Below, in pieces: positions 1-64,000 of a stretch of 64,000 nucleotides of DNA. Source of the DNA: Chromera velia (Eukaryota > Sar > Chromeraceae); NCBI GenBank assembly GCA_018398765.1, contig JAHBMJ010005734.1, positions 12,501 through 76,500 of the forward strand, given 5' to 3'. The translations under genes and the position numbers were made by a program. The notes beneath the pieces were generated by a model. The model ran no database searches and was not told the origin of the DNA. It saw only the letters and a list, made by a program, of their open reading frames with translations. Positions within the stretch are counted from its first letter, which is position 1. The number at the start of each line of letters is the position of its first letter.

Positions 1-2010
1 CGCAAAGAATCAATTTCCGGAAGAGGCCATACCGCTCTGCGTTTCCGGGTGGAAGACGATCCTGCAAGTCAAGAGTTTCAGGAGAGACAAACCGTCCTGG
101 CTGTTGAAAGCTTGCACATTTTTTCCAGCCGCCTTGTACGCAAAAGTTCTGCTGTTTTTCCTCAGCAACGTCATTCTTCGGAGAAACGAAGTTCGAAATG
201 GCGCCTCGTGGAATCACGCAAACAAACGCAGCTGGGACAGCTAGCATCTTGCAGTGCCGAAACGGGGAAAGAAAGAGATTCTGCAAAAGCTATTCCCTGA
301 GATGTTTACCTCAAATTTTCCGGTTTTCTTTCGATGTGAGAGGAAGCGGCGGATGAGTTTTTCTGGGCTTTCGAGGTCGTCCATCAACAGCAGGAAGCTG
401 ATCTCACTGTCCAGGCGGGTTGACAACTGTTGGGCAAGCAACGCAGCGAAGAGTTCTGCACCCAAACATGAACACAAACAAAATGGCCGTTCGTCTTCCT
501 TTCTCCCTCCCTTTGTCTCTCCCTGCCTCTGGCTTTCTGCTTCTTCTTTGCCGACATGCACACATATATACATAGACAAACATACTGCATACACCGAACA
601 CAAGGAACAATTACGGAGTGGGAGGTGCCTAAATGTCCCAGCTTGCAAAAACGATCCTGACGTGCAGCGACATACAAACACCTGGAAGTGTTGCACACCT
701 GTTGTTGCTTCGTTTTCTGCTTTCGTGAGCAACGCCCGGACCAGAACTTCCCAGATAACTCCCCAGAAGTTTTACCGCGCCGTTCTCTTCTCTCTGCATA
801 TTGTATGCAGGAAGGAGAAAAGGAACGTGAAAAACAAGAACCTATTGGTGTAAAATGGCAGATCGAGTTGCGTGAAGGACGTGACAGCTCACCAGAGAAG
901 GGAGGTCTTGCTGTTTCAAAACTGGTTTGAGGTATGTGTGTACATTAATATGGAATGTTTTGTTCACTTTTCTCATCGTAAAGAGGTCCAATATGTCCAG
1001 TGCAGCCAGCATGTAAAGGAAGGGGCTTGCATTTGGAGCCCCCCCTTCGAGGATATCAAGAAGCACTGTCAGACTCATGTCTGTCAGGCAAACTGTTGTC
1101 TGTCTGTCTGTCTGTCTGTCTGCTTCAGCAAAGCAATACAACCAAAGAAAGGAAGACAAAACGTGGATGGAGTAACCAAAGTGGACGCCACGCATCCAGA
1201 GCGAACAACAGACACATCCGAGATGGAGAGCGGTGATGAAGTAGTGCAGTCTTTCATTTACAAGTGACCTTACAAGCCACGCAGCGGAGTATACGTTCTA
1301 TATATATATGTTACCATCGAACCAGTCTAATATATATCAACATGAATACATATATATATATATATATATATTAAAAATATATTTATACAAGTCAGATGCG
1401 CGCGCGCTAGCTTTGCGCGCGGGCCCGCGCGGCCAAAAACACACCCCCACACACCCATGTACGCGCAGTTCGTTGCTTGCTCAGTCTGCAGGAATGTGTT
1501 TTTCTGTTTGTTTGCAAGCTAGGGGTTCCGTGTTGTGGGCTCCTTTCAGGCGGTCAAGCAGCAATTGGGATTGGGATGAGCGAGCGAAACGCAATTGGAC
1601 GCCAATCAGAAAGGAGACTTTACACGGTAAGGCAGACATATCAACCGTAGCAGCTGTTGGCAGCTGTTGTCTCCTTTGTCTTCGTTTCCTTTGCCGTCTT
1701 TTCCTTTCTTTGCAACGTGTCGTCAAAGCCTTGTCAAAACCATCAAAACCCCCTCTTCCAGTCAGGGGCTTCACTATAAGGTCACAACAGAGGTGGCACA
1801 GAACTGTGACCGAATCTGTCTGAGTTACTCTGTGATGCTATGTTGACTCAGTGTTGCTTCTTTTTGAAAGGTGTTGTTACAAGCCCAGTGGAAACCAGAC
1901 ACAGTTGTGACCTTGATTCCCCTGCAGACAGGCCAGAAGAAACCTCCAGACTGTCCCCTTTCTTCGTGTTCATGTCTGTCACCTCTCTTCTTCTTTCTGC
2001 CTTTCTCTCC
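1..2010. other. Unassigned sequence with microsatellites
   Basis: No gene is recognised. The first 300 bases are open in more than one frame on both strands, so an exon of a gene lying outside the window could be present, but nothing identifies it. A TCTG microsatellite lies near 1098-1123 and an AT run near 1350-1372. A very GC-rich patch follows at about 1396-1435, rich in CGCG and GGGCCC. From about 1670 the plus strand becomes pyrimidine-rich, as in long introns. Confidence 0.5.
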
Positions 2011-2520
2011 CTTCTGTGTTCAGGGTGAGAGTGAAGCGCCGCGGACGGAAGCGTTGTCGAGGCCTTTCTCCTGTTCGTTTCTCCCGCCGGCAGCCTCGTT
2101 CTGCTCCTCTGCCATTCCTCTGCTGGGGCCCGGACACTTTCTTCTTCCGTCGCAAAGGTCGGTCAGCGGGTGGAAAGGTGCAGATAGGCAGGGTGAAAAA
2201 CGAACGAACGTGAGAGATGGAAGCCAAGACCGTTGCTGTGCGCGAAGAGATACGTCACTTCCCTCCTTTCTCATGTATATTCCTTCTGCTCTGTGTGAAG
2301 CTGCCTGCTTGCGTCACATCTTTCCTCAGTCTCTCCCCTTTCAAATATCCGCAAATGTCTGCTCTACCCTTCTGGATCGTTTTTTCGCTGGAACCCCCAT
2401 TTTCGCCCCCCGTTCCCTTTCCCCTTCCAGTTCTCCCGTTGCCCTTTCTCTCGATCTTCCATCTCGACCCACCTCTTTCGGCCCTGCTCTGTTCTTGGTC
2501 TCTTTCTCTTGCCTTCTGTC
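2011..2520 (+). repeat. 510-bp direct repeat, copy 1
   Basis: This segment recurs without length change at 3749-4258, with only a handful of base differences seen by eye. It begins at TTCTGTGTTCAGGGTGAGAG and ends at GCCTTCTGTC. Most of it is pyrimidine-rich on the plus strand. All frames that cross it are carried along by DNA identity, so the ORFs it contains are not evidence of coding. It may be duplicated intronic sequence. Confidence 0.9.
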
Positions 2521-2621
2521 CCAACTCCCTTTGTGTCGCCTCACCGATAGCACCTTGACGGTTGAGCTAGACTTCCGAGACTCTTATGTCATGTTGAAGC
2601 GAGTAACAGGTAGACGGTAAA

Positions 2622-2662
<41 letters not shown>

Positions 2663-3748
2663 AGGTAAAGGACAGGCGACAAGAAAAAACAAGGAAGAAA
2701 GAAAGTGAGAGAGCGAGAGTGCATGCGTGAGTGAGTGAGTGAGTGAGTGAGTGATTCGAGTCCCAAAGAAGAAGCGCTTGTTCCTTTCGAGGAATGCGAA
2801 AACCGGTGATCCTCATTCTGTGTAACTCTGTTCGGATCGATCGTCTTCTTTGGCCTCTCTGTCCGTCCATCTGTCCGTCCATCCTTCCCTGGCATGTCTC
2901 TGTTCTCGGTCGTTCCGCTAGCCAGCGGTGTATGCTCAGCTCTTTCGAGGCTTCGCCACGTGTCTGCATATCTCAGCTTTGCTCTCCTTCGGGGTACCTG
3001 ACGGGGTTCTGGCATTCTACAAGAATGACGGACCGCGTGTTTTTGTTCATCAGGGTACCGAAGAGTGGACTGCATGAGTGCGGGTGCATGGTTGAAGTTT
3101 TGCGGGAGTTGTTCATTCATCACTGGTTTTGGGGAGTGCCCGTGCAGCTGCATGCTTGGAATGGGATGAGATGGAATGAGATGAGATGAGTCGGCGTTGA
3201 GTGACAGACGCTTGAAGGATAAACACTCCTCTTGAAGTCTGCAGGCTCCGATGAACTCACTCGCTCGCTCTCTGTCGCTCTCTCGGTTCAATGACATGAG
3301 ATCCCAAACAAAATGACTCTATTGAGCTGAAAGTTTCTTGTGCGGGTGCCTTTTTCTTTCTTCCATCGACGCAAGCAAACGGAAGAGACTGATTGTTTCA
3401 AAGTGGCAGGAATGAAAACGAAGATTTTCCAGAGTATTGGGCAACTGAAAAGGAGGGGGAAAAAGAGGAGAGGGGAGAGAAAAGAGAAGAGAAAAAGAGA
3501 AAAGAGGGGGGAAAAAAGGAGAGAAGAAAGAAAAGAAGAGAAGAGAAGAAAGAAGAGAAGAGAAAAGAGGAAAAAATAGAAGCAACCGACAGAAAGGACG
3601 AGAAGACAAAGCGACATGACCAAACCAAACTGAGTGGACGTGTGCATTCACAAAGGTTACAGCACGATGCCCTTTTTCCGTGANTTCACAAAAAGTACAC
3701 CTTCTGGCTTTCTTCATTCCTGTTCTGCCCTCTGTGTTTTCCTTCTTT
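2521..3748. other. Spacer between the direct repeats, microsatellite-rich
   Basis: No gene is recognised. The spacer holds a GA run (about 2627-2656), a GTGA run (about 2726-2754), and a purine-only style tract of G/A words at about 3450-3580. One undetermined base lies at 3684. The reading frames here are low-complexity products of these tracts. Confidence 0.6.
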
Positions 3749-4258
3749 CTTCTGTGTTCAGGGTGAGAGTGAAGCGCCGCGGACGGAAGCGTTGTCGAGG
3801 CCTTTCTCCTGTTCGTTTCTCCCGCCGGCAGCCTCGTTCTGCTCCTCTGCCATTCCTCTGCTGGGGCCCGGACACTTTCTTCTTCCGTCGCAAAGGTCGG
3901 TCAGCGGGTGGAAAGGTGCAGATAGGCAGGGTGAAAAACGAACGAACGTGAGAGATGGAAGCCAAGACCGTTGCTGTGCGCGAAGAGACACGTCACTTCC
4001 CTCCTTTCTCATGTATCTTCCTTCTGCTCTGTGTGAAGTTGCCTGCTTGCTTCACATCTTTCCTCAGTCTCTCCCCTTTCAAATTTCCGCAAATGTCTGC
4101 TCTACCCTTCGGGATCGTTTTTTCGCTGGAACCCCCATTTTCGCCCCCCGTTCCCTTTCCCCTTCCAGTTCTCCCGTTGCCCTTTCTCTCGATCTTCCAT
4201 CTCGACCCACCTCTTTCGGCCCTGCTCTGTTCTTGGTCTCTTTCTCTTGCCTTCTGTC
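3749..4258 (+). repeat. 510-bp direct repeat, copy 2
   Basis: Second copy of the 2011-2520 segment, offset by 1738 bases and aligned without indels. Unlike copy 1, it runs directly into CTTCTGTCTTAG. That gives a long pyrimidine tract ending in AG, the form of a good plus-strand splice acceptor at 4262/4263. Confidence 0.9.
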
Positions 4259-5363
4259 TTAGATCACTTCAGCAGGGGGGGGCAGTGCCCGAGATCTGTG
4301 AGTACTACGCAGCCTCTAACATCTTTCCAGAGATCACACAGACTAGCACCTGCCCCTCTCCTCCCGTGCTGCTGAGAAACGACGGGTTCCGCATGAATCC
4401 CACAAAGAACAGCGCGGAAGCAGGGGATCACTTTGATGTCTATGTGGGGGTCTCGTGCCAGAGCTTCCTCAGTGTACGGGAGCTGCGCATCGATATAGGC
4501 TACCGAGGAAGGCATAACAGAGAGGAATTTGCAAGGCTGGTAGAGAGAACAAGTACGGGTTTCTGGGTACATCCAGCGGAGACGGTGCCCCCAAATCTCG
4601 CTCTGAGCGATCACACGTCTGGAAGCTCAGATCCCGCCCCAGTAGATCTCCATCTCCGAGACTCTCTCAGTCTGCACAGAATAGGTCAGCACGTTAGATG
4701 GTGGAGGCGGCTTCTGTCCTTGTTTTGATTGCATTTACAAAAGTCCGCTCATGATCGTTGTGGGTTTCCTGGTGATTTCTGCGCATCGCATTCCCTATTG
4801 AGACGCAAGCTGCACTTTGCATTCCGCGCCTCTTTTTTGCTCCGTGAAACGAAAAAATCTGAAGACTTTCAGACGGCCGTCACGTGCCGGCAAAGAGGAG
4901 TGGCCCTGTCTTGTGCAAATATCTGGAAGTGGATTGCAGCGAAAGGCGAGACCCCATTAGATCCCTCTGATCTTTTAAATGTGAAACCCCCCCTCACTCC
5001 TCTGTCCTTCTCTCCTTACGAAGCTCTCATCAAAGAGCATCTCTTTTGTGTCCTGCAGCGCGTAGTTGGGAGACTGAGAGACAGGGAGGTGGTGGGGCGA
5101 AAACTGGACATTCGAAACGCAACAATTGCTCGACCTCAGTAGAAAGACAGGGAACGGGGCCTGCAACAAGCTACTTGTCAGGTGAGCGCAGCTTTTCACA
5201 GTGAGTGCCTCCCTCACATGCGTATCATCAACTTTAACACCTACTCATTGATATTTGAGAGAGGAGGATAAGTTTGCGTGTCTTTCTTCTGTTCAGAGGT
5301 GTCCCTCAGTAGCTGCATAGGTTTGGATGACAACTTTGGACTGTCGCCACCCCGGTTATTTAG
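4259..5363. other. Possible exon region, unassigned
   Basis: A plus-strand acceptor-like AG at 4262 is followed 35 bases later by a donor-like GTGAGTAC near 4298, so a very short exon is possible. The interval 4264-4614 is also open on the minus strand for about 116 codons, and the plus frame is open to 4728. Both readings look protein-like and neither is recognised. A second acceptor-like TTCTTCTGTTCAG ends near 5296. The strand and product of any gene here remain undecided. Confidence 0.3.
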
Positions 5364-7382
5364 CGCGTTTCCCCGCCTGCCCCGAGCCCGCTGTCCTCCC
5401 TCCAACCCCCTCTTCCCGGAAAAGAGGAAGCAGAGAGCGTCTCAGGAAAATCGGCAGAGTGCAGAGAATACGACAGACAGAACGCACCGCTTCTCTTTTC
5501 ACATAAAAGGATGCAAGAGAAGGTGGAAGGGGGGGCGAAAGACGAACAAAAAGGAGAGGAGCTACATCCACACGTTGGAGAGACTGCATTGCTTCATGAT
5601 GTCGGTGTAGGTGACGATAAGGGGGCCGCAACCGACGCCGAAAGAGACGGGGCTGTTCGGCTGAACACAGACCCGACAGATAGCCATGTCTGCTTGTCAG
5701 ATTCGGAAAACGGCTGCTTCAGGGAAGATGGCGAGGATGGAGACGGAGATCCAGCAGATGTGGACGACAACGAGTGTGCCGAGGCTTCCGATCTTGCGCT
5801 TCAAGAGGTTGTGTTCAGACAGCCAGACGCAGCCCCTCAAGCCTCAGGCCATATTCATCGAGGAGCAGGAGCGAGATTCCCCTCCCCCAGCTCAGAAGAA
5901 AGAAGGGTCCACGTGAATTACCGACCGAGTTCTGCGCAGACGTCCCCGCCAGATATCAGTTGCACGCACCGATGGATTATCCCGAAGGCTACGCCAGAGG
6001 ATCCAACTGAGACAGCAATCACCTCCCGTCCGGCTGGGCCCGCAATCTCCACGCCCTCACTGCTGTCCCTTTTAGATTTCCAGGATAGAGCTTCTAAGCT
6101 CAGACAGGAAAAGGAAGAAAGCCGGTCACAACAAAACCACCCATCAGAAGGAGGACGCGTCAGCAAGACCAACAAACACACTAATCCGGGAAGGAGGCAG
6201 AACCGAAAGATTCCCAACGCCCCTCTGCGACCACCCTGCGACGCCCCTCTGCCATTCTTTCCCAACATGCCTGTACGACCCACCGCCCGAGATCCTGGCA
6301 TCTCCGAAAGCGAGCAGGCATACTCTCTGCCACCGAATCACTCCTCCTTTGACCTGAGATGTCATCTCTTTCCTGTCCCTTTGAAGGCAGGCGGTGTACC
6401 TGCATTCATTATCCTATCGGGACCTCCCAGTAGAGTAAGCACCTCTTCCGAAGAAGATGAACGCAGGGCTTGCACGAGGAAGTCTTCCGAAGACCGAAAT
6501 CAGACAGACGAACCCCCCGCGCATTTCCCCGCCGACCCTGCAAGCGCCATGATCAATGGACAGGCCATCTGTCTGTCTGTACTTCAACTGTCATTTGATC
6601 TGAGGAAGACCTCTCAGTCTGGTCTGTCTGAATCCACAGACGATCCGGCCTCGTCTCACGGCACCAGCCGCGTATTTTTTGATGCAGACAACAGACAGAC
6701 CTGTCGCGAAAGGCAAACAGCTGAAGAGTGTGTGGGAAAGAGCGAGGATGAAGAAAACGAACTGGAACCTTCAGATGCAGTCAAAGGGATGGATGACATG
6801 CCTCTCATCTGTCCGCCTGATAGGGCGAAACGAAAAAAGAATTCTGATAAGTCCCATTTCTACTACAGGGCCTGCATCGTTCGAGGCGTTCCGTCGATTC
6901 TCTTCGAACAAAATGATGTCAGAAGTATCCTACGAAGCTCGTTACGGTCAGCACTGTTTTCTCTGTTTCCGGACGACTTTCCCGGAGGTGTGAAAATCCA
7001 CAAATGGAAAGGAGGGAGCGTGTGTGCGAGCATTGAATTCAGCAGCAGAGGGATGTACAAGAGAGCCTCAGGACTGATGACTGGAACTTTCGAAACGGTT
7101 ATGTCATTTGTCCTCCAATCTTGTTCTCCACCGCCGGCTCTGTGCACCATCTCTTTTGAGTCCCTCCCGCTATCACTCTCCTCTGACAACTACGGGAAAA
7201 CTTACCGCTGTGCCCATGCAGAATATGCGGTGCAGTCAGGTACGTCAAACGGGACCACAGTCACACACGGCGTGCATGCTCAGTCACTGGCAAGCTCTCC
7301 TGTTATTCCTCCATCTCCGTTACCTTTTCAATCTCACAATCTGCCCCCCTTCCCCCCCCGCACATTGATTCGTCGATCATGA
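5364..7382 (+). CDS. Hypothetical protein, long open exon
   Basis: This frame is open for about 670 codons after a stop at 5361. The first ATG is at 5511 and would give 623 codons. A frame this long in DNA near 50% GC is unlikely by chance, so at least part is probably coding. I do not recognise the product. The first 400 residues are acidic, Ser/Pro/Arg rich and look disordered. Residues from about 440 to 560 are more regular, with alternating hydrophobic positions (for example ACIVRGVPSILFEQ and GGSVCASIEF), and could fold, perhaps like an RNA-binding module; that is a guess. A donor-like CAG/GTACGT at 7239/7240 suggests the exon ends there and that the low-complexity tail to 7382 is intronic. 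Because the frame stays open above the ATG, the true start may lie in an upstream exon. Confidence 0.5.
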   Translation, partial: RVSPPAPSPLSSLQPPLPGKEEAESVSGKSAECREYDRQNAPLLFSHKRMQEKVEGGAKDEQKGEELHPHVGETALLHDVGVGDDKGAATDAERDGAVRLNTDPTDSHVCLSDSENGCFREDGEDGDGDPADVDDNECAEASDLALQEVVFRQPDAAPQASGHIHRGAGARFPSPSSEERRVHVNYRPSSAQTSPPDISCTHRWIIPKATPEDPTETAITSRPAGPAISTPSLLSLLDFQDRASKLRQEKEESRSQQNHPSEGGRVSKTNKHTNPGRRQNRKIPNAPLRPPCDAPLPFFPNMPVRPTARDPGISESEQAYSLPPNHSSFDLRCHLFPVPLKAGGVPAFIILSGPPSRVSTSSEEDERRACTRKSSEDRNQTDEPPAHFPADPASAMINGQAICLSVLQLSFDLRKTSQSGLSESTDDPASSHGTSRVFFDADNRQTCRERQTAEECVGKSEDEENELEPSDAVKGMDDMPLICPPDRAKRKKNSDKSHFYYRACIVRGVPSILFEQNDVRSILRSSLRSALFSLFPDDFPGGVKIHKWKGGSVCASIEFSSRGMYKRASGLMTGTFETVMSFVLQSCSPPPALCTISFESLPLSLSSDNYGKTYRCAHAEYAVQSGTSNGTTVTHGVHAQSLASSPVIPPSPLPFQSHNLPPFPPRTLIRRS

Positions 7383-7888
7383 TTGCCGCAGTATCCAGCA
7401 TAAAGCCCTGCTGCTCATCGCACAATCAAAGCAGCCATATGTGCATGCATCTTACGTTTTGCCAATCCTTTTACTTTTCAGTTGACTTTGAATCGATCGA
7501 CATACCAGCAGAATTAACAGTCACAGATTTTATTTCTTAATCAAATCTTAATCAACATGTTTTTTTCAAGTCTTTTAAAAAAATATTGAATAAAAATTAA
7601 TCGTAGTCATGGAAATTGAAAATGATGGTTTTGAAAATGTTAATGATTTGTTTAATAGTTTGACTGCCGTCACGCCGCCGTGCAAGAGTCGCGGGGGCGG
7701 ATGAGTTCTTTTCGGAGAACGCAAGCGTTAAACAAAAAAATTCGGACCCGTTTCTCCCTCTCATTTTTCTTCCTTTTTAATATCAATAATTTGCATATTA
7801 AAAGCAGTCAGTTCAGAACAGACAGAACAGACAGACAACGATGGAGTGAACAAAGAAACAACTAGAGTAATGAAGCCTGTTAAACTGT
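7383..7888. other. AT-rich intergenic or intronic DNA
   Basis: GC content drops sharply here compared with the preceding exon. I see no gene. A short GC-richer patch surrounds 7670-7700, and a repeated AGACAGAAC word lies near 7820. Confidence 0.5.
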
Positions 7889-8700
7889 ATGTCCGGAATG
7901 TTGTTGGGGAATATAGGATACGTAGACGAGTCTGAGACGACCTTATTTTTTTTGTACATATTTGTAGACATATTAGATGTATATGATCTGCAGGAAAGAC
8001 TCGCCCGCCTCGAAAGTTACTGCGAAAAACAGGGGCTGACAGTCAACTTAAAGAAGATAAAAATTCTCCGTCTGTTCTCTCTTTATCCCTTCTTTCTCCC
8101 TGACAACGGGTCCCCCTTTTTATTTAATGAAAAACCAGTGCAGTATGTAGATAAATATAAATAGCTATAAATAAATACATGTGTAAGTTGAACAGAACAA
8201 CTGGGCTAGCAACTAGGTGTTTGAAGGGGCAAATCTGAGACAGTCATTTGAGGGCCATACACTTGAGATAAGAATTGCTAGTGCATAGAAAGTGTTGAGT
8301 GGTGTGTTTAAAACTGTTTGAAACTCTTTCTTCCATTTATTTTATGTCCTCGATCTTAGCTTCAATCTTTCTTCCAAATTCAATTATTTACGGCCCTTCA
8401 GCTTCTAGTTGTACGTTGCAATGCACGAATTGTAGCACGATGTTCGACTTTAAATCCATTCCTCTCAGACAAACAGATATTCAAATGATATTAAATATTT
8501 GGATGCCCTACAGCTTCAGTTTATCAGAGCTTCCTTCGGTTTGCCTCATAATTCTTAGCATAATTCATTCACTATACCTTAGCACTATACTCCTTTTCTT
8601 CATAACTTTGGTCTTGAACCTTAACTCAAACCCTTTAACTGTTTATCTAGCTGTTTACTTAATTGCGAAGCAAGTAGGAGACTTCTTTCAGTGTCTCAAA
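7889..8700 (+). mobile_element. Decayed LINE (non-LTR) reverse-transcriptase fragment
   Basis: The plus-strand frame at 7889-8164 contains DLQERLARLESYCEKQGLTV followed by NLKKIKIL. This is the typical segment after the catalytic box of LINE reverse transcriptases, where a helix with a 'yCekwgL.vN..KtK' pattern is conserved. It ends with QYVDKYK, which matches the family's 'v..YKYLG' strand, and then meets stops. Further on, at about 8490-8600, another frame reads DALQLQFIRASFGLPHNS, which resembles the C-terminal part of LINE ORF2. The remnant is full of stops and frame changes, lacks the upstream catalytic domain and endonuclease, and is clearly dead. The clade is not assigned. Confidence 0.7.
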
Positions 8701-10371
8701 TCATTAGCCTTGCCTAGAGGCTTGCTTTGAAGGTTTCTGTACCCCGTTTGTTTCCTCTATTATAAGCGTTTCCTAGAGCGTCTCTAAAAGTGTCTGGCCC
8801 CACCGTTTAATAATTCTCTCCTTAATTGTATAAACTCAGAAGAACCTTATCTCAAAAAACCGGAAAAGAAGGGAAAATGCAAATTTTGCTTCATTCTCCG
8901 AGTCACGAGTCTTTCTTTCGTTAAACCAGATCTAGAAGCAGATTTGCATATGCCCCTCTGTTACGACCTCCCCTTTTTGGTGAATTGGGCACCTACCTAG
9001 CTGTGCCTCACCGGAGTTGACGAGTCCGACAAGTGGCCTTGTCGGTTCGATAAACGGGCTTGCAGGTTCGATAAGTGAGGTTGAAGGTCCGACAACTGAG
9101 CTTAAAGGTTTGACAAGCGAGATTGAAGGTTTGACAAGTGAGATTTAAAGTTCAACAAGTGAGATTGGAGGTTCAACAACTTAAGAGTCACACACGGAAG
9201 TCACTAGTCTGACATACGGAATTAGGGTTCGACATACGGAACCGAAGTCCGACAAACCAAGTTGCAGATTTCTGGATTTAAATTTCACTTCTTTGAAAGT
9301 AGGATCGGGATCGTTAAGATCATGAATTTCATGAAAAGTTGCAATCTGGCAAAAATGTCATGCAATCGTTCGACATAAAAAGCCATCTGAGCCAGAGTTT
9401 AACAAAAAGTTTGACACGTTCTTTCTCTTTCCATGTGTGTCTCTTTTTTCCCTCCTTAATTCTTTTATGTATTTTATGTATTCTGTTTTGTCTTTGGTAT
9501 GTTTTGCCATCTCTAAACGGTCGTACAACAAAAAGATCGACAAGAAGATCGACAAAAAGATCGACTAAACCTGGAGCACACTCTTCAGAGAGTTTGTAAA
9601 AGTTTTTATATCCTTGCTGATGAAACATACAAAATTTCTTTGCACTTCTTTTCCTATGCCCATGCCTACAGTCCTTTAATGAGCTTACCAACAAGTTCGA
9701 CAAGCAGGTCGACAAGTCGTACTTAGCTACAATTCTTGTTAGGCCATTTGCATCATAGTCGATCCCTGAGCCTTCCTCTTCTCACCCAGCGGCCTATACA
9801 ACCATCTCGACCATGCAGATCCCACCATATATAGCAATATTGATAACACTCTATCTAAAAGCAACGACGGGTTTTAAGCTTATGTACCGATAGGTAAACC
9901 TGGCCTGATCTAGTACCTAACTCATTATTTGGTCACATTTTGCATATATTTTGCAATTTTGCTTTACTCTAGCTGCTTATTACATTGTTATGAGAAACTA
10001 TATTATCATTTTATTTATGCTCATAATGCAGTTCATTCTATATCAATCAATCAATCAATCAATCAATTTATATTAGTTTATTATTATTTAATTTTTTACA
10101 ATTTTCCACAAGATTTCTTGGATGATAGATAAATACCCATTAACCCTATAAGGCAGCGTATATATATTATCTTTCTTTCTAAATTTTTTTTTTCTTCCTT
10201 GCAAGTTCTCTCTCTTCTTTTTTTTCTAGGAAACTGAAAGCGTAACACCTCCTTTTTCTCTACATCTGTCTCTCTTTATCTTTTTCTGCCCGTCCTTCTT
10301 CAGCCTCTCTTCTATAGCCTAGTAGTTCCCTCTTTTCCTGGCTGTTCTCTCGTTTCTCTATGCATATACTA
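8701..10371. other. AT-rich DNA without a recognised gene
   Basis: Mostly AT-rich, with a degenerate tandem repeat (separate entry) and related GATCGACAAAAA words at about 9530-9570 and GTTCGACAAGCAGGTCGACA near 9694. A short AATC run (CAATCAATCAATCAATC) lies near 10047-10066. The ORFs are short and low in complexity. Confidence 0.5.
9018..9260. repeat. Degenerate tandem repeat, unit about 24 bp
   Basis: Roughly nine imperfect units of the form GGTTCGACAAGTGAGATTGAA run head to tail. Unit length varies by a few bases, and later units change the AAGTGAG part to CATACGGA. It has no coding capacity. Confidence 0.7.
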
Positions 10372-10760
10372 CCTAGGGGGACAAAATTAATGCATATTTT
10401 TTTTTTTAAAGACAAAGATTTGAGTTTGTTAGATAAAAGGGGCGGCGTTGGACCAAGCTAACCAAGTAGACTTAATGAAGACTTATGCTAACTAGTTGGG
10501 TCCTACAGGCCTCACATTGGGTTAAAAATTTAGTTTGAAGTCCTAAATTTTTTTTTTAAATTCCTAGAGCGCTCCTAGACTACCATTTTTTCAATTTTAC
10601 AGATTTGACATATAAAACAAAACGACAGAGCTATATATAAATAAGAAGTTATCTTTTAATCTGACGTTAGATTACTTTTACTAGGGTGCTACAAGCCTAT
10701 GATGATTGTGTTGAAGATATGCTTCCTGGATATGATATGCATTAATTTTGTCCCCCTAGG
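10372..10760 (+). mobile_element. MITE, copy 1 (389 bp, mariner-like ends)
   Basis: The element is bounded by perfect or near-perfect terminal inverted repeats, CCTAGGGGGACAAAATTAAT at the left and its reverse complement at the right, extending through the following GCATAT. The interior is AT-rich and non-coding. If the TA inside each terminal CTAG is the target duplication, the ends would be GGGGGACAAAATTAATGCAT. That organisation is known from Tc1/mariner-type MITEs. No transposase is present, so it would move only with help in trans. Confidence 0.8.
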
Positions 10761-11699
10761 TGTGAAGGGCAAAATCAACAATTTTCATTTTTGATAAAGT
10801 CACTTCTCACTCCAAGTCTGTTCTTGCAAGGCCTAGCTGTCATCAGACACTGTCATTCTTTCAAGTTATAGCTCTTTGTATCTGCTACCTCTGGTGAGAA
10901 AAGAATACCGTTTTTAACTTATGTTCTGTCTGTTCTGCAATACACTGTGTGTATTACCAAGTACTTTGGCACTACCTTCACTCCTTTCATTACAGAGACA
11001 GTCCAAGCAAGAGACAGAAGAGCAGAGTAGGATGCTTGAAAGCGCTTTGGCTTAACTGAGGGATTGGCATATGACAGAGTCTACCAGGCTTCTACCTTAA
11101 AGGTCTTTCCCAGAAAAACATGTGCTTTGAAACATGAATTGCAAGTGACCGTTCTGTGTTTACAAAACTCTCCCTCTTTTTAAGTTTTTAGAGTCTGTTT
11201 TGCAATAGAAGAGGTCTGGAAGAGGCTGCTGGAAGAACGCAATGTCTGCCTTTAGATTACAGATTGGAGCATTGTTTCTGTTCAGTGGGCTGAGAAGAAT
11301 GGACTGACCTGGGTGCTTGACCATCTAGCCGATATCGATGTTTCAATTTCTACTTGTAAAAAATTTTTAAAACCAAAATAATTCTAATAGATAACAAACA
11401 GCCACACAAGTTTACAGTAATAAAAGAAAAACGGTGATGCTTTTCAACTGTATTGTTGTTGTAAGCAAAGCCTTATAGCAATACGTGTAGGCACTCTATG
11501 ATTTTTTTGAAAAAACTGAAAAACAAAAAACAGAAATTTCATAGGCTCACTATGATGAAAATAAAATCAATCTCAAACGTTAACCCACATCAAACAGTAT
11601 CATTGCATCACAAATTATTCAAAGTATTTTTACATGAAATTGATTTGTATCTTTTTGATGTTTTGATTTAATTGATGAATTAATGTTGAGCGCTCCACA
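10761..11699. other. Spacer between the two MITE copies
   Basis: AT-rich, with no ORF of note and no recognised feature. Its two ends read GTGTG and CACAC where they touch the MITEs, so even the spacer starts and ends with a short inverted repeat. Confidence 0.5.
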
Positions 11700-12088
11700 C
11701 CTAGGGGGACAAAATTAATGCATATTTTTTTTAAAAAAAACAAAGATTTGAGTTTATCAGATAAAAGGGGCGGCGTTGGACCAAGCTGACCAAGTAGACT
11801 TAATGAAGACTTATGCTAACTAGTTGGGTCCTACGGGCCTCACAGTGGGTTAAAAATTTAGTTTGAAGTCCTAAATTTTTTTTTCCAATTCCTAGAGCGC
11901 TCCTAGACTACCATTTTTTCAATTTTACAGATTTGACATATAAAACAAAACGACAGAGCCATATATAAATAAGAAGTTATCTTTTAATCTAACGTTAAAT
12001 TACTTTTACTAAGGTGCCATAAGCCCATGATGATTGTGTTGAAGATATGCTTCCTGGATATGATATGCATTAATTTTGTCCCCCTAGG
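11700..12088 (+). mobile_element. MITE, copy 2 (389 bp)
   Basis: Same length, same orientation and nearly the same sequence as the copy at 10372-10760, including both terminal inverted repeats and the interior block with AAAAGGGGCGGCGTTGGACC. Only scattered substitutions separate the two copies, so the insertions, or the duplication that made them, are relatively recent. Confidence 0.8.
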
Positions 12089-12135
12089 TAGTACATATAT
12101 CAACTGGGGTTAGGCATCCTCTAACTAATTACTAA

Positions 12136-12609
12136 TATTAAGGTCTACTTAGAGGGGTTGGCGCTGGTGAGTGCTTGGAGAGGTTCAAGGGTCTTTAGGG
12201 CTTGATGTCGCTGGAGTGGTTCAGGTTGATCTCCAGTGACAGACTCGATCAGTGTCAGGAGCATGAAGCTTTCTTGTGATTCGGTGATCGATCTGATTTC
12301 ATTGTAGTCTTCTAGAAAGTCTTTTGGAAGTCTTTCATATGATTTCGATCGAAGTGTGACACGCCAACATATGTATGATACAAGACGTTAACGTCCTGCA
12401 TCTTCTTTCTTTGATTCTTAAAAAAGAGGTAGCGAGGCTTGAACCTATGACCTCTAAGTCACGTCTTGCTTGTTAGTGTTGTATGCTAACCATTAGGTCA
12501 TAAAGGCGAGTGATGCGCACGATTCTCTTTTGCTCAGTATTACTTTAAACCACAATCAATTCATTTAATTTCTATTTTCTTTCTAGCTGTGCTTAAGTAG
12601 CGCATAGCA
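12136..12609 (-). repeat. 3' LTR of the LTR retrotransposon
   Basis: On the minus strand this LTR follows the polypurine tract and begins TGCTATGCGC. It matches the LTR at 19255-19717 over its whole length. It contains the tRNA-like Pol III boxes described separately. Its outer edge is flanked by CTAA. Confidence 0.85.
12427..12512 (-). ncRNA. tRNA-like sequence with Pol III A and B boxes inside the 3' LTR
   Basis: On the minus strand, TGACCTAATGGTTAGCA (12485-12501) matches the tRNA D-arm/A-box pattern, close to Glu/Gln/Asp-type tRNAs. GGTTCAAGCCT (12436-12446) matches a B box. A run of seven T follows at 12420-12426, as a Pol III terminator would. The T stem pairs poorly and a normal cloverleaf does not form by eye. 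It is therefore a tRNA-derived or promoter-like module, not a tRNA gene. Confidence 0.45.
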
Positions 12610-12683
12610 TTCGCCCCTTTCTAAGATCGAGATTCTACGCTCGATTTATTCATGATCTTATCTCATAGCATTCACCCCTTTCT
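12602..12683 (-). promoter_or_regulatory. Polypurine tract and LTR edge, present twice
   Basis: On the minus strand AGAAAGGGGCGAATGCTATG joins the tract to the LTR start at 12602-12622. An almost identical junction, AGAAAGGGGTGAATGCTATG, occurs 60 bases further inside at 12661-12683. Only the outer one borders the full LTR. Confidence 0.6.
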
Positions 12684-15600
12684 ATGTCTTTTTGTGTCTT
12701 TCTGTACCTATCCGTGCCTTTGCATATAGTTTTCTGGCGTACCGACGGCCCCTCAAGATCTCGCGCGCGCGGCACGCGGGGTTGTTAAAAAGGCCCCGGC
12801 ATGCCAGCACGTCCTTCAGTTCGCACGTGCAAAATCGGATGGCCCCCGCGGAAAACGCCAGGGTCCTTCATGCAAATGGGCCCATATAGCTCAGATAATA
12901 GCTGTGCATGAGTGCGACATGTCATGCAATGCAACATGTACGATGCAACACGTGTTTTTCGGCCGGGGTGTATTTCTCATTTTTGATCGGAACATTTCGA
13001 TGAAAAAATTTCCGTGAAGCACGTACATGGCACAATCGATCCCTCCTTTGATGCTCCGATTTAACCGCAACATCTTTATCACTCTTGATGCATCCCTGGC
13101 GACTCTCCCTTGGAGTATCAGTTCTCTTTTCTTCATAAGTCTCCCTCACTTCAAAGCGGTGTTGTTCTTCCGTCTCCTTTAACTTCGTTTTTATTCTGCA
13201 ATCACTTTGTCTGGCCCCTTCTTGGAACCTTTTCCTCGCTTTCGTGGCGACTCTCTGGCTGGCCGCTACCTCTGGAGCCCTCATCATCCCGCTCAAAGTG
13301 AGTGCTCTGTAGCCTCTTTCTTCTCGTCCTTCAAGAGCTTCACGTTGATCTTATGCTTCATGTTGTTCATGTCAGTCTCCCTTGTCCTTGTGCTTGCAGA
13401 TGCTCTCCATGTCCTTGTTCTCCAACCTCTTCTACACTAGTTTTCTACATCGCCACATCCACCTCGCCTCCGTCTCGTCCTTCGCCGTGTTCGTGTTCGG
13501 ACGCAAGGCGATCCTCCTCCGTCTCCAACCTCTTCTACATCGCCACATCCTGGGTAAGGACCAGTATGCCTACATCCATGGCCAGGATCACTATGCCTAG
13601 TATATCTACGGTAAGGATCACGATGCCTACATCCACATTGCCCTGTCGTCATTATCCTTGCCCCTCTGGAACCCGATGTCTCTTTCCGTCTCCATGAGCC
13701 TCGTCCGCTTCAATATCGCTTTTGTCCACTTCCTTATCCTCCTCTTCCTCCCGGCGACTTCTCATCACTGCCGCATGCTTCTACGTCATCGCTTTGATCT
13801 CTTGGGTAGTGTTCATGTCGTTCATCTCCATCTTCTTAGTCTTGGTCGTCTACTCACGCCCTTGCGCGTGGGGCAGTGGCGTTCTTTGTGCTCCTTTTTA
13901 TCTCGATGTTGCCTCCTTGTGGCTCCCGTCAACGACCTTCTTCTTTGTCTCATCTTTCCTCCTGTAGGGGGATCTTTGGTACGCAACAGAGAGAGGCTTG
14001 GGAAGAAAAGTTAGTCCATTCATGTAAGGTAGTGACTCAACTGTTCGATATCAAGTTTGCTGCGAGTTTGCGTTTTGCACTTTTCTGCCTCTATTTTGTT
14101 TGGAAGAGCTTGTCGGCTTTGTGCTCTAGTTTGTGCTTTCTTGATAGACTGTCTTCCCGTGTTCTCACTGTCTAGCTTTGATTCGCTTATCTCTGCATCA
14201 TTCACCATTTCATTCAATTTCGCTGAATTGATTTTCTCCTGTGATTTCATTTGTCTGCCAGTCGTCTTATTTCATTTGTCTGGCTCCCCCCCCCATCCTA
14301 TCTGCTCTGAAAGACATCTATTTGAGTGTGCATATGTGAGCGGGTAATTCTGTGAGGAACCTTTTGCTGTTTCTTGACTTTGCTTCTCTTCTTTAGTATA
14401 ACATTTGGCTTCCTCTCGTGCTTCTTCCTCTCTAACTTTTAGTTGAAAATGAGTGTATTCACTTCTTCTCATCGGGCTCATCTTCAGATTACTGTTGGGG
14501 TCGGAGGCTCAACAGCGGGTTTTGCTTCTTAGGCGGTTTTTTTTTTTTTTGAATGAGTTTAAGCACGAAGCTCGGTTTGGTGTTTGTGTGTGTGGGGTGT
14601 GTGTGTGTGTGTGTGTGTGTGTATGTAGGTCGATGATGATGTACTGGGGAACGGAGGCCTAGTACAAGCGATTGAGCGGGCGACCTTACCTCTCCCTGGG
14701 AGGTCCTGGTGGTGTGAGTGGCCAACTCACCCCCTGGGGGACCTTATATATGCATGCGCATACGTCTTCTCGCCGCGAAGGCATCAGGGTCGGAGGCTGT
14801 AGGTTATGTGCGCCCGGCAGGTCTGTGTTATCTGCCTTTATTCATCAGTCACCGATTGGTATACGGTGCTGCTCCAGGGAGGGTTTCTGTGTATGTAGGT
14901 GCGGGTGAGTGGATGAATGAGGGTGAAGATGTGTGAGTGTGTGTGTATGAGTGTTTTGTTTCCATTCATTCCTTTTCAGTACTTAGAGAGTCATTCAGTT
15001 GGTCTTTTTGTCGACCTACTTGTCTTGCCTTGCATCTTTTGTACCCTTTATTTGGTTTAATTGGTCATTCTGATCCGAATCAATCAGGCATCTACCCGTC
15101 CATCCTTTATTTATTTGATCATTTGTTTGTAAGTGTTCATCTTGTCTATCTTTTCTCTCTGTTTGGGTGGTTTTTGACTTACGTACGACTTTTGTGCACC
15201 TCCAGTGTCTGCGCCTTTTCCATTTCTGGTTGTTGACGGTGCTTGCTCTGACTCTTGATCTCTCACTGTCGATGTGATTATCGTTGAGAACGTAGTCGAT
15301 AACGATTTCATCTCTCCATGTCTGCAGGTTTTCAGTTCCAGGCTCCTCGGTCCCTGTTTATGTCTGCCTTCCCCACGGCAATCCCGGAAGTGAGAATACT
15401 GAAAGTGCACCGCCTTGGTCAGCGTGAACTGGCCTCCCGTGATTGGAGTTGCCAGCTCCTTCTGAGGTGGGTGTTCCCCATTCTCTTCCTTGCATGTTTT
15501 GGATGCAGTGCTAGCATCGCACTTAGCTCTACTAGTCTCTCTTTTATGTCACAGTGTGTTGCTTTTGTTTCGTCTTCCCTCTTCTGTGCCATGATTTTCT

Positions 15601-16375
15601 CTTTTTGATCTGTCTTCTTTCTTTGACTGCTGAGTTTCCTTTCTTGCTCTTTAAGAATAGCGGCTCCCTTTTTCATAGTTTGCTCTGCCTCAAATTACCG
15701 AATGAATGCAGGGCAGTCGCAGTCTTTAACTTTGATGAACCACAATTCGTTTGGGCATCCTTTATAGGTGAGGAAGTATTGCACCTTCTGTCTCTCTCTT
15801 TTTTTTTTTTGACCGCTTCTCTCACTTTGTGGACGGATTTTTTTTTTTTATCACGAGTCTGTCTAGTCTGAAAGAACGCGTACATTTCAAGCGCATGCAA
15901 GTCAAACAAAAAGTCGCGTCTCATCGAAAAAGAGATGTGAAATTCGGTTTTCCTAATTTTCTGTAAATCAAACAAAAAAAGAAACGAGTCTTTTGTTCAA
16001 AAAAAGAAACGAGTCTTTCGTTCTCAAGTTTGTTTCCCCCCTCCTCTGGTGGAAAAGGGCACTGGTCACTTATGTGAGGGGTCGAGCCTCCGCATTTCTT
16101 ATAAGTTGCTTGTGTGGACACTGCTGCAGGACCGTGTTGATCAACGAGGAGATGTGTCGTTCTATGAAGGGTGCGGGCTCTTCCTTCTGGCTCTCGGTGA
16201 GTCTGTCTCCTTTCATCATTTCACTATTTGTTTCTTCGACTGCCAAAAACTTTTTGGGTCTCTCAATTGCCCTACTATTGTGTGAAATCAGTTCTGGTGC
16301 CCCTACTAATTCGTCGAATGAGGTGTATTGCTTTTGTGTGAGAATCGACTTTACGATTTTATTGAACAGTCCTCT
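12684..16375. other. Interior of the LTR element without recognised genes
   Basis: This interval would hold pol in a complete element. I find no conserved polymerase, RNase H or integrase motif in any frame. The 13.2-14.0 kb part is pyrimidine-rich on the plus strand, with a short direct repeat (CAACCTCTTCTACA words near 13425 and 13530). A TG microsatellite lies at about 14587-14621. On the minus strand near 16050-16100 a zinc-knuckle-like patch (KKCGGSTPHISDQCP) follows gag, as the nucleocapsid region of such elements would. Confidence 0.55.
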
Positions 16376-17461
16376 CTAGAATTTTTTCATCAGTCTTTCA
16401 TCCTCAATCAATGAATTTGCCTGTCGATAAAGGAAAGTGTACCAGTTAGCGTACTCCTGAATTGTCTTTGCTTCTCTTTGCTGCAGGTTGTCTAAGCTGT
16501 ATTCTACCTTCTCTACGTGCAGTTCTTTGAGTCCAAACTTCGAGAAGAATGTGTCTTTCAGGTCGGTGATGGTTTGAATTTTGCTCATTTTTTCGTCGGA
16601 TATATTTCTGAACCAATCGAGTGCATTTCCCTTCAGCGACTTTCGGAAATAGAAGAGAATCTGGGTGATGTTCCATTGGAAGGCAGTGGCATCCATCTCA
16701 AAAGCTCTCCAAAAGTTTCGTGCATCTTTTCTTTCTCCTGAATATGCATTGATGTCTGCTTTGATTGGGGGGTTGTAGAAGTGGTTTGGGGTTGGCAGCA
16801 GTGGAGGAGTCGATAGCAGAGTAGCTCTTTGTGTGAAAGAGGGAAGGTGTGAGGGTACCAAAGCCGAGCTGTCTGCTGTCGTTTCCTTTACAAGTAGTTT
16901 GTTCGTGTTAAACATCAATTCAAATTCTCCTTCTTGTGTTGGTTTAAATGTGACTCCCTCTTTTGTTAATGCCTTCAGGACAGACGAATCCCATTTCTGT
17001 ACTTGCATGGAACTGGCTGACGACTTCTTCTCCACTTTATCGGTCTGTTGATCTGTCATTTCTTCATCTGATTCTCCTTCACTCTCTTCTCCATTTCTTT
17101 TGTTCCTATTACTTTCTTTCCCTTTCTCATTCTCTTGTGTTTCGTTTTCTTCCATTTGTTTGTCTTGACTCTCCACCTCCTTTTTTGTTTCCTTTTCCTT
17201 ATTGTTTCGATTTTTGTTATTCAAAGATTTCCCCTTTTCCTTCTTTTTCAGTGGCTCCTTAATTACTTTCTTGGGTTTTTCAGCAAGCTGAAGAGACGCG
17301 TCCATTTCATAAAATTCATCAGGGTTGCTTTTCTTGTTTTTCTCTAGTACTTTTTGTCGCTCCATCAGTTTTTTCTTGGCCTGAGGCTTTGGAGCCATAT
17401 TTGATTCTCTTTCCCTTTTTCTTTTTGACAGAAAAGCGTTCAGTCTACCCAAATGTAGCAA
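16376..17461 (-). CDS. Gag-like protein of the LTR retrotransposon
   Basis: A frame of 361 codons in the same direction as the element. The first 150 residues are strongly basic and then acidic, low in complexity and rich in Lys/Glu, with a likely start at MAPKPQAKKK (residue 22). Residues from about 235 to 345 resemble the Retrotrans_gag capsid domain. They contain ARNFWRAFEM, a hydrophobic helix, then KGNALDWFRNI, which fits the family's conserved 'G.A..W' box, and then a Phe/Leu-rich region with TIQEYANWYTFLYRQAN. The protein would build the particle in which the element's RNA is copied. A further short frame at 17498-17806 lies upstream in the same direction and may belong to the same gene region. 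It is treated here as a fossil. Confidence 0.75.
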   Translation of the reverse strand: MLHLGRLNAFLSKRKRERESNMAPKPQAKKKLMERQKVLEKNKKSNPDEFYEMDASLQLAEKPKKVIKEPLKKKEKGKSLNNKNRNNKEKETKKEVESQDKQMEENETQENEKGKESNRNKRNGEESEGESDEEMTDQQTDKVEKKSSASSMQVQKWDSSVLKALTKEGVTFKPTQEGEFELMFNTNKLLVKETTADSSALVPSHLPSFTQRATLLSTPPLLPTPNHFYNPPIKADINAYSGERKDARNFWRAFEMDATAFQWNITQILFYFRKSLKGNALDWFRNISDEKMSKIQTITDLKDTFFSKFGLKELHVEKVEYSLDNLQQREAKTIQEYANWYTFLYRQANSLIEDERLMKKF

Positions 17462-18324
17462 GCAGGGGAAGGAATGTATATAGGGAGAAGTTGGCGGTTA
17501 CTGTCGATAAATCTCAGCTGACGTGTGACGGTCAAGATTCAGTGCCTTGATGACTTCGTCTGACTGGTGATTATGAGCCACGACTATGTATGAATACTGA
17601 TCTAAAAGGAAGATTTTCAGATTTTGCTGGTCCTCAATGAAATCTGTGTTTCTCTGCAAAATTTTGTTCACGATGAGTCTCGCTCGTTCTTCCTTTTCTG
17701 TTGTGTGTAATTCTGGAAGTTCTCTAGGCAAAATTGCTCGAAGGATCTTTCTCGTTCTGGCTGTGATTTCTTCGGAGTTTGTCTGGTCAGTCGTTCTTTT
17801 TTGCATCAGATGGGTTTGGGGGATTATTTTTGTATTTCGGTTAGATAGAGTTTTCTGTTTCGCTGCTAATTTCTGTCAAAATCTCGTGATATAAGTAAAG
17901 GAAGTTAAAAATTATGAACTTACAGAGAGAAAAAATGACTTGATGAAGTGAGAGAGGTAGAGTTCCGTTGAAAAGCGAAAAGAGAAGGGAGAATCTGAAT
18001 TCAAAGAAAGACAAAAGGGTTTGTTTAGCTATGAAGGAAAGATTTGTGCAGCAGAATGAAATTTCGAACTTGCTGAGGGGAAAGATGGCCTGCTTTGCAG
18101 AAAGATCTCCTTCACAAAAGGAAAGAAAGAGAAGCAATCCAAATTCGAATGAAGAAAGAGTTACTTGTATTTGTCTCATATACACAAAGACGGTAAGGGA
18201 AAAAAGTAAGTCACACAGGGATGAAGTAGTCGAATTTTCTTTTTGCTTAGCGGAAAAGTCTAAGTCATAAAACGCACGAACGCTTTGTAATGTGTTTTGC
18301 CTTTCGCAGAAGGATAAAGATAAG

Positions 18325-18870
18325 TGAAATTTACCGTCAGGTAGAATGCGTAAAATTCACAAAAAGGGCAGGGCTTTGCCGTTCACAGAGAAACGAAGAG
18401 AGGTCAAATTCACTGTTAGGTAGAATGTGTGAAATTCATAAAAAGGCCAGGGCTTCGCCGTTCACAGAGAAACGAAGAGAAGTCAAATTCACTGTCAGGT
18501 AGAATGCGTGAAATTTACAAAAAGAGCAGGGCTTCGCCGTTCACAGAGAAACCAAGAGAAGTCAAATTCACTGTCAGGTTGAATGCGTAAAATTTGCAAA
18601 AAGGGCAGGGCTTCGCTGTTCACAGAAAAACGAGGAGAAGTCAAATTCACTGTCAGGTAGAATACGTGAAATTCGCAAAGTGAAATTCGCAAAAAGGGCA
18701 GGGCTTCGCTGTTCACAGAGAAACAAGGAGAAGTCAAATTTACTGTTAGGTAGAATGCATAAAATTTGCAAAAAAGGCAGGGCTTCGCTGTTCACAGAGA
18801 AACGAAAAGAAGTCAAATTCACTGTCAGATACAATGCGTGAAATTTGCAAAAAGGGTAGGAAAAGGCGGT
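18325..18870. repeat. 79-bp tandem repeat in the leader of the LTR element
   Basis: Six to seven units contain GTTCACAGAGAAACGA and GGGCAGGGCTTCGC. Unit starts at 18381, 18460, 18539, 18618, 18711 and 18790 give a 79-bp period with one longer spacing. It lies between the primer-binding site and gag, so in the transcript it would be leader sequence. Confidence 0.85.
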
Positions 18871-19242
18871 ACAGTCAGAAATTTTAGCAGCGCTTCGCGG
18901 TATGGTCCTGTCTGATGTCGATTTATGGCAGAGGACAGAAAGTGGGGTTCCATCAGAAATTCCAGCAGTGCTTTGCGATGTGGTCCTGCTTCTTCTCCTT
19001 GTAGGTACAGGACACCAAAGGGACCGCCAAGTCAAGGGTGTACAAGTTGAGGTTTGAGTTGATGGCTCGCAGGTGTGGGCTCTTGTAGTATGCGTATAGA
19101 GGATCACAGCGTTCTGGTTTCCTCTGGGTGAACCTTCTCTGGACGAAGAAGGTGGTCTGCGTTGCTTGTAGAATAGTTGTTGTTCGGCAGAGAAGGTTGG
19201 TCTCCGTTCGCTCAGCTCTTTGATCTTGTTAATCTCGAGCTA

Positions 19243-19252
19243 GGCGTCACCA
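19243..19252 (-). promoter_or_regulatory. Putative primer-binding site
   Basis: TGGTGACGCC on the minus strand starts two bases inside the 5' LTR. It begins with the TGG expected from pairing to a tRNA CCA end. Which tRNA is meant cannot be told. Confidence 0.5.
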
Positions 19253-19254
19253 CG

Positions 19255-19717
19255 TGTTAAGGTCTACTTAGAGGGGTTGGCGCTGGTGAGTGCTTGCAGA
19301 GGTTCAAGGGTCTTCAGGGCTTCATGTCGCTGGAGTGGTTCAGGTTGATCTCCAGTGACAGACTCGATCAGTGTCAGGAGCATGGAGCTTTCTTGTGATT
19401 CGGTGATCGATCTGATTTCATTGTAGTCTTCCAGAAAGTCTTTCGGAAGTCTTTCATATGATTTCGATCGAAGTGTGACACACCAACATCTGCATGATAC
19501 AAGACGTTAACGTCCTGCATCTTCTTTCTTTGATTCTTAAAAAAGAGGTAGCGAGGCTTGAACCTATGACCTCTTACTTGTTAGTGTTGTATGCTAACCA
19601 TTAGGTCATAAAGGCGAGTGATGCGCACGATTCTCTTTTGCTCAGTATTACTTTAAACCACAATCAATTCATTTAATTTCTATTTTCTTTCTAGCTGTGC
19701 TTAAGTAGCGCATAGCA
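19255..19717 (-). repeat. 5' LTR of the LTR retrotransposon
   Basis: This is the partner of 12136-12609. It carries the same A box (19592-19608), B box (19554-19564) and T run (19539-19544 as A on the plus strand), but the loop between the boxes is 11 bases shorter. It is flanked outside by CTAACTAACTAAC. Confidence 0.85.
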
Positions 19718-22700
19718 CTAACTAACTAACTAATATAAATATATAGATGACACAAAAATATATAGACTTTATGATTTGAAAAGAATATAATGTTTTATTT
19801 TTTTGGATAAAGAAATAAATATATTTTTCGTAAGATACAGCTATTGAAGACACGCATGTGCAGACTCGGATGGTTCTGAAGAGACAATTCATCATCTGCT
19901 GCCCGTCACACAGCATTCGAAGAAGAGGAGCACACAGGCAAATCCTAGAGGCAGCTAGGCGCCACAAGGTTCCTTCGGCGGAAAGAGTTGTGGTGACTCA
20001 TGCACGATCGACTCTCTCGGGGAGGGCGGAGGGAGAAGCGTCGTGCGATGAGAAGGAGCGGTTGTATGGTGATGCGTGGATGGACAGACGCATGCAGGGC
20101 GGATCTGCTGAGTTTGGGAGGGAAACGTCAGCTCCGGCGGTTGCGTCTCCGAAGCAGCCCCCCCCTTCTGGCGTCTTTTCCCGAATAATTCCTCGCCTCA
20201 GTTCCCGTGCGTGACCTGAGCAGGTGAACGGGGCGTCCGCAACCTGCCCAGGTCACACCCTCGACAGACATACACCTTCTTCCCAACTCAGACCGTCAGA
20301 TCGAAGGGGGCCGATCTGACAGCCTGACGCTTGCATGATTTTTTTTTCGGCGGTGTGCGTGCATGCCATTGTGTGGGACCGAACAAGGGAATTGAGGCGA
20401 GAAGCCATTCAGGAAGAGAGGCAAAAAGCGGGAGGGATGCCACGGTGAGGAGAGACGAACAAACGCCCTGCTCAAAGGGAAGAGAAGGTTCACGCGGCTA
20501 CGCCTCACTACGCAGCAACGGCACTGAGACATCATAAAATTAAGAGGGAAAATTATGCGCCCCAGCGTTAGCACCTGATGACTGCCTGGCGGAATTTTGT
20601 TTGAAGGACACGCGAGAGAATACACGTTCCTTCTGTCTGTCAGGCGCACGAGGGAAGGAGGGGAAGGGAAGCTGCCATTAGTGCAAACCCAAAACGAATG
20701 CTCAGAGGGAGAAGGGATGTATGTCTCTTTTCTCTTTCAAGCTGACTCCCTATCCCTCGACCTCTCTTTCTGTTGTTCGTCATGTTGCCCATCTTTCGAT
20801 TTCTGCATGCTTATGCGGGGAGCGCTGGGGGGGGAATACGAAGAGGAAAGAAGGCGAAATATAAAGAAGACATTTGAATGAGCCACGCAGGACGGCGCGC
20901 GCATGAGTGTTCCTCTAGGGATCGTCTCCTCGAAGAAACACAGGGCACGGAGCAACCGTCCTGCTCAAGGAAAAAAGGCACTCTACGTGGCAAACGAAGG
21001 GGAAAGGGAAACAGGGAGGGAACGGACGGTCGCAAGGGTACGCGACGAGGAGCACCACGAGCAAAAACAACCCCAGCGGGGAGGTTCGGATTCTTTTGAA
21101 CCGATGCGCCCACACAGTTATCGAAAGATTTGTTTTTCCGAGGTCGGCTTCTTTGGTTCCCTCCTTTTTGATTGGCTTCTTCGTCTCTCTCTCTTCATAA
21201 ATTTGTCTTTTGAGATCGATCGATCGATGTGAGGGGATGAGAGGGAGAGAAAGAAAGGGCTCTGCAAGTTTTTCAAAAGGGAAAGGAGCACTGAGGGAAG
21301 GACAGCATTGACCATCTCTTCTTTTATTTGTTTCTTTTGTCGCTTGATGGTTTTTGTTGAGAAGGAAACCGACGACGATCCACGAATGAAAAGGAGAAGG
21401 CGAAAGGAGGAAGGAGGGAGGCGACGGCAAGCAAAAGGGGACCAGCGCCCCCCCTGCCCATACCGTGCCTGGGGTTCGGTCACTTCCTTGATCATTATTT
21501 GTTTCTTTTCTTTTGAACCTGATCCGTCCATCCATCCATTCCTTTTCCGTCCCAGTCTCTGAAGAACTCAGTCACAGTCTATCGCTTGACGGAAGGGGAA
21601 AACGAAGGAAACAAAAGACAACGAATGACCCAAGAGCCGATCCCAACAATCGAACTCTTCGAAAGAACCTATCGCATCAAGCGATGAGTCCAAGTCACTT
21701 GGTCCTGTTCTGTCTCCTCCATAAACGATCAAGCAAGCCCATCATCTGGGTAGGCAGCCACCGGACTTGCAAACTGCTGAAGCCTCCATCCAGAGAGATT
21801 GCAAGAGAATTCGTCAGATGCAAAGACTCCCTCCAGAGAGCTGCATGGAGGTTTCATGACATGCGGTCGGTCATTCGGAAAAGGACCTTGCGGTATCTGC
21901 CGACACAATCACGCATGCAAGCAATCAAGTGAGCGCGGGTCAGGCGAACTGCATTCCTCTTCAACGACTCCAACCGACACGCTCCAGACCTCTCTCCATA
22001 TATTTGTTGGGGGTAGAAGAGAGAGCGATATCAAATGCAACCAACCAAATTGAGTCAGAGACCCTCGATCTTCCTCTGTGGACTCCGTCTTGATGCATGC
22101 ATGGGTGAAAGGGTTGAGTTGAGAAGAAAAGAGAGACGGACGGAGAGTGCAGTGGGTGAAAGGAATCGCAAAATGCAGCCGGCAGAAGTGGGAGGCGCAA
22201 GAGATCAACCCGTCAGAAATTCCAAATCAGCCAAACTCCGTATGTTCTTTTGTTCCTTGAACTCCGTATGTTCTTATGTTTCTTCGTTTCCTCGAGGATC
22301 TCCGCTTCGACTCTCAGTTCAAACGAACAACCGCTCTGAGACGAAAGGAAAAGGAGGAGGGATGGAGGTGCTCTGATCAGCAATTCGTTGCGGCAGTCAT
22401 GCCTCGCTCTTGCTCTTTCTCTTTGAGCTTCTTGTTTCTTGTTTCATTGAGCATGGATGACTCTGAACAAAGCTCTAGGGTCAAGTGGGGGGTTGAGGGT
22501 GATGGAGCGATCTCCCGTCTAAGGTGGGTAGACAGGCGTGGGAGACGGAAACGAATCATGCAGCCAGTCGCTCTTTTTCTCAACACCCTGCAGACAACCC
22601 AAATGTCGCAAGAGGAGCGCAGAGGGCAAAAGCGTTTCGCTTGCTTTCTTTTCTCTTTTCACTAGTCTCTTGACACCCTTCCATCCAGAGAGAGCTGTCT

Positions 22701-23150
22701 GGCGAGGGTGTTTGTTCGTCCAGTGCCTGTGCGAGGGGGGCTCTATCTGGTTGGCAACAAGTGAAGCAGAGGATGGGTGAAGATGGTAAATTCAAGCGAC
22801 AGACAGACAGACCGAGAGTCGAACAGCTGGAGACGAAAAAAGAGACCAGACAATTCCTCCAATCAGAGAAAAAAGGAACTTTCCCCTCCGACTGCATTGA
22901 TTGAGTGGATAGGTAGATGGATCTCTCTCTCTTTTCCTCCCCACCGCTGTCTTATTGTTTCGTGTCTGTGGAGCGAAAACATCGAACAAAGGTCCACTCT
23001 CGAATCGAATACAGACTCACAAAGGTGTAGATAGAATGTACAGACGAACAAACACACGAACGGACAAACAAACAAAGAAACGAAAGAAAAGAAAGGGCAG
23101 AAGAAAGGACTCCAACGTAGTCCCCTGCCGAGGGAGGAGAACAGAGAGAG
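19718..23150. other. Repeat-rich DNA without a recognised gene
   Basis: After an AT-rich 130 bases, the plus strand becomes purine-rich and T-poor. Many frames are open on both strands, but they are Arg/Lys/Glu or Ser/Phe/Leu-rich products of biased composition. A diverged copy of repeat family A lies near 21834-21987. Nothing else is recognised. Confidence 0.5.
21834..21987 (+). repeat. Repeat family A, diverged copy
   Basis: Contains the two marker boxes of the family, ATGCGGTCGGTCATTC (an expanded GCGGTCATTC) and CCAACCGACACGCTCCAG, separated by more sequence than in other copies. Confidence 0.5.
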
Positions 23151-24445
23151 GTCGAAGGAGATTCCTTCCAACCTTCTCTCACTCCCTCACCCTCTCTCAC
23201 ATGAAAGATGAAAAGAAAGGAAAGGAAGGGAAACAGATAAAGGGAAACGAAGAAACGGAATGGGAGGGGAAAGAACCACGCTGTTTGCATGACTTCACGA
23301 CTCCATTCTCATCATCCTTTCCGGAGGAGGGCCGAAAGGAAGCAAGAACAAAAGTGAAAACCCCGTCATGGCCCCCCGAGTTCCAAAATCTCTTTGGACT
23401 CGGAGGTGTCGCTAACAGCTCCAGAAAGTCGGGGGTGGCGGTGATCGGATCCCTTTGAGAACGAAACGAAACGAAACGAAACGAGGGAAGACCGAATCGA
23501 TCGATTGGCTTGTGGAGGCATCAGAGGAAGAGACAGACTGCAATGGAGGGAACATCCGTGTGACACTCACAGACAGACAGGCAGAGGAGAAGGGAAAGGA
23601 GGTCGGAGAAGACTCGAACCTTTCCTCACTCCCTCACTCACCCACCCACCCTCTCACATGTGCCATGGAAGGAAAGGGAAGGAAAGGGAAGGGAAACAGC
23701 AAAAGAGAAACGACTGAACGGAAGGGGAAAAGAACCACGCTGTGAGAAGACCAGGCTGCACGAACATCCTCTCATCATCCTTTCCGGAAGGGGGCCGAAA
23801 AAGCGCAAGAGGGAACGTGAGAGCCATACAGTCGTCCCCCGAGTGCCAAAGAAAGAAGGACTTTCTTCCTCAAGAAGAAAAGAAATATCTTTCTTTGGGC
23901 TCTGAGGTGTCACTGACAGCTCCAGAAGGTCGGGTTGCAAAGATATGGGAGGATCCCTTCCCCAACCCCCCCAACCCCAACCACAAACCAACCGAGACGA
24001 AAAGAGGGAAGAACGAATGATCGATCGATCGAAGACAGCAAGCAAAGGAAGGAACACCCGTGTGACACAGACACAGACAGACGGAAGTGACCCAACCGAG
24101 GAGAGAGACGAGAAGGAGAAGAAGGTCGTTGAAGGAAAAGACTCCATCAAACCTTCCGTCACCGTCTCACCCACCCACCCTCTCTCACACGCGACATGAA
24201 AGGAGAAGAGGAGAAAAGACAAAGCGAAAGAGAAGAAGGAAGAGAAGAATGAAGAGAAGGGAAGAAAACGTTCAATCTTCCCAACACACAGCAAGGCAAC
24301 TGTTCTTTCTGTTGTGTATGCATGAAGCCCGCTGGTCCCCGAGGAGAACTTAAACTTTTTGGGTGTGGATCCTTCACCCTGCCGGGAGATGAACCAAACC
24401 AGGTCGGCTCAGGATAAACACCCGGCCACCCCGCTCGATTCACTC

Positions 24446-24537
24446 CGACAGCTGGAGAGATTTGCGTGCGGCCATTCCAAGACAACCTCAGTAAAGCTTC
24501 CCGTGGATTGCCCCAGACGCCAACCGACACGCTCCAG
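24446..24537 (+). repeat. Repeat family A copy
   Basis: Contains AGAGATTTGCGTGCGGCCAT and, about 50 bases on, CCAACCGACACGCTCCAG. Both boxes match the copies at 27001 and 27541. Confidence 0.75.
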
Positions 24538-26208
24538 AAGTCCCACCCTCAACCCCCGCCAACCCTTCCCAGGAGGAAGGAAGGAGGAAGGGGGAAGAAG
24601 GGAGAGACACCCACTGCTAACACCAGAGAACAAGTCCAGACGCCGGCAGGGAAGGGGGAAGGAAAGAAATTGGAAGGAGAAAAATTCAGCAGAGAGACGC
24701 GAAAACAGTTGCCAAAACTTCTGCTTCCACACCGCCACCAGACTGAATTTATCGGGACCAACGGACGCTTGAAGGAAGGAAGAAAGGAAGAACGAAGGAT
24801 CAATCGGTCGAGGAAGGAAGGAAGGAAAGAAAGAAAGAAGTGAAAGGAGGGAAGGAAGGAGAGAAGAAAATAAAGAAACTGAGGGAACGGAAGACGGCAG
24901 AATGGCCGGAGGAAGAAAATAAACCGTCCTTCTTTTTCGAACATGAGCTCAAATGAAGGCATAGCGAGAAGAGGGAAGGAGAGGTGAAAGAAGGTGGAAA
25001 AGGAAGAAGGGGCGAAGCGGAAACGCTATCAGGAGTCCCGGAGCTCCTAGATTTGGGTGAGACATGGCGAGGAAATCTGGGCTCTCTAAGGCGTCTCCCA
25101 AAAGCTCTTTCGGGCAGCACGTCATGAATGCCCAGTCGCTACCGGTACAGAGCTCTGGGCACGAAGGGGGGGGGGAACGATTTGCAGGCGGAGTGATTAA
25201 TTGTTGAAAAGCGAAGGAAGGGAGGTAGATTCTTCACTGCCGCAGGGTCAAGGCGTTCGCCAAAAACTCATGCAACACCACATAAGCCAAGAACCAGACT
25301 GGAACTTCGCCATGAAAGAGACACAGGAAGAAAGAAAGCATTCATGCAGACAGCCAGGCACTAAAACGTTACAAGTTCGGCACCACACCGTCTTGCCCTT
25401 CCAGAAGGAAAACCGGAAGAAGAACGACCCCATTCGAGGTCCAAGGCATTCATTCTGCATCTCAGAGACTTGCCCTCCAACTTGAAGGAGGACAAACATC
25501 CGATCGGAGTATCGAGAAATGGAAACAAAGCACAAACAGACAGGAAGAGAAACGAGCAAACAAACACACGACGAGAACGCTGCCGATGTCACGTGAGATC
25601 GCTATAAGTCTTCAGAGAGAAGACACAAACAAATCCACCCGAATTGACCTGACGTTCCTTCCCGTCTTCAGCAAGAAGAAGGAAGGAAAGCACTCAGGCA
25701 AGTCAACCGACAACTCAAAGGAGATGAGGCGCACTCGGTCATTCCACGGGCCTCCGTTGCCTCCCCCCATTTCCTCCCTCAACGCCTGAGAGAGAGGGAG
25801 CAAGGGTGGCAGCTTCTTCCCGCAAACACCGACCGAAATACTCCAAAAGACCGTCTCCTGCCTTCCAGGCGAGAAGAGGCCCACAACAGGAATACCAAAC
25901 AAAGCGAACTTTGCAGTATTCCCACCGTCACCAAGCAAACAGCTTGGTTTCTCTTTCTCTTTTATTCTCTACAGCGGAAAAGAAGAAAAACCGAAAGGAA
26001 AGACAGGTGAGTCACTAAGTCAGGCAACAGAAGAGCAGAGAAGGAAGGCCCTTCACACACACCCCACTGCTGCGACGACCCATCATAACTCAGTCGATTT
26101 CCAAACCGGCAAGGAAGGAAGGGAAAAGGGGACGAAAAAGAAAAAAAAAAACGAACATCGATCGTTCACGGAGAGGTCAATATGGACAGCTACACCGATC
26201 CCGAGTTA

Positions 26209-26306
26209 AGGCTTCAGAGATCTGCACCCGGTCATGCTGCAAGAGTACCTGAGTAAACCTCCAGGCGGGGCAAATCATCTGACAGACACCGACCAAAGTG
26301 CTCCAG
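26209..26306 (+). repeat. Repeat family A, diverged copy
   Basis: CTTCAGAGATCTGCACCCGG followed by TCATGC, then ACACCGACCAAAGTGCTCCA. The order and spacing fit the family, but the first box is degraded. Confidence 0.5.
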
Positions 26307-26532
26307 TGGAAAGAGGAAAAGAGAACAAAAGAGAAGAGAACGACCTCTATCTGATCCAGCTAACCCCCCCAAACGCATTGAATGGATTCACGAACAACAG
26401 CAGGAACCAGGAGGGAAAAGAGGAGGAAGGGGAGAAGAGGGGGGAAAGACGTCGAGCGACACAAAGAAGGGGCAAGTAAAGATACTTACCCACCCACCCA
26501 CCCGGCCGCCCACTGAAAGGCGGGGGGGGGGG

Positions 26533-26559
26533 NNNNNNNNNNNNNNNNNNNNNNNNNNN
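26533..26559. other. Assembly gap of 27 N inside a G homopolymer
   Basis: The Ns are preceded by 11 G and followed by 19 G. This is most likely an unresolved G run, not a true gap of known length. Confidence 0.95.
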
Positions 26560-27000
26560 GGGGGGGGGGGGGGGGGGGACCTTCCTTGCTTTGCAGACAA
26601 CTGCACTCACAGCAATTTGAAAGAAAGAAAAAAAGAAAAACAGAACGAAAGAACGAAGGAAAGAAGAAAGAGAAAAAAAAAGCAGGAGGACTACAACACC
26701 CCCCCACCTGAGGGAAGAGAAGAGAGAGAAAGATGAAATGAGACTCCAACCTTCCCTCAGTCACCCACCCTCTCTCACATGCGAAATGAAGAAAAAAGAG
26801 AAGAGAAAGAGAAGAAGAAGAAGAAGAAGAAGAAGAAGTTCGATCTTTCCAACGCACATCGAGGCCACCGTCATCTGTCGCCTGCTGGTCCCCGAGAAGA
26901 GGGGGAGAAGCTTTTTTTCCCTTCTGATGGTGTGTGTGAGTTCTTCCTTCAAGCGCCTGAATGCCTCTCAGACTAGGTCGCATGGACAACTAGCCGGATA

Positions 27001-27081
27001 CAGACAGCTCCAGAGATTTGCATGCGGTCATTCCCGCGAGACAATACCGCCTCAAGCTAAGGACACAACCGGCATGCTCCA
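27001..27081 (+). repeat. Repeat family A copy
   Basis: CAGCTCCAGAGATTTGCATG then CGGTCATTCC, followed about 35 bases on by ACACAACCGGCATGCTCCAG. Confidence 0.75.
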
Positions 27082-27540
27082 GGAGTCTCCCTCCACCCCC
27101 CAAAAGAATGGGAGAGGAGGGAGTGGAATGGGAAGGGGGAACGAAAAGGGAACAACAAGTCAAGCGATGAGAAAACGGAGACCCTGCCAAGCTGAGCGAC
27201 GAGGACAGAATGAGGGGTCGGGAGAGAGACCCCACGCTCCTCTCACTCACCCACCCACCCTCTCTCTCACGCACGACATGCCAGGAGAGAAAAGGAAAGC
27301 AGAGAAAGAGAAGGAAAGAGGGCGGAAAAGAAGAGGCGTCCGGGGAGGGCTTGGGCCTTGACTCTTTCCATGCGAAAGGAGAGAGCCAGAGCTTGCAGAG
27401 TAAAAACGCTGTCGGGGGCGGACTGGGCTTTGACTTTTTTCCTCTCTCCGGAAGAAAGCCAGAAGAAGCCAGCAGGGCCTTCCCAGAGCACCAAAGAAAC
27501 TTCAAAGTGATTGATGCACTCACTGAAGTCTGCGCTCCAA

Positions 27541-27655
27541 ACAGTTACCGGCAGCTCCAGAACTTCGCGTGCGGTCATTCCGCAAGACACCTTCAGCAAA
27601 ACAAACTGTCTGTCTTTTTCGCGAATTGTCGCGGACACCAACCAACACGCTCCAG
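27541..27655 (+). repeat. Repeat family A copy
   Basis: CAGCTCCAGAACTTCGCGTG then CGGTCATTCC, followed by ACACCAACCAACACGCTCCA. The spacer between the boxes is longer than in the 27001 copy and not by a multiple of three, so no shared reading frame is kept. Confidence 0.75.
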
Positions 27656-28308
27656 TCGTCTCTGACTCCAACCAACCCCCGAAAAGAGAAAGGAGGAGTC
27701 GGACAAGAGTGCGACTTGACAGGTATCCACCCAAATACTTCGTTCCGTCAACAGACACCTGCTTGGCCTGCATTCTCTTTTTGTTTGTTTGTTTGGCGAA
27801 TCAAAAGACGAACAAAGGAGAAATACGGAAAAGAAACGGGCAAGGTTAGGATAAAGACGGAGAAGGAAGATGAAGAAACAATACTTCAGAACGAGATTTT
27901 GTGACCCTGCTGCTGCTGCTGCTGCTGTTTGGAACTTTCCTTCCTTTCACAAAGAGTGAAAAGAAGTGGAGAGGAGAGGAGAGGAGAGGAGAGGAGAGGA
28001 GAAGAGAGAAGAAGAGAAAGAGAGGTCTGTCTCTCTTCTCTCCCAACGAACCTTTCTTCTCTCTTTCATGACCTCTCTCCTCTCACTCACTCACACATAC
28101 GAGAAGGGAATTTAGGGTCAGCGACGAGTGAAGGAACAGAAAGATTACCTTTCGCCTCTTTCTTTCTCTCTCTCTCTCTGTTCCTGTCTGCACGTCGCTT
28201 TCTGTCTGTCTGTTTGTCTATCTTTCTGTCGACATCTGATTGCGAAAAGAGCCAAGCACGAATTCACCCCTCCCCATCCTCCCAGGAGAGGAAGCGAAAG
28301 AAATCGCA

Positions 28309-28515
28309 CAGACAGACCCTCTCTGCAACAGCAATCGCTGCACAGCCAACAAGCTCTCAATCAGTCACAGTCCTGTCCCCCCTCTCCTCTCATCGATTGA
28401 AGGAAGCAGAAGACTTCAGTCGGGACAGAAACCGGCAGACCGACTGAGCGTGTCACTGAGCGTGTCACTGCTGCTACGCAGTGTCATTGCTGCTCTCACA
28501 TGCTGACACGCACAC
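28309..28515 (+). repeat. Repeat family B, copy 1 (about 200 bp)
   Basis: Begins with CTCTGCAACAGCAATCGC, passes through TCATCGATTGAAGGA and GGGACAGAAACCG, and ends GTCATTGCTGCTCTCACATG. Four copies of this block lie within 2.9 kb. Confidence 0.85.
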
Positions 28516-28930
28516 ACAATAGCGCATCTGTAAGCAAAAGGCAAAGGGGGAAGAGGAGCAAACAGACCCAAAAAACCACAGGGGCGGCTGACCGACGATC
28601 AATCCCCCCCCAGGCGGTGAGCTAAACGCATCACTTCATAGGGTCTGCAAATAGATTTGGCGAGACGAGAAAATAACGCTTTTGGTCGAAGATAAGATGG
28701 TCTCGTCGACGCCGAAGTCACAACCAAAAGCTCAAAGAGATCGCACCCAGCCAGCAACCTTGCGTGTTACAGTCGGGAGGATCGCGAAGACCAGCCGAAA
28801 TGCTCCAGGGAGGCGCCTCCCGCTTGCAAACGCATGCACAAAGGGCTTAACGAGCATTCACTTCGTCCCCTCTTTCCCGCTTTTCGCAAGGATGGAATAG
28901 GAAGAAAAAGAAGAAGCAAACGGAAAACCG

Positions 28931-29140
28931 CACAAACCCTCTCTGCAACAGCAACCGCCGCACAGCAAACGAGCGACTCAGTCAGCTCCCAATCCGTCAA
29001 AGGCCTCTCCCCCCTCATCGTGCGTCGATTGAAGGAACCAAAGCAATTAAGAGGGGACAGACACCCACAGACCCAGTGGGGGCATGTGTCACTGCTGCGA
29101 CGCGGCGTTATTGCTGCTCTCACATGCTGCCATGCACACG
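28931..29140 (+). repeat. Repeat family B, copy 2
   Basis: CTCTGCAACAGCAACCGCCG at the start and TTGCTGCTCTCACATGCTGC at the end, with the GTCGATTGAAGGAACCAAAG core in between. Confidence 0.85.
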
Positions 29141-29779
29141 TATACAAACAGAACAGAAAGCAGAAGCCAAGGCAGAAGAAAAGTCAACAGACGGCAAAGG
29201 AAGAAGACGCAGACCAGCGATCGACCTCTCCTTGAAGGAAGAAGGAACGACCTGACGGCACCAGTCCATCTGATTGATCTGCATTTCAGTGGAACGAGAC
29301 GAAAAGAAAACGCTCTCGGTGCGACCAGGCGGCTGTCGTCGCTCCTCACAGAGACAGACATGCGAGGCAGGAGAGACTCTCTGTCCTTCCTTTCGAGGTT
29401 CCGTTTTCTTACCGGTAAGAAACCGGCTGGGCGGTCGGTCACTACCAAAAGCTCCGTAGGGAATCGCATTCAGCGAACAGCGGTTCGATCATAAATCGAA
29501 CCGCCGACCAGCCAACATGCTCCAGGCGTCTCCTGCTTCCTTCCAAACGCAGGACGACAGGGGGGGGCATTTCCTTTGACCTTCTTCGTTTTCTTGAGCT
29601 TGCTTCCTTTGATCTCTCTCTCTCTCTCTCTCTCTCTTGCCCTCTCTCTGTATCACATGATAATGCCAAAAGAGCCCGACGCGAAGTCACTCCCCCACCC
29701 GGCCCTCTTCCTTTTCTTTTCAAAGGACACGACTGAAAGAGAAAAGATAGGAAAAGGGAGAAAAGGCAAGAGGCGACAT

Positions 29780-29980
29780 CACACAGACCCTCGCTGCAAC
29801 AGCAACTACTGCACAGCCGACAAGCGACCGAGTCAGCTCCCAATCTGTCAGTGGCATGTCCTTCGTCTGTGTACGGAAAGAATCGAAAGAATTGAGAGGG
29901 GACAGAAACCGACAGACCGACTGGGTGCATGCGTCACCAAGGCTACGCAGTATCATTGCTGCTCCCACATGTCCACACGC
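29780..29980 (+). repeat. Repeat family B, copy 3
   Basis: CGCTGCAACAGCAACTACTG at the start, AATTGAGAGGGGACAGAAAC in the middle and ATTGCTGCTCCCACATG at the end. The second half is nearly identical to copy 4. Confidence 0.85.
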
Positions 29981-30110
29981 ACATGCATTCATCCATTCAT
30001 CCCAACTGGCAGAGGGGACACGCACATGCATTCATTCATCCATTCATCCCAACTGGCAGAGGGGACACGCACATGCATTCATCCATTCATCCCAACTGGC
30101 AGAGGGGAGG
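29979..30110 (+). repeat. Minisatellite, three units of 43-47 bp
   Basis: Three head-to-tail units contain GCATTCATCCATTCATCCCA and ACTGGCAGAGGGGACACG. The middle unit has one extra CATT word. Confidence 0.9.
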
Positions 30111-30940
30111 GGAGGCAGGAGGGAAAGGAAAGGAAAGAACCCCCCTAGCTGCCTCCAACGAAGGTGAAGGGAAGGAAATGCGAAGGCAAAAAGAAAGAAA
30201 GCGATCGGCAAGCGCAAGGAAAGAAAAGCAGACAACCGGCTATCGGTCAATCGACCATTCTCTCGTCGCAACGAACCCGCCACTTGCTTATCTTTTGCAC
30301 AAGCGCATAGAAGGACAACGAAGGCGGATAACGCTAACGGTGTGAGAGGTCAAAGTCCCCTCTCCAGCTACTGACGACTGTACCGAAAGCTCCAGTCTTA
30401 GAGAGAAGAACACTTGCTTGCCGAAAGAATGCCAATTCGTTCAAAGACAGACAGACAGGCAGACATACAGAGAGAGAAAGACGCTCTCTCTCTCTCTCTC
30501 TTCCTATGATCGAGGCCTTCTCCGATTTCGTTCGTTCCTTCTCTGTCAGTAAGTGGTCCGAAAACTCCAAAGGATAAACGCACGCGGTCATTCAGCCAGC
30601 AGCCTCCCTTTCCCCTCGATGGGCCTCCGGACACCTTCAAGCAGAGAAGGGAATCTCACTGACCGGCACCAACCGAAATGCACTCTTTCACACGCTCAAA
30701 CCCCCAAGGAAAGAATAGGTCCCCCCTCTGCCCCCCGATAAGATTCTTTTTGAGGTCATGAAACAGCACACACTCAAACGTCCTTCCCCACCGCCCGCAT
30801 GCACACAGACTCACAACGCCGCTCAAAAAATCATTCGGAGGACGGCACCACACGCACATGCAAGAACAATGCGTAGAAAGGCCAAGCAAGAGCGAACGAA
30901 AGAACCAACGAATGAATGAATGCAGACTCACTCATTTGCA

Positions 30941-31140
30941 GAGCCCGTCTCTGCAACAGCAATCACCGCACAGCCAACGAGCGACAAGAAGTCAGCTCCC
31001 AATCAGTCGAGGTTCCGTCCCCCCTCTCCTCTCATCGATTGAAGGAACCAAAGCAATTGAGAGCTAGGGGACAGAAACCGACAGACCGACTGGGTGCATG
31101 CGTCACCAAGGCTACGCAGTATCATTGCTGCTCCCACACG
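30941..31140 (+). repeat. Repeat family B, copy 4
   Basis: CTCTGCAACAGCAATCACCG at the start, CTCTCATCGATTGAAGGAAC in the core and ATTGCTGCTCCCACACG at the end. Confidence 0.85.
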
Positions 31141-31649
31141 CATGAAGAAGGGACACTCATCCCATTCAGACAGGACAAGAGAAGAAAAGGGAAAGTGGAA
31201 GCGGGGTGCACCAGAAAGTGCCGAAGTATCCCGGATGAACCGACGTTACCAAATTGTCCGGTCAGACAACTGAGTGAGTCAGTCAGCCAGGGGACGGTGA
31301 GCGCGAAAGTGAGTGAGTGAGTGAGTGAGTAGTGAGTGCATGAGAGAAGTGAGCACCTCAGCAGAAAATCCAAAGGCCTCTCTCTCTCTGTCAAAGAGAA
31401 GCCAAGAAAAGATCCCACCCACCACTGTGTGCTCTTCGGCAGGCCCAACACCGACAGCCAGAGCGCATCAGGGGCGTGCTGGATCTCTCTCACAGGTCAC
31501 GATGAAAAAATGGAACGACAGCAGAACTTGGGCAGCTAGAGAGAAGAATGGTCAGGAAGGAAGAGAAGACAGTGGGCAGACTCCCTTCTTTTTCCCGTCA
31601 CACCTCAATCTTTTGACTGTCCAGTCTGTGTCGATTTTTCCCTTCCCCT

Positions 31650-34600
31650 CTTCCGCTTCCTCTTCTCTTTACAAAGGGACTCTCAGTCAACCTCCGTGCC
31701 TCCCCTCTTCCCTCAGTCAATCGGTCAGACAGTCGGCACGTCGACGCAACAGAAGTCCCTATGGCAGCCCCGACGCATGAAGAAAGCTGTCCCTCTCTTC
31801 CCTTTCACCCTCTTCTGCTCTCCCCAGGAGGCCTAAGAGAAACACGAGAGGAAAAAGTCCAAGAATGCGGAACTGCTTCACACACGTCACCTGCCACTCT
31901 CACACAGAAAGCATGTAAGAAGAAAGAAAAAAAGGAAGAAAGAGAGAAAGGAAGAAAACAAGTCGGGGCACGAGTCACACAGATTGAACGAAAGGAGAGA
32001 ATGCGAACCCCCGACAGCTCTACACGGCATCGAGTTTCGCTTGCGGTCATTCCCACAGCGAGGACACCGACCAATGCTCAGCTGATCTCTGATTTTTCGG
32101 ACACGAAAGCACCTTCTCTTTCGGACATTCTGTGAAGATGTGCAGTCAGTCAATCAGTCAGTTAGATAAACAAAGAACTTCTTCCCCCCCTTCCTCCATC
32201 TTCACTTCCATACCAGTGACGCAGTAGGGGAACGCCTCTTCCTTCGGTAGGAGAATGAATTGATTGATGAGAAATCCTTCCTTCCCTTCATCCACTCCTT
32301 CTGAGAGAACCTCGTCTCTCTTTCTTTTTCTCTGCATGCCTGAAATGAGGAAGGGAAAAAGAGGGAAGGATTGAAGGAAACGGAATCGGGTGGAGGGAAA
32401 CAGACAGAGGGACGACGCCTGCGAGTAAACTCATCACACGCAGGCTCTCAGGACAAATGGAAGGGGGGGAAGAAGAAAGGGCGAGCAGACAACCGTCCAG
32501 AAGACCCGGACGATCGTCTCTCACCCCTCCCACAAGACAAGGAATGTGGAGAAGAGAAGAAAGAAGAAAGAAGTCCCTTCTTCCTCCTTTCTCTCAGTCA
32601 ATCAACCAACCAACCAATCAATCAACCAGAGCTCCCCCCTCGGCACGCACAAACAGAGACAGACAGTCGGACTACCGGGACGAACCCAGAACGCCTTACT
32701 GAAAGCATCCACCTGCGCAGACGTGCCGCACCGGTCAAAGACAGAGAGAGACGAACCCAGTTCAGTGAAACCAGTCACGGACAGCGAAGACTACCCGCAG
32801 CGCAAGGCTCCTCTGCGACTCCAGAGAGAGAAGGGAAGGGTCGCATGCGATGCTGTTCGCAAAGGGCCGAGGCCAGAGTGCGACGTCATTCCTTCCTTCC
32901 TTCCATCAGAGGACCGACGGAAGCGAAGAAACGAGAACTGTCGACACGGAAGGCCACTCTCACATGACATGCAGAGACAGAGACGGATAGGTGGGTATAC
33001 AAAGACAGATTGCTACTCTTCCTTGCTTCGTGAACACAACAACCCGCACTCTCTCTTTCTTTTTTTTTTTTTCTTTTTCATCTCTTTGAGCAAGAAAAAA
33101 TTGAAGTGGCACAGAGCTCATGAAGATCTACGCACGCCTCAGCCTTTTCCTACGGAGGCGATGACTCGACACGCCCCCTCCCACACGTCGATGCATTCTT
33201 CTTCTCTGCGTGCCTGCCTGCTTTTTCTGCTGCTTTCCGATGCGGGTGAAAGAGAAAACGACTTACCACCGGATTTGCCAGCCTTCCCCCCTGCCGTTCC
33301 GTTCCCAGAACCCCTCCGCGAGAGTGAAGAGGAAAGAAGGAACATGAAAGGAAATTAAGGGAAGCAGACAGATCTGTCGGAGAACCAGAGAGCACCCCCC
33401 CCCACCCGCAGCAGCACCAGCAACGCAGCATACAGGCACCCGCACTGACCCCACCCAGAAAGGGGGAGGTCAAGCGAGTGAGGCAGAGAGACGAGACGAG
33501 ACTAAACGAGGCCGCCCTGTCTCCTGCCAGCCGCCACGCACACTTTCTGCTGCTCTCACATGACCAAATGAAGAAAGTGCACACACACACACACACACGC
33601 TTACACACAAAGAGAGAAAAAGGGGACAGGCTAATCGAAAGAGGGACCAGAGCTGACTGTTCTCGTTTCTTTGAGACAGCCAGAAAGAAAGAAGGGACAG
33701 GACTCAGAGGAATGACAGACAGACAGACGAACATGGTCCGTCTGATCATCACCCCACCCCACCCCACCCCGTCTTACCTGGAGTCAAAAAGGACAGCCCT
33801 GCTCCCTCACTTCTGACAAACACAACCCCCCAGAGACCCACCCCCCGGCACGCACCCCTAAGCAGCAGAGACGAGGAAAATAATGCAGGAGGCAAAAGGG
33901 AAAAACAAACGAAATGGATGCCGTCCTGCCCGGAAGGACAAGACGTCAAGGCAAGCGAGGAGGGAAAAGAAAAGGACAGTTGAGAGGGAACAGCGGACAG
34001 GGAAGAAAAAAGGGTCTCTCTCACATTGACAAAGAAGAAATCCTGCATGCCTCTCCGTCTCTGCTCCATCATGTCACCAATCCGTCGATCGATCGGTTGA
34101 GGCCATTGTGCTGTCTTCCCGCATTCCATCCATGCGCCTCCGTCCGTCCGTCGGTTGACGGACAAGACAGCAGCGGAACCGGGTGCACCACCACGGCCAC
34201 TCCCACACACACACAGAAGAAAGGAAACAGATCAGACAACGACCGAAGTGGAAGTGAAAAGATGTCAAGAACAAGAAAAAAGATCAGGTCACGCGAAAGC
34301 GAACAGTCCCAGTGAGCAGCGCTCAAAGGGATTGATCGCCAGTCGCTCAAAGGTATGCGAACAGGACAAGCATAAAATACCGAGGCGTTTTATGCGCTGT
34401 CATACGGAACATCATCATCCTCATGACGTCCGGTATGAACAGCCGGTGGAGTGGTCTTTTCCTTTCACGACCAGTGTGTACCGCTCCTTCTCTTTTTGTG
34501 ACTTTCTGTCTGTCTGTGCGTGTATCAACGGTGGCGGGAGGTCCGGGCAGGAAGAGAGAAAAGGCGAAAGAGGGAGTCTTTGTGAACTTCTGGATAGGGG

Positions 34601-35971
34601 AGTATGAAATGACGAAATGACGGACAGGAAGGCCAAAGAAGAGATGAAATTTTGAACGGCGCCCTCCTCTCCCTCTCATCTCTGAATTCTCCTACCACCC
34701 TCTCAGTCAGACCTCCACACAGGATGCGAAAGTCGAAAGAAGAAGGGAAGGAAAGCCGAGACAACAAAACAGGAGAGAAAAGACTGTGTTCAGCGATATA
34801 AGACGGGCGGAAAAACGCTTGCTGACAAGCAACACAAGCCGGGAACAGACAGGCGGAGCCTGCCCACTCTCTCTTGTCGCTATTTCAACAGGCTCAAGGG
34901 GCGAAGAACCAACGAAGAGGGGAACGCGGTCTGTCGGCTTCACTGACTGACTGATTGATTGACTGATTGACTAGATGACAACCCCTGAGAGACTCTCGCT
35001 GCCCTTCCACGCTTCTTTCATGTCCCTGCAAAAGGGAAAGGAAAGAAGGGGGAACGGACGTATACCGAAGAAGTCTCAGAGAGGAAGAGAGAGAATCCCT
35101 CGCACCACTTTTTCGCCACTCTGTGACTCAGACAGCGAGAGAAAAGGGGTGTCCCTCACTCGCACATGAACATGAAACCACCATCTAAACGCGTACTGAA
35201 AGGAAGGAAAGCAAGAGGAACGAAGGAAAGCGAAATGGAAAAGGCTACCGGCCACCGGTCCGTCTCAGACACCTGAGCCAAAAAGGCGGCCACTCAGTTG
35301 CTCAGTCAGAGGAACGCAGCCAGGCAACCTGGAGGGAGGTTCCGTTTGGAGCACAACACCCCCAGGGACCCCAACCGTTTGGTCGTAGCGTCTGCACCAT
35401 CAATAAGAGGTACAACCTAGCTGCTCAAGGAAAAGGCGCAGGACGGAAACCGTCTCACTTGTTCGGACGGAAGGGGAAAGGGCGGACAGACCTTAGATGG
35501 GGGGGGGCAGTTGCACCCGCAGGAGAAGCAGCAGCAGTAGCAGAAGAAGAAGAAGACGACCACCGACCGAGACCTTCATCCAGTCAGCGATCTAGAGACG
35601 AACAAGCGAAGGGACAGTGCAGGTCGGGTATTGCCCTTCCCTTTCTGTCCTCGCAAATTCGTCTCTCTCACATGCACACACGAAAGGGCGTAAGCGCCAC
35701 TCCACTGCTCAGGTGGAAGGAGAAGGAAAGAAGGAAGGAAGCAAGAAAGGAGCTGCCCCTTGAGCATCGAATTTTGTCTCTTTGATTTCTCAGTGGTGTT
35801 CAGACAGGAATCAAGGGAAGGGTAAAGGAAAGAAGGAGAGATGATGCATTCAAACAAAGCGGTCCCTCCCTCGACCCATTAAACCCTCAATCGAACCGAA
35901 CACCCCCTCACCGGAGAGAAGGGAAGAAGAACAAAGAGAAATTCAAAGCAACAAGGAGCACCTGAGGGCCC

Positions 35972-36010
<39 letters not shown>

Positions 36011-36260
36011 CATCCAACCGTCCACCGTCTGTGCAGAGACAGACTTGCTTGCTTGCAGGCGTCCGGACTTTCAGGGAGACAGAGTGATGCCCCCTCACAC
36101 ATGCGCATGAAAGGAAGGAAGCCCAGATGGAAAGGGGAGATAAAGAAGAAGACATCTCAAGAGAGACGCCCACCAGAACAACCTTCAAACCGAGCAGGTG
36201 ACTGAGGAGACGGCAGACGGAGAAGGAAAACAGACTCCGCCTCTCAGGGCGCATTCTATC
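31650..36260 (+). repeat. Left arm of a large inverted repeat
   Basis: The reverse complement of this 4.6-kb block recurs at 56885-61965. Anchors checked by eye run from AAAGGGACTCTCAGTCAACC near 31673 (right partner near 61905) to ACTCCGCCTCTCAGGGCGCA near 36235 (partner near 56892). Between them the order of segments is the same, identity looks like 90-95% where aligned, and indels account for the length difference. Open frames such as 32546-33358 and 35459-35785 are shared with the other arm but change frame or ending between arms. I do not call them genes. It holds a TCTG microsatellite at about 35974-36009. Confidence 0.9.
32013..32081 (+). repeat. Repeat family A copy inside the left arm
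   Basis: CGACAGCTCTACACGGCATC, then TTGCGGTCATTCC, then GACACCGACCAATGCTCAG. The partner in the right arm lies at about 61322-61440. Confidence 0.6.
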
Positions 36261-39200
36261 TTTCGCTCGCAGTTGCTTTAACCTCGCTCCGCTCCTTTCC
36301 CTTCGACTGAGAGAAAGGCAAGCGAGAACAAAAAGAAACGAAAGATGTCAAAAGGCGCAGTCTCACATTTAAAAGACGCACACAAACCATTATTTCTCTT
36401 TCAAGTCAGCCAGAAACACGTGTGCCTCCGTCTGCTTCTGCACTCCTCTTGTCCGTCCCAAAACGTTCCTCTGATGATCAGTGATTGAGGCAGCACAGTC
36501 GCCCCTATGTTTAACACGCAGCCTCTCAGACTCACAACGAGAGTTTCTTTCAAGGCTCCCCAGTGCCCCCCGGCATGTTCTCTGTCTCGATACAAAGCGC
36601 GGGCGGGCGGAATCCCTCAGGCCTCCGTCCACAAAGGCACTCACTGGGTGTGTGCTGACAGGAGGGGCGAGTTTCTGGGTCGACAGGAAAGACGAGCCAT
36701 GATGGATCCTGCAGCCACAGAGAGGGAGGAGAAGTCCAATTCTGCTTGCTGCTCGTGTTCCTGCCTCCAGATCACGCCCACGCGACAACACCGCGGCGCC
36801 GCCAACGGCACCACCAACGTCTCTGGTCCGTTGAGTATCTGATGAAGTGAAAGAAAGCAGCAAGAACTCTCACAGCCCTGTGTTGCAACCCCCTCAACGC
36901 GAAAATGAAAGAAAGACCTTGGGCATCCACCCACCCAATCACCCAAGGAAAGAACAAATCAGCGAGAAGAAAGGACAGAACATTACCCCAGAAAGGTTGG
37001 CAAAAACAGAGAAGACTTTTCCGTTCCAGGCTCGGTAAAGAAGGGCAAGAACAAAAAGACGAAAAAGAGGCAATACACAAGCAGACCTCACAGACGGACC
37101 CCGGAAAGAAGATTCCCTTCCAACAGCACTCCTTTCAAGAGTACAGCACGTCGATCCCCAGCAAAATCTGTATGGACGTACAGCAGTCCATCTCCTCGAG
37201 GCAGCGGTTGTCTCCGGAAAGGGAAGCGAGGGAGGGAGGGAGGGAGGCTCGATGAAATGCCTCCTTGCCCTCAATTCTTTTCAGACTGTGTGTGTGGGGG
37301 GGACGCGTTCCGGGAGGAGGATTGCGGAAGGCGGAAGGGGTCCTTCTGAGCAAGATCGGCTCTAGACAGACGCGAATGAAGACCTATCGTTTCCGAATTT
37401 CGCGAGGATACAAGACCTTCCGTGTGCGCTACCGAATTGCTATGTGAAGAACCGTCCTCACCTCCCTCACTCCCTCCCTCCTGCCTTGTTGTGAAAGGAG
37501 GGAGAGGCTCAGGCGCCGCCATCTGCTGGGGTCGGACTGCACACAGAGGAGACGGGGAGAGCATGAAGAGGATCTTTCTTCCTTACTCACACGTTGCAGC
37601 TTCACTGCCTGCGTGCTTCTGCGAAGTCATCATTCTTGCTGCAGTCCCACCAATCTGTCAGGCTCCTCAATGCGCGGGTCGTGACCAGAAGCATGCCTGG
37701 AAGAGAAGAAACGAAAGATTGAGGAGAGAGACGGCAAGTGGCTACTGACAGAGAACATCCAGAGATGGAGGGAGGCACAGAGCGCGGCGTCAGAGGCCAA
37801 CGTCCAGCGCTATGAGGCTCGTGCCAGAGTCCCTGGCCGATCTTGGCGGCATCGTTCCCATCTGCAAATTGTCAAAGCAGGGGCGGAGAGACGAGACGCC
37901 GGGGTTGATACGCAAAATGTCGTGGTGTCCACTTGAATCTCAGCAAGACAGCATACTTACTTGATCTGTACGGCAGCACAGAATCACGAGTGACCAACGA
38001 TTGGGTGGTGCCGAAGGGTTTCTCCTCTTCGTTCAGAGGGCTGTGTGTGTTCTCGGGTTTTACATCGTTTCTTTGGAACTCCAGAAGAAGATTCCTCCGT
38101 GCTAACCCCAATCCTCGTTACACAAAGACCCAAGTCTGTCACAGCCACATGAATTGACGCCGTCTAAGCCGAAAAAGCAGTGGTCATTGACTCCGCAAAA
38201 ACAGTGAAAAAAAAAACAAAAACATCAGACTGAGAGGAGAACGAAAACGATAGTCCCGGTCCCCATCAACTCCTGACTCCTTAGCAGGCTGCACGGAGTC
38301 CAGCCAGCTGCCACTCCGTTCCCACCACGCTTCTCCAGGTCTTTTGAAGGTCTATAGCATTCTTGCTGGCTTGCCATTGAACGAAAAACCGATCGAACAA
38401 CTGATACATAGGATCCGAGATGGATCGAGAGTTAATTGGGAGCGGACTCCGCGTTCTGCCGCCGCGGCGGGGATCGCGAGGGGGCGCCGGGAGTGCATGG
38501 GGGGGGGCCGCCTCGTGCAGGCAGGGGGGGGCCACCGCCCGGCAGTGTTTCTAGAGCAGCCTTGGTGTTGCTCGCCAGCTGGCACCGCGGCGCTGCCCAG
38601 CGGCGCTACACAGCGGCGACTTTCGCGGGCTTTTCCGACAAAATTGTATATATATATACTTTGCGACAAAGTTCTTTTTTCATGACAAAGTGCCTCCCCT
38701 TCTCCTCCAAGTTTTTTCCCCGCGGCTCTTCGGGCGCACCGCGGCGTGCGGTGCCGCTCCAGCGCGACGTTTACACACAAACACCGTGGTGTCTAGAAAC
38801 GCTACCGCCCGGCCGTGGGGAATACATAAGGGGGGGGATCTTAGTTTTCCCCATACATGCATGCATCTTTTCTTAGGTCCAGACTCAGGCATCAGGAAGT
38901 TCTGTCCCAAACCCTGGCTTCTTACTACTTCTTACATATGACTTCTTCATTTGAATCATTTTCTGGAAAATCCATGAAAATCTTAGAAAATGCTACCTTT
39001 ACTATAAGTCCTTATTCTATATTTTACTATATTTTTTTCAAAGCTTAATTTTTGCTCTAAGTGTCGCATTAAGAAAACTTAATCTTACTTAATCTGAAAC
39101 TTAATATCGTATAAAAATTTAACATCACGTTAACAACACTTTCAGCAGCTAATTTCTAACCTTCTGCAAGGAGTTGGTCCGGATGACAGGTGTATATATT

Positions 39201-39936
39201 TTTATGTCAATTTATATATAAAGTTATAATACTGTTATATTATATATATAATTACACAACTTCGTACATTAACAGATACTTGATATACTCATTCATTTAT
39301 TGACTAGTTCATTAAATTCTATCACTAGTTCCATCATCACTGCATGGTACTGGGGCATCACCTGTATCATGACCTATCATGACCAAAGGTCGAACCACGA
39401 CGCACCCGCAATTCTTCAACACGACCACACGCAGCTCTCATGCGAAATGTAAGCCAAACACTGGCAGCAAGACAGATGACGAACCACTTGGGCACATGCA
39501 TGCAAATGCATGAAAACGAAAGAAGAGAAAAAAATCTCTTTTGATCCAGCCAGCGTAAACTGCCTCACATATGAAAGAGTCTGTACGACACGACAAAGTT
39601 GGACAGGCAGCTCAATCATGTCAGTTAATGTCAGTCAGTGTCAGTCAGTTGAATGGCGTCGGCAGAGTACGAAGAACAGTATCAGTACCGAATAATAATC
39701 ACATACGGAAGAAAAGACAAGGAAGGAAAAGAACGGAAACAAAACGCTCGCATGCAGTATGCATGAAAGATCGATCGAGGATTCGGATGCATGACAGTTT
39801 GCATACAGGCCCTCTCACTTACTTCGTCTCCCTCTGAACAGCAGACCAATCAGAAGTTTGACGGCTGATCCCCGTCTTTCTTCTCTGTCCTTTTCCCCCT
39901 CACTCCAACCAATGTATGCCCCCCCCACCCTCCTGA
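36261..39936. other. Region downstream of eIF5, no assigned gene
   Basis: The stretch 36390-37560 has unrecognised open frames on both strands. A plus-strand stretch at 37689-37935, opening after a CCAG and reading LEEKKRKIEERDGKWLLTEN, looks protein-like, ends in a stop and is not recognised; it could be a terminal exon. A GC-rich island at about 38440-38830 with long G runs stands out against AT-rich DNA from 38870 to 39420. From 39600 on there are repeats of GTCAGTCAGT. The 3' end of eIF5 is expected near 39.9 kb. Confidence 0.4.
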
Positions 39937-41376
39937 TCACTCTTCCTTGTCACTTGAGGAATCTTCTTCCTCCTCCTCCTCCTCCTCCTGTTCCTCAAAC
40001 CACTGCAACAGAGGCTGCAACGCTGTAACACCTCGTCTGCGTGCGTTCTTCACAAGAACCTCCTCCGCCTCCTCTGTCTGCATCTCCACCCCAACCTCTG
40101 AAACCCCCGTCTCCATCTCTGTCTCTGCCTGGAAGAACTCCACAACTGCCGTCTCCGAGACCAGATCAGTATCATAGAGCTCTTTCACAATCAGACAGAG
40201 GGGAGAAGGACGTCGTCCCTTCTGTTCGAAGGAGGAGGGACTCTCAAGGAAGGAGAACGCCACCAGAGCCTCGAGAAGACCTCTCTCAGAGAGAGGCAAG
40301 TCGGAGTTTCCCTTCAGGAACGGCATCCGCTCCTTCACGCTCTCTGCACAGAAACGACTTGTCTCTCCACCCTCTCCCTCTCCCTCCCCGCCTCCAAACA
40401 AAGCAGAGAGAAGGATGAAGAACCGGAGACGCGCGTCGAATCCCGTGGACAGTTGGTGATTGATCAGTTTCTCAACGAACACCGCGACGGTATTCAAGGA
40501 GACCCGATCAGACGGTTGAAGAAGACTGTCGTTACACTCAGGGTTGCAAAGAGACACCCTGAGTGCTGAGACAGTCTCTTGAATCCGGGGAGAAGTGAAG
40601 GTCAAAACGTCGTGGTCGTCTTCTTCGGAGGAAGGGACCTCGATGTCCTCCTTCTTCTTCTTGGTCTGAGACTCGTGAGAAGAAACAGCCACAGACCCCG
40701 CCTTTTCTCCAGAAGAGGAAGAGGAAACAGAAGATGAGGAAGAAGACTTCTTCTTGGATTTCTTCTGCTTCTCCTTTTTCCCCTTCTTCCCTCCCTCCCC
40801 CCCCACATCTTCTCCAGACACACTCTCTACCACTTCGGGATTCTTCTTCTTGATTGATTTTGCTGCAGCCGCTTTCTGATTGGCCGCCTTCTCTGCCCGT
40901 TTCTCCTCCTTGCTCTTCTCACCCCCTACAGTGGAAAGGCGTTTCTCGGGTGGGTTCTTCTCAGCGTACCCGCAGAGCTTCAGAGCAGTGCCGGTATAGG
41001 CCTTTCCAATCAGGGGACCCTGATAACCGCACCCGTTGCAGTTTGCCCGTAAGCCCCTTCCTCTGGAACACACCTGGAGGTCCATCTCGGGACCGTCGCA
41101 TCCCGGACAGATGACGAAGATCTGAATGAACCTGTCCAGACTCTCCTTCAACTCACGAGAGCTGTGCAGACCCGCCAGGGAGTCCTCTCTCTGACTGGTC
41201 CCTCTCTCGAAGGAAAACCATTTGAGGAGGTAGAACGCAGGGCGTCTGAGGGCTTTGGCAACCTCAGCCAGGTTGACTATCCTGGTGCGTTTGCCTTCCT
41301 GCTTGACCTCCAGAGGAGGCATTCTGTAGCGGAAGTGGGGATCCCCCACCGCCTTCCCGCAGGGAATGTTTATCAT
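39937..41376 (-). CDS. EIF5: Eukaryotic translation initiation factor 5 (eIF5)
   Basis: The 479-residue protein is the GTPase-activating factor that triggers GTP hydrolysis by eIF2 on the 43S/48S preinitiation complex when the start codon is found. Residues 1-150 are the N-terminal eIF2-GAP domain. HFRYRMPPL carries Arg16, which aligns with the catalytic Arg15 of the human and yeast proteins, and a zinc-binding set follows at Cys90, Cys93, Cys113 and Cys116. NPPEK closes the domain as in other eIF5 proteins. Residues of about 150-265 form a long Lys/Ser/Glu-rich linker. The last 200 residues fit the W2 (eIF5C/MIF4G-like) domain that binds eIF2-beta and eIF1/eIF3, with VKELYDTDLV and LLQWFEEQ, and an acidic tail follows. 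It is somewhat longer than the usual 400-430 residues because of the linker. No intron interrupts it. The start is chosen because it aligns with the family N-terminus. Confidence 0.96.
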   Translation of the reverse strand: MINIPCGKAVGDPHFRYRMPPLEVKQEGKRTRIVNLAEVAKALRRPAFYLLKWFSFERGTSQREDSLAGLHSSRELKESLDRFIQIFVICPGCDGPEMDLQVCSRGRGLRANCNGCGYQGPLIGKAYTGTALKLCGYAEKNPPEKRLSTVGGEKSKEEKRAEKAANQKAAAAKSIKKKNPEVVESVSGEDVGGEGGKKGKKEKQKKSKKKSSSSSSVSSSSSGEKAGSVAVSSHESQTKKKKEDIEVPSSEEDDHDVLTFTSPRIQETVSALRVSLCNPECNDSLLQPSDRVSLNTVAVFVEKLINHQLSTGFDARLRFFILLSALFGGGEGEGEGGETSRFCAESVKERMPFLKGNSDLPLSERGLLEALVAFSFLESPSSFEQKGRRPSPLCLIVKELYDTDLVSETAVVEFFQAETEMETGVSEVGVEMQTEEAEEVLVKNARRRGVTALQPLLQWFEEQEEEEEEEEDSSSDKEE

Positions 41377-42255
41377 TGTGACGAATGGGATCAGTCAGCC
41401 CTCTCATCCAGGAGGATGCAGAGCTCTCTCTTGGTTCCTCTGACTTGTGACCCTTATCGGAGGTGCCTTTCTACCAGTATCTACATCTACCGTCTCCCCG
41501 CATGCCACACGGAAGCGTGAAGAACAGGGAAGACTAAGGAGAGAATCAGAACCAGCGCTCATGAGCTGATTTGAGCACCAGTTTGTCCGCAACGTAGTTC
41601 GAAGAGAACCGTTCTTCCGAAGAAGATGGAGTTGACGCCTTACTTGAAAGTGAATAACAACTGGCAACAGAGAGTTTTGCAACCCGGCAGATCGAAGTCT
41701 TCCAGACCGACCGAATCGCGAGGACGTTTCCACAGTTTTTCAGCAGAATGCTTGCATGGTCTGAGACGTGAAATGTTTGACTCAGGGAATCCTTGTCGTC
41801 GTGCACTTCCTTTTTGACTGCTAGCTGTAGACGGGGTATGCAGCATGCAGGTCTGCATGAATTCGATTGCACGGTGTGGGCTAGCCGAATAATCGGTTTC
41901 GGGAGGGAGCGACCTGAGCGCTGACGCACGCATGCAAGCGTGCGAATGGCTCGCGGAAAGTAAAAAAGAGTCATCACCTCATCCGATAAGCCTAAGTGCC
42001 TCCCCATTTTTGGTTTTCCGGGGCCACCTACCGTTATCGAACCCAAACCCTGCATGCGCGTGCAACAGAGGTACCTTTGCAACAACAACGTTCATACGAA
42101 CTGATCAACCTGTTTTGGATGTAAATAATTCAACACAACGTGCACCTTCACACTCTACGTTAACCAGTCTCCTACAAGAACAAGATCCTACGTGTCCTTT
42201 TCCACCTCACTTGGTCTTCTGCCACAACTTCCGATAGCACAAGCGCAGCGCAACG
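41377..42255. other. Intergenic region upstream of eIF5
   Basis: A minus-strand frame of 180 codons (41546-42088) lies upstream of eIF5. It is Ser/Arg/Leu-rich with no recognised feature, and may be leader sequence or chance. Promoters for eIF5 (leftward) and possibly for the small plus-strand frame at 42256 should lie in this interval, but no clear motif is seen. Confidence 0.4.
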
Positions 42256-42468
42256 ATGGCCCGATATCGCCGTGGCACCGTTAGATATCGCACGCCTATG
42301 CACCACTATTCTTATCAAGCCACCTCTGGTCTCATTGGCCTTCTTATACTCCTGGTTCAAGGGATCTCCAGTCTCTTTTCTAGGAGAACTGATGGTGACT
42401 CCTCTGGTAGCGAAGGTGGTTTCTCCAGCGGCGGGGGTGGCGGCGGAGGAGGCGGGAGTGGCCGCTAA
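42256..42468 (+). CDS. Small membrane protein, SelK-like in layout
   Basis: A 70-codon frame with a good start context (AACGATGG). The N-terminal 24 residues are basic and polar. One membrane-spanning segment (about residues 25-42, GLIGLLILLVQGISSLF) is followed by RR, a short acidic-Ser stretch and a Gly-rich tail ending GGGGSGR and then TAA. This order (short lumenal end, one helix, Gly-rich cytosolic tail ending in GG-x-GR) is that of the selenoprotein K/SelG family. Those are small ER membrane proteins in which x is selenocysteine or cysteine. Here x would be serine. The match is by layout and the tail only; overall identity is too low to be sure. A chance frame with a GGN repeat is the main alternative. 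Confidence 0.35.
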   Translation: MARYRRGTVRYRTPMHHYSYQATSGLIGLLILLVQGISSLFSRRTDGDSSGSEGGFSSGGGGGGGGGSGR

Positions 42469-43932
42469 GAAGAGGGCCCCGTGGAATGAACCCTCCTAAC
42501 TCAGAAGCGAAGACAATGGAGTCCCCAAGATCCAGTGAGCACGGATGAAAGCAATAAACTGAGCGCTGTTTCATTACGGGCGTCGCATGATTGCCAGCAT
42601 ACGCGTTGGGCCACTGGGTTTGAAAAAAAAGACGCGAGGATTCTCGCGGCGGAATGCATGCATGCTGCGACAGAGCAGAAGGGGGCAGTGAGCGAGTTCG
42701 ACAAGCAGATAAACCGCGTCCGTCTCGTGAGCACTGGGATTCAGGCACAGCAGTGACCATCACAGAGGAGGCGATGTATTGCAGGAGAGGAAACAATGAG
42801 CAAAGGCGAGAAGTCTAAGTTGGCCACGGAGACGCACCAGGGGCTGGAGAGTCTGAAAATGAAAAACTCTTGGCACAAGTCATGCATTGTGTTTATTCTT
42901 TTTTGTCGCGCCCAACCTGCCGGTTGCATGCATGCCTCGTGGATTTGAATCATTTTCAGAATCGTTGTTTGGTCCCGTTCTTCTGTCATCGATCAGAAGT
43001 TATTTGTGGACTTGCATCCTCCATACTGTTTGACCACTTTCAATGCTGCCATTGGAATGAGTGTGTGTGTAAATTAGCATGCTGTGGGGTGAATGCGTCT
43101 GCCTTTCTCTTCTTCCTCAGACCTGGGAAGTTCGGTTCTGCTTAAACTGAAAGTAGGCTGGTTAAGACTGCTTTTCAGAAGGAGCGACCTGATCGAGGTC
43201 CACGGAGTCCGTGATTGCCGTGCATGCGCTGTCAAAAATCAGAAACTAAGCAAACCTGTACGTAAGAACTATCCATCCTGAGCCAGTTTGAAGATCTTCC
43301 TCGTAAATTGAAATCTGCCCTGCTTGTGTCGACTTGCCGAACGCTAGATGCCGATACATATGGGCCGATGGCGATGGCGAAGGATGATGATGATGATAGA
43401 TTCATACGACTAAAAACAACTTTAAATTTAGTATTATTTGTACGACTATAGCTACGGGGTATTGAATTTATTTATTGATGAATTGATTCATTCAAATTTG
43501 ATTGATTGCATAATTGATTGAGTCAGATTGACTTATTTTGCATTAAGTGGTGTCTAGACCGAATCTTCAGATGTTTGAGCTCCACATTCATGCAGATACA
43601 AAAACAGAAATTTTGCGTTCCACACCGATACTTCAAGACGTCAAACCATACATTTTGAGTATTTATAAGTTATGTTTGCACAAACACATGCACAAACGTA
43701 GTTTCTAGGGGGCACAAATTCTTTTGGAGGGCACGATCACAGTTAAGAGACACTTTTTTCTTTTATTGACATATTGATTTTCATATTTCAGTATGTATGT
43801 ATAAACGACGCCTAGTAATTGAATTGCATGAAAACTACATCTGTTGACCTGTTTTTTTGAGCTCGTCATTAATTGTAAAAACAGGCAAAATTCAATTCAA
43901 TGCCCAAATTCAACTTGCAGTTTTTAAGTTGA
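42469..43932. other. Intergenic DNA
   Basis: No gene is recognised. Open frames of 70-138 codons on both strands at 42.4-43.3 kb carry no familiar pattern. From about 43380 the DNA is AT-rich, with ATTGATTGA words near 43470-43520. Confidence 0.5.
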
Positions 43933-44054
43933 TGCGTCTGTTACCATGCTCCGTCTAGTCTGAGGTAGGAGTTTAGAGGGGGGTACTCGGTGCCTGCGTC
44001 TGTTACCATGCTCCGTCTAGTCTGAGGTAGGAGTTTAGAGGGGGGTATTTGGTG
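43933..44054. repeat. 61-bp tandem duplication over the end of the HEAT-like gene
   Basis: Two adjacent copies start TGCGTCTGTTACCATGCTCC at 43933 and 43994. The inner copy carries the last codons and stop of the 44003-46132 gene (reading YPPLNSYLRLDGAW). The outer copy repeats the same words downstream of the stop. Only about two bases differ. Confidence 0.9.
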
Positions 44055-46132
44055 CCCTTTACGAGGCGGGACAGGATGCGTAGAGTTAACAGTCGCAACA
44101 GAGCGTCGACGCCCGGCTTCCACGAGGAATCCTCTCCCTCTGTCAGACGTCTCAGCTGCTCTGTCGTTGACTCCAGGAGCAACGGTAACACATCTGGAAC
44201 TGAATGTCGCAGGGATATATCAAATCCCTGACATGTGTGCAGAAGGACCGTCAGGCCGACGTGGGATCCGCATGCGGCCAGTGCGGGTCCGACCAAAGAC
44301 GGATCCCGGATAGAAAGTCTGGTCACAATCTCTGCGGCAATTTCTGCGTACATCCACTGTGGGTCTCCCACAAACGGCAACGCGGCGTCCCGTACAGCCT
44401 CCCACTCTTCTTGGGTCAGTGTCTCCGCACCACCACGTACCAGAGCAGCTGTGCTGCAAAGTCGGATGTACGTGTTTGGATGCTGCGATAAGGAAAAAAG
44501 TCTCTGGTGCACTTGTGCACGTGCACTCCCCCCCTCAGATGGGGACAATGTTTCGAGCACGTTCCCCAGAGCCCTCAGGGCTGCACATCGGACAGCCAGG
44601 GTGTTCCCCTGGGACTCCATCCACTCCTCCCCTTCTGGTGCATTCTCCTTACTGTCGTCTCTGAGATCTTCGGACGGATCTCCTTCTTCCTCTCTTTCCT
44701 CTTCTCCTGCTGCAGGCCCCCCTGGCTGTCCGTCTCCTTCTGAATCGACCTGAGCAGTTTGTGGGTGTTGCTGCTCACCCTCCTCGTCTTCCTCTGCACT
44801 CTCGGTATCAAGTGAAAATTCAAGCAGACGATCCAGCCATGCGGGAGCTTCCTCTCCGTCTCTGTCGAGACGACAGGCCTGCCGAGCTAAGCCCATCGCC
44901 ACCTCTGTAAAGTCCGACTCCTCCGCCGAGTTTCTTGTGTCCTTCATTCGAGCACACAACAAGTCGCATGCTCTTTTGGCGGTGGCTGCAGATTTGAACC
45001 CATCAGCAAGCGCACCTATCAGCCTGCCTGCCTCTGCCTCTGCATTCCCGTCCCATAATTCGATTTCCATTCCATCCAGCAGTGCGTGCGTCACTGTCAG
45101 ATCCGAATCATCCATGGTCTCCATCGGTCTGCCCAGAAGGACAAGCAGCACCCCGCAGTAAGCCTTCCCGACCGCGTACACATTCTCGACAATTCGTCGG
45201 CTTTGCTCTTCATCCTTGATAATCTCAAAAAGTCGCGCAGATATGTTGGCGACTGTTTGCTCTCCTGCGCTCTGAATCACGGACGCGACATCAGAGAGGA
45301 ACTCAAACGGCACGTCCCCTGCGTAGGGATGAGTGAGCATTGACAGAAGGGGGTCAATGTGATCAGTCGAGACAGGAGGGGAACGAGGGTCCCGCACAGC
45401 TGCAATCAACACACGGCACGTCCAGAACCTGGCTTCAAGGTTATCCCTTAGCTCGGTCAAGGTTTGGATCAGACGCGTGGAAAGATTGGGCCTCCCGCTA
45501 GCAGGGGGGGGGTAAAACAGTTCAGAGGAGAGTCGGGGGACCAACGCCTCCAGAAGTTGAGCAGCTGCAAACCCGATCTTGATGTAATTTCCATAAAAGT
45601 CCGGGGAGCTTCGCATGTATTTCAAACGGGGAAAAATTGCCTCCGCTGCCCTGTCTGCTTCCTTCTCCTCCATTCCGTTTGCAAGGCCCGCCAACATACA
45701 GAGATACGACACCTGGCCAGCCGGTTCCATTGTGTCCAGACTGTCGATCATGTTGAGCAAAGGCCTCAGTTTGTCTTTCCACGTGAGGGCAGAGCCTACT
45801 GCAAAGGCCGAGACCTGAAAAGACATCGCGGCGCGGGTCCTGTCTCGTAGGTTGGCCGGGTCAGATAATGGCGAAGTTACCCGCTGCAGCAAGACGTCTG
45901 CGTGGAGTCTCAACTGCGCAGCCCAATCAGAGTCCGGCCCTGCTGATGCTGTTGGCTCTTCTGGTGCTGCTCCCACTGCAGCGCTTTCACTCCCGGGAGG
46001 ATTCTGCATATCTCGATCGAGACGGCAGACGAGACACGTGCTTCTTTCAAAAAGGCAAAGGAATTCGTGATAAAAAGTGGAGGAAAAGGGGCGGCATGTC
46101 GTCGGCTCAACTTGCTGGGTGACCTCAAACAA
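44003..46132 (-). CDS. Hypothetical alpha-helical protein, HEAT/ARM-like
   Basis: An uninterrupted frame of 709 codons. The likely start is the second Met (residue 42, MQNPPGSESA, near 46009), because the first 41 residues are Cys/Phe-rich and unlike the rest. Downstream, Leu/Ala-rich helices follow one another, as in HEAT or armadillo scaffolds (for example LLNMIDSLDTMEPAGQVSYL and AALRALGNVLETLSP). An acidic disordered insert of Glu/Asp/Gly/Pro lies at about residues 455-515. Helical repeats then resume to the C-terminus. Such proteins usually serve as transport receptors or complex scaffolds, but I cannot name a partner or family. No signal peptide or membrane segment is evident. The gene runs in the same direction as eIF5. 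Its last codons sit in a 61-bp tandem duplication. Confidence 0.8.
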   Translation of the reverse strand: MFEVTQQVEPTTCRPFSSTFYHEFLCLFERSTCLVCRLDRDMQNPPGSESAAVGAAPEEPTASAGPDSDWAAQLRLHADVLLQRVTSPLSDPANLRDRTRAAMSFQVSAFAVGSALTWKDKLRPLLNMIDSLDTMEPAGQVSYLCMLAGLANGMEEKEADRAAEAIFPRLKYMRSSPDFYGNYIKIGFAAAQLLEALVPRLSSELFYPPPASGRPNLSTRLIQTLTELRDNLEARFWTCRVLIAAVRDPRSPPVSTDHIDPLLSMLTHPYAGDVPFEFLSDVASVIQSAGEQTVANISARLFEIIKDEEQSRRIVENVYAVGKAYCGVLLVLLGRPMETMDDSDLTVTHALLDGMEIELWDGNAEAEAGRLIGALADGFKSAATAKRACDLLCARMKDTRNSAEESDFTEVAMGLARQACRLDRDGEEAPAWLDRLLEFSLDTESAEEDEEGEQQHPQTAQVDSEGDGQPGGPAAGEEEREEEGDPSEDLRDDSKENAPEGEEWMESQGNTLAVRCAALRALGNVLETLSPSEGGSARAQVHQRLFSLSQHPNTYIRLCSTAALVRGGAETLTQEEWEAVRDAALPFVGDPQWMYAEIAAEIVTRLSIRDPSLVGPALAACGSHVGLTVLLHTCQGFDISLRHSVPDVLPLLLESTTEQLRRLTEGEDSSWKPGVDALLRLLTLRILSRLVKGTKYPPLNSYLRLDGAW

Positions 46133-47089
46133 TTAAAGGGACAGAAGCTGAATGTGAGGCCACCGCCCGGCGAGAACCCACACAGGTTGCAAATTAAGGT
46201 TTCCGACATGCAGTCTTGTCTGACCTTCAAGGATATGCGGTCGATTGCACGCATATGCGAGCCAGCTAGCTATAGGCCGAGCTAAGTTATAGCCAGCGGC
46301 CGCGCCGTTCCGAGCTATAGATGACCCCGAAAAGCGGGATCCTAGCTGCGTCCTGGCATGCAGAGCCGTTCCGAGATGGCGAGCCAGCCACTTCGATCGA
46401 ATTTTGATGAATTTTGTGCATCAGACTGAAGAATATGCCGTGGCCCCCGGCCATGGTATCTGTTAAGTTAAGGCCCTTAGCCGTACCTATGGAAAAAAAA
46501 AAGTCGAATTACCAATAAATCGGGTTACATTTGCCTTTCGGGATCCGCTTTCCGGCAACTGTATACAGCGCGTGGCGAACATGCATGCACCTTTTGTCTA
46601 ACCTTGATGTATCAGTACATATATGCAAAAACACACATGGAAAGGAATTGTACGTAGCTAGATTCGATCATCTGTATAGTTTTCGAGGAAGGCGATAAAG
46701 CACACCGTCTAAGTGAAGCTGTTCTGAATTGCTCCATTATTTGACTATGCTACCAAGCTTAGTGGCAAGTTAAGACATGCCAACTTACAGAGTTAGGAGT
46801 AAGCCGCACCACGACTGAGTACGCTTGACAAAGAGGAAAAACAGTTAATTTGATCTGCAGGAACCTCTTTTTGCCCGTCTTCTTTCTCTCTACTTGGCCC
46901 CTCTTATCGTTCTTCAGCACCTAGTTTCTCGACTTCCTTCTACCTCCACTTGAGGATTTAGGATGCAAAATAACGCAAAATACTGTCTATATATAGTGTG
47001 CATCGCTGTGGATGCTATAGTATTTGCTTTGAAATGTTGTGGAGAGGCTCACCGCGTATGGGTCCAGCGCTTAGTGAGTTCAAGAGGGA
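46133..47089. other. Intergenic DNA upstream of the HEAT-like gene
   Basis: No gene is recognised. At 46255-46400 short words repeat (GCCGTTCCGAG and CGAGCCAGC each occur twice), together with several CTATAG and TAGCTA sites. The axis of the large inverted repeat falls near 46.6 kb in this interval. Confidence 0.5.
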
Positions 47090-48430
47090 GAGATGTGAGT
47101 AGAAGCCATTTGGGCCTGTGGATAAAGCTAGGTAAGCAAGTGTATGAACAGAAGCCGTTTGGGGGTGTGGGTGAATGTTTGGGCATATGGGTGCATAGGC
47201 ATAGAAAGTGTGTGTGCAGTAACAGAATCTGCTTAGGCCTGCAGGTGGATGAATGAAGAGAGACAGAGAGAGCAAGCATGTTTATGAGTATGTATGAGTT
47301 TGTGAACAGAAGCCGTTTGGGCGTGCAGGCGAGACAAGGAGAATAAATGTGTGAACAGAAGCCACTTAGGCCCATGGATGAATGAAGAGAAATCAATTGT
47401 GTGTCATTGAAGAAAAGCCGCTTGGGTCGCTGGTTAGGCCTGTGGATGAATGAAGAGAGATCAACTGTGTGAACAGAAATATACAGAAGCTGCTTGGGCC
47501 TGTGGATGAGTGAAGAGAAACAGGGAGAACAAGTGTGTGAACAGAAGCTGTTTGGGCGTGTGGGTGAATGAAGGGAGAAAAGGAGATACAAGGAGAGCGA
47601 GTGTGTAAATAGAAGCCGTTTGAGCGTGTTGGTGAATGAAGGGAGACAAGGAGATACAAGGAGAGCGAGTATATGAACAGAAGCCGCTTGGGCATGCGGG
47701 CGAAGAAAGAGAGATAAGGAGAACAAGCGTATAAATAGAAGTTAGGAACAGGAGCTGTTTGGGCTCATGGATGAATGAAAAGGGATCAATTGTGTGTCAT
47801 TAAACAAAAGCCACTCGAGCCTATGGCTAGGCCTGTGGATGAATGAAGAGATATCAAGTACGTGAACAGAAGCCGCTTAGGCCTACTGATAAATTAAGAG
47901 AGACAGGGAGAGTGGGTGTGTGAACAGAAGCCGTTTAGGCATGTGGGTGAATGAAGAGAGACAAGGAGATACAAGGAGAGCGAGTGTATGAACAGAAGCT
48001 GCTTGGGCCTCATGCAGTGAATCAATGAAGAATAATGCTAGGAATAATGAAGAGAGACATGGAGAGCAAATGTGCAAACAGAAGCCGTTTTGGGTGTTAC
48101 GACGGTATGGGTGAATGAACACAGGCAGGGAAAGCGAGTCTGTGAAGCGGTATGAGCAGGCTTGGTGAAGAGGAGCCGTTTGGGCGTGTGGGTGAATGAA
48201 GAAGGATAAGAACTCACATAAGCATGATGTTTGCATGGGCGTGTAGGTACCTGAATGAATAGAGATAGCTTGTCACTAGGAGAGAATGAGACTCAGTATG
48301 TAAACAGAACTTCAAGCCGCTAGGGCCTGAAATAGAAATAAACGAAGAGAGACAAAGAGAGCGAATGTATGAACAAAAGCTGTTCGGGCATGTGGATGTG
48401 AGAGTATTAATAGAAGCCGTCAACTTTGGG
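47090..48430. repeat. Long degenerate minisatellite, unit about 55-75 bp
   Basis: About twenty imperfect units, each with GTGAACAGAAGCCGTTTGGG, a variable GTGTGGGTGAATGAAG part, and GAGAGACAAGGAGAGCGAG. Unit length and order of the parts drift. Minus-strand frames across it read as Ser/Leu/His-rich repeats and are not taken as genes. Confidence 0.9.
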
Positions 48431-50571
48431 CATGTGGGGAAGTGATCGAAGACAGACAGGGAAAATGAGGGAGTAAGTGAGTGAGCAAGTGAGACAGTGA
48501 GTGAGTGAATGAGTGAAGAAAGCAAGAATGACTCAGTGAGTCAGTGACTGAGTATGTTAGTGAGTGAGTAAGTAGGCATAGTCAACTACAGCAACTAATA
48601 CAGCAAGCGTAGCAAACGTATAGTTTTGGTCTTGTATAACGTTGTGTTCAAACATTTTATAGACTAGCTAAGACTAGCTCACAGTCTCAGTCACAGATGA
48701 TTTAAAAGAGCAAGTTGATAATAGAAGGCGTATATAATGTTTGGCTACTACTAGAATGATCTATAAATGAAAGTAAATGAAAGATAATGAAAGAAACTTT
48801 AAGATTATAGCATGTGTGTCTATATGTAAAAGACTTATATATATATTGACTCCATAAATAAAAAATAAAAATGTAAGTAGATTTAAGCGGGGAGCATTGT
48901 GATTTTTATTTTATATATTTTTTAATTTTTTTATATAAGCAAAAATAATTTGTTAAAGATTTATCAATAATGTGTTGGTGCGGTTACAATTTGATGATTG
49001 TGGTTTTTGTTATGCATGCTGCGTCCCTGTGTATGAGGGGCGGATCTAGCCTAGTCTGTTAAAAGGTTCCGGTTCGTCCCGTCTGTTCTAAATCTAGGAA
49101 CACTGCTCATTAATCAATTTCATTTTCTTTTTCACGCTTATTCACGTTAGCACCATGTGTTAGCGAAGTCCTTGTACGTCATTAATTTTCTTATTAGCAA
49201 ACATATCTAATAGCAGAGCTCTTCTTATTTTTTCGATCTTCTCAATCGCCTTGAAGCCCGTCCAGCCGTCTCCGGCCCTCTGCGGCATTTACAGATACCG
49301 CGGCTACGCCTTTGCGCGGCCAACAACCTGTTGCATGTACCACGATTGAATGAACGCACCTCTCACCCTATCTCACCCCTGGGGGCCACGGCATGTCCCG
49401 TAGGGACATTACAATTGAAGAATATATCGATATACTGAAGACATCTGAAGACGACTGAAGGTGCAAAATTCGATCAGAAAGAAAGTTGGTCTGATCTCCC
49501 AACTAGCTGAAGAATCCGGCAACAAAATTTCGAACTTGGCCTCCACACACATCCAGCCTGATGGCATCCAGGAAGACACTCAAATATTCGTCTCTGCTGT
49601 GTTTGGTTTTCGATGCAGATCGTTTGTGTCTCCATCCAAAAAAACAGGTCCATCAACTCGTCGTTTTTGGCCTTCGATCCTGGCAGATTTGACCTTTGCG
49701 TCCGCCCTCCTTTGGAACGTTTTTCGCCGCTCAGGGATCCCACTGAGGCGCACGGGGAATGAAGGTCTTACTGACGAGAAAACCAGACAGCGGAAGAAGA
49801 CTGTCGGGAAAAATTGTTTCCTCCAGTCGCCCCTGAGACGTCCGATGATATTCTTTTCTTGAGGCCCTCAAAGCCCTCCACCAGATCCCATCCCGTCCCC
49901 TGCGAAGGCAATTGAAGGCATCAAGAAGGTCTTGAACTTGATGGGGAGGTCCCAATGATGGTCTACGCTCAGCTTCCTCAGGAGCTGTTCTTTTTGAAGG
50001 CTGAGACGGAACGTGGGACTTCTTCGAGATGGACGCTGTTGTCTCAGACGACTCAGAGGCACACAGCAGTAGCCACCCGACGTACTCTTACAAAAAAAAG
50101 GTCGGTCCAGAGAAACAGCTGGCCCCTGGCTTGCCTGTCATTTCCCTCTGCCCCAATCCTTCCTCCCCCCTCTTTTTTGTGGCGTTTCTCAGTGTCCTTC
50201 CCTTTCTTCCCAGCGAGGCTTGAGACGGAGACTGATGAGTGAATTCCCCATTCCCCTGTGCTGCTGTTGCGTGTTTCCTGCTGTGTGTCTTTAAAACCCC
50301 CCTTGGCTTTGTGTGTGTGACTCTGGTTGGTCGTAAGGAGACCTCCCACGCCCCCCCTGTGCGTTCTTCCCAGAAGCTTTGAACTTGGACCAAGTTTACT
50401 CCCTCTCCTGTTCCTCTGTGCCTTTTTTTGATCACCTGCAGGCGTATATATCCGTCTCTGGGTCAACCCCCTCCTCATTGCGATGGCCATGGCACAGTGA
50501 CGAGAGACTTTCTGGATACTGACTTTTGTTTGTTCTCCTCGGAGCGATCGACGACGCAGGCAAAGCCGTGA
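48431..50571. other. AT-rich spacer, then possible exons
   Basis: 48431-49240 is AT-rich with GTGAGTGA words near 48470-48570 and no gene. A perfect hairpin, ATGTCCC-GTA-GGGACAT, lies at about 49393-49410. At 49461-49862 both strands are open without recognition. A plus-strand stretch at 50005-50100 reads FFEMDAVVSDDSEAHSSSHP then YSYKKK before a GTCGGT and might be an exon. After 50101 the plus strand is pyrimidine-rich. Confidence 0.35.
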
Positions 50572-51843
50572 ATGAGCTGGTATGCCACCATCCGTGACGC
50601 CCCCACGTACACGACCACCCTGGAAAATGCAGGGCTGATCAAGGTGGGCTAGTTTGCTCCAATTCTTTGTTCCATCCGGTGTGTGATCTCACCCTTAGGT
50701 GAAACCCACTTCGTGCTTTTCGGGTCCATTTCATTTTGTATCCGTCTCCGTGGCATCCCTCTCTTTGGTTCGTCTGTCCGGCGTTTGAAGGAAGTGCTTT
50801 GATACGATGTGGCATGAAGTCAGTGCATGAGAACTGCAGTCGTCTGGTCGTTCCTCCTTCCTCCCTTCTTCGGCTTTGTCTCTTTCATTTGCAATTTCCT
50901 TTCTTTGAATGCAATTCTTTTCTTTCTCTGCCTTTCCACTCCCTCTCCTCTCCCCTGTGTTTGTCCTCACTCTCTATTCTGACTTTATGTTATCCCTTTC
51001 CGTGCCTGACTTCTTTGCTTTCAACATGCGTATCAGGAACCACGGAAGCGCTTCTGCATGTGTGTTCTTCATGTGCTGAATTGTCCAGGTGGCGTACAAA
51101 CACGTTCATCGGCATGAAGATCGGATACGCGAATGTGATCATGGAGATGCGCGAGAAGCTGCCAAACACCAATTGCGACGAGGTGTGTGCACACTTCTCC
51201 CGTCAGGAAGGTCTGTCGGCACGTGCAAAACGTTTAGTGTGTTCTAAAGCCTTTGCGCAAACATCGTATCGGTTGACGGGCTTGTTTGCTTCCTTCTGTG
51301 TCCATGCTTTTTTTTTGTCTTGTTTTGTTGCTGTTGTGTGAATGCGTGCGTGTCTGTGTTTCTGTCTCTAGTCTCACATTTTTCTTGTGTGGAGGCAACA
51401 AGGAAAACGTTTCTTGGACACTCTCGAGTTCTGAAGGTTTGGCGACCTTTTCGTGTAGCGTCTGCGTCGGTCTGTGTTTACGCTCAGTCTTCTGACGTTT
51501 TCGTGTCTGTGACTGTCTGTGCAGACATCACTGCAAGATGGGGGAAGTGCTTCCTAACCACAGTCAAAAAGAACCCGAGGGAGAAGACACTTGACGTCCG
51601 TATGCATGGTCATGTATTGGGCTTTCAGCATTCCAGAACGGGAAGGCAGACGTGCATGTTCCCGACGAGCTTCCTTCCGCTTGTGCGCAACTCCCTCGAC
51701 CAGACAAACTTTTCGAAAGAGGGAAAACCTCACATGGTCAGTCTGTGGCATGTGCATGTTTCCCTATACTTTCGTCTTTCTAATCACACAAGCTGTTTGT
51801 GCAGCAGCAGCCCACTTCTTTTCTTCTTGACATTGAGCTCAAG
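50572..51843 (+). CDS. Candidate split gene of four small exons
   Basis: Four plus-strand segments join in phase with GT-AG edges: 50572-50643 (starts MSWYATIRDAPTYTTT, donor GTGGGC), 51089-51182 (donor GTGTGT), 51525-51736 (starts within DITARWGKCFLTT, donor GTCAGT) and 51805-51843 (QQPTSFLLDIELK, donor GTACTG). Intron phases are 0, 1 and 0. The intervening DNA is strongly pyrimidine-rich with acceptor-like TGTGCAG or TTGTCCAG. An in-frame TGA lies just before the first ATG. A further acceptor at about 52144 would add ACC-TGA and end the protein near 140 residues. I do not recognise the product. In the second segment another frame (IGMKIGYANVIMEMREKL) looks at least as protein-like, so the model may be wrong there. 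Confidence 0.3.
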
Positions 51844-53689
51844 GTACTGCAGTGCTTCTGCGGAAACGCTTTTGTTTCTTTGGTTGTACTCAATTGCTGC
51901 AAGGAGGTGAAAGGAGAGGAGAGAGAACCGCCTCTCTCTTGCGGGTTGTTTGCATTGTCGCGGTACAGTGTAGGGAGGGTGGTTGTTGAGGGAGGAGGGG
52001 ACGAGGGAGACCGTCTGTGACAGCCTCGCGTACAAAGAAAGTGTCTGTTTCCCTTTGGCTCTGTGTGTCATTGAAGTCGGCTTGTCTCCCAGTTTTGTAG
52101 CACGCATGTCACTGTTTTTCCATGCCTTGCTTGTGTGAATGCAGACCTGATGGGAGGGAAGCTTTCTGGTCGTGCTTCTGTCTGTCGGTCTGACTGGACG
52201 AGCGAGAAGGACACGGAAGGAAGAAAGAGAGGGTCTTCATTCCTCTTTGGACCGAATTCGAGTGGAAGGATGGAGGTTTGTGTCCGGATCGGAAGAGATC
52301 TGTCGAGGCCTGCATGGTCTCTGATGGGGGGGGATGGGAGGGGGGGCAAGGAGTATGGCCTGCGTGTGATGGGGACGCGGCCGTTTCCGATATTCGGGAG
52401 GGCCAGTCATCCATCCAACAAGGCTTCCAACTTCTTTCTCTTTCTCGCAGCTCTGTTGGGATCTTTTCTTCTTTCTCGCTTTTGTGTGTGACTGGGCGCC
52501 CGTCTCTGCTGTCGCATTCTCTCCTCGCCTCTCGTCGCCTGCCTGCCGCCTCTTTCTGTTTCTGTCGGGAAAGGAAAGAATGGGAAGGGGACGAAAGGAC
52601 GGGGATGGGGGAGGACAAAGAGAGAGAATGAATGCCCTGGGAGGGAGGGAGGAACTCATTCCATTCCATCATCACTTGGTGGATTGAGGCTCTCTCTCTC
52701 TCTATCGACCTGCCTGCTGGTCTCTGCATGGATTTTTTTCTATCTGCCGTCTGAGAGATCGAGCTGAAAGAGAGGAGTGTCTGTATCTGTGAAAGCGAAG
52801 CGCCTTCTCTTTTTGCCTGCACTTGCTTCTCTCGGGCAGACGGTTCTTCACTTCTTCCAGAGAGTGTGAGAGGAGAGGGAGATGATGCGTACTTTCCCTT
52901 CCCTTGTTTGTCTGTCTGTCTATCTCTGCTCTGTCTCTTTGTTCCCTTGCGGTCCTATCTGCGGGCCCAGGGAGGAAGAAGGAGTATTGGAGAGGTGTGG
53001 TGCCCCCGTTCGAGGGGATTCATCTGGCTGCGTTGTATCCCTCTTGCTTGTGTGCTCTTCTTCATTCCTGCCTCTGAGTGTGTGGGAGGAGAGGAAGAAG
53101 TGTGTCAATGGGGAGGGGGGATGAGCGGGCAGTGGGTCTCTCGATTTCTTTTTCTTCTCTTCTCTTCTCTTCTCTTCTCCATGCTACTGCCTTGTGCAGC
53201 AAGCTTTTTGAGACGGTCAGAGGGTCCGTCTTTTTTCGTTTTTGTGTGTGTGAGTGGTCCCCTCTCCGCCCTCCTTGCTGTCTGGCAGGACTGGCCGGCC
53301 TGTGAGAAGGAGCAAGTGCATGAGAGGGGACCTCGGGTCTTTCTTTGCATGCTCTCTCTTCTCTTGTCTGATCTCTCTTTTCCGATTCTCTGTGGCATCT
53401 GAACGGAGACCGTTGAAGAGAGGGGGAAGAGAAAAGAATGAGATAGATGCAGGGACTCCTCCTGATTTTCGAATCAGCAATGCAGATGTACAGGCAGGCA
53501 GGCAGGCAGGCAGGCAGGGAACCAAAGAAGAAGAAAGGATATCTGACAGGCATGCAGATCCTTCTGTGTCCTTCTTTGCGTCTCGTCTTGTTGTGATCTC
53601 AGCTAGAGAAACAAAACCGAAGGAAGAGGAAGTGTATGTGTCAGGCTGGCTGGCTTCCGAGTAAAAAAAATCCGGTAGATCAAAGGAAC
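51844..53689. other. T-rich DNA without a recognised gene
   Basis: Pyrimidine-rich on the plus strand, with many biased frames on both strands. TTCTC words repeat at 53155-53180, and a GGCA microsatellite lies at about 53492-53519. TGTGAGAGG near 52864 and TGTGAGAAGG near 53301 belong to the phased motif class. Confidence 0.5.
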
Positions 53690-55034
53690 AAAAGGGGGGG
53701 AGGAGATGAAGAGTTGGGGTGCTTCGTTTGTCCTTTTGAAGAGATGAAAGAATTAATGATGGATGAATGAACACGGAGACGAGGGGAGAGTGGAAGGAAG
53801 TGGGGGTATTGCCGTGAGAGAAGATCTTTCCTTTCCTTTCCCCCCAATTCCTGCTGTCTTCCTGTCTCTGGATGGCACTGTGAGAAGGAGGAGCAAACGC
53901 AAAAAGGTGAAGGAGGGAGGCGCAGATTATGCAGAGACCGTCTCTGATCGTTTGACAGAGATGCCGCCGCACTGGTGTGTTTGGAAGAGGCAAAGCAACG
54001 GGGCAGGCAGAGAAAGTAACGAGTGAAACCTGGCCCTGATGCGTTGCCTTTCCTTGCCTTGCCGTGGAGTCGCTTCTGTCTGTGTTTTCCCTCTCTGTTG
54101 AACGTTTAGCTCCACACTTACTTACTTGCCGTGATCATGTGTGAGAGCCCGTAAAGCAGCAATCGGAATTGATTTGCGGGTGATGAGGTCAGGGTCGCGT
54201 GTGTGCCTAGCTGTCTGTCAGTCAGTGAGTGAATGCGGCGCCGCGTCCTTGAAAGCAGCTGCGTGGTCAGCAGAAGGGCATAAGAAAATTGTGAGCACGG
54301 ACGTCGTCGTGATCTTTAGAAGCACTCGTTCTTATTATTTGAAGGAGAGCAAGCAAGAGCACCAGTCTTCTCTGATAGATAGAGCAATCGGCGATGCACA
54401 TTTCTAGACTCGAATTAATTGAGAGAGGAGGCAGAGAGAGACTGAATGCACAGAGAGAGAGAGAGAGAGAAATCCGGGGGAACAAGAGGGAGGGAAACCC
54501 TCTCTGGACAGACCCCCTGTGTGATCTGATCTCCTTGCATGGAAGGCTGTTTCTGCTTTTTCTTTTTTTTCTTTCATGCGCATCTGTGAGAAAAGTAGAG
54601 GAGACAATTCAGAGGGAAGGGTTGTCTCCTCAAGCCCCCCCCGTTCCCATTGCTGTAAAAGAAGGGGGGGAAGCGTCATCTCGGAAGGAGAAGCGAGAGC
54701 GACGACGGACGCACACGTGTGCACAAGAGTTTCTCATTCCTTCTTTTCGCTTTCTCGGTTTGTTACAATCAATCTCAGCTTAGCCTAGACTTACAGAAAC
54801 GAAGAAGGACGAGGAAATGCATACGTCGGACTGTCTGTCTGGCCCGCTCGCCCCGACGTCTTCCTCTCGTGTTTCTCCCGTTCAACTCGCCTGTGTCCAC
54901 CGCCTCTTCTGTCAGTTGTCTTGAGGTCTCTCTGTGCAGTGATTCTTTTCGATCGGCTGCCCTGGACCGTTGAGCGATACAAGACAAGAAAACAAAAGAA
55001 TTGAGGAGTGTGGAAAGAAATGAACGGTAGATTG
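53690..55034 (+). repeat. 1.35-kb tandem repeat, unit 1
   Basis: Offset by 1348 bases from unit 2. From 53760 to about 54590 the two units differ at only about five positions, while the outer parts are clearly more diverged. Frames such as MNEHGDEGRVEGSGG at 53763-54026 are present in both units because of the DNA identity. No recognised product is encoded. Confidence 0.9.
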
Positions 55035-56394
55035 AAGAACTACAGGGGAGGAGACGGGGGATTCGGGCGCTTCGTTCGTCCTTTTGTAGAGATGGAAGAA
55101 TTAATGATGGATGAATGAACACGGAGACGAGGGGAGAGTGGAAGGAAGTGGGGGTATTGCCGTGAGAGAAGATCTTTCCTTTCCTTTCCCCCCAATTCCT
55201 GCTGTCTTCCTGTCTCTGGATGGCACTGTGAGAAGGAGGAGCAAACGCAAAAAGGTGAAAGAGGGAGGCGCAGATTATGCAGAGACCGTCTCTGATCGTT
55301 TGACAGAGATGCCGCCGCACTGGTGTGTTTGGAAGAGGCAAAGCAACGGGGCAGGAAGAGAAAGTAACGAGTGAAACCTGGCCCTGATGCGTTGCCTTTC
55401 CTTGCCTTGCCGTGGAGTCGCTTCTGTCTGTGTTTTCCCTCTCTGTTGAACGTTTAGCTCCACACTTACTTACTTGCCGTGATCATGTGTGAGAGCCCGT
55501 AAAGCAGCAATCGGAATTGATTTGCGGGTGATGAGGTCAGGGTCGCGTGTGTGCCTAGCTGTCTGTCAGTCAGTGAGTGAATGCGGCGCCGCGTCCTTGA
55601 AAGCAGCTGCGTGGTCAGCAGAAGGGCATAAGAAAATTGTGAGCACGGACATCGTCGTGATCTTTAGAAGCACTCGTTCTTATTATTTGAAGGAGAGCAA
55701 GCAAGAGCACCAGTCTTCTCTGATAGATAGAGCAATCGGCGATGCACATTTCTAGACTCGAATTAATTGAGAGGGGAGGCAGAGAGAGACTGAATGCACA
55801 GGGAGAGAGAGAGAGAGAAATCCGGGGGAACAAGAGGGAGGGAAACCCTCTCTGGACAGACCCCCTGTGTGATCTGATCTCCTTGCATGGAAGGCTGTTT
55901 CTGCTTTTTCTTTTTTTTCTTTCATGCGCATCTGTGAGAAAAGTGGAGGAGACAAGAAAACGAAAAGCGTTGTTTCCTCAAGCGCCCCCCTCCCATAGGT
56001 GTGAGTGAGAGGGGGGAGGCGTCATCTCGGAAGGACAAGCGAGAGCGACGGCACACGCACGTGCATGCACAAGATTTTACCATTCCTTTGTTTAGATTTC
56101 TCGTTTCGTTGTCATCCCATCTTAGCCTAGACTCAGAGAAACGAAGGGGGAAAGGGAAGCGCATGCGTCTGTCTTGTCTGTCTGTCTGGCCCGCTCGCCC
56201 CGACGTCTTCCTCTCGTGTTTCTCCCGTTCAACTCGCCTGTTTCTACCGCCTCTTCTGTCTGTTGTCTTGAGCTCCCTTTGTTCCTGCAGAGTGATTCTT
56301 TCTATTCGATCGACTGCCTTGGACCGGTGAGGGATGGAAGACAAGACAAGAACAGAAAAGAATTGAGGAGTGTGGAAAGAAATGAACGTCAGAC
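55035..56394 (+). repeat. 1.35-kb tandem repeat, unit 2
   Basis: The near-identical core is at 55108-55938. After that, unit 2 resembles unit 1 only in patches (for example GGCCCGCTCGCCCCGACGTC near 54842 and 56190). Confidence 0.9.
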
Positions 56395-56884
56395 AGATCG
56401 AGGAACAAAAGGGGGGAAGACGAGGGGTTCGGGTGCTTCGTTCGTCATTTGTCTTTGAAGAGATGGAAGGATTAATATGGATGAATGGACACGGAGACGA
56501 GGGGAGAGTGGAAGGAAGTGGGGGTAATGCCGTCAGAGAAGAGATTTCCTTTTCTTTCCCCCCGAATTCTACTGTCTGCCTGTCTCTGGATGGCCCTGTG
56601 AGAAGGAGGAGCAACCAAATACAGTCAGCTGGATTGTTTCCTTTCACGCGGAGGATGAACAAGAGGGCACGGAGAAGTGCAGGAGGAGATAGAGGTAGCC
56701 AGGGAAGTGGCTGCTCTTTCTGGCTGACTTCACTGGGAAAGAAGTCTTTTTCTTGTATTTTCTAATATGTGAGACTGGGCGTTTTCGTGCCTTTCGTTTC
56801 TTTTTGTTTTTCCTTGTCTTTGTTTTTTGGTCAACTGTTCACCGAAGAGCAAAAAAGTGAGGAAAGACGAACAGAGAGTGAGAG
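56395..56884 (+). repeat. 1.35-kb tandem repeat, partial third unit and spacer
   Basis: The first 220 bases (GTGCTTCGTTCGTC, then GGATGAATGGACACGGAGAC) follow the start of units 1 and 2 with more changes. Similarity ends near 56615, and 270 bases of T-rich DNA lead to the right inverted arm. Confidence 0.75.
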
Positions 56885-59800
56885 ATAAAATGCGCCCTGA
56901 GACTTTGCCTTGTGGCGGAGTCTGTTTTCCTTCTTCGTCTGCCGTCTCCTCAGTCATCTGCTCGGTTTGAAGGGGATTGTTGTGGAAAGCGTCTCTCTTG
57001 AGATGTCTTCTTCTTTATCTCCCTTTTCCATCTGGGCTTCCTTTCATGCTCATGCGCATGTGTGAGGGGGCATCCCTCTGTCTCCCTGAAAGTCCGGACG
57101 CCTGCAAGCAAGCAAGTCTGTCTCTGCATAGACAGTGGACGGTTGGATGGACAGACAGACAGACAGACAGACGGGCCCTCAGGTGCTCCTTGTTGCTTCG
57201 AATTTTGTTTTGTCCTTCTTTCCTTCTCTCCGGTGAGGGGGTGTTCGGTTCGGTTGAGGGTTGAGTGGGTTGAGGGAGGGACCGCTTTGTTTGAATGCAT
57301 CATCTCTCCTTCTTTCCTTTACCATTCCCTTGATTCCTGTCTGAACACCACTGAGAAACCAAAGAGACAAAATTCGATGCTCAAGGGGCAGCTCCTTTCT
57401 TGCTTCCTTCCTTCTTTCCTTCTCCTTCCACCTGAGCAGTGGAGTGGCGCTTACGCCCGTTCGTGTGTGCATGTGAGAGAGACGAATTTGCGAGGACAGA
57501 AAGGGAAGGGCAATACCCGACCTGCACTGTCCCTTCGCTTGTTCGTCTCTAGATCGCTGACTGGATGAAGGTCTCGGTCGGTGGTCGTCTTCTTCTTCTT
57601 CTGCTACTGCTGCTGCTTCTCCTGCGGGTGCAACTGCCCCCCCCCATCTAAGGTCTGTCCGCCCTTTCCCCTTCCGTCCGAACAAGTGAGACGGTTTCCG
57701 TCCTGCGCCTTTTCCTTGAGCAGCTAGGTTGTACCTCTTATTGATGGTGCAGACGCTACGACCAAACGGTTGGGGTCCCTGGGGGTGTTGTGCTCCAAAC
57801 GGAACCTCCCTCCAGGTTGCCTGGCTGCGTTCCTCTGACTGAGCAACTGAGTGGCCGCCTTTTTGGCTCAGGTGTCTGAGACTGACTGGTGCCCGGTTGC
57901 GTTTCCGTTCTTTTTCCTTCATTCCTCTCCCCGTGCCTCTTTCTTGCATGCGTGTGGCCGTCTGTCTCCAACTTCCTTTCCTGCCTCTTCGTGAGCGCTC
58001 AGGGAGGGAGGGAGGGAGGCAGGGGGGTGCACTCGTGTAGCGAGGGGCTTTTCCGTCTCTTTTGATTGCATGTGCGAGTGAGGAGGCCTCCCTTTTCTCC
58101 CTCCTGCTCTCGGGGAAGGGAAGAAGTGGGTGGGGCCTCTCTCTCCCTCTCTGACGTGAGACTCTGTCGGTTCCTCCTCGTTTCCTCTCCCTTTTGCGGG
58201 GACATGAAAGAAGCGCGGAAGGGCAGAGAGAGTCTCTGGGGGGTTGTCATCTAGTCAATCAATCAGTCAGTCAGTCAGTGAAGCCGACAGACCGCGTCCC
58301 CCTCTTCGTTCCAGACAACAAACAAGTGTGATGGCAGCCGAAGCCAGCCGAGGAGAGAGGGGAGGAATCATTTTTTGCATACTTCTCGATTCCTTCGTCT
58401 TTTCTTCGATGGTTCTTCGCCCCTTGAGCCTGTTGAAATAGCGACAAGAGAGAATGGGCAGGCTCCACCTGTCTCTTTCCGGCTTGTGTTGCTTGTCAGC
58501 AAGCGTTTTTCCGCCCGTGTTATATCGTTGAACACAGTCTTTTCTCTCCTGTTTTGTTGTCTCGGCTTTCCTTCCTTTCTTTCCTTTTTGGCCTTTGTAT
58601 ACCTTGTGAAGGTCTGGCTGTCTGAGAGGGTGGTAGGAGAATTCAGAGATGAGAGGGAGAGGAGGGCGCCGTCCAAAATTTCGTCTCTTCTTTGGCCTTC
58701 CTGTCCGTCATTTCGTCATTTCATACTCCCCCATCCAGAAGTTCACAAAGACTCCCTCGCTCTTTCGCCTTCTCTCTCTTCCTGCCCGGACCTCCCGCCA
58801 CCGTTGATACACGCACGGACAGACAGAAAGTCACAGACAGAGAGGGAGCGGTACACACAGGTCGTGAAAGGAAAAGACCACTCCAACGGCTGTCCATACC
58901 GGACGTTGTCAGGATGATGATGTCCCGTATGACAGCGCATAAAACGCCTCGGTATTTTATGCTTGTCCTGTTCGCATACCTTTGAGCGACCGGCGATCAA
59001 TCCCTTTGAGCGGTGCTCACTGGGATTGTCGCTTTCGCGTGACCTGATCTTTTTTCTTGTTCTTGACATCTTTTCACTTCCACTTCGGTCGTTGTCTGAT
59101 CTGTTTTCTTTCTTGTCTGTGTGTGTGTGGGAGTGGCCGTGGTGGTGCACCCGGTTCCGCTGCTGTCCTGTCCGTCAACCGACGGACGGACGGAGGCGCA
59201 TGGATGGAATGCGGGAAGACAGTACAGCGGCCTCAACCGATCGACCGTCAGATTGGTGAGATGATGCAGAGAGAGGGACAGCCATGCAGAATTTCTTTTC
59301 CCTTTTTTGTCAATGTGAGAGAGACCCTCTTTTCTTCGCTGTCCGGCGACCCCTTCCCCTCAACTTTCCTTCTCGTCTCTCTGACTTTCCCCTCTGTTCT
59401 TCCACCAAACTTAACTGTGTTGTCGGCATGCGTCTCTTCACCCTTTCCCCTGTTTCTCCTTTCCCCTCCTGGATCCTTTTCCGCATCTTTTCCGATCAGG
59501 GGCGCATGCAGGTGGGTGGGTGGGTCTTTGGGGGGGTGCGTGTCTGTCTGGAGTGAGGGAGCGGGGCTGTCCGTTTTGACTCCAGGTAAGACGGGGTGGG
59601 GTGGGGTGGGGTGATGATCAGACGGACCATGTTCGTCTGTCTGTCTGTCATTCCTCTGAGTCCTCTCCCTTCTTTCTTTCTGGCTGTCTCAAAGAAGGAA
59701 GAACAGGCAGCTCTGAGCCCTCTTTCTTTCGATTAGCCCGCCCCCTTTCTCTCTCTTTGTATGTGTAAGCGTGTGTGTGTGTGCACTTTCTTCATTTGGT

Positions 59801-61321
59801 CATGTGAGAGCAGCAGAAAGTGTGCGTGGCGGCTGGCAGGAGACAGGGCGGCCTCGTTTAGTCTCGTCTCGTCTCTCTGCCTCACTCGCTTGACCTCCCC
59901 CTTTCTGGGTGGGGTCAGTGCGAGTGCCTGTATGCTGCGTTGCTGGTGCTGCTGCGGGTGGGGGGGGTGCTCTCTGGTTCTCCGACAGATCTGTCTGCTC
60001 TCCTTAATTTCCCTTTCCTTTCATGTTCCTTCTTTCCTCTTCACTCTCGCGGAGGGGTTCTGGGAACGGAACGGCAAGGGAGAAGGCTGGGAGTAGTAAG
60101 ATGAGTCGTTTCCTCTTTCACCCTCATCGGAAAGCAGCAGAAAAAGCAGGCAGGCACGCAGAGAAGAAGAATGCATCATCGACGTGTGGGAGGGGGCGTG
60201 TCGAGTCATCGCCTCCGTAGGAAAAGGCTGAGGCGTGCGTAGATCTTCGTGAGCTCTGTGCCACTTCAATTTTTTCTTGCTCAAAGACATGAAAAAGAAA
60301 AAAAAAAAAAGAAAGAGAGAGTGCGGGTTGTTGTGTTCAGGAAGCAAGGAAGAGTAGCAATCTGTCTTTGTATACCCACCTATCCGTCTCTGTCTCTGCA
60401 TGTCATGTGAGAGTGGCCTTCCGTGTCGACAGTTCTCGTTTCTTCGCTTCCGTCGGTCCTCTGATGGAAGGAAGGAAGGAATGACGTCGCACTCTGGCCT
60501 CGGCCCTTTGCGAACAGCATCGCATGCGACTCTTCCCTTCTCTCTCTGGAGTCGCAGAGGAGCCTTGCGCTTTGGGTAGTCTTCGCTGTCCGTGACTGGT
60601 TTCACTGAACTGGGCTCGTCTCTCTCTGTCTTTGACCGGTGCGGCACGTCTGCGCAGGTGGATGCTTTCAGTAAGGCGTTCTGGGTTCGTCCCGGTAGTC
60701 CGACTGTCTGTCTCTGTTTGTGCGTGCCGAGGGGGGAGCTCTGGTTGATTGATTGGTTGGTTGGTTGATTGACTGAGAGAAAGGAGGAAGAAGGGACTTC
60801 TTTCTTCTTTCTTCTCTTCTCCACATTCCTTGTCTTGTGGGAGGGGTGAGAGACGATCGTCCGGGTCTTCTGGACGGTTGTCTGCTCGCCCTTTCTTCTT
60901 CCCCCTCTTCCGTTTTTCCTGAGAGCCTGCATGTGTTGAGTTTACTCGCAGGCGTCGTCCCTCTGTCTGTTTCCCTCCACCCCATTCCGTTTCCTTCAAT
61001 CCTTCCCTCTTTTACCATTCCTCATTTCAGGCATGCAGAGAAAAAGAAAGAGAGACGAGGTTCTCTCAGAAGGAGTGGATGAAGGGAAGGAAGGAAGGAT
61101 CTCTCATCAATCAATCAATTCATTCTCCTACCGAAGGAAGAGGCGTCCACCCGACTTCATGAAGACTGCGCTGGGGGAGAGGGGGGAGGAGTTTTTTTTT
61201 ATGTCTGACTGATTGACTGACTGACTCATTGCACATCTTCGGGGTTTCTTTGCGACTGGAGCCTCACAGAATGTCCGAAAGAGAAAGTGCGTTCTTTCTT
61301 GTGCGAACAATCAGAGAGAGG

Positions 61322-61440
61322 CAACTTGAGCATGTCGGTTGGTGTCCGTATGTCACAACCGCTCCTCCCTCCATCTTTTCAAGTTGGAGTGATGGGAGAT
61401 GGGGGGTGCATGCGAATGACTGAGTGCAATTGTCTTTACC
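61322..61440 (-). repeat. Repeat family A copy inside the right arm
   Basis: Read on the plus strand: TTGAGCATGTCGGTTGGTGT, then TGCATGCGAATGACTGAGTG. This is the reverse orientation of the left-side copies, and its two boxes are further apart. Confidence 0.6.
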
Positions 61441-61664
61441 TACCTTCGTTCTGCCGCATCATCGCTCACTGCCTTAGATTAGAAAAAAGGTCGACGGCAT
61501 TGAGACGGTGTTAGCGGATCTTGCCTTCCTTTTCTCCTCTCCCCTCCTGTTACTCCAGGAGGTGGGGGTCTCAATCCGCCTTCGTTTCTTGTTTTGATTC
61601 TTCGTTCGCAGTCTCTAGGAACATTCAATTCGCTCTCTTGCTTTCTTCCTTTCTTTCTTTTTTC

Positions 61665-61830
61665 TTACACGGTTTCTTTGTGAGAGTGGCGGCTGACGCG
61701 AACAGAGCAGTTCCTCTCCTCACTCTCGACTCCCTCTGCCTTGTTTCTCTTAGGTCTCCTGGGGAGAACAGAGGAGGATGTTGGGGGGGGGAGGGACAGC
61801 TTTCATACTGCGTCAGAGCTGCCATAGGGA
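61665..61830 (+). repeat. Direct repeat with the window's right end, copy 1
   Basis: GGTTTCTTTGTGAGAGTGGC then GGCTGACGCGAACAGAGCAG, and further on GAGGGACAGCTTT. The same order recurs at 63855-64000. It also matches the left arm near 31760-31920 in reverse. Confidence 0.8.
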
Positions 61831-62567
61831 CTTCTGTTGCGTCGACGTGCCGTCTGTCTGACCGATTGATTGAGGGAAGAGGGGAGGCACGGAGGCTGAC
61901 TGAGGGTCCCTTCGTAGAAAAGAGAAGAGGAAGAGGAGACGGCAGAGGAATTCAGCAGGAAGAGGAGCTGCGTGAGACGCGAGTGAAGTCGCTGGAGCAT
62001 TCTTTGCAAAGAAAAATAAGCAGAATCCTGCGATCGTTACATTGCATCTACTCGTCTTTTTTGCTTTCATCGGTGTGAGAGCAGCGGCCCCGTCCGGCGG
62101 CTACTGTTGTGGAGGAGGCGTTTGTCCTTTGGTTTCTCCCATCCTTCGCTTCTTCCTTTTCCCTTTGTCTCGTTACCCGAAGTGGACTGAAAGCGAGGGA
62201 GAGAAAGAGCGACAAAAAGAAACATTGGGGGCGTACCTTCTCTCTCTGCATTCCCTCTGAGGGAATCACTAGAAGACTACCACCACCACTACCATTACTG
62301 CCCCTTCAGTCTTGCAGGTTGATCGAAAGAAGAGGAAAAGAACACTCAACCCCCAGACAAAAGTTGCGTGAAGAACGACTGAATGCGAAAAGATCCCTGG
62401 ACTTCTACCAGAGCAAGAAGGGACTCATGAGTGGAAGATCACTTTTTCAAAGCGTTGTGCAGAATGACCAGAAGACCAAAAGCACTATTTACTACCCTTT
62501 TCTCAGTCGTGATGCATGGTCCCAAGACCTACTACTCAGAGCTCACAAAAACCTCAATACGCCACTG

Positions 62568-62602
62568 TGAGAATGACCGAATGCAAATCTCCGGAGCTGT
62601 TG
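62568..62602 (-). repeat. Repeat family A, half copy
   Basis: Plus-strand GAATGACCGAATGCAAATCT followed by CCGGAGCTGTTGG. This is the reverse complement of the first box of the 27001 copy. Confidence 0.65.
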
Positions 62603-63037
62603 GTGAAAGTCCAAAGAGCAGTACAGGACTCATAGGAAGTGCAGCCGATGGCAGGCCTCCTGCCTGCAGCGTTTCGTCCCTCCATTCTTCCATCCTGCTT
62701 GTAAGAGAGAGAGTTCGCAGAAAAGAAAGGCAAGAGAGAGACTCTCCGTCTTCTTTCTTATCTTCATTTCCCCTCGTCGGCTGCATTGTCGCACTTGCAG
62801 TGTGTGCAGTGAGTCAGTGAGGGGTTACGATGGGCACATCTTCTTCAACTGCTCACTCCTTTCCGTTCCTTTCCTCATTCCTCCTTCCCTTCCAAAATTC
62901 TGATGTGGTGCCTCTCGACGATGGGGCGTCCTTCCCTCGATGTTGTTTGTTCTCTTTCTCCTCTCCTCCCCATTTTTCCTTCTGGGACCCGGACGGACAG
63001 AAAGGATGGGGCATTGGGGGGAGGGTAGACTGAGACG

Positions 63038-63128
63038 ACTGGAGCATGTCGGTTGGAGGTAATCTGCAGTGAATAAGCTGGGATTGCATGACCCAATGCG
63101 AATCACGAATGCCATCTAGAGCTGTCGG
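63038..63128 (-). repeat. Repeat family A copy, inverted
   Basis: Plus-strand GGAGCATGTCGGTTGG, then GCATGACCCAATGCGAATCA, then AGAGCTGTCGG. Both boxes are in the order expected for the reverse strand. Confidence 0.65.
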
Positions 63129-63854
63129 TGCTTCAAACCCCCCCGCAGGGTATCCCAAATGGGATACTCCGTCATTTTCCCCGTAGGAGACCAGAATTCT
63201 GGCGCTATACACCGGCAGCATGAAAGAAGAAGTTGTCGCGGTGTGAGCAGGTGACAGAGCAGCAGGGTGGTCGCAGATGAGGGCGGTCGATTTCTCTTCG
63301 GCCTGCTCTTAGTGCGTCCTCTGTCCGTGTGTCTATTGCTTGTTTTCATCTTTTCCTCCGTCTGAGCTCTTTTGAAGAGTGCCTTGAGTGCGAGCAAAGA
63401 GGGAAGGGAGATCGGGCAAGAGAGCGGCGTTCCTTTCCACCCATATGCAAGGCGTCGCGCTTTTCGCTGTGGGCGGTAGTTGGTTGCCCTCCCTTTCCAC
63501 CTCTTTCCTTTCCCCTCTTCTCTCTTCTTTCCCTTCCCTTTCCGCCCTTTCCCTTTCCTTCCCTTGCTGTGTTGCTTCTTCCTCGCAGTGTCGGGCAGGG
63601 AAAAACAAAGTGAGCATTCGGTCGGTGTCTCTGGGAGTGGTTTCTTCATGACAGACAGTCGTCTGGAAAAATGACTTGCTTGCACCAGATCAATACCTGC
63701 CTTTCGTGCATGAAGAGGAAGGCCTTGCAAACAACTCGCCGGCCTTCTCTGAATTCTGTCATCCGATCGAGTATACATCCATGCAGTTTTTGTAGGTGTG
63801 TCTCTGGAGACTCTCTATCCTTGTTTGTTACCTTTGTTCCCATTCTTTTTGTTT

Positions 63855-64000
63855 CTGACATGGTTTCTGTGTGAGGGTGGCGGCTGACGCAAACGGAGCA
63901 GCTCCTGATTCCTCGACTTTCTCTGCCGTGTTTCTCTCCGGGGAAGCAGAGGAGGATGTCAAGGGGAGGAGGGACAGCTTTTTTGTTGCGTCGGGGGTGC
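63855..64000 (+). repeat. Direct repeat with 61665-61830, copy 2 (cut by window end)
   Basis: GGTTTCTGTGTGAGGGTGGC then GGCTGACGCAAACGGAGCAG and GAGGGACAGCTTTTTTGTTG. It suggests that the block bordering the right arm is itself repeated outward. Confidence 0.8.

Follow-up and report, generated by a model that had tools for sequence, protein, structure and literature searches.

RESULTS

The window analysed, a stretch of 64,000 nucleotides of nuclear DNA of Chromera velia, contains two large inverted arms on either side of a spacer with genes. As to lineage, the genome gave 58 chlorophyll-binding matches and 11 alveolin-like IMCp matches, the latter not wholly specific because the control also hit once, in Caulobacter; PF14733 carried no information, its controls being silent as well. 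Coordinates above 64000 continue the window numbering into the same contig.

26697..36416, minus strand: left arm (the initial annotation had the portion from 31650); array sense is the minus strand
36417..56716, no strand: spacer, about 20.3 kb between the arms
39937..41376, minus strand: eIF5-like gene, single open frame, 479 aa (PF01873, E 1.1e-21; PF02020, E 3.6e-8)
44003..46132, minus strand: 709-aa ORF without Pfam family; top coding score of the contig
53673..56614, plus strand: tandem duplication adjoining the right arm (53673-55244 versus 55025-56614, 90.7%)
56717..64000, and on to about 72620 outside the window, plus strand: right arm; array sense is the plus strand

Comparison of the window with itself by BLASTN gave inverted pairs at 32062-34918/58403-61347 (89.5% over 2974 columns, E = 0), 35214-36416/56717-57928 (89.4%, E = 0), 34911-35168/58069-58310 (79%) and 31652-31947/61634-61937 (82%). 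The arms extended further through 28835-29969/69642-70777 (86.7%), 31485-31910/68749-69169 (83.6%), 27012-27199/72319-72513 (84%) and 26697-26801/72509-72620 (79%). The inverted arms of the initial annotation were thereby confirmed, and the full collinear blocks, at 26.7-36.4 kb and 56.7-72.6 kb with the right one running past the window end, are larger than had been claimed. The surrounding region had also been described as mirror-like. The AT skew of the plus strand indeed flips between the sides: A predominates at about 21.5-37.5 kb and T at about 49.5-53.5 kb and again at 57.5-75.5 kb, with a skew near zero at 53.5-55.5 kb, and this flip tracks the array orientation. The mirror is inexact, because tandem duplications at 61.6-68.2 kb add about 7 kb to the right arm.

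The mean identity of the arms was about 88%, with values per 100 columns of about 48% to 100%, and many substitutions and indels were present throughout, in keeping with the earlier description of arms that differ by many small changes. The longest arm-to-arm identical run was 423 bp (35262-35684); in 2000 simulations that spread the differences evenly, no run exceeded 116 bp. Conserved structure correlated weakly with arm identity (rho -0.15, p 0.18), and gene conversion and selection could not be separated as sources of the identical patches. The only run of N longer than 1 base in the window lies at 26533-26559, with none from 26560 to the right arm, so that the sequence is continuous across the spacer.

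Among the best 40 of 72 candidates scored in a whole-genome search, a 2.9-kb core was complete only in the two arms; elsewhere these candidates comprised a 236-bp match on contig C84 and many matches of less than 100 bp. With 26700-31650 as the query an additional 0.7-kb match was obtained on C84, and the matches on that contig combine into a single 1.4-kb partial copy of 30942-32298 (84.6%). The many similar copies of a dispersed repeat family (transposon) were not found among the best candidates scored, and on this basis the 2.9-kb core is not a pair of members of such a family. The arms form a large inverted duplication that is genuine, locus-specific and diverged. Nothing found here points to the inversion, amplification or DNA hairpin formation that had been proposed for them.

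The arms showed almost no coding signal, with scores of up to about 16 on the antisense strand only; the spacer genes scored 85 and 137. At E 0.1, no Pfam family was found in the three sense frames of 25.0-37.5, 49-64 and 64-74 kb, in the three antisense frames of 27-37 kb, or in the antisense ORFs 53217-53993 and 60021-60932 searched on the right-arm side; the same procedure detected a gag domain as a positive control. One antisense ORF of about 300 codons is present in both arms (32429-33358/60021-60941) and is 97.6% alike over 250 aa. It looks coding-like because its 12 substitutions fall 1, 3 and 8 at codon positions 1, 2 and 3. Its ends are frame-shifted, it has no Pfam family, and the left copy lacks the first ATG of the right copy.

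Neither Rfam at curated thresholds nor an ARAGORN tRNA scan gave a match. The best sub-threshold Rfam match was MIR6462 (39.8 bits versus 96, E 4.1e-4), located on a purine-rich tandem repeat, and the models ranked by E-value were mostly miRNA and lncRNA models far under their own cut-offs.

In each block the repeated modules form an array of a single sense, which is the minus strand in the left block and the plus strand in the right. The repeat matches listed numbered 143 in the same sense and 0 in the opposite sense, each pair being listed from both sides; control ratios on this contig were 30:1, 18:8 and 64:0. Tandem arrays commonly have their repeats in one sense. The content of the arms, same-sense arrays of a hairpin-RNA-like family, had been overlooked in the initial annotation. 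The commonest module, the F1 hairpin, consists of a conserved basal stem and internal loop with a variable tip that mostly still folds. F1 copies and two further stable hairpins were located as follows.

21853..21994, minus strand: F1 hairpin outside the arm, same array, 32.3 bits
24454..24544, minus strand: F1 hairpin outside the arm, same array, 68.1 bits
25721..25853, minus strand: F1 hairpin outside the arm, same array, 57.7 bits
26214..26313, minus strand: F1 hairpin outside the arm, same array, 70.0 bits
27010..27089, minus strand: F1 hairpin, 58.7 bits; collinear partner 72424-72515
27557..27662, minus strand: F1 hairpin, 77.7 bits, E 5e-25
28734..28815, minus strand: weaker F1 hairpin, 27.4 bits; tip folds no better than shuffles (z +1.46)
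29456..29532, minus strand: weaker F1 hairpin, 25.4 bits; collinear partner 70077-70147
30570..30693, minus strand: F1 hairpin, 59.5 bits
32029..32089, minus strand: F1 hairpin in the initially annotated left arm, 29.9 bits, E 4.8e-8; collinear with 61318-61437, tip much shorter
32450..32569, minus strand: non-F1 hairpin of high stability (z -7.4), left arm; the plus-strand counterpart, near 60800-60919, has z -5.0
35550..35669, minus strand: very stable non-F1 hairpin in the 423-bp identical patch, z -7.4; counterpart near 57450-57569, plus strand, z -3.6
61318..61437, plus strand: F1 hairpin in the initially annotated right arm, 60.2 bits, E 8.1e-19
63032..63109, plus strand: F1 hairpin, 42.7 bits

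The F1 covariance model accepted 37 copies from six sources at E up to 1e-4, the lowest at 23.4 bits: 26 on this contig, 7 and 3 on two further contigs and 1 within the stray 1.4-kb partial copy on C84. The strand was consistent within each of the three clusters, and hardly anything beyond the F1 base could be aligned between them. Model hits spanned 61-142 nt, 2 of the 37 being 65 nt or shorter; these are hit spans and not mapped RNA ends. Outside the three F1 contigs, matches to the F1 motif were at control level (19 versus 19; 3 versus 1), and therefore F1 is no dispersed mobile family. A 19-base F1 pattern occurred at 38 places in viral contigs. These were rejected as members and read as chance, because the F1 model gave them at most 18.6 bits (E 0.0012, for sites that the pattern itself had selected), below all 37 accepted copies. 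The same search outside this genome with a stricter pattern gave no match.

Covariation was measured in an unfitted alignment of 19 copies and in the 37 model-fitted copies, with shuffle tests that are inflated by the relatedness of the copies. The 19 copies had 28 double-change cells versus 14.6 ± 3.3 in shuffles (0/500) and a score of 0.306 versus 0.229 ± 0.020 shuffled and 0.057-0.131 slid; the 37 copies had 63 cells versus 19.6 ± 4.2 and a score of 0.342 versus 0.217 ± 0.013. Two of the five measures for the 19 copies were not above shuffles, the pairs with a double change (8 versus 7.5, 254/500) and the further pair types (30 versus 28.0, 127/500). A proposed outer GAGA/TCTC helix was paired in only 50% of cells.

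With two columns excluded, the stems held 38 G-U and 3 A-C on the T-rich strand in the 19 copies, and 64 and 6 in the 37. Shuffles gave 10.1 ± 1.9 and 24.5 ± 3.0 A-C, respectively; G-U was also under the shuffled level, though less so (38 versus 42.5; 64 versus 78.6). Strand-biased mutation could be an added source of G-U. Sense windows folded better than antisense windows on the left (n = 115, p = 0.0001) and on the right (n = 181, p = 0.0002), while central control windows showed no such difference (n = 79, p = 0.63). As judged from the sequences, the predicted F1 pairing fits an RNA of the T-rich strand.

In the 34 of 36 copies tested, F1 tips folded better than shuffles (mean z -1.83, with 23 of 34 below -1), and antisense tips did likewise (mean z -1.14). 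A second hairpin beside F1 was visible in several copies; with sequence-only anchors it was not significant (139 of 189 cells in 21 of 36 copies, 386/5000 shuffles). Thirteen pairs of copies gave no consistent result on whether tips change faster than flanks. In the arm pairs 27010/72424, 29456/70077 and 32029/61318 the upstream flank was clearly better conserved than the tip, which was not the case in 73140/73669, 66077/67507 and 12961/14868 of contig C405; the downstream flank had often diverged as much as the tip.

DISCUSSION

The arms probably stem from an old and since diverged inverted segmental duplication of an array in which non-coding, structured-RNA modules all point one way. F1 is best read as a clustered, undescribed candidate family of structured RNAs, which appears to be preserved by selection. 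In each array transcription would run away from the gene island and yield a U-rich precursor, from which hairpin units of some 60-140 nt may be cut, possibly including a second hairpin. A protein would recognise the conserved F1 base, leaving the tip free to vary. The inversion would supply a second, divergently oriented array of same-sense RNAs, and with it more dosage and room for tandem expansion. From the long identical patches it seems that the arms later exchanged sequence by gene conversion, unless assembly produced the patches.

The arms could instead belong, as introns or untranslated parts, to a divergent pair of paralogous protein genes with small exons, or the antisense ORF could be a real gene, with hairpins that are incidental or related to splicing. 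The sense strand is strongly T-rich in the manner of introns, some F1 tips start with G-Y-G-T-C and finish with CAG as introns might, and the ORF is conserved between the arms with its third-position bias. However, the coding scores of the arms stay far below those of the spacer genes, no Pfam family was found in the frames searched, many tips lack a terminal AG, F1 lengths are out of frame (modulo 3: 21, 10 and 5 of 36), and the stems covary; this explanation is unlikely. Less likely again are DNA elements, that is, a complex satellite, a protein-binding DNA motif or tandem mobile elements, in which the hairpins act as DNA. CENP-B boxes are a protein-binding DNA motif within satellites, DNA-binding sites typically stand out as a conserved motif amid units that otherwise diverge, and the right arm shows tandem growth. 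DNA would not need G-U kept and A-C avoided on one strand, or strand-asymmetric folding, however, and the motif is at control level outside the three contigs.

That an assembly error produced the inverted arrangement or the identical patches is very improbable. A 423-bp identical run is long for arms averaging 88%, and gap filling could partly account for such patches; a published Chromera velia assembly was built from short reads with scaffolding and gap filling (PMC4501334). Against this, the arms differ throughout by substitutions and indels, and the window's single run of N longer than 1 base lies outside both arms and the spacer. Least probable of all is double-stranded hairpin RNA for RNA silencing, which large inverted repeats can yield when one transcript crosses both arms. 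Here 20 kb of spacer with genes intervenes, and the inferred sense strands of the arms are the same and not complementary; because both arms are read in the same sense, the inversion alone gives no double-stranded RNA.

For the structured-RNA arrays preferred here, several known systems offer comparisons. Sex-chromosome palindromes have large inverted arms, a spacer and arm-to-arm gene conversion, with near-identity patches in older divergence. The present arms share this layout and such patches, but they have about 88% identity and RNA-like modules without a recognised protein gene, and conversion is inferred. Box H/ACA snoRNAs resemble F1 in having a hairpin, a hinge, a possible second hairpin and paralogue clusters. 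Their H box, ANANNA, occurred in none of 36 F1 hinges, a weak contrast given the about 5% expected by shuffling; moreover, their internal loop is variable and that of F1 conserved, and the second F1 hairpin was not significant. Dictyostelid class I RNAs are small-RNA families of 42-65 nt, intergenic and often clustered, with an upstream DUSE promoter element, a conserved covarying stem, a conserved 11-nt motif adjoining the 5' stem (T, C, C, A and A at 3, 6, 9, 10 and 11) and a variable interior (PMC7919456). F1 likewise has a short covarying stem, a conserved motif beside it, a variable interior and clustering. The 11-nt motif was found in only 2 of 36 F1 copies when the 32 nt that follow the basal stem were searched, model hits of F1 mostly exceed the class I length, the internal-loop motif is two-sided, and the host is an alga and not a social amoeba. 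F1 is a candidate family nearest in design to the dictyostelid class I RNAs and not a member of them.

More speculatively, the locus may hold a repertoire of dozens of small RNAs with one shared recognition base and differing tips. In this view tandem and inverted duplication enlarged the set, in three clusters, in an algal relative of malaria parasites, and the RNAs would serve as effectors or guides that vary. The F1 covariance model is ready for use on transcripts and relatives, and the locus offers a testable case in which an inverted duplication places arrays of the same RNA in divergent orientation. A similar RNA design in a photosynthetic alveolate, outside Rfam, would suggest that families of this kind have originated repeatedly and are missed by annotation.

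Extent and uniqueness of the inverted duplication

The initial annotation had proposed an inverted duplication with arms at 31650-36260 and 56885-61965. The window corresponds to C3806:12501-76500. The duplication at 31.65-61.97 kb proved to be real, and it was larger still when the rest of contig C3806 was included. In window numbering continued into the contig, the full collinear duplication comprises 26.7-36.4 kb on the left and 56.7-72.6 kb on the right, and the right arm contains about 7 kb of additional tandem duplications at 61.6-68.2 kb.

A 2.9-kb core was searched against the whole genome (177.8 Mb, 4040 contigs), which two family searches suggest to be that of a photosynthetic alveolate, probably a chromerid. 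Among the best 40 of 72 candidates scored, complete copies were present only at the two arm sites, the third-best match was 236 bp on another contig, C84, and the remaining matches were shorter than 100 bp. With 26700-31650 as the query, a further 0.7 kb was matched on C84, and in a contig-to-contig comparison the C84 matches merged into a single 1.4-kb copy of 30942-32298 with 84.6% identity. This stray left-arm copy is located at positions 7457-8846 of excerpt L032 (C84:47457-48846) and carries one hairpin of the F1 family described below.

The identity between the arms, determined per 100 columns, ranged from about 48% to 100%. The longest identical run was 423 bp, compared with a maximum of 116 bp across 2000 simulations. 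This mosaic suggests later exchange between the arms, but gap filling during assembly could imitate it.

The F1 hairpin family

Folding scans revealed very stable hairpins, two of them in the left arm at z -7.4. By inspection, a recurrent frame, F1, was recognized, in which GGAGCATKTCGGTTGGYGTC is followed by a variable tip and GRATGACCGNNTGCGAATCTCTGG. A covariance model was built on 19 copies, and 37 copies were accepted at E <=1e-4 in six sources. The counts for contigs C405 and C2965 are lower bounds, as 10 kb of each was covered.

F1 copies (covariance model) and other features of C3806, in continued window numbering
21.9-32.1 kb, minus: 10 of the 26 F1 copies on C3806
61.3-75.1 kb, plus: the other 16 F1 copies
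C84 copy: 1 F1
C405, all plus: at least 7 F1
C2965, all minus: at least 3 F1
23201, 23658, 24189 and 26779, minus: second repeated module, made up of a pyrimidine tract, a core rich in CATG, CATGTGAGAGAGGGTGGGTGAG and a small hairpin
64535, 71455 and 72531, plus: second repeated module
12138-19717: LTR-retrotransposon-like element with direct repeats 12138-12609 and 19257-19717 (95.6%); between them, on the minus strand, gag domain PF03732 (E 1.3e-9)
40450-40620, minus: strong hairpin (z -6.5) within the eIF5-like coding sequence
43933-44056: 62-bp unit present twice in tandem (96.8%), where the 709-aa ORF has its 3' end
47049-48031: tandem repeat rich in G, with a 68-bp unit by TRF and a GC skew reaching +0.44, between gene island and right array

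The arms as initially delimited contain one F1 each, at corresponding positions (32029-32089 and 61318-61437). The F1 5' motif pattern had 45 matches in the whole genome (19 on C3806, 5 on C405, 2 on C2965 and 19 elsewhere, compared with 19 for a backward control), and the 3' motif pattern had 18 (12, 1, 2 and 3, respectively, the last compared with 1 for the control). Across clusters, BLASTN aligned only about 25-50 bp at the 3' base of F1, plus a few short unrelated repeats. A second hairpin past the hinge was seen in several copies and was not significant with sequence-only anchors. The exact core pattern of the second module gave three matches, on C3806 only.

Evidence for RNA structure

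In the stems of the unfitted 19-copy alignment, 28 double-change cells were present, compared with 14.6 +/- 3.3 after shuffling (0/500), a test that is inflated by related copies, as are all shuffle tests on F1. The covariation score was 0.306 (shuffled, 0.229 +/- 0.020; slid, 0.057-0.131). Neither the number of pairs with a double change (254/500) nor that of further pair types (127/500) exceeded shuffling, and a proposed outer GAGA/TCTC helix was paired in just 50% of cells. The 37 copies, in an alignment fitted to the model and hence biased towards it, had 63 double-change cells (shuffled, 19.6 +/- 4.2) and a covariation score of 0.342 (shuffled, 0.217 +/- 0.013; slid, <=0.093).

On the T-rich strand, with columns 17 and 23 excluded, the 19-copy stems contained 38 G-U and 3 A-C, where shuffling predicts 42.5 and 10.1; for the 37 copies the counts were 64 and 6, with 78.6 and 24.5 predicted. 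A-C was reduced far more than G-U, which is needed by an RNA of the T-rich strand and not by DNA, although strand-biased mutation could account for part of the G-U excess. Sense windows folded better than antisense windows in both arrays (left, n=115, p=0.0001; right, n=181, p=0.0002); the central gene region showed no such difference (n=79, p=0.63). The F1 tips vary in sequence and still folded better than shuffles in the 34 of 36 copies that were long enough (mean z -1.83, 23 below -1; antisense strand, mean z -1.14).

Orientation of the arrays

For the comparison of repeats, each array was read along its T-rich strand (20-37.5 kb, minus; 49.5-76.5 kb, plus). The 143 matches listed for these arrays were all in the same sense, with none in the opposite sense, every pair being counted from both sides. 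The corresponding ratios in control stretches of this contig were 30:1, 18:8 and 64:0, which makes same-sense repeats inside one array unremarkable; the notable feature is the flip between the left and right arrays. The 10-mer CATGTGAGAG occurred 17 times in array sense and never in the opposite sense.

Coding content of the arms

A coding score for which three long ORFs served as the training set was 85 and 137 for the spacer genes and almost nil across the arms. The sole arm signal, about 16, came from an antisense segment pair (32477-32938 and 60432-60893). The ORF containing these segments is 97.6% alike between the arms over 250 aa, and its 12 substitutions fall 1, 3 and 8 at codon positions 1, 2 and 3, six silent and six not. 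This pattern is coding-like and counts against a purely non-coding arm. Weighing the other way, the ORF copies share no common first ATG, their frame differs at the ORF end, and the ORF matched no Pfam family. A procedure that detected the retrotransposon gag domain at 12-20 kb likewise found no family, whether in sense frames (25-37.5, 49-64 and 64-74 kb) or in antisense frames (27-37 kb).

Comparison with known RNAs and proposed mechanism

No Rfam family was matched at curated thresholds. Dictyostelid class I RNAs (PMC7919456) are nearest to F1 in design, but their class I motif is missing from 34 of 36 F1 copies; none of the 36 has an H box as in H/ACA RNAs. Titles and abstract openings of literature on Chromera non-coding RNA, small RNA/snoRNA and long noncoding RNA, and on tandem hairpin RNAs, contained no F1-like family.

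We infer transcription, RNA ends and binding as follows. The arrays would be transcribed outward from the gene island as U-rich precursors, from which the hairpin units would be processed out and bound at their conserved base. Given inverted arms with like sense strands, the same RNAs would arise from the two halves of the duplication, which would mean dosage and diversification and not double-stranded RNA.
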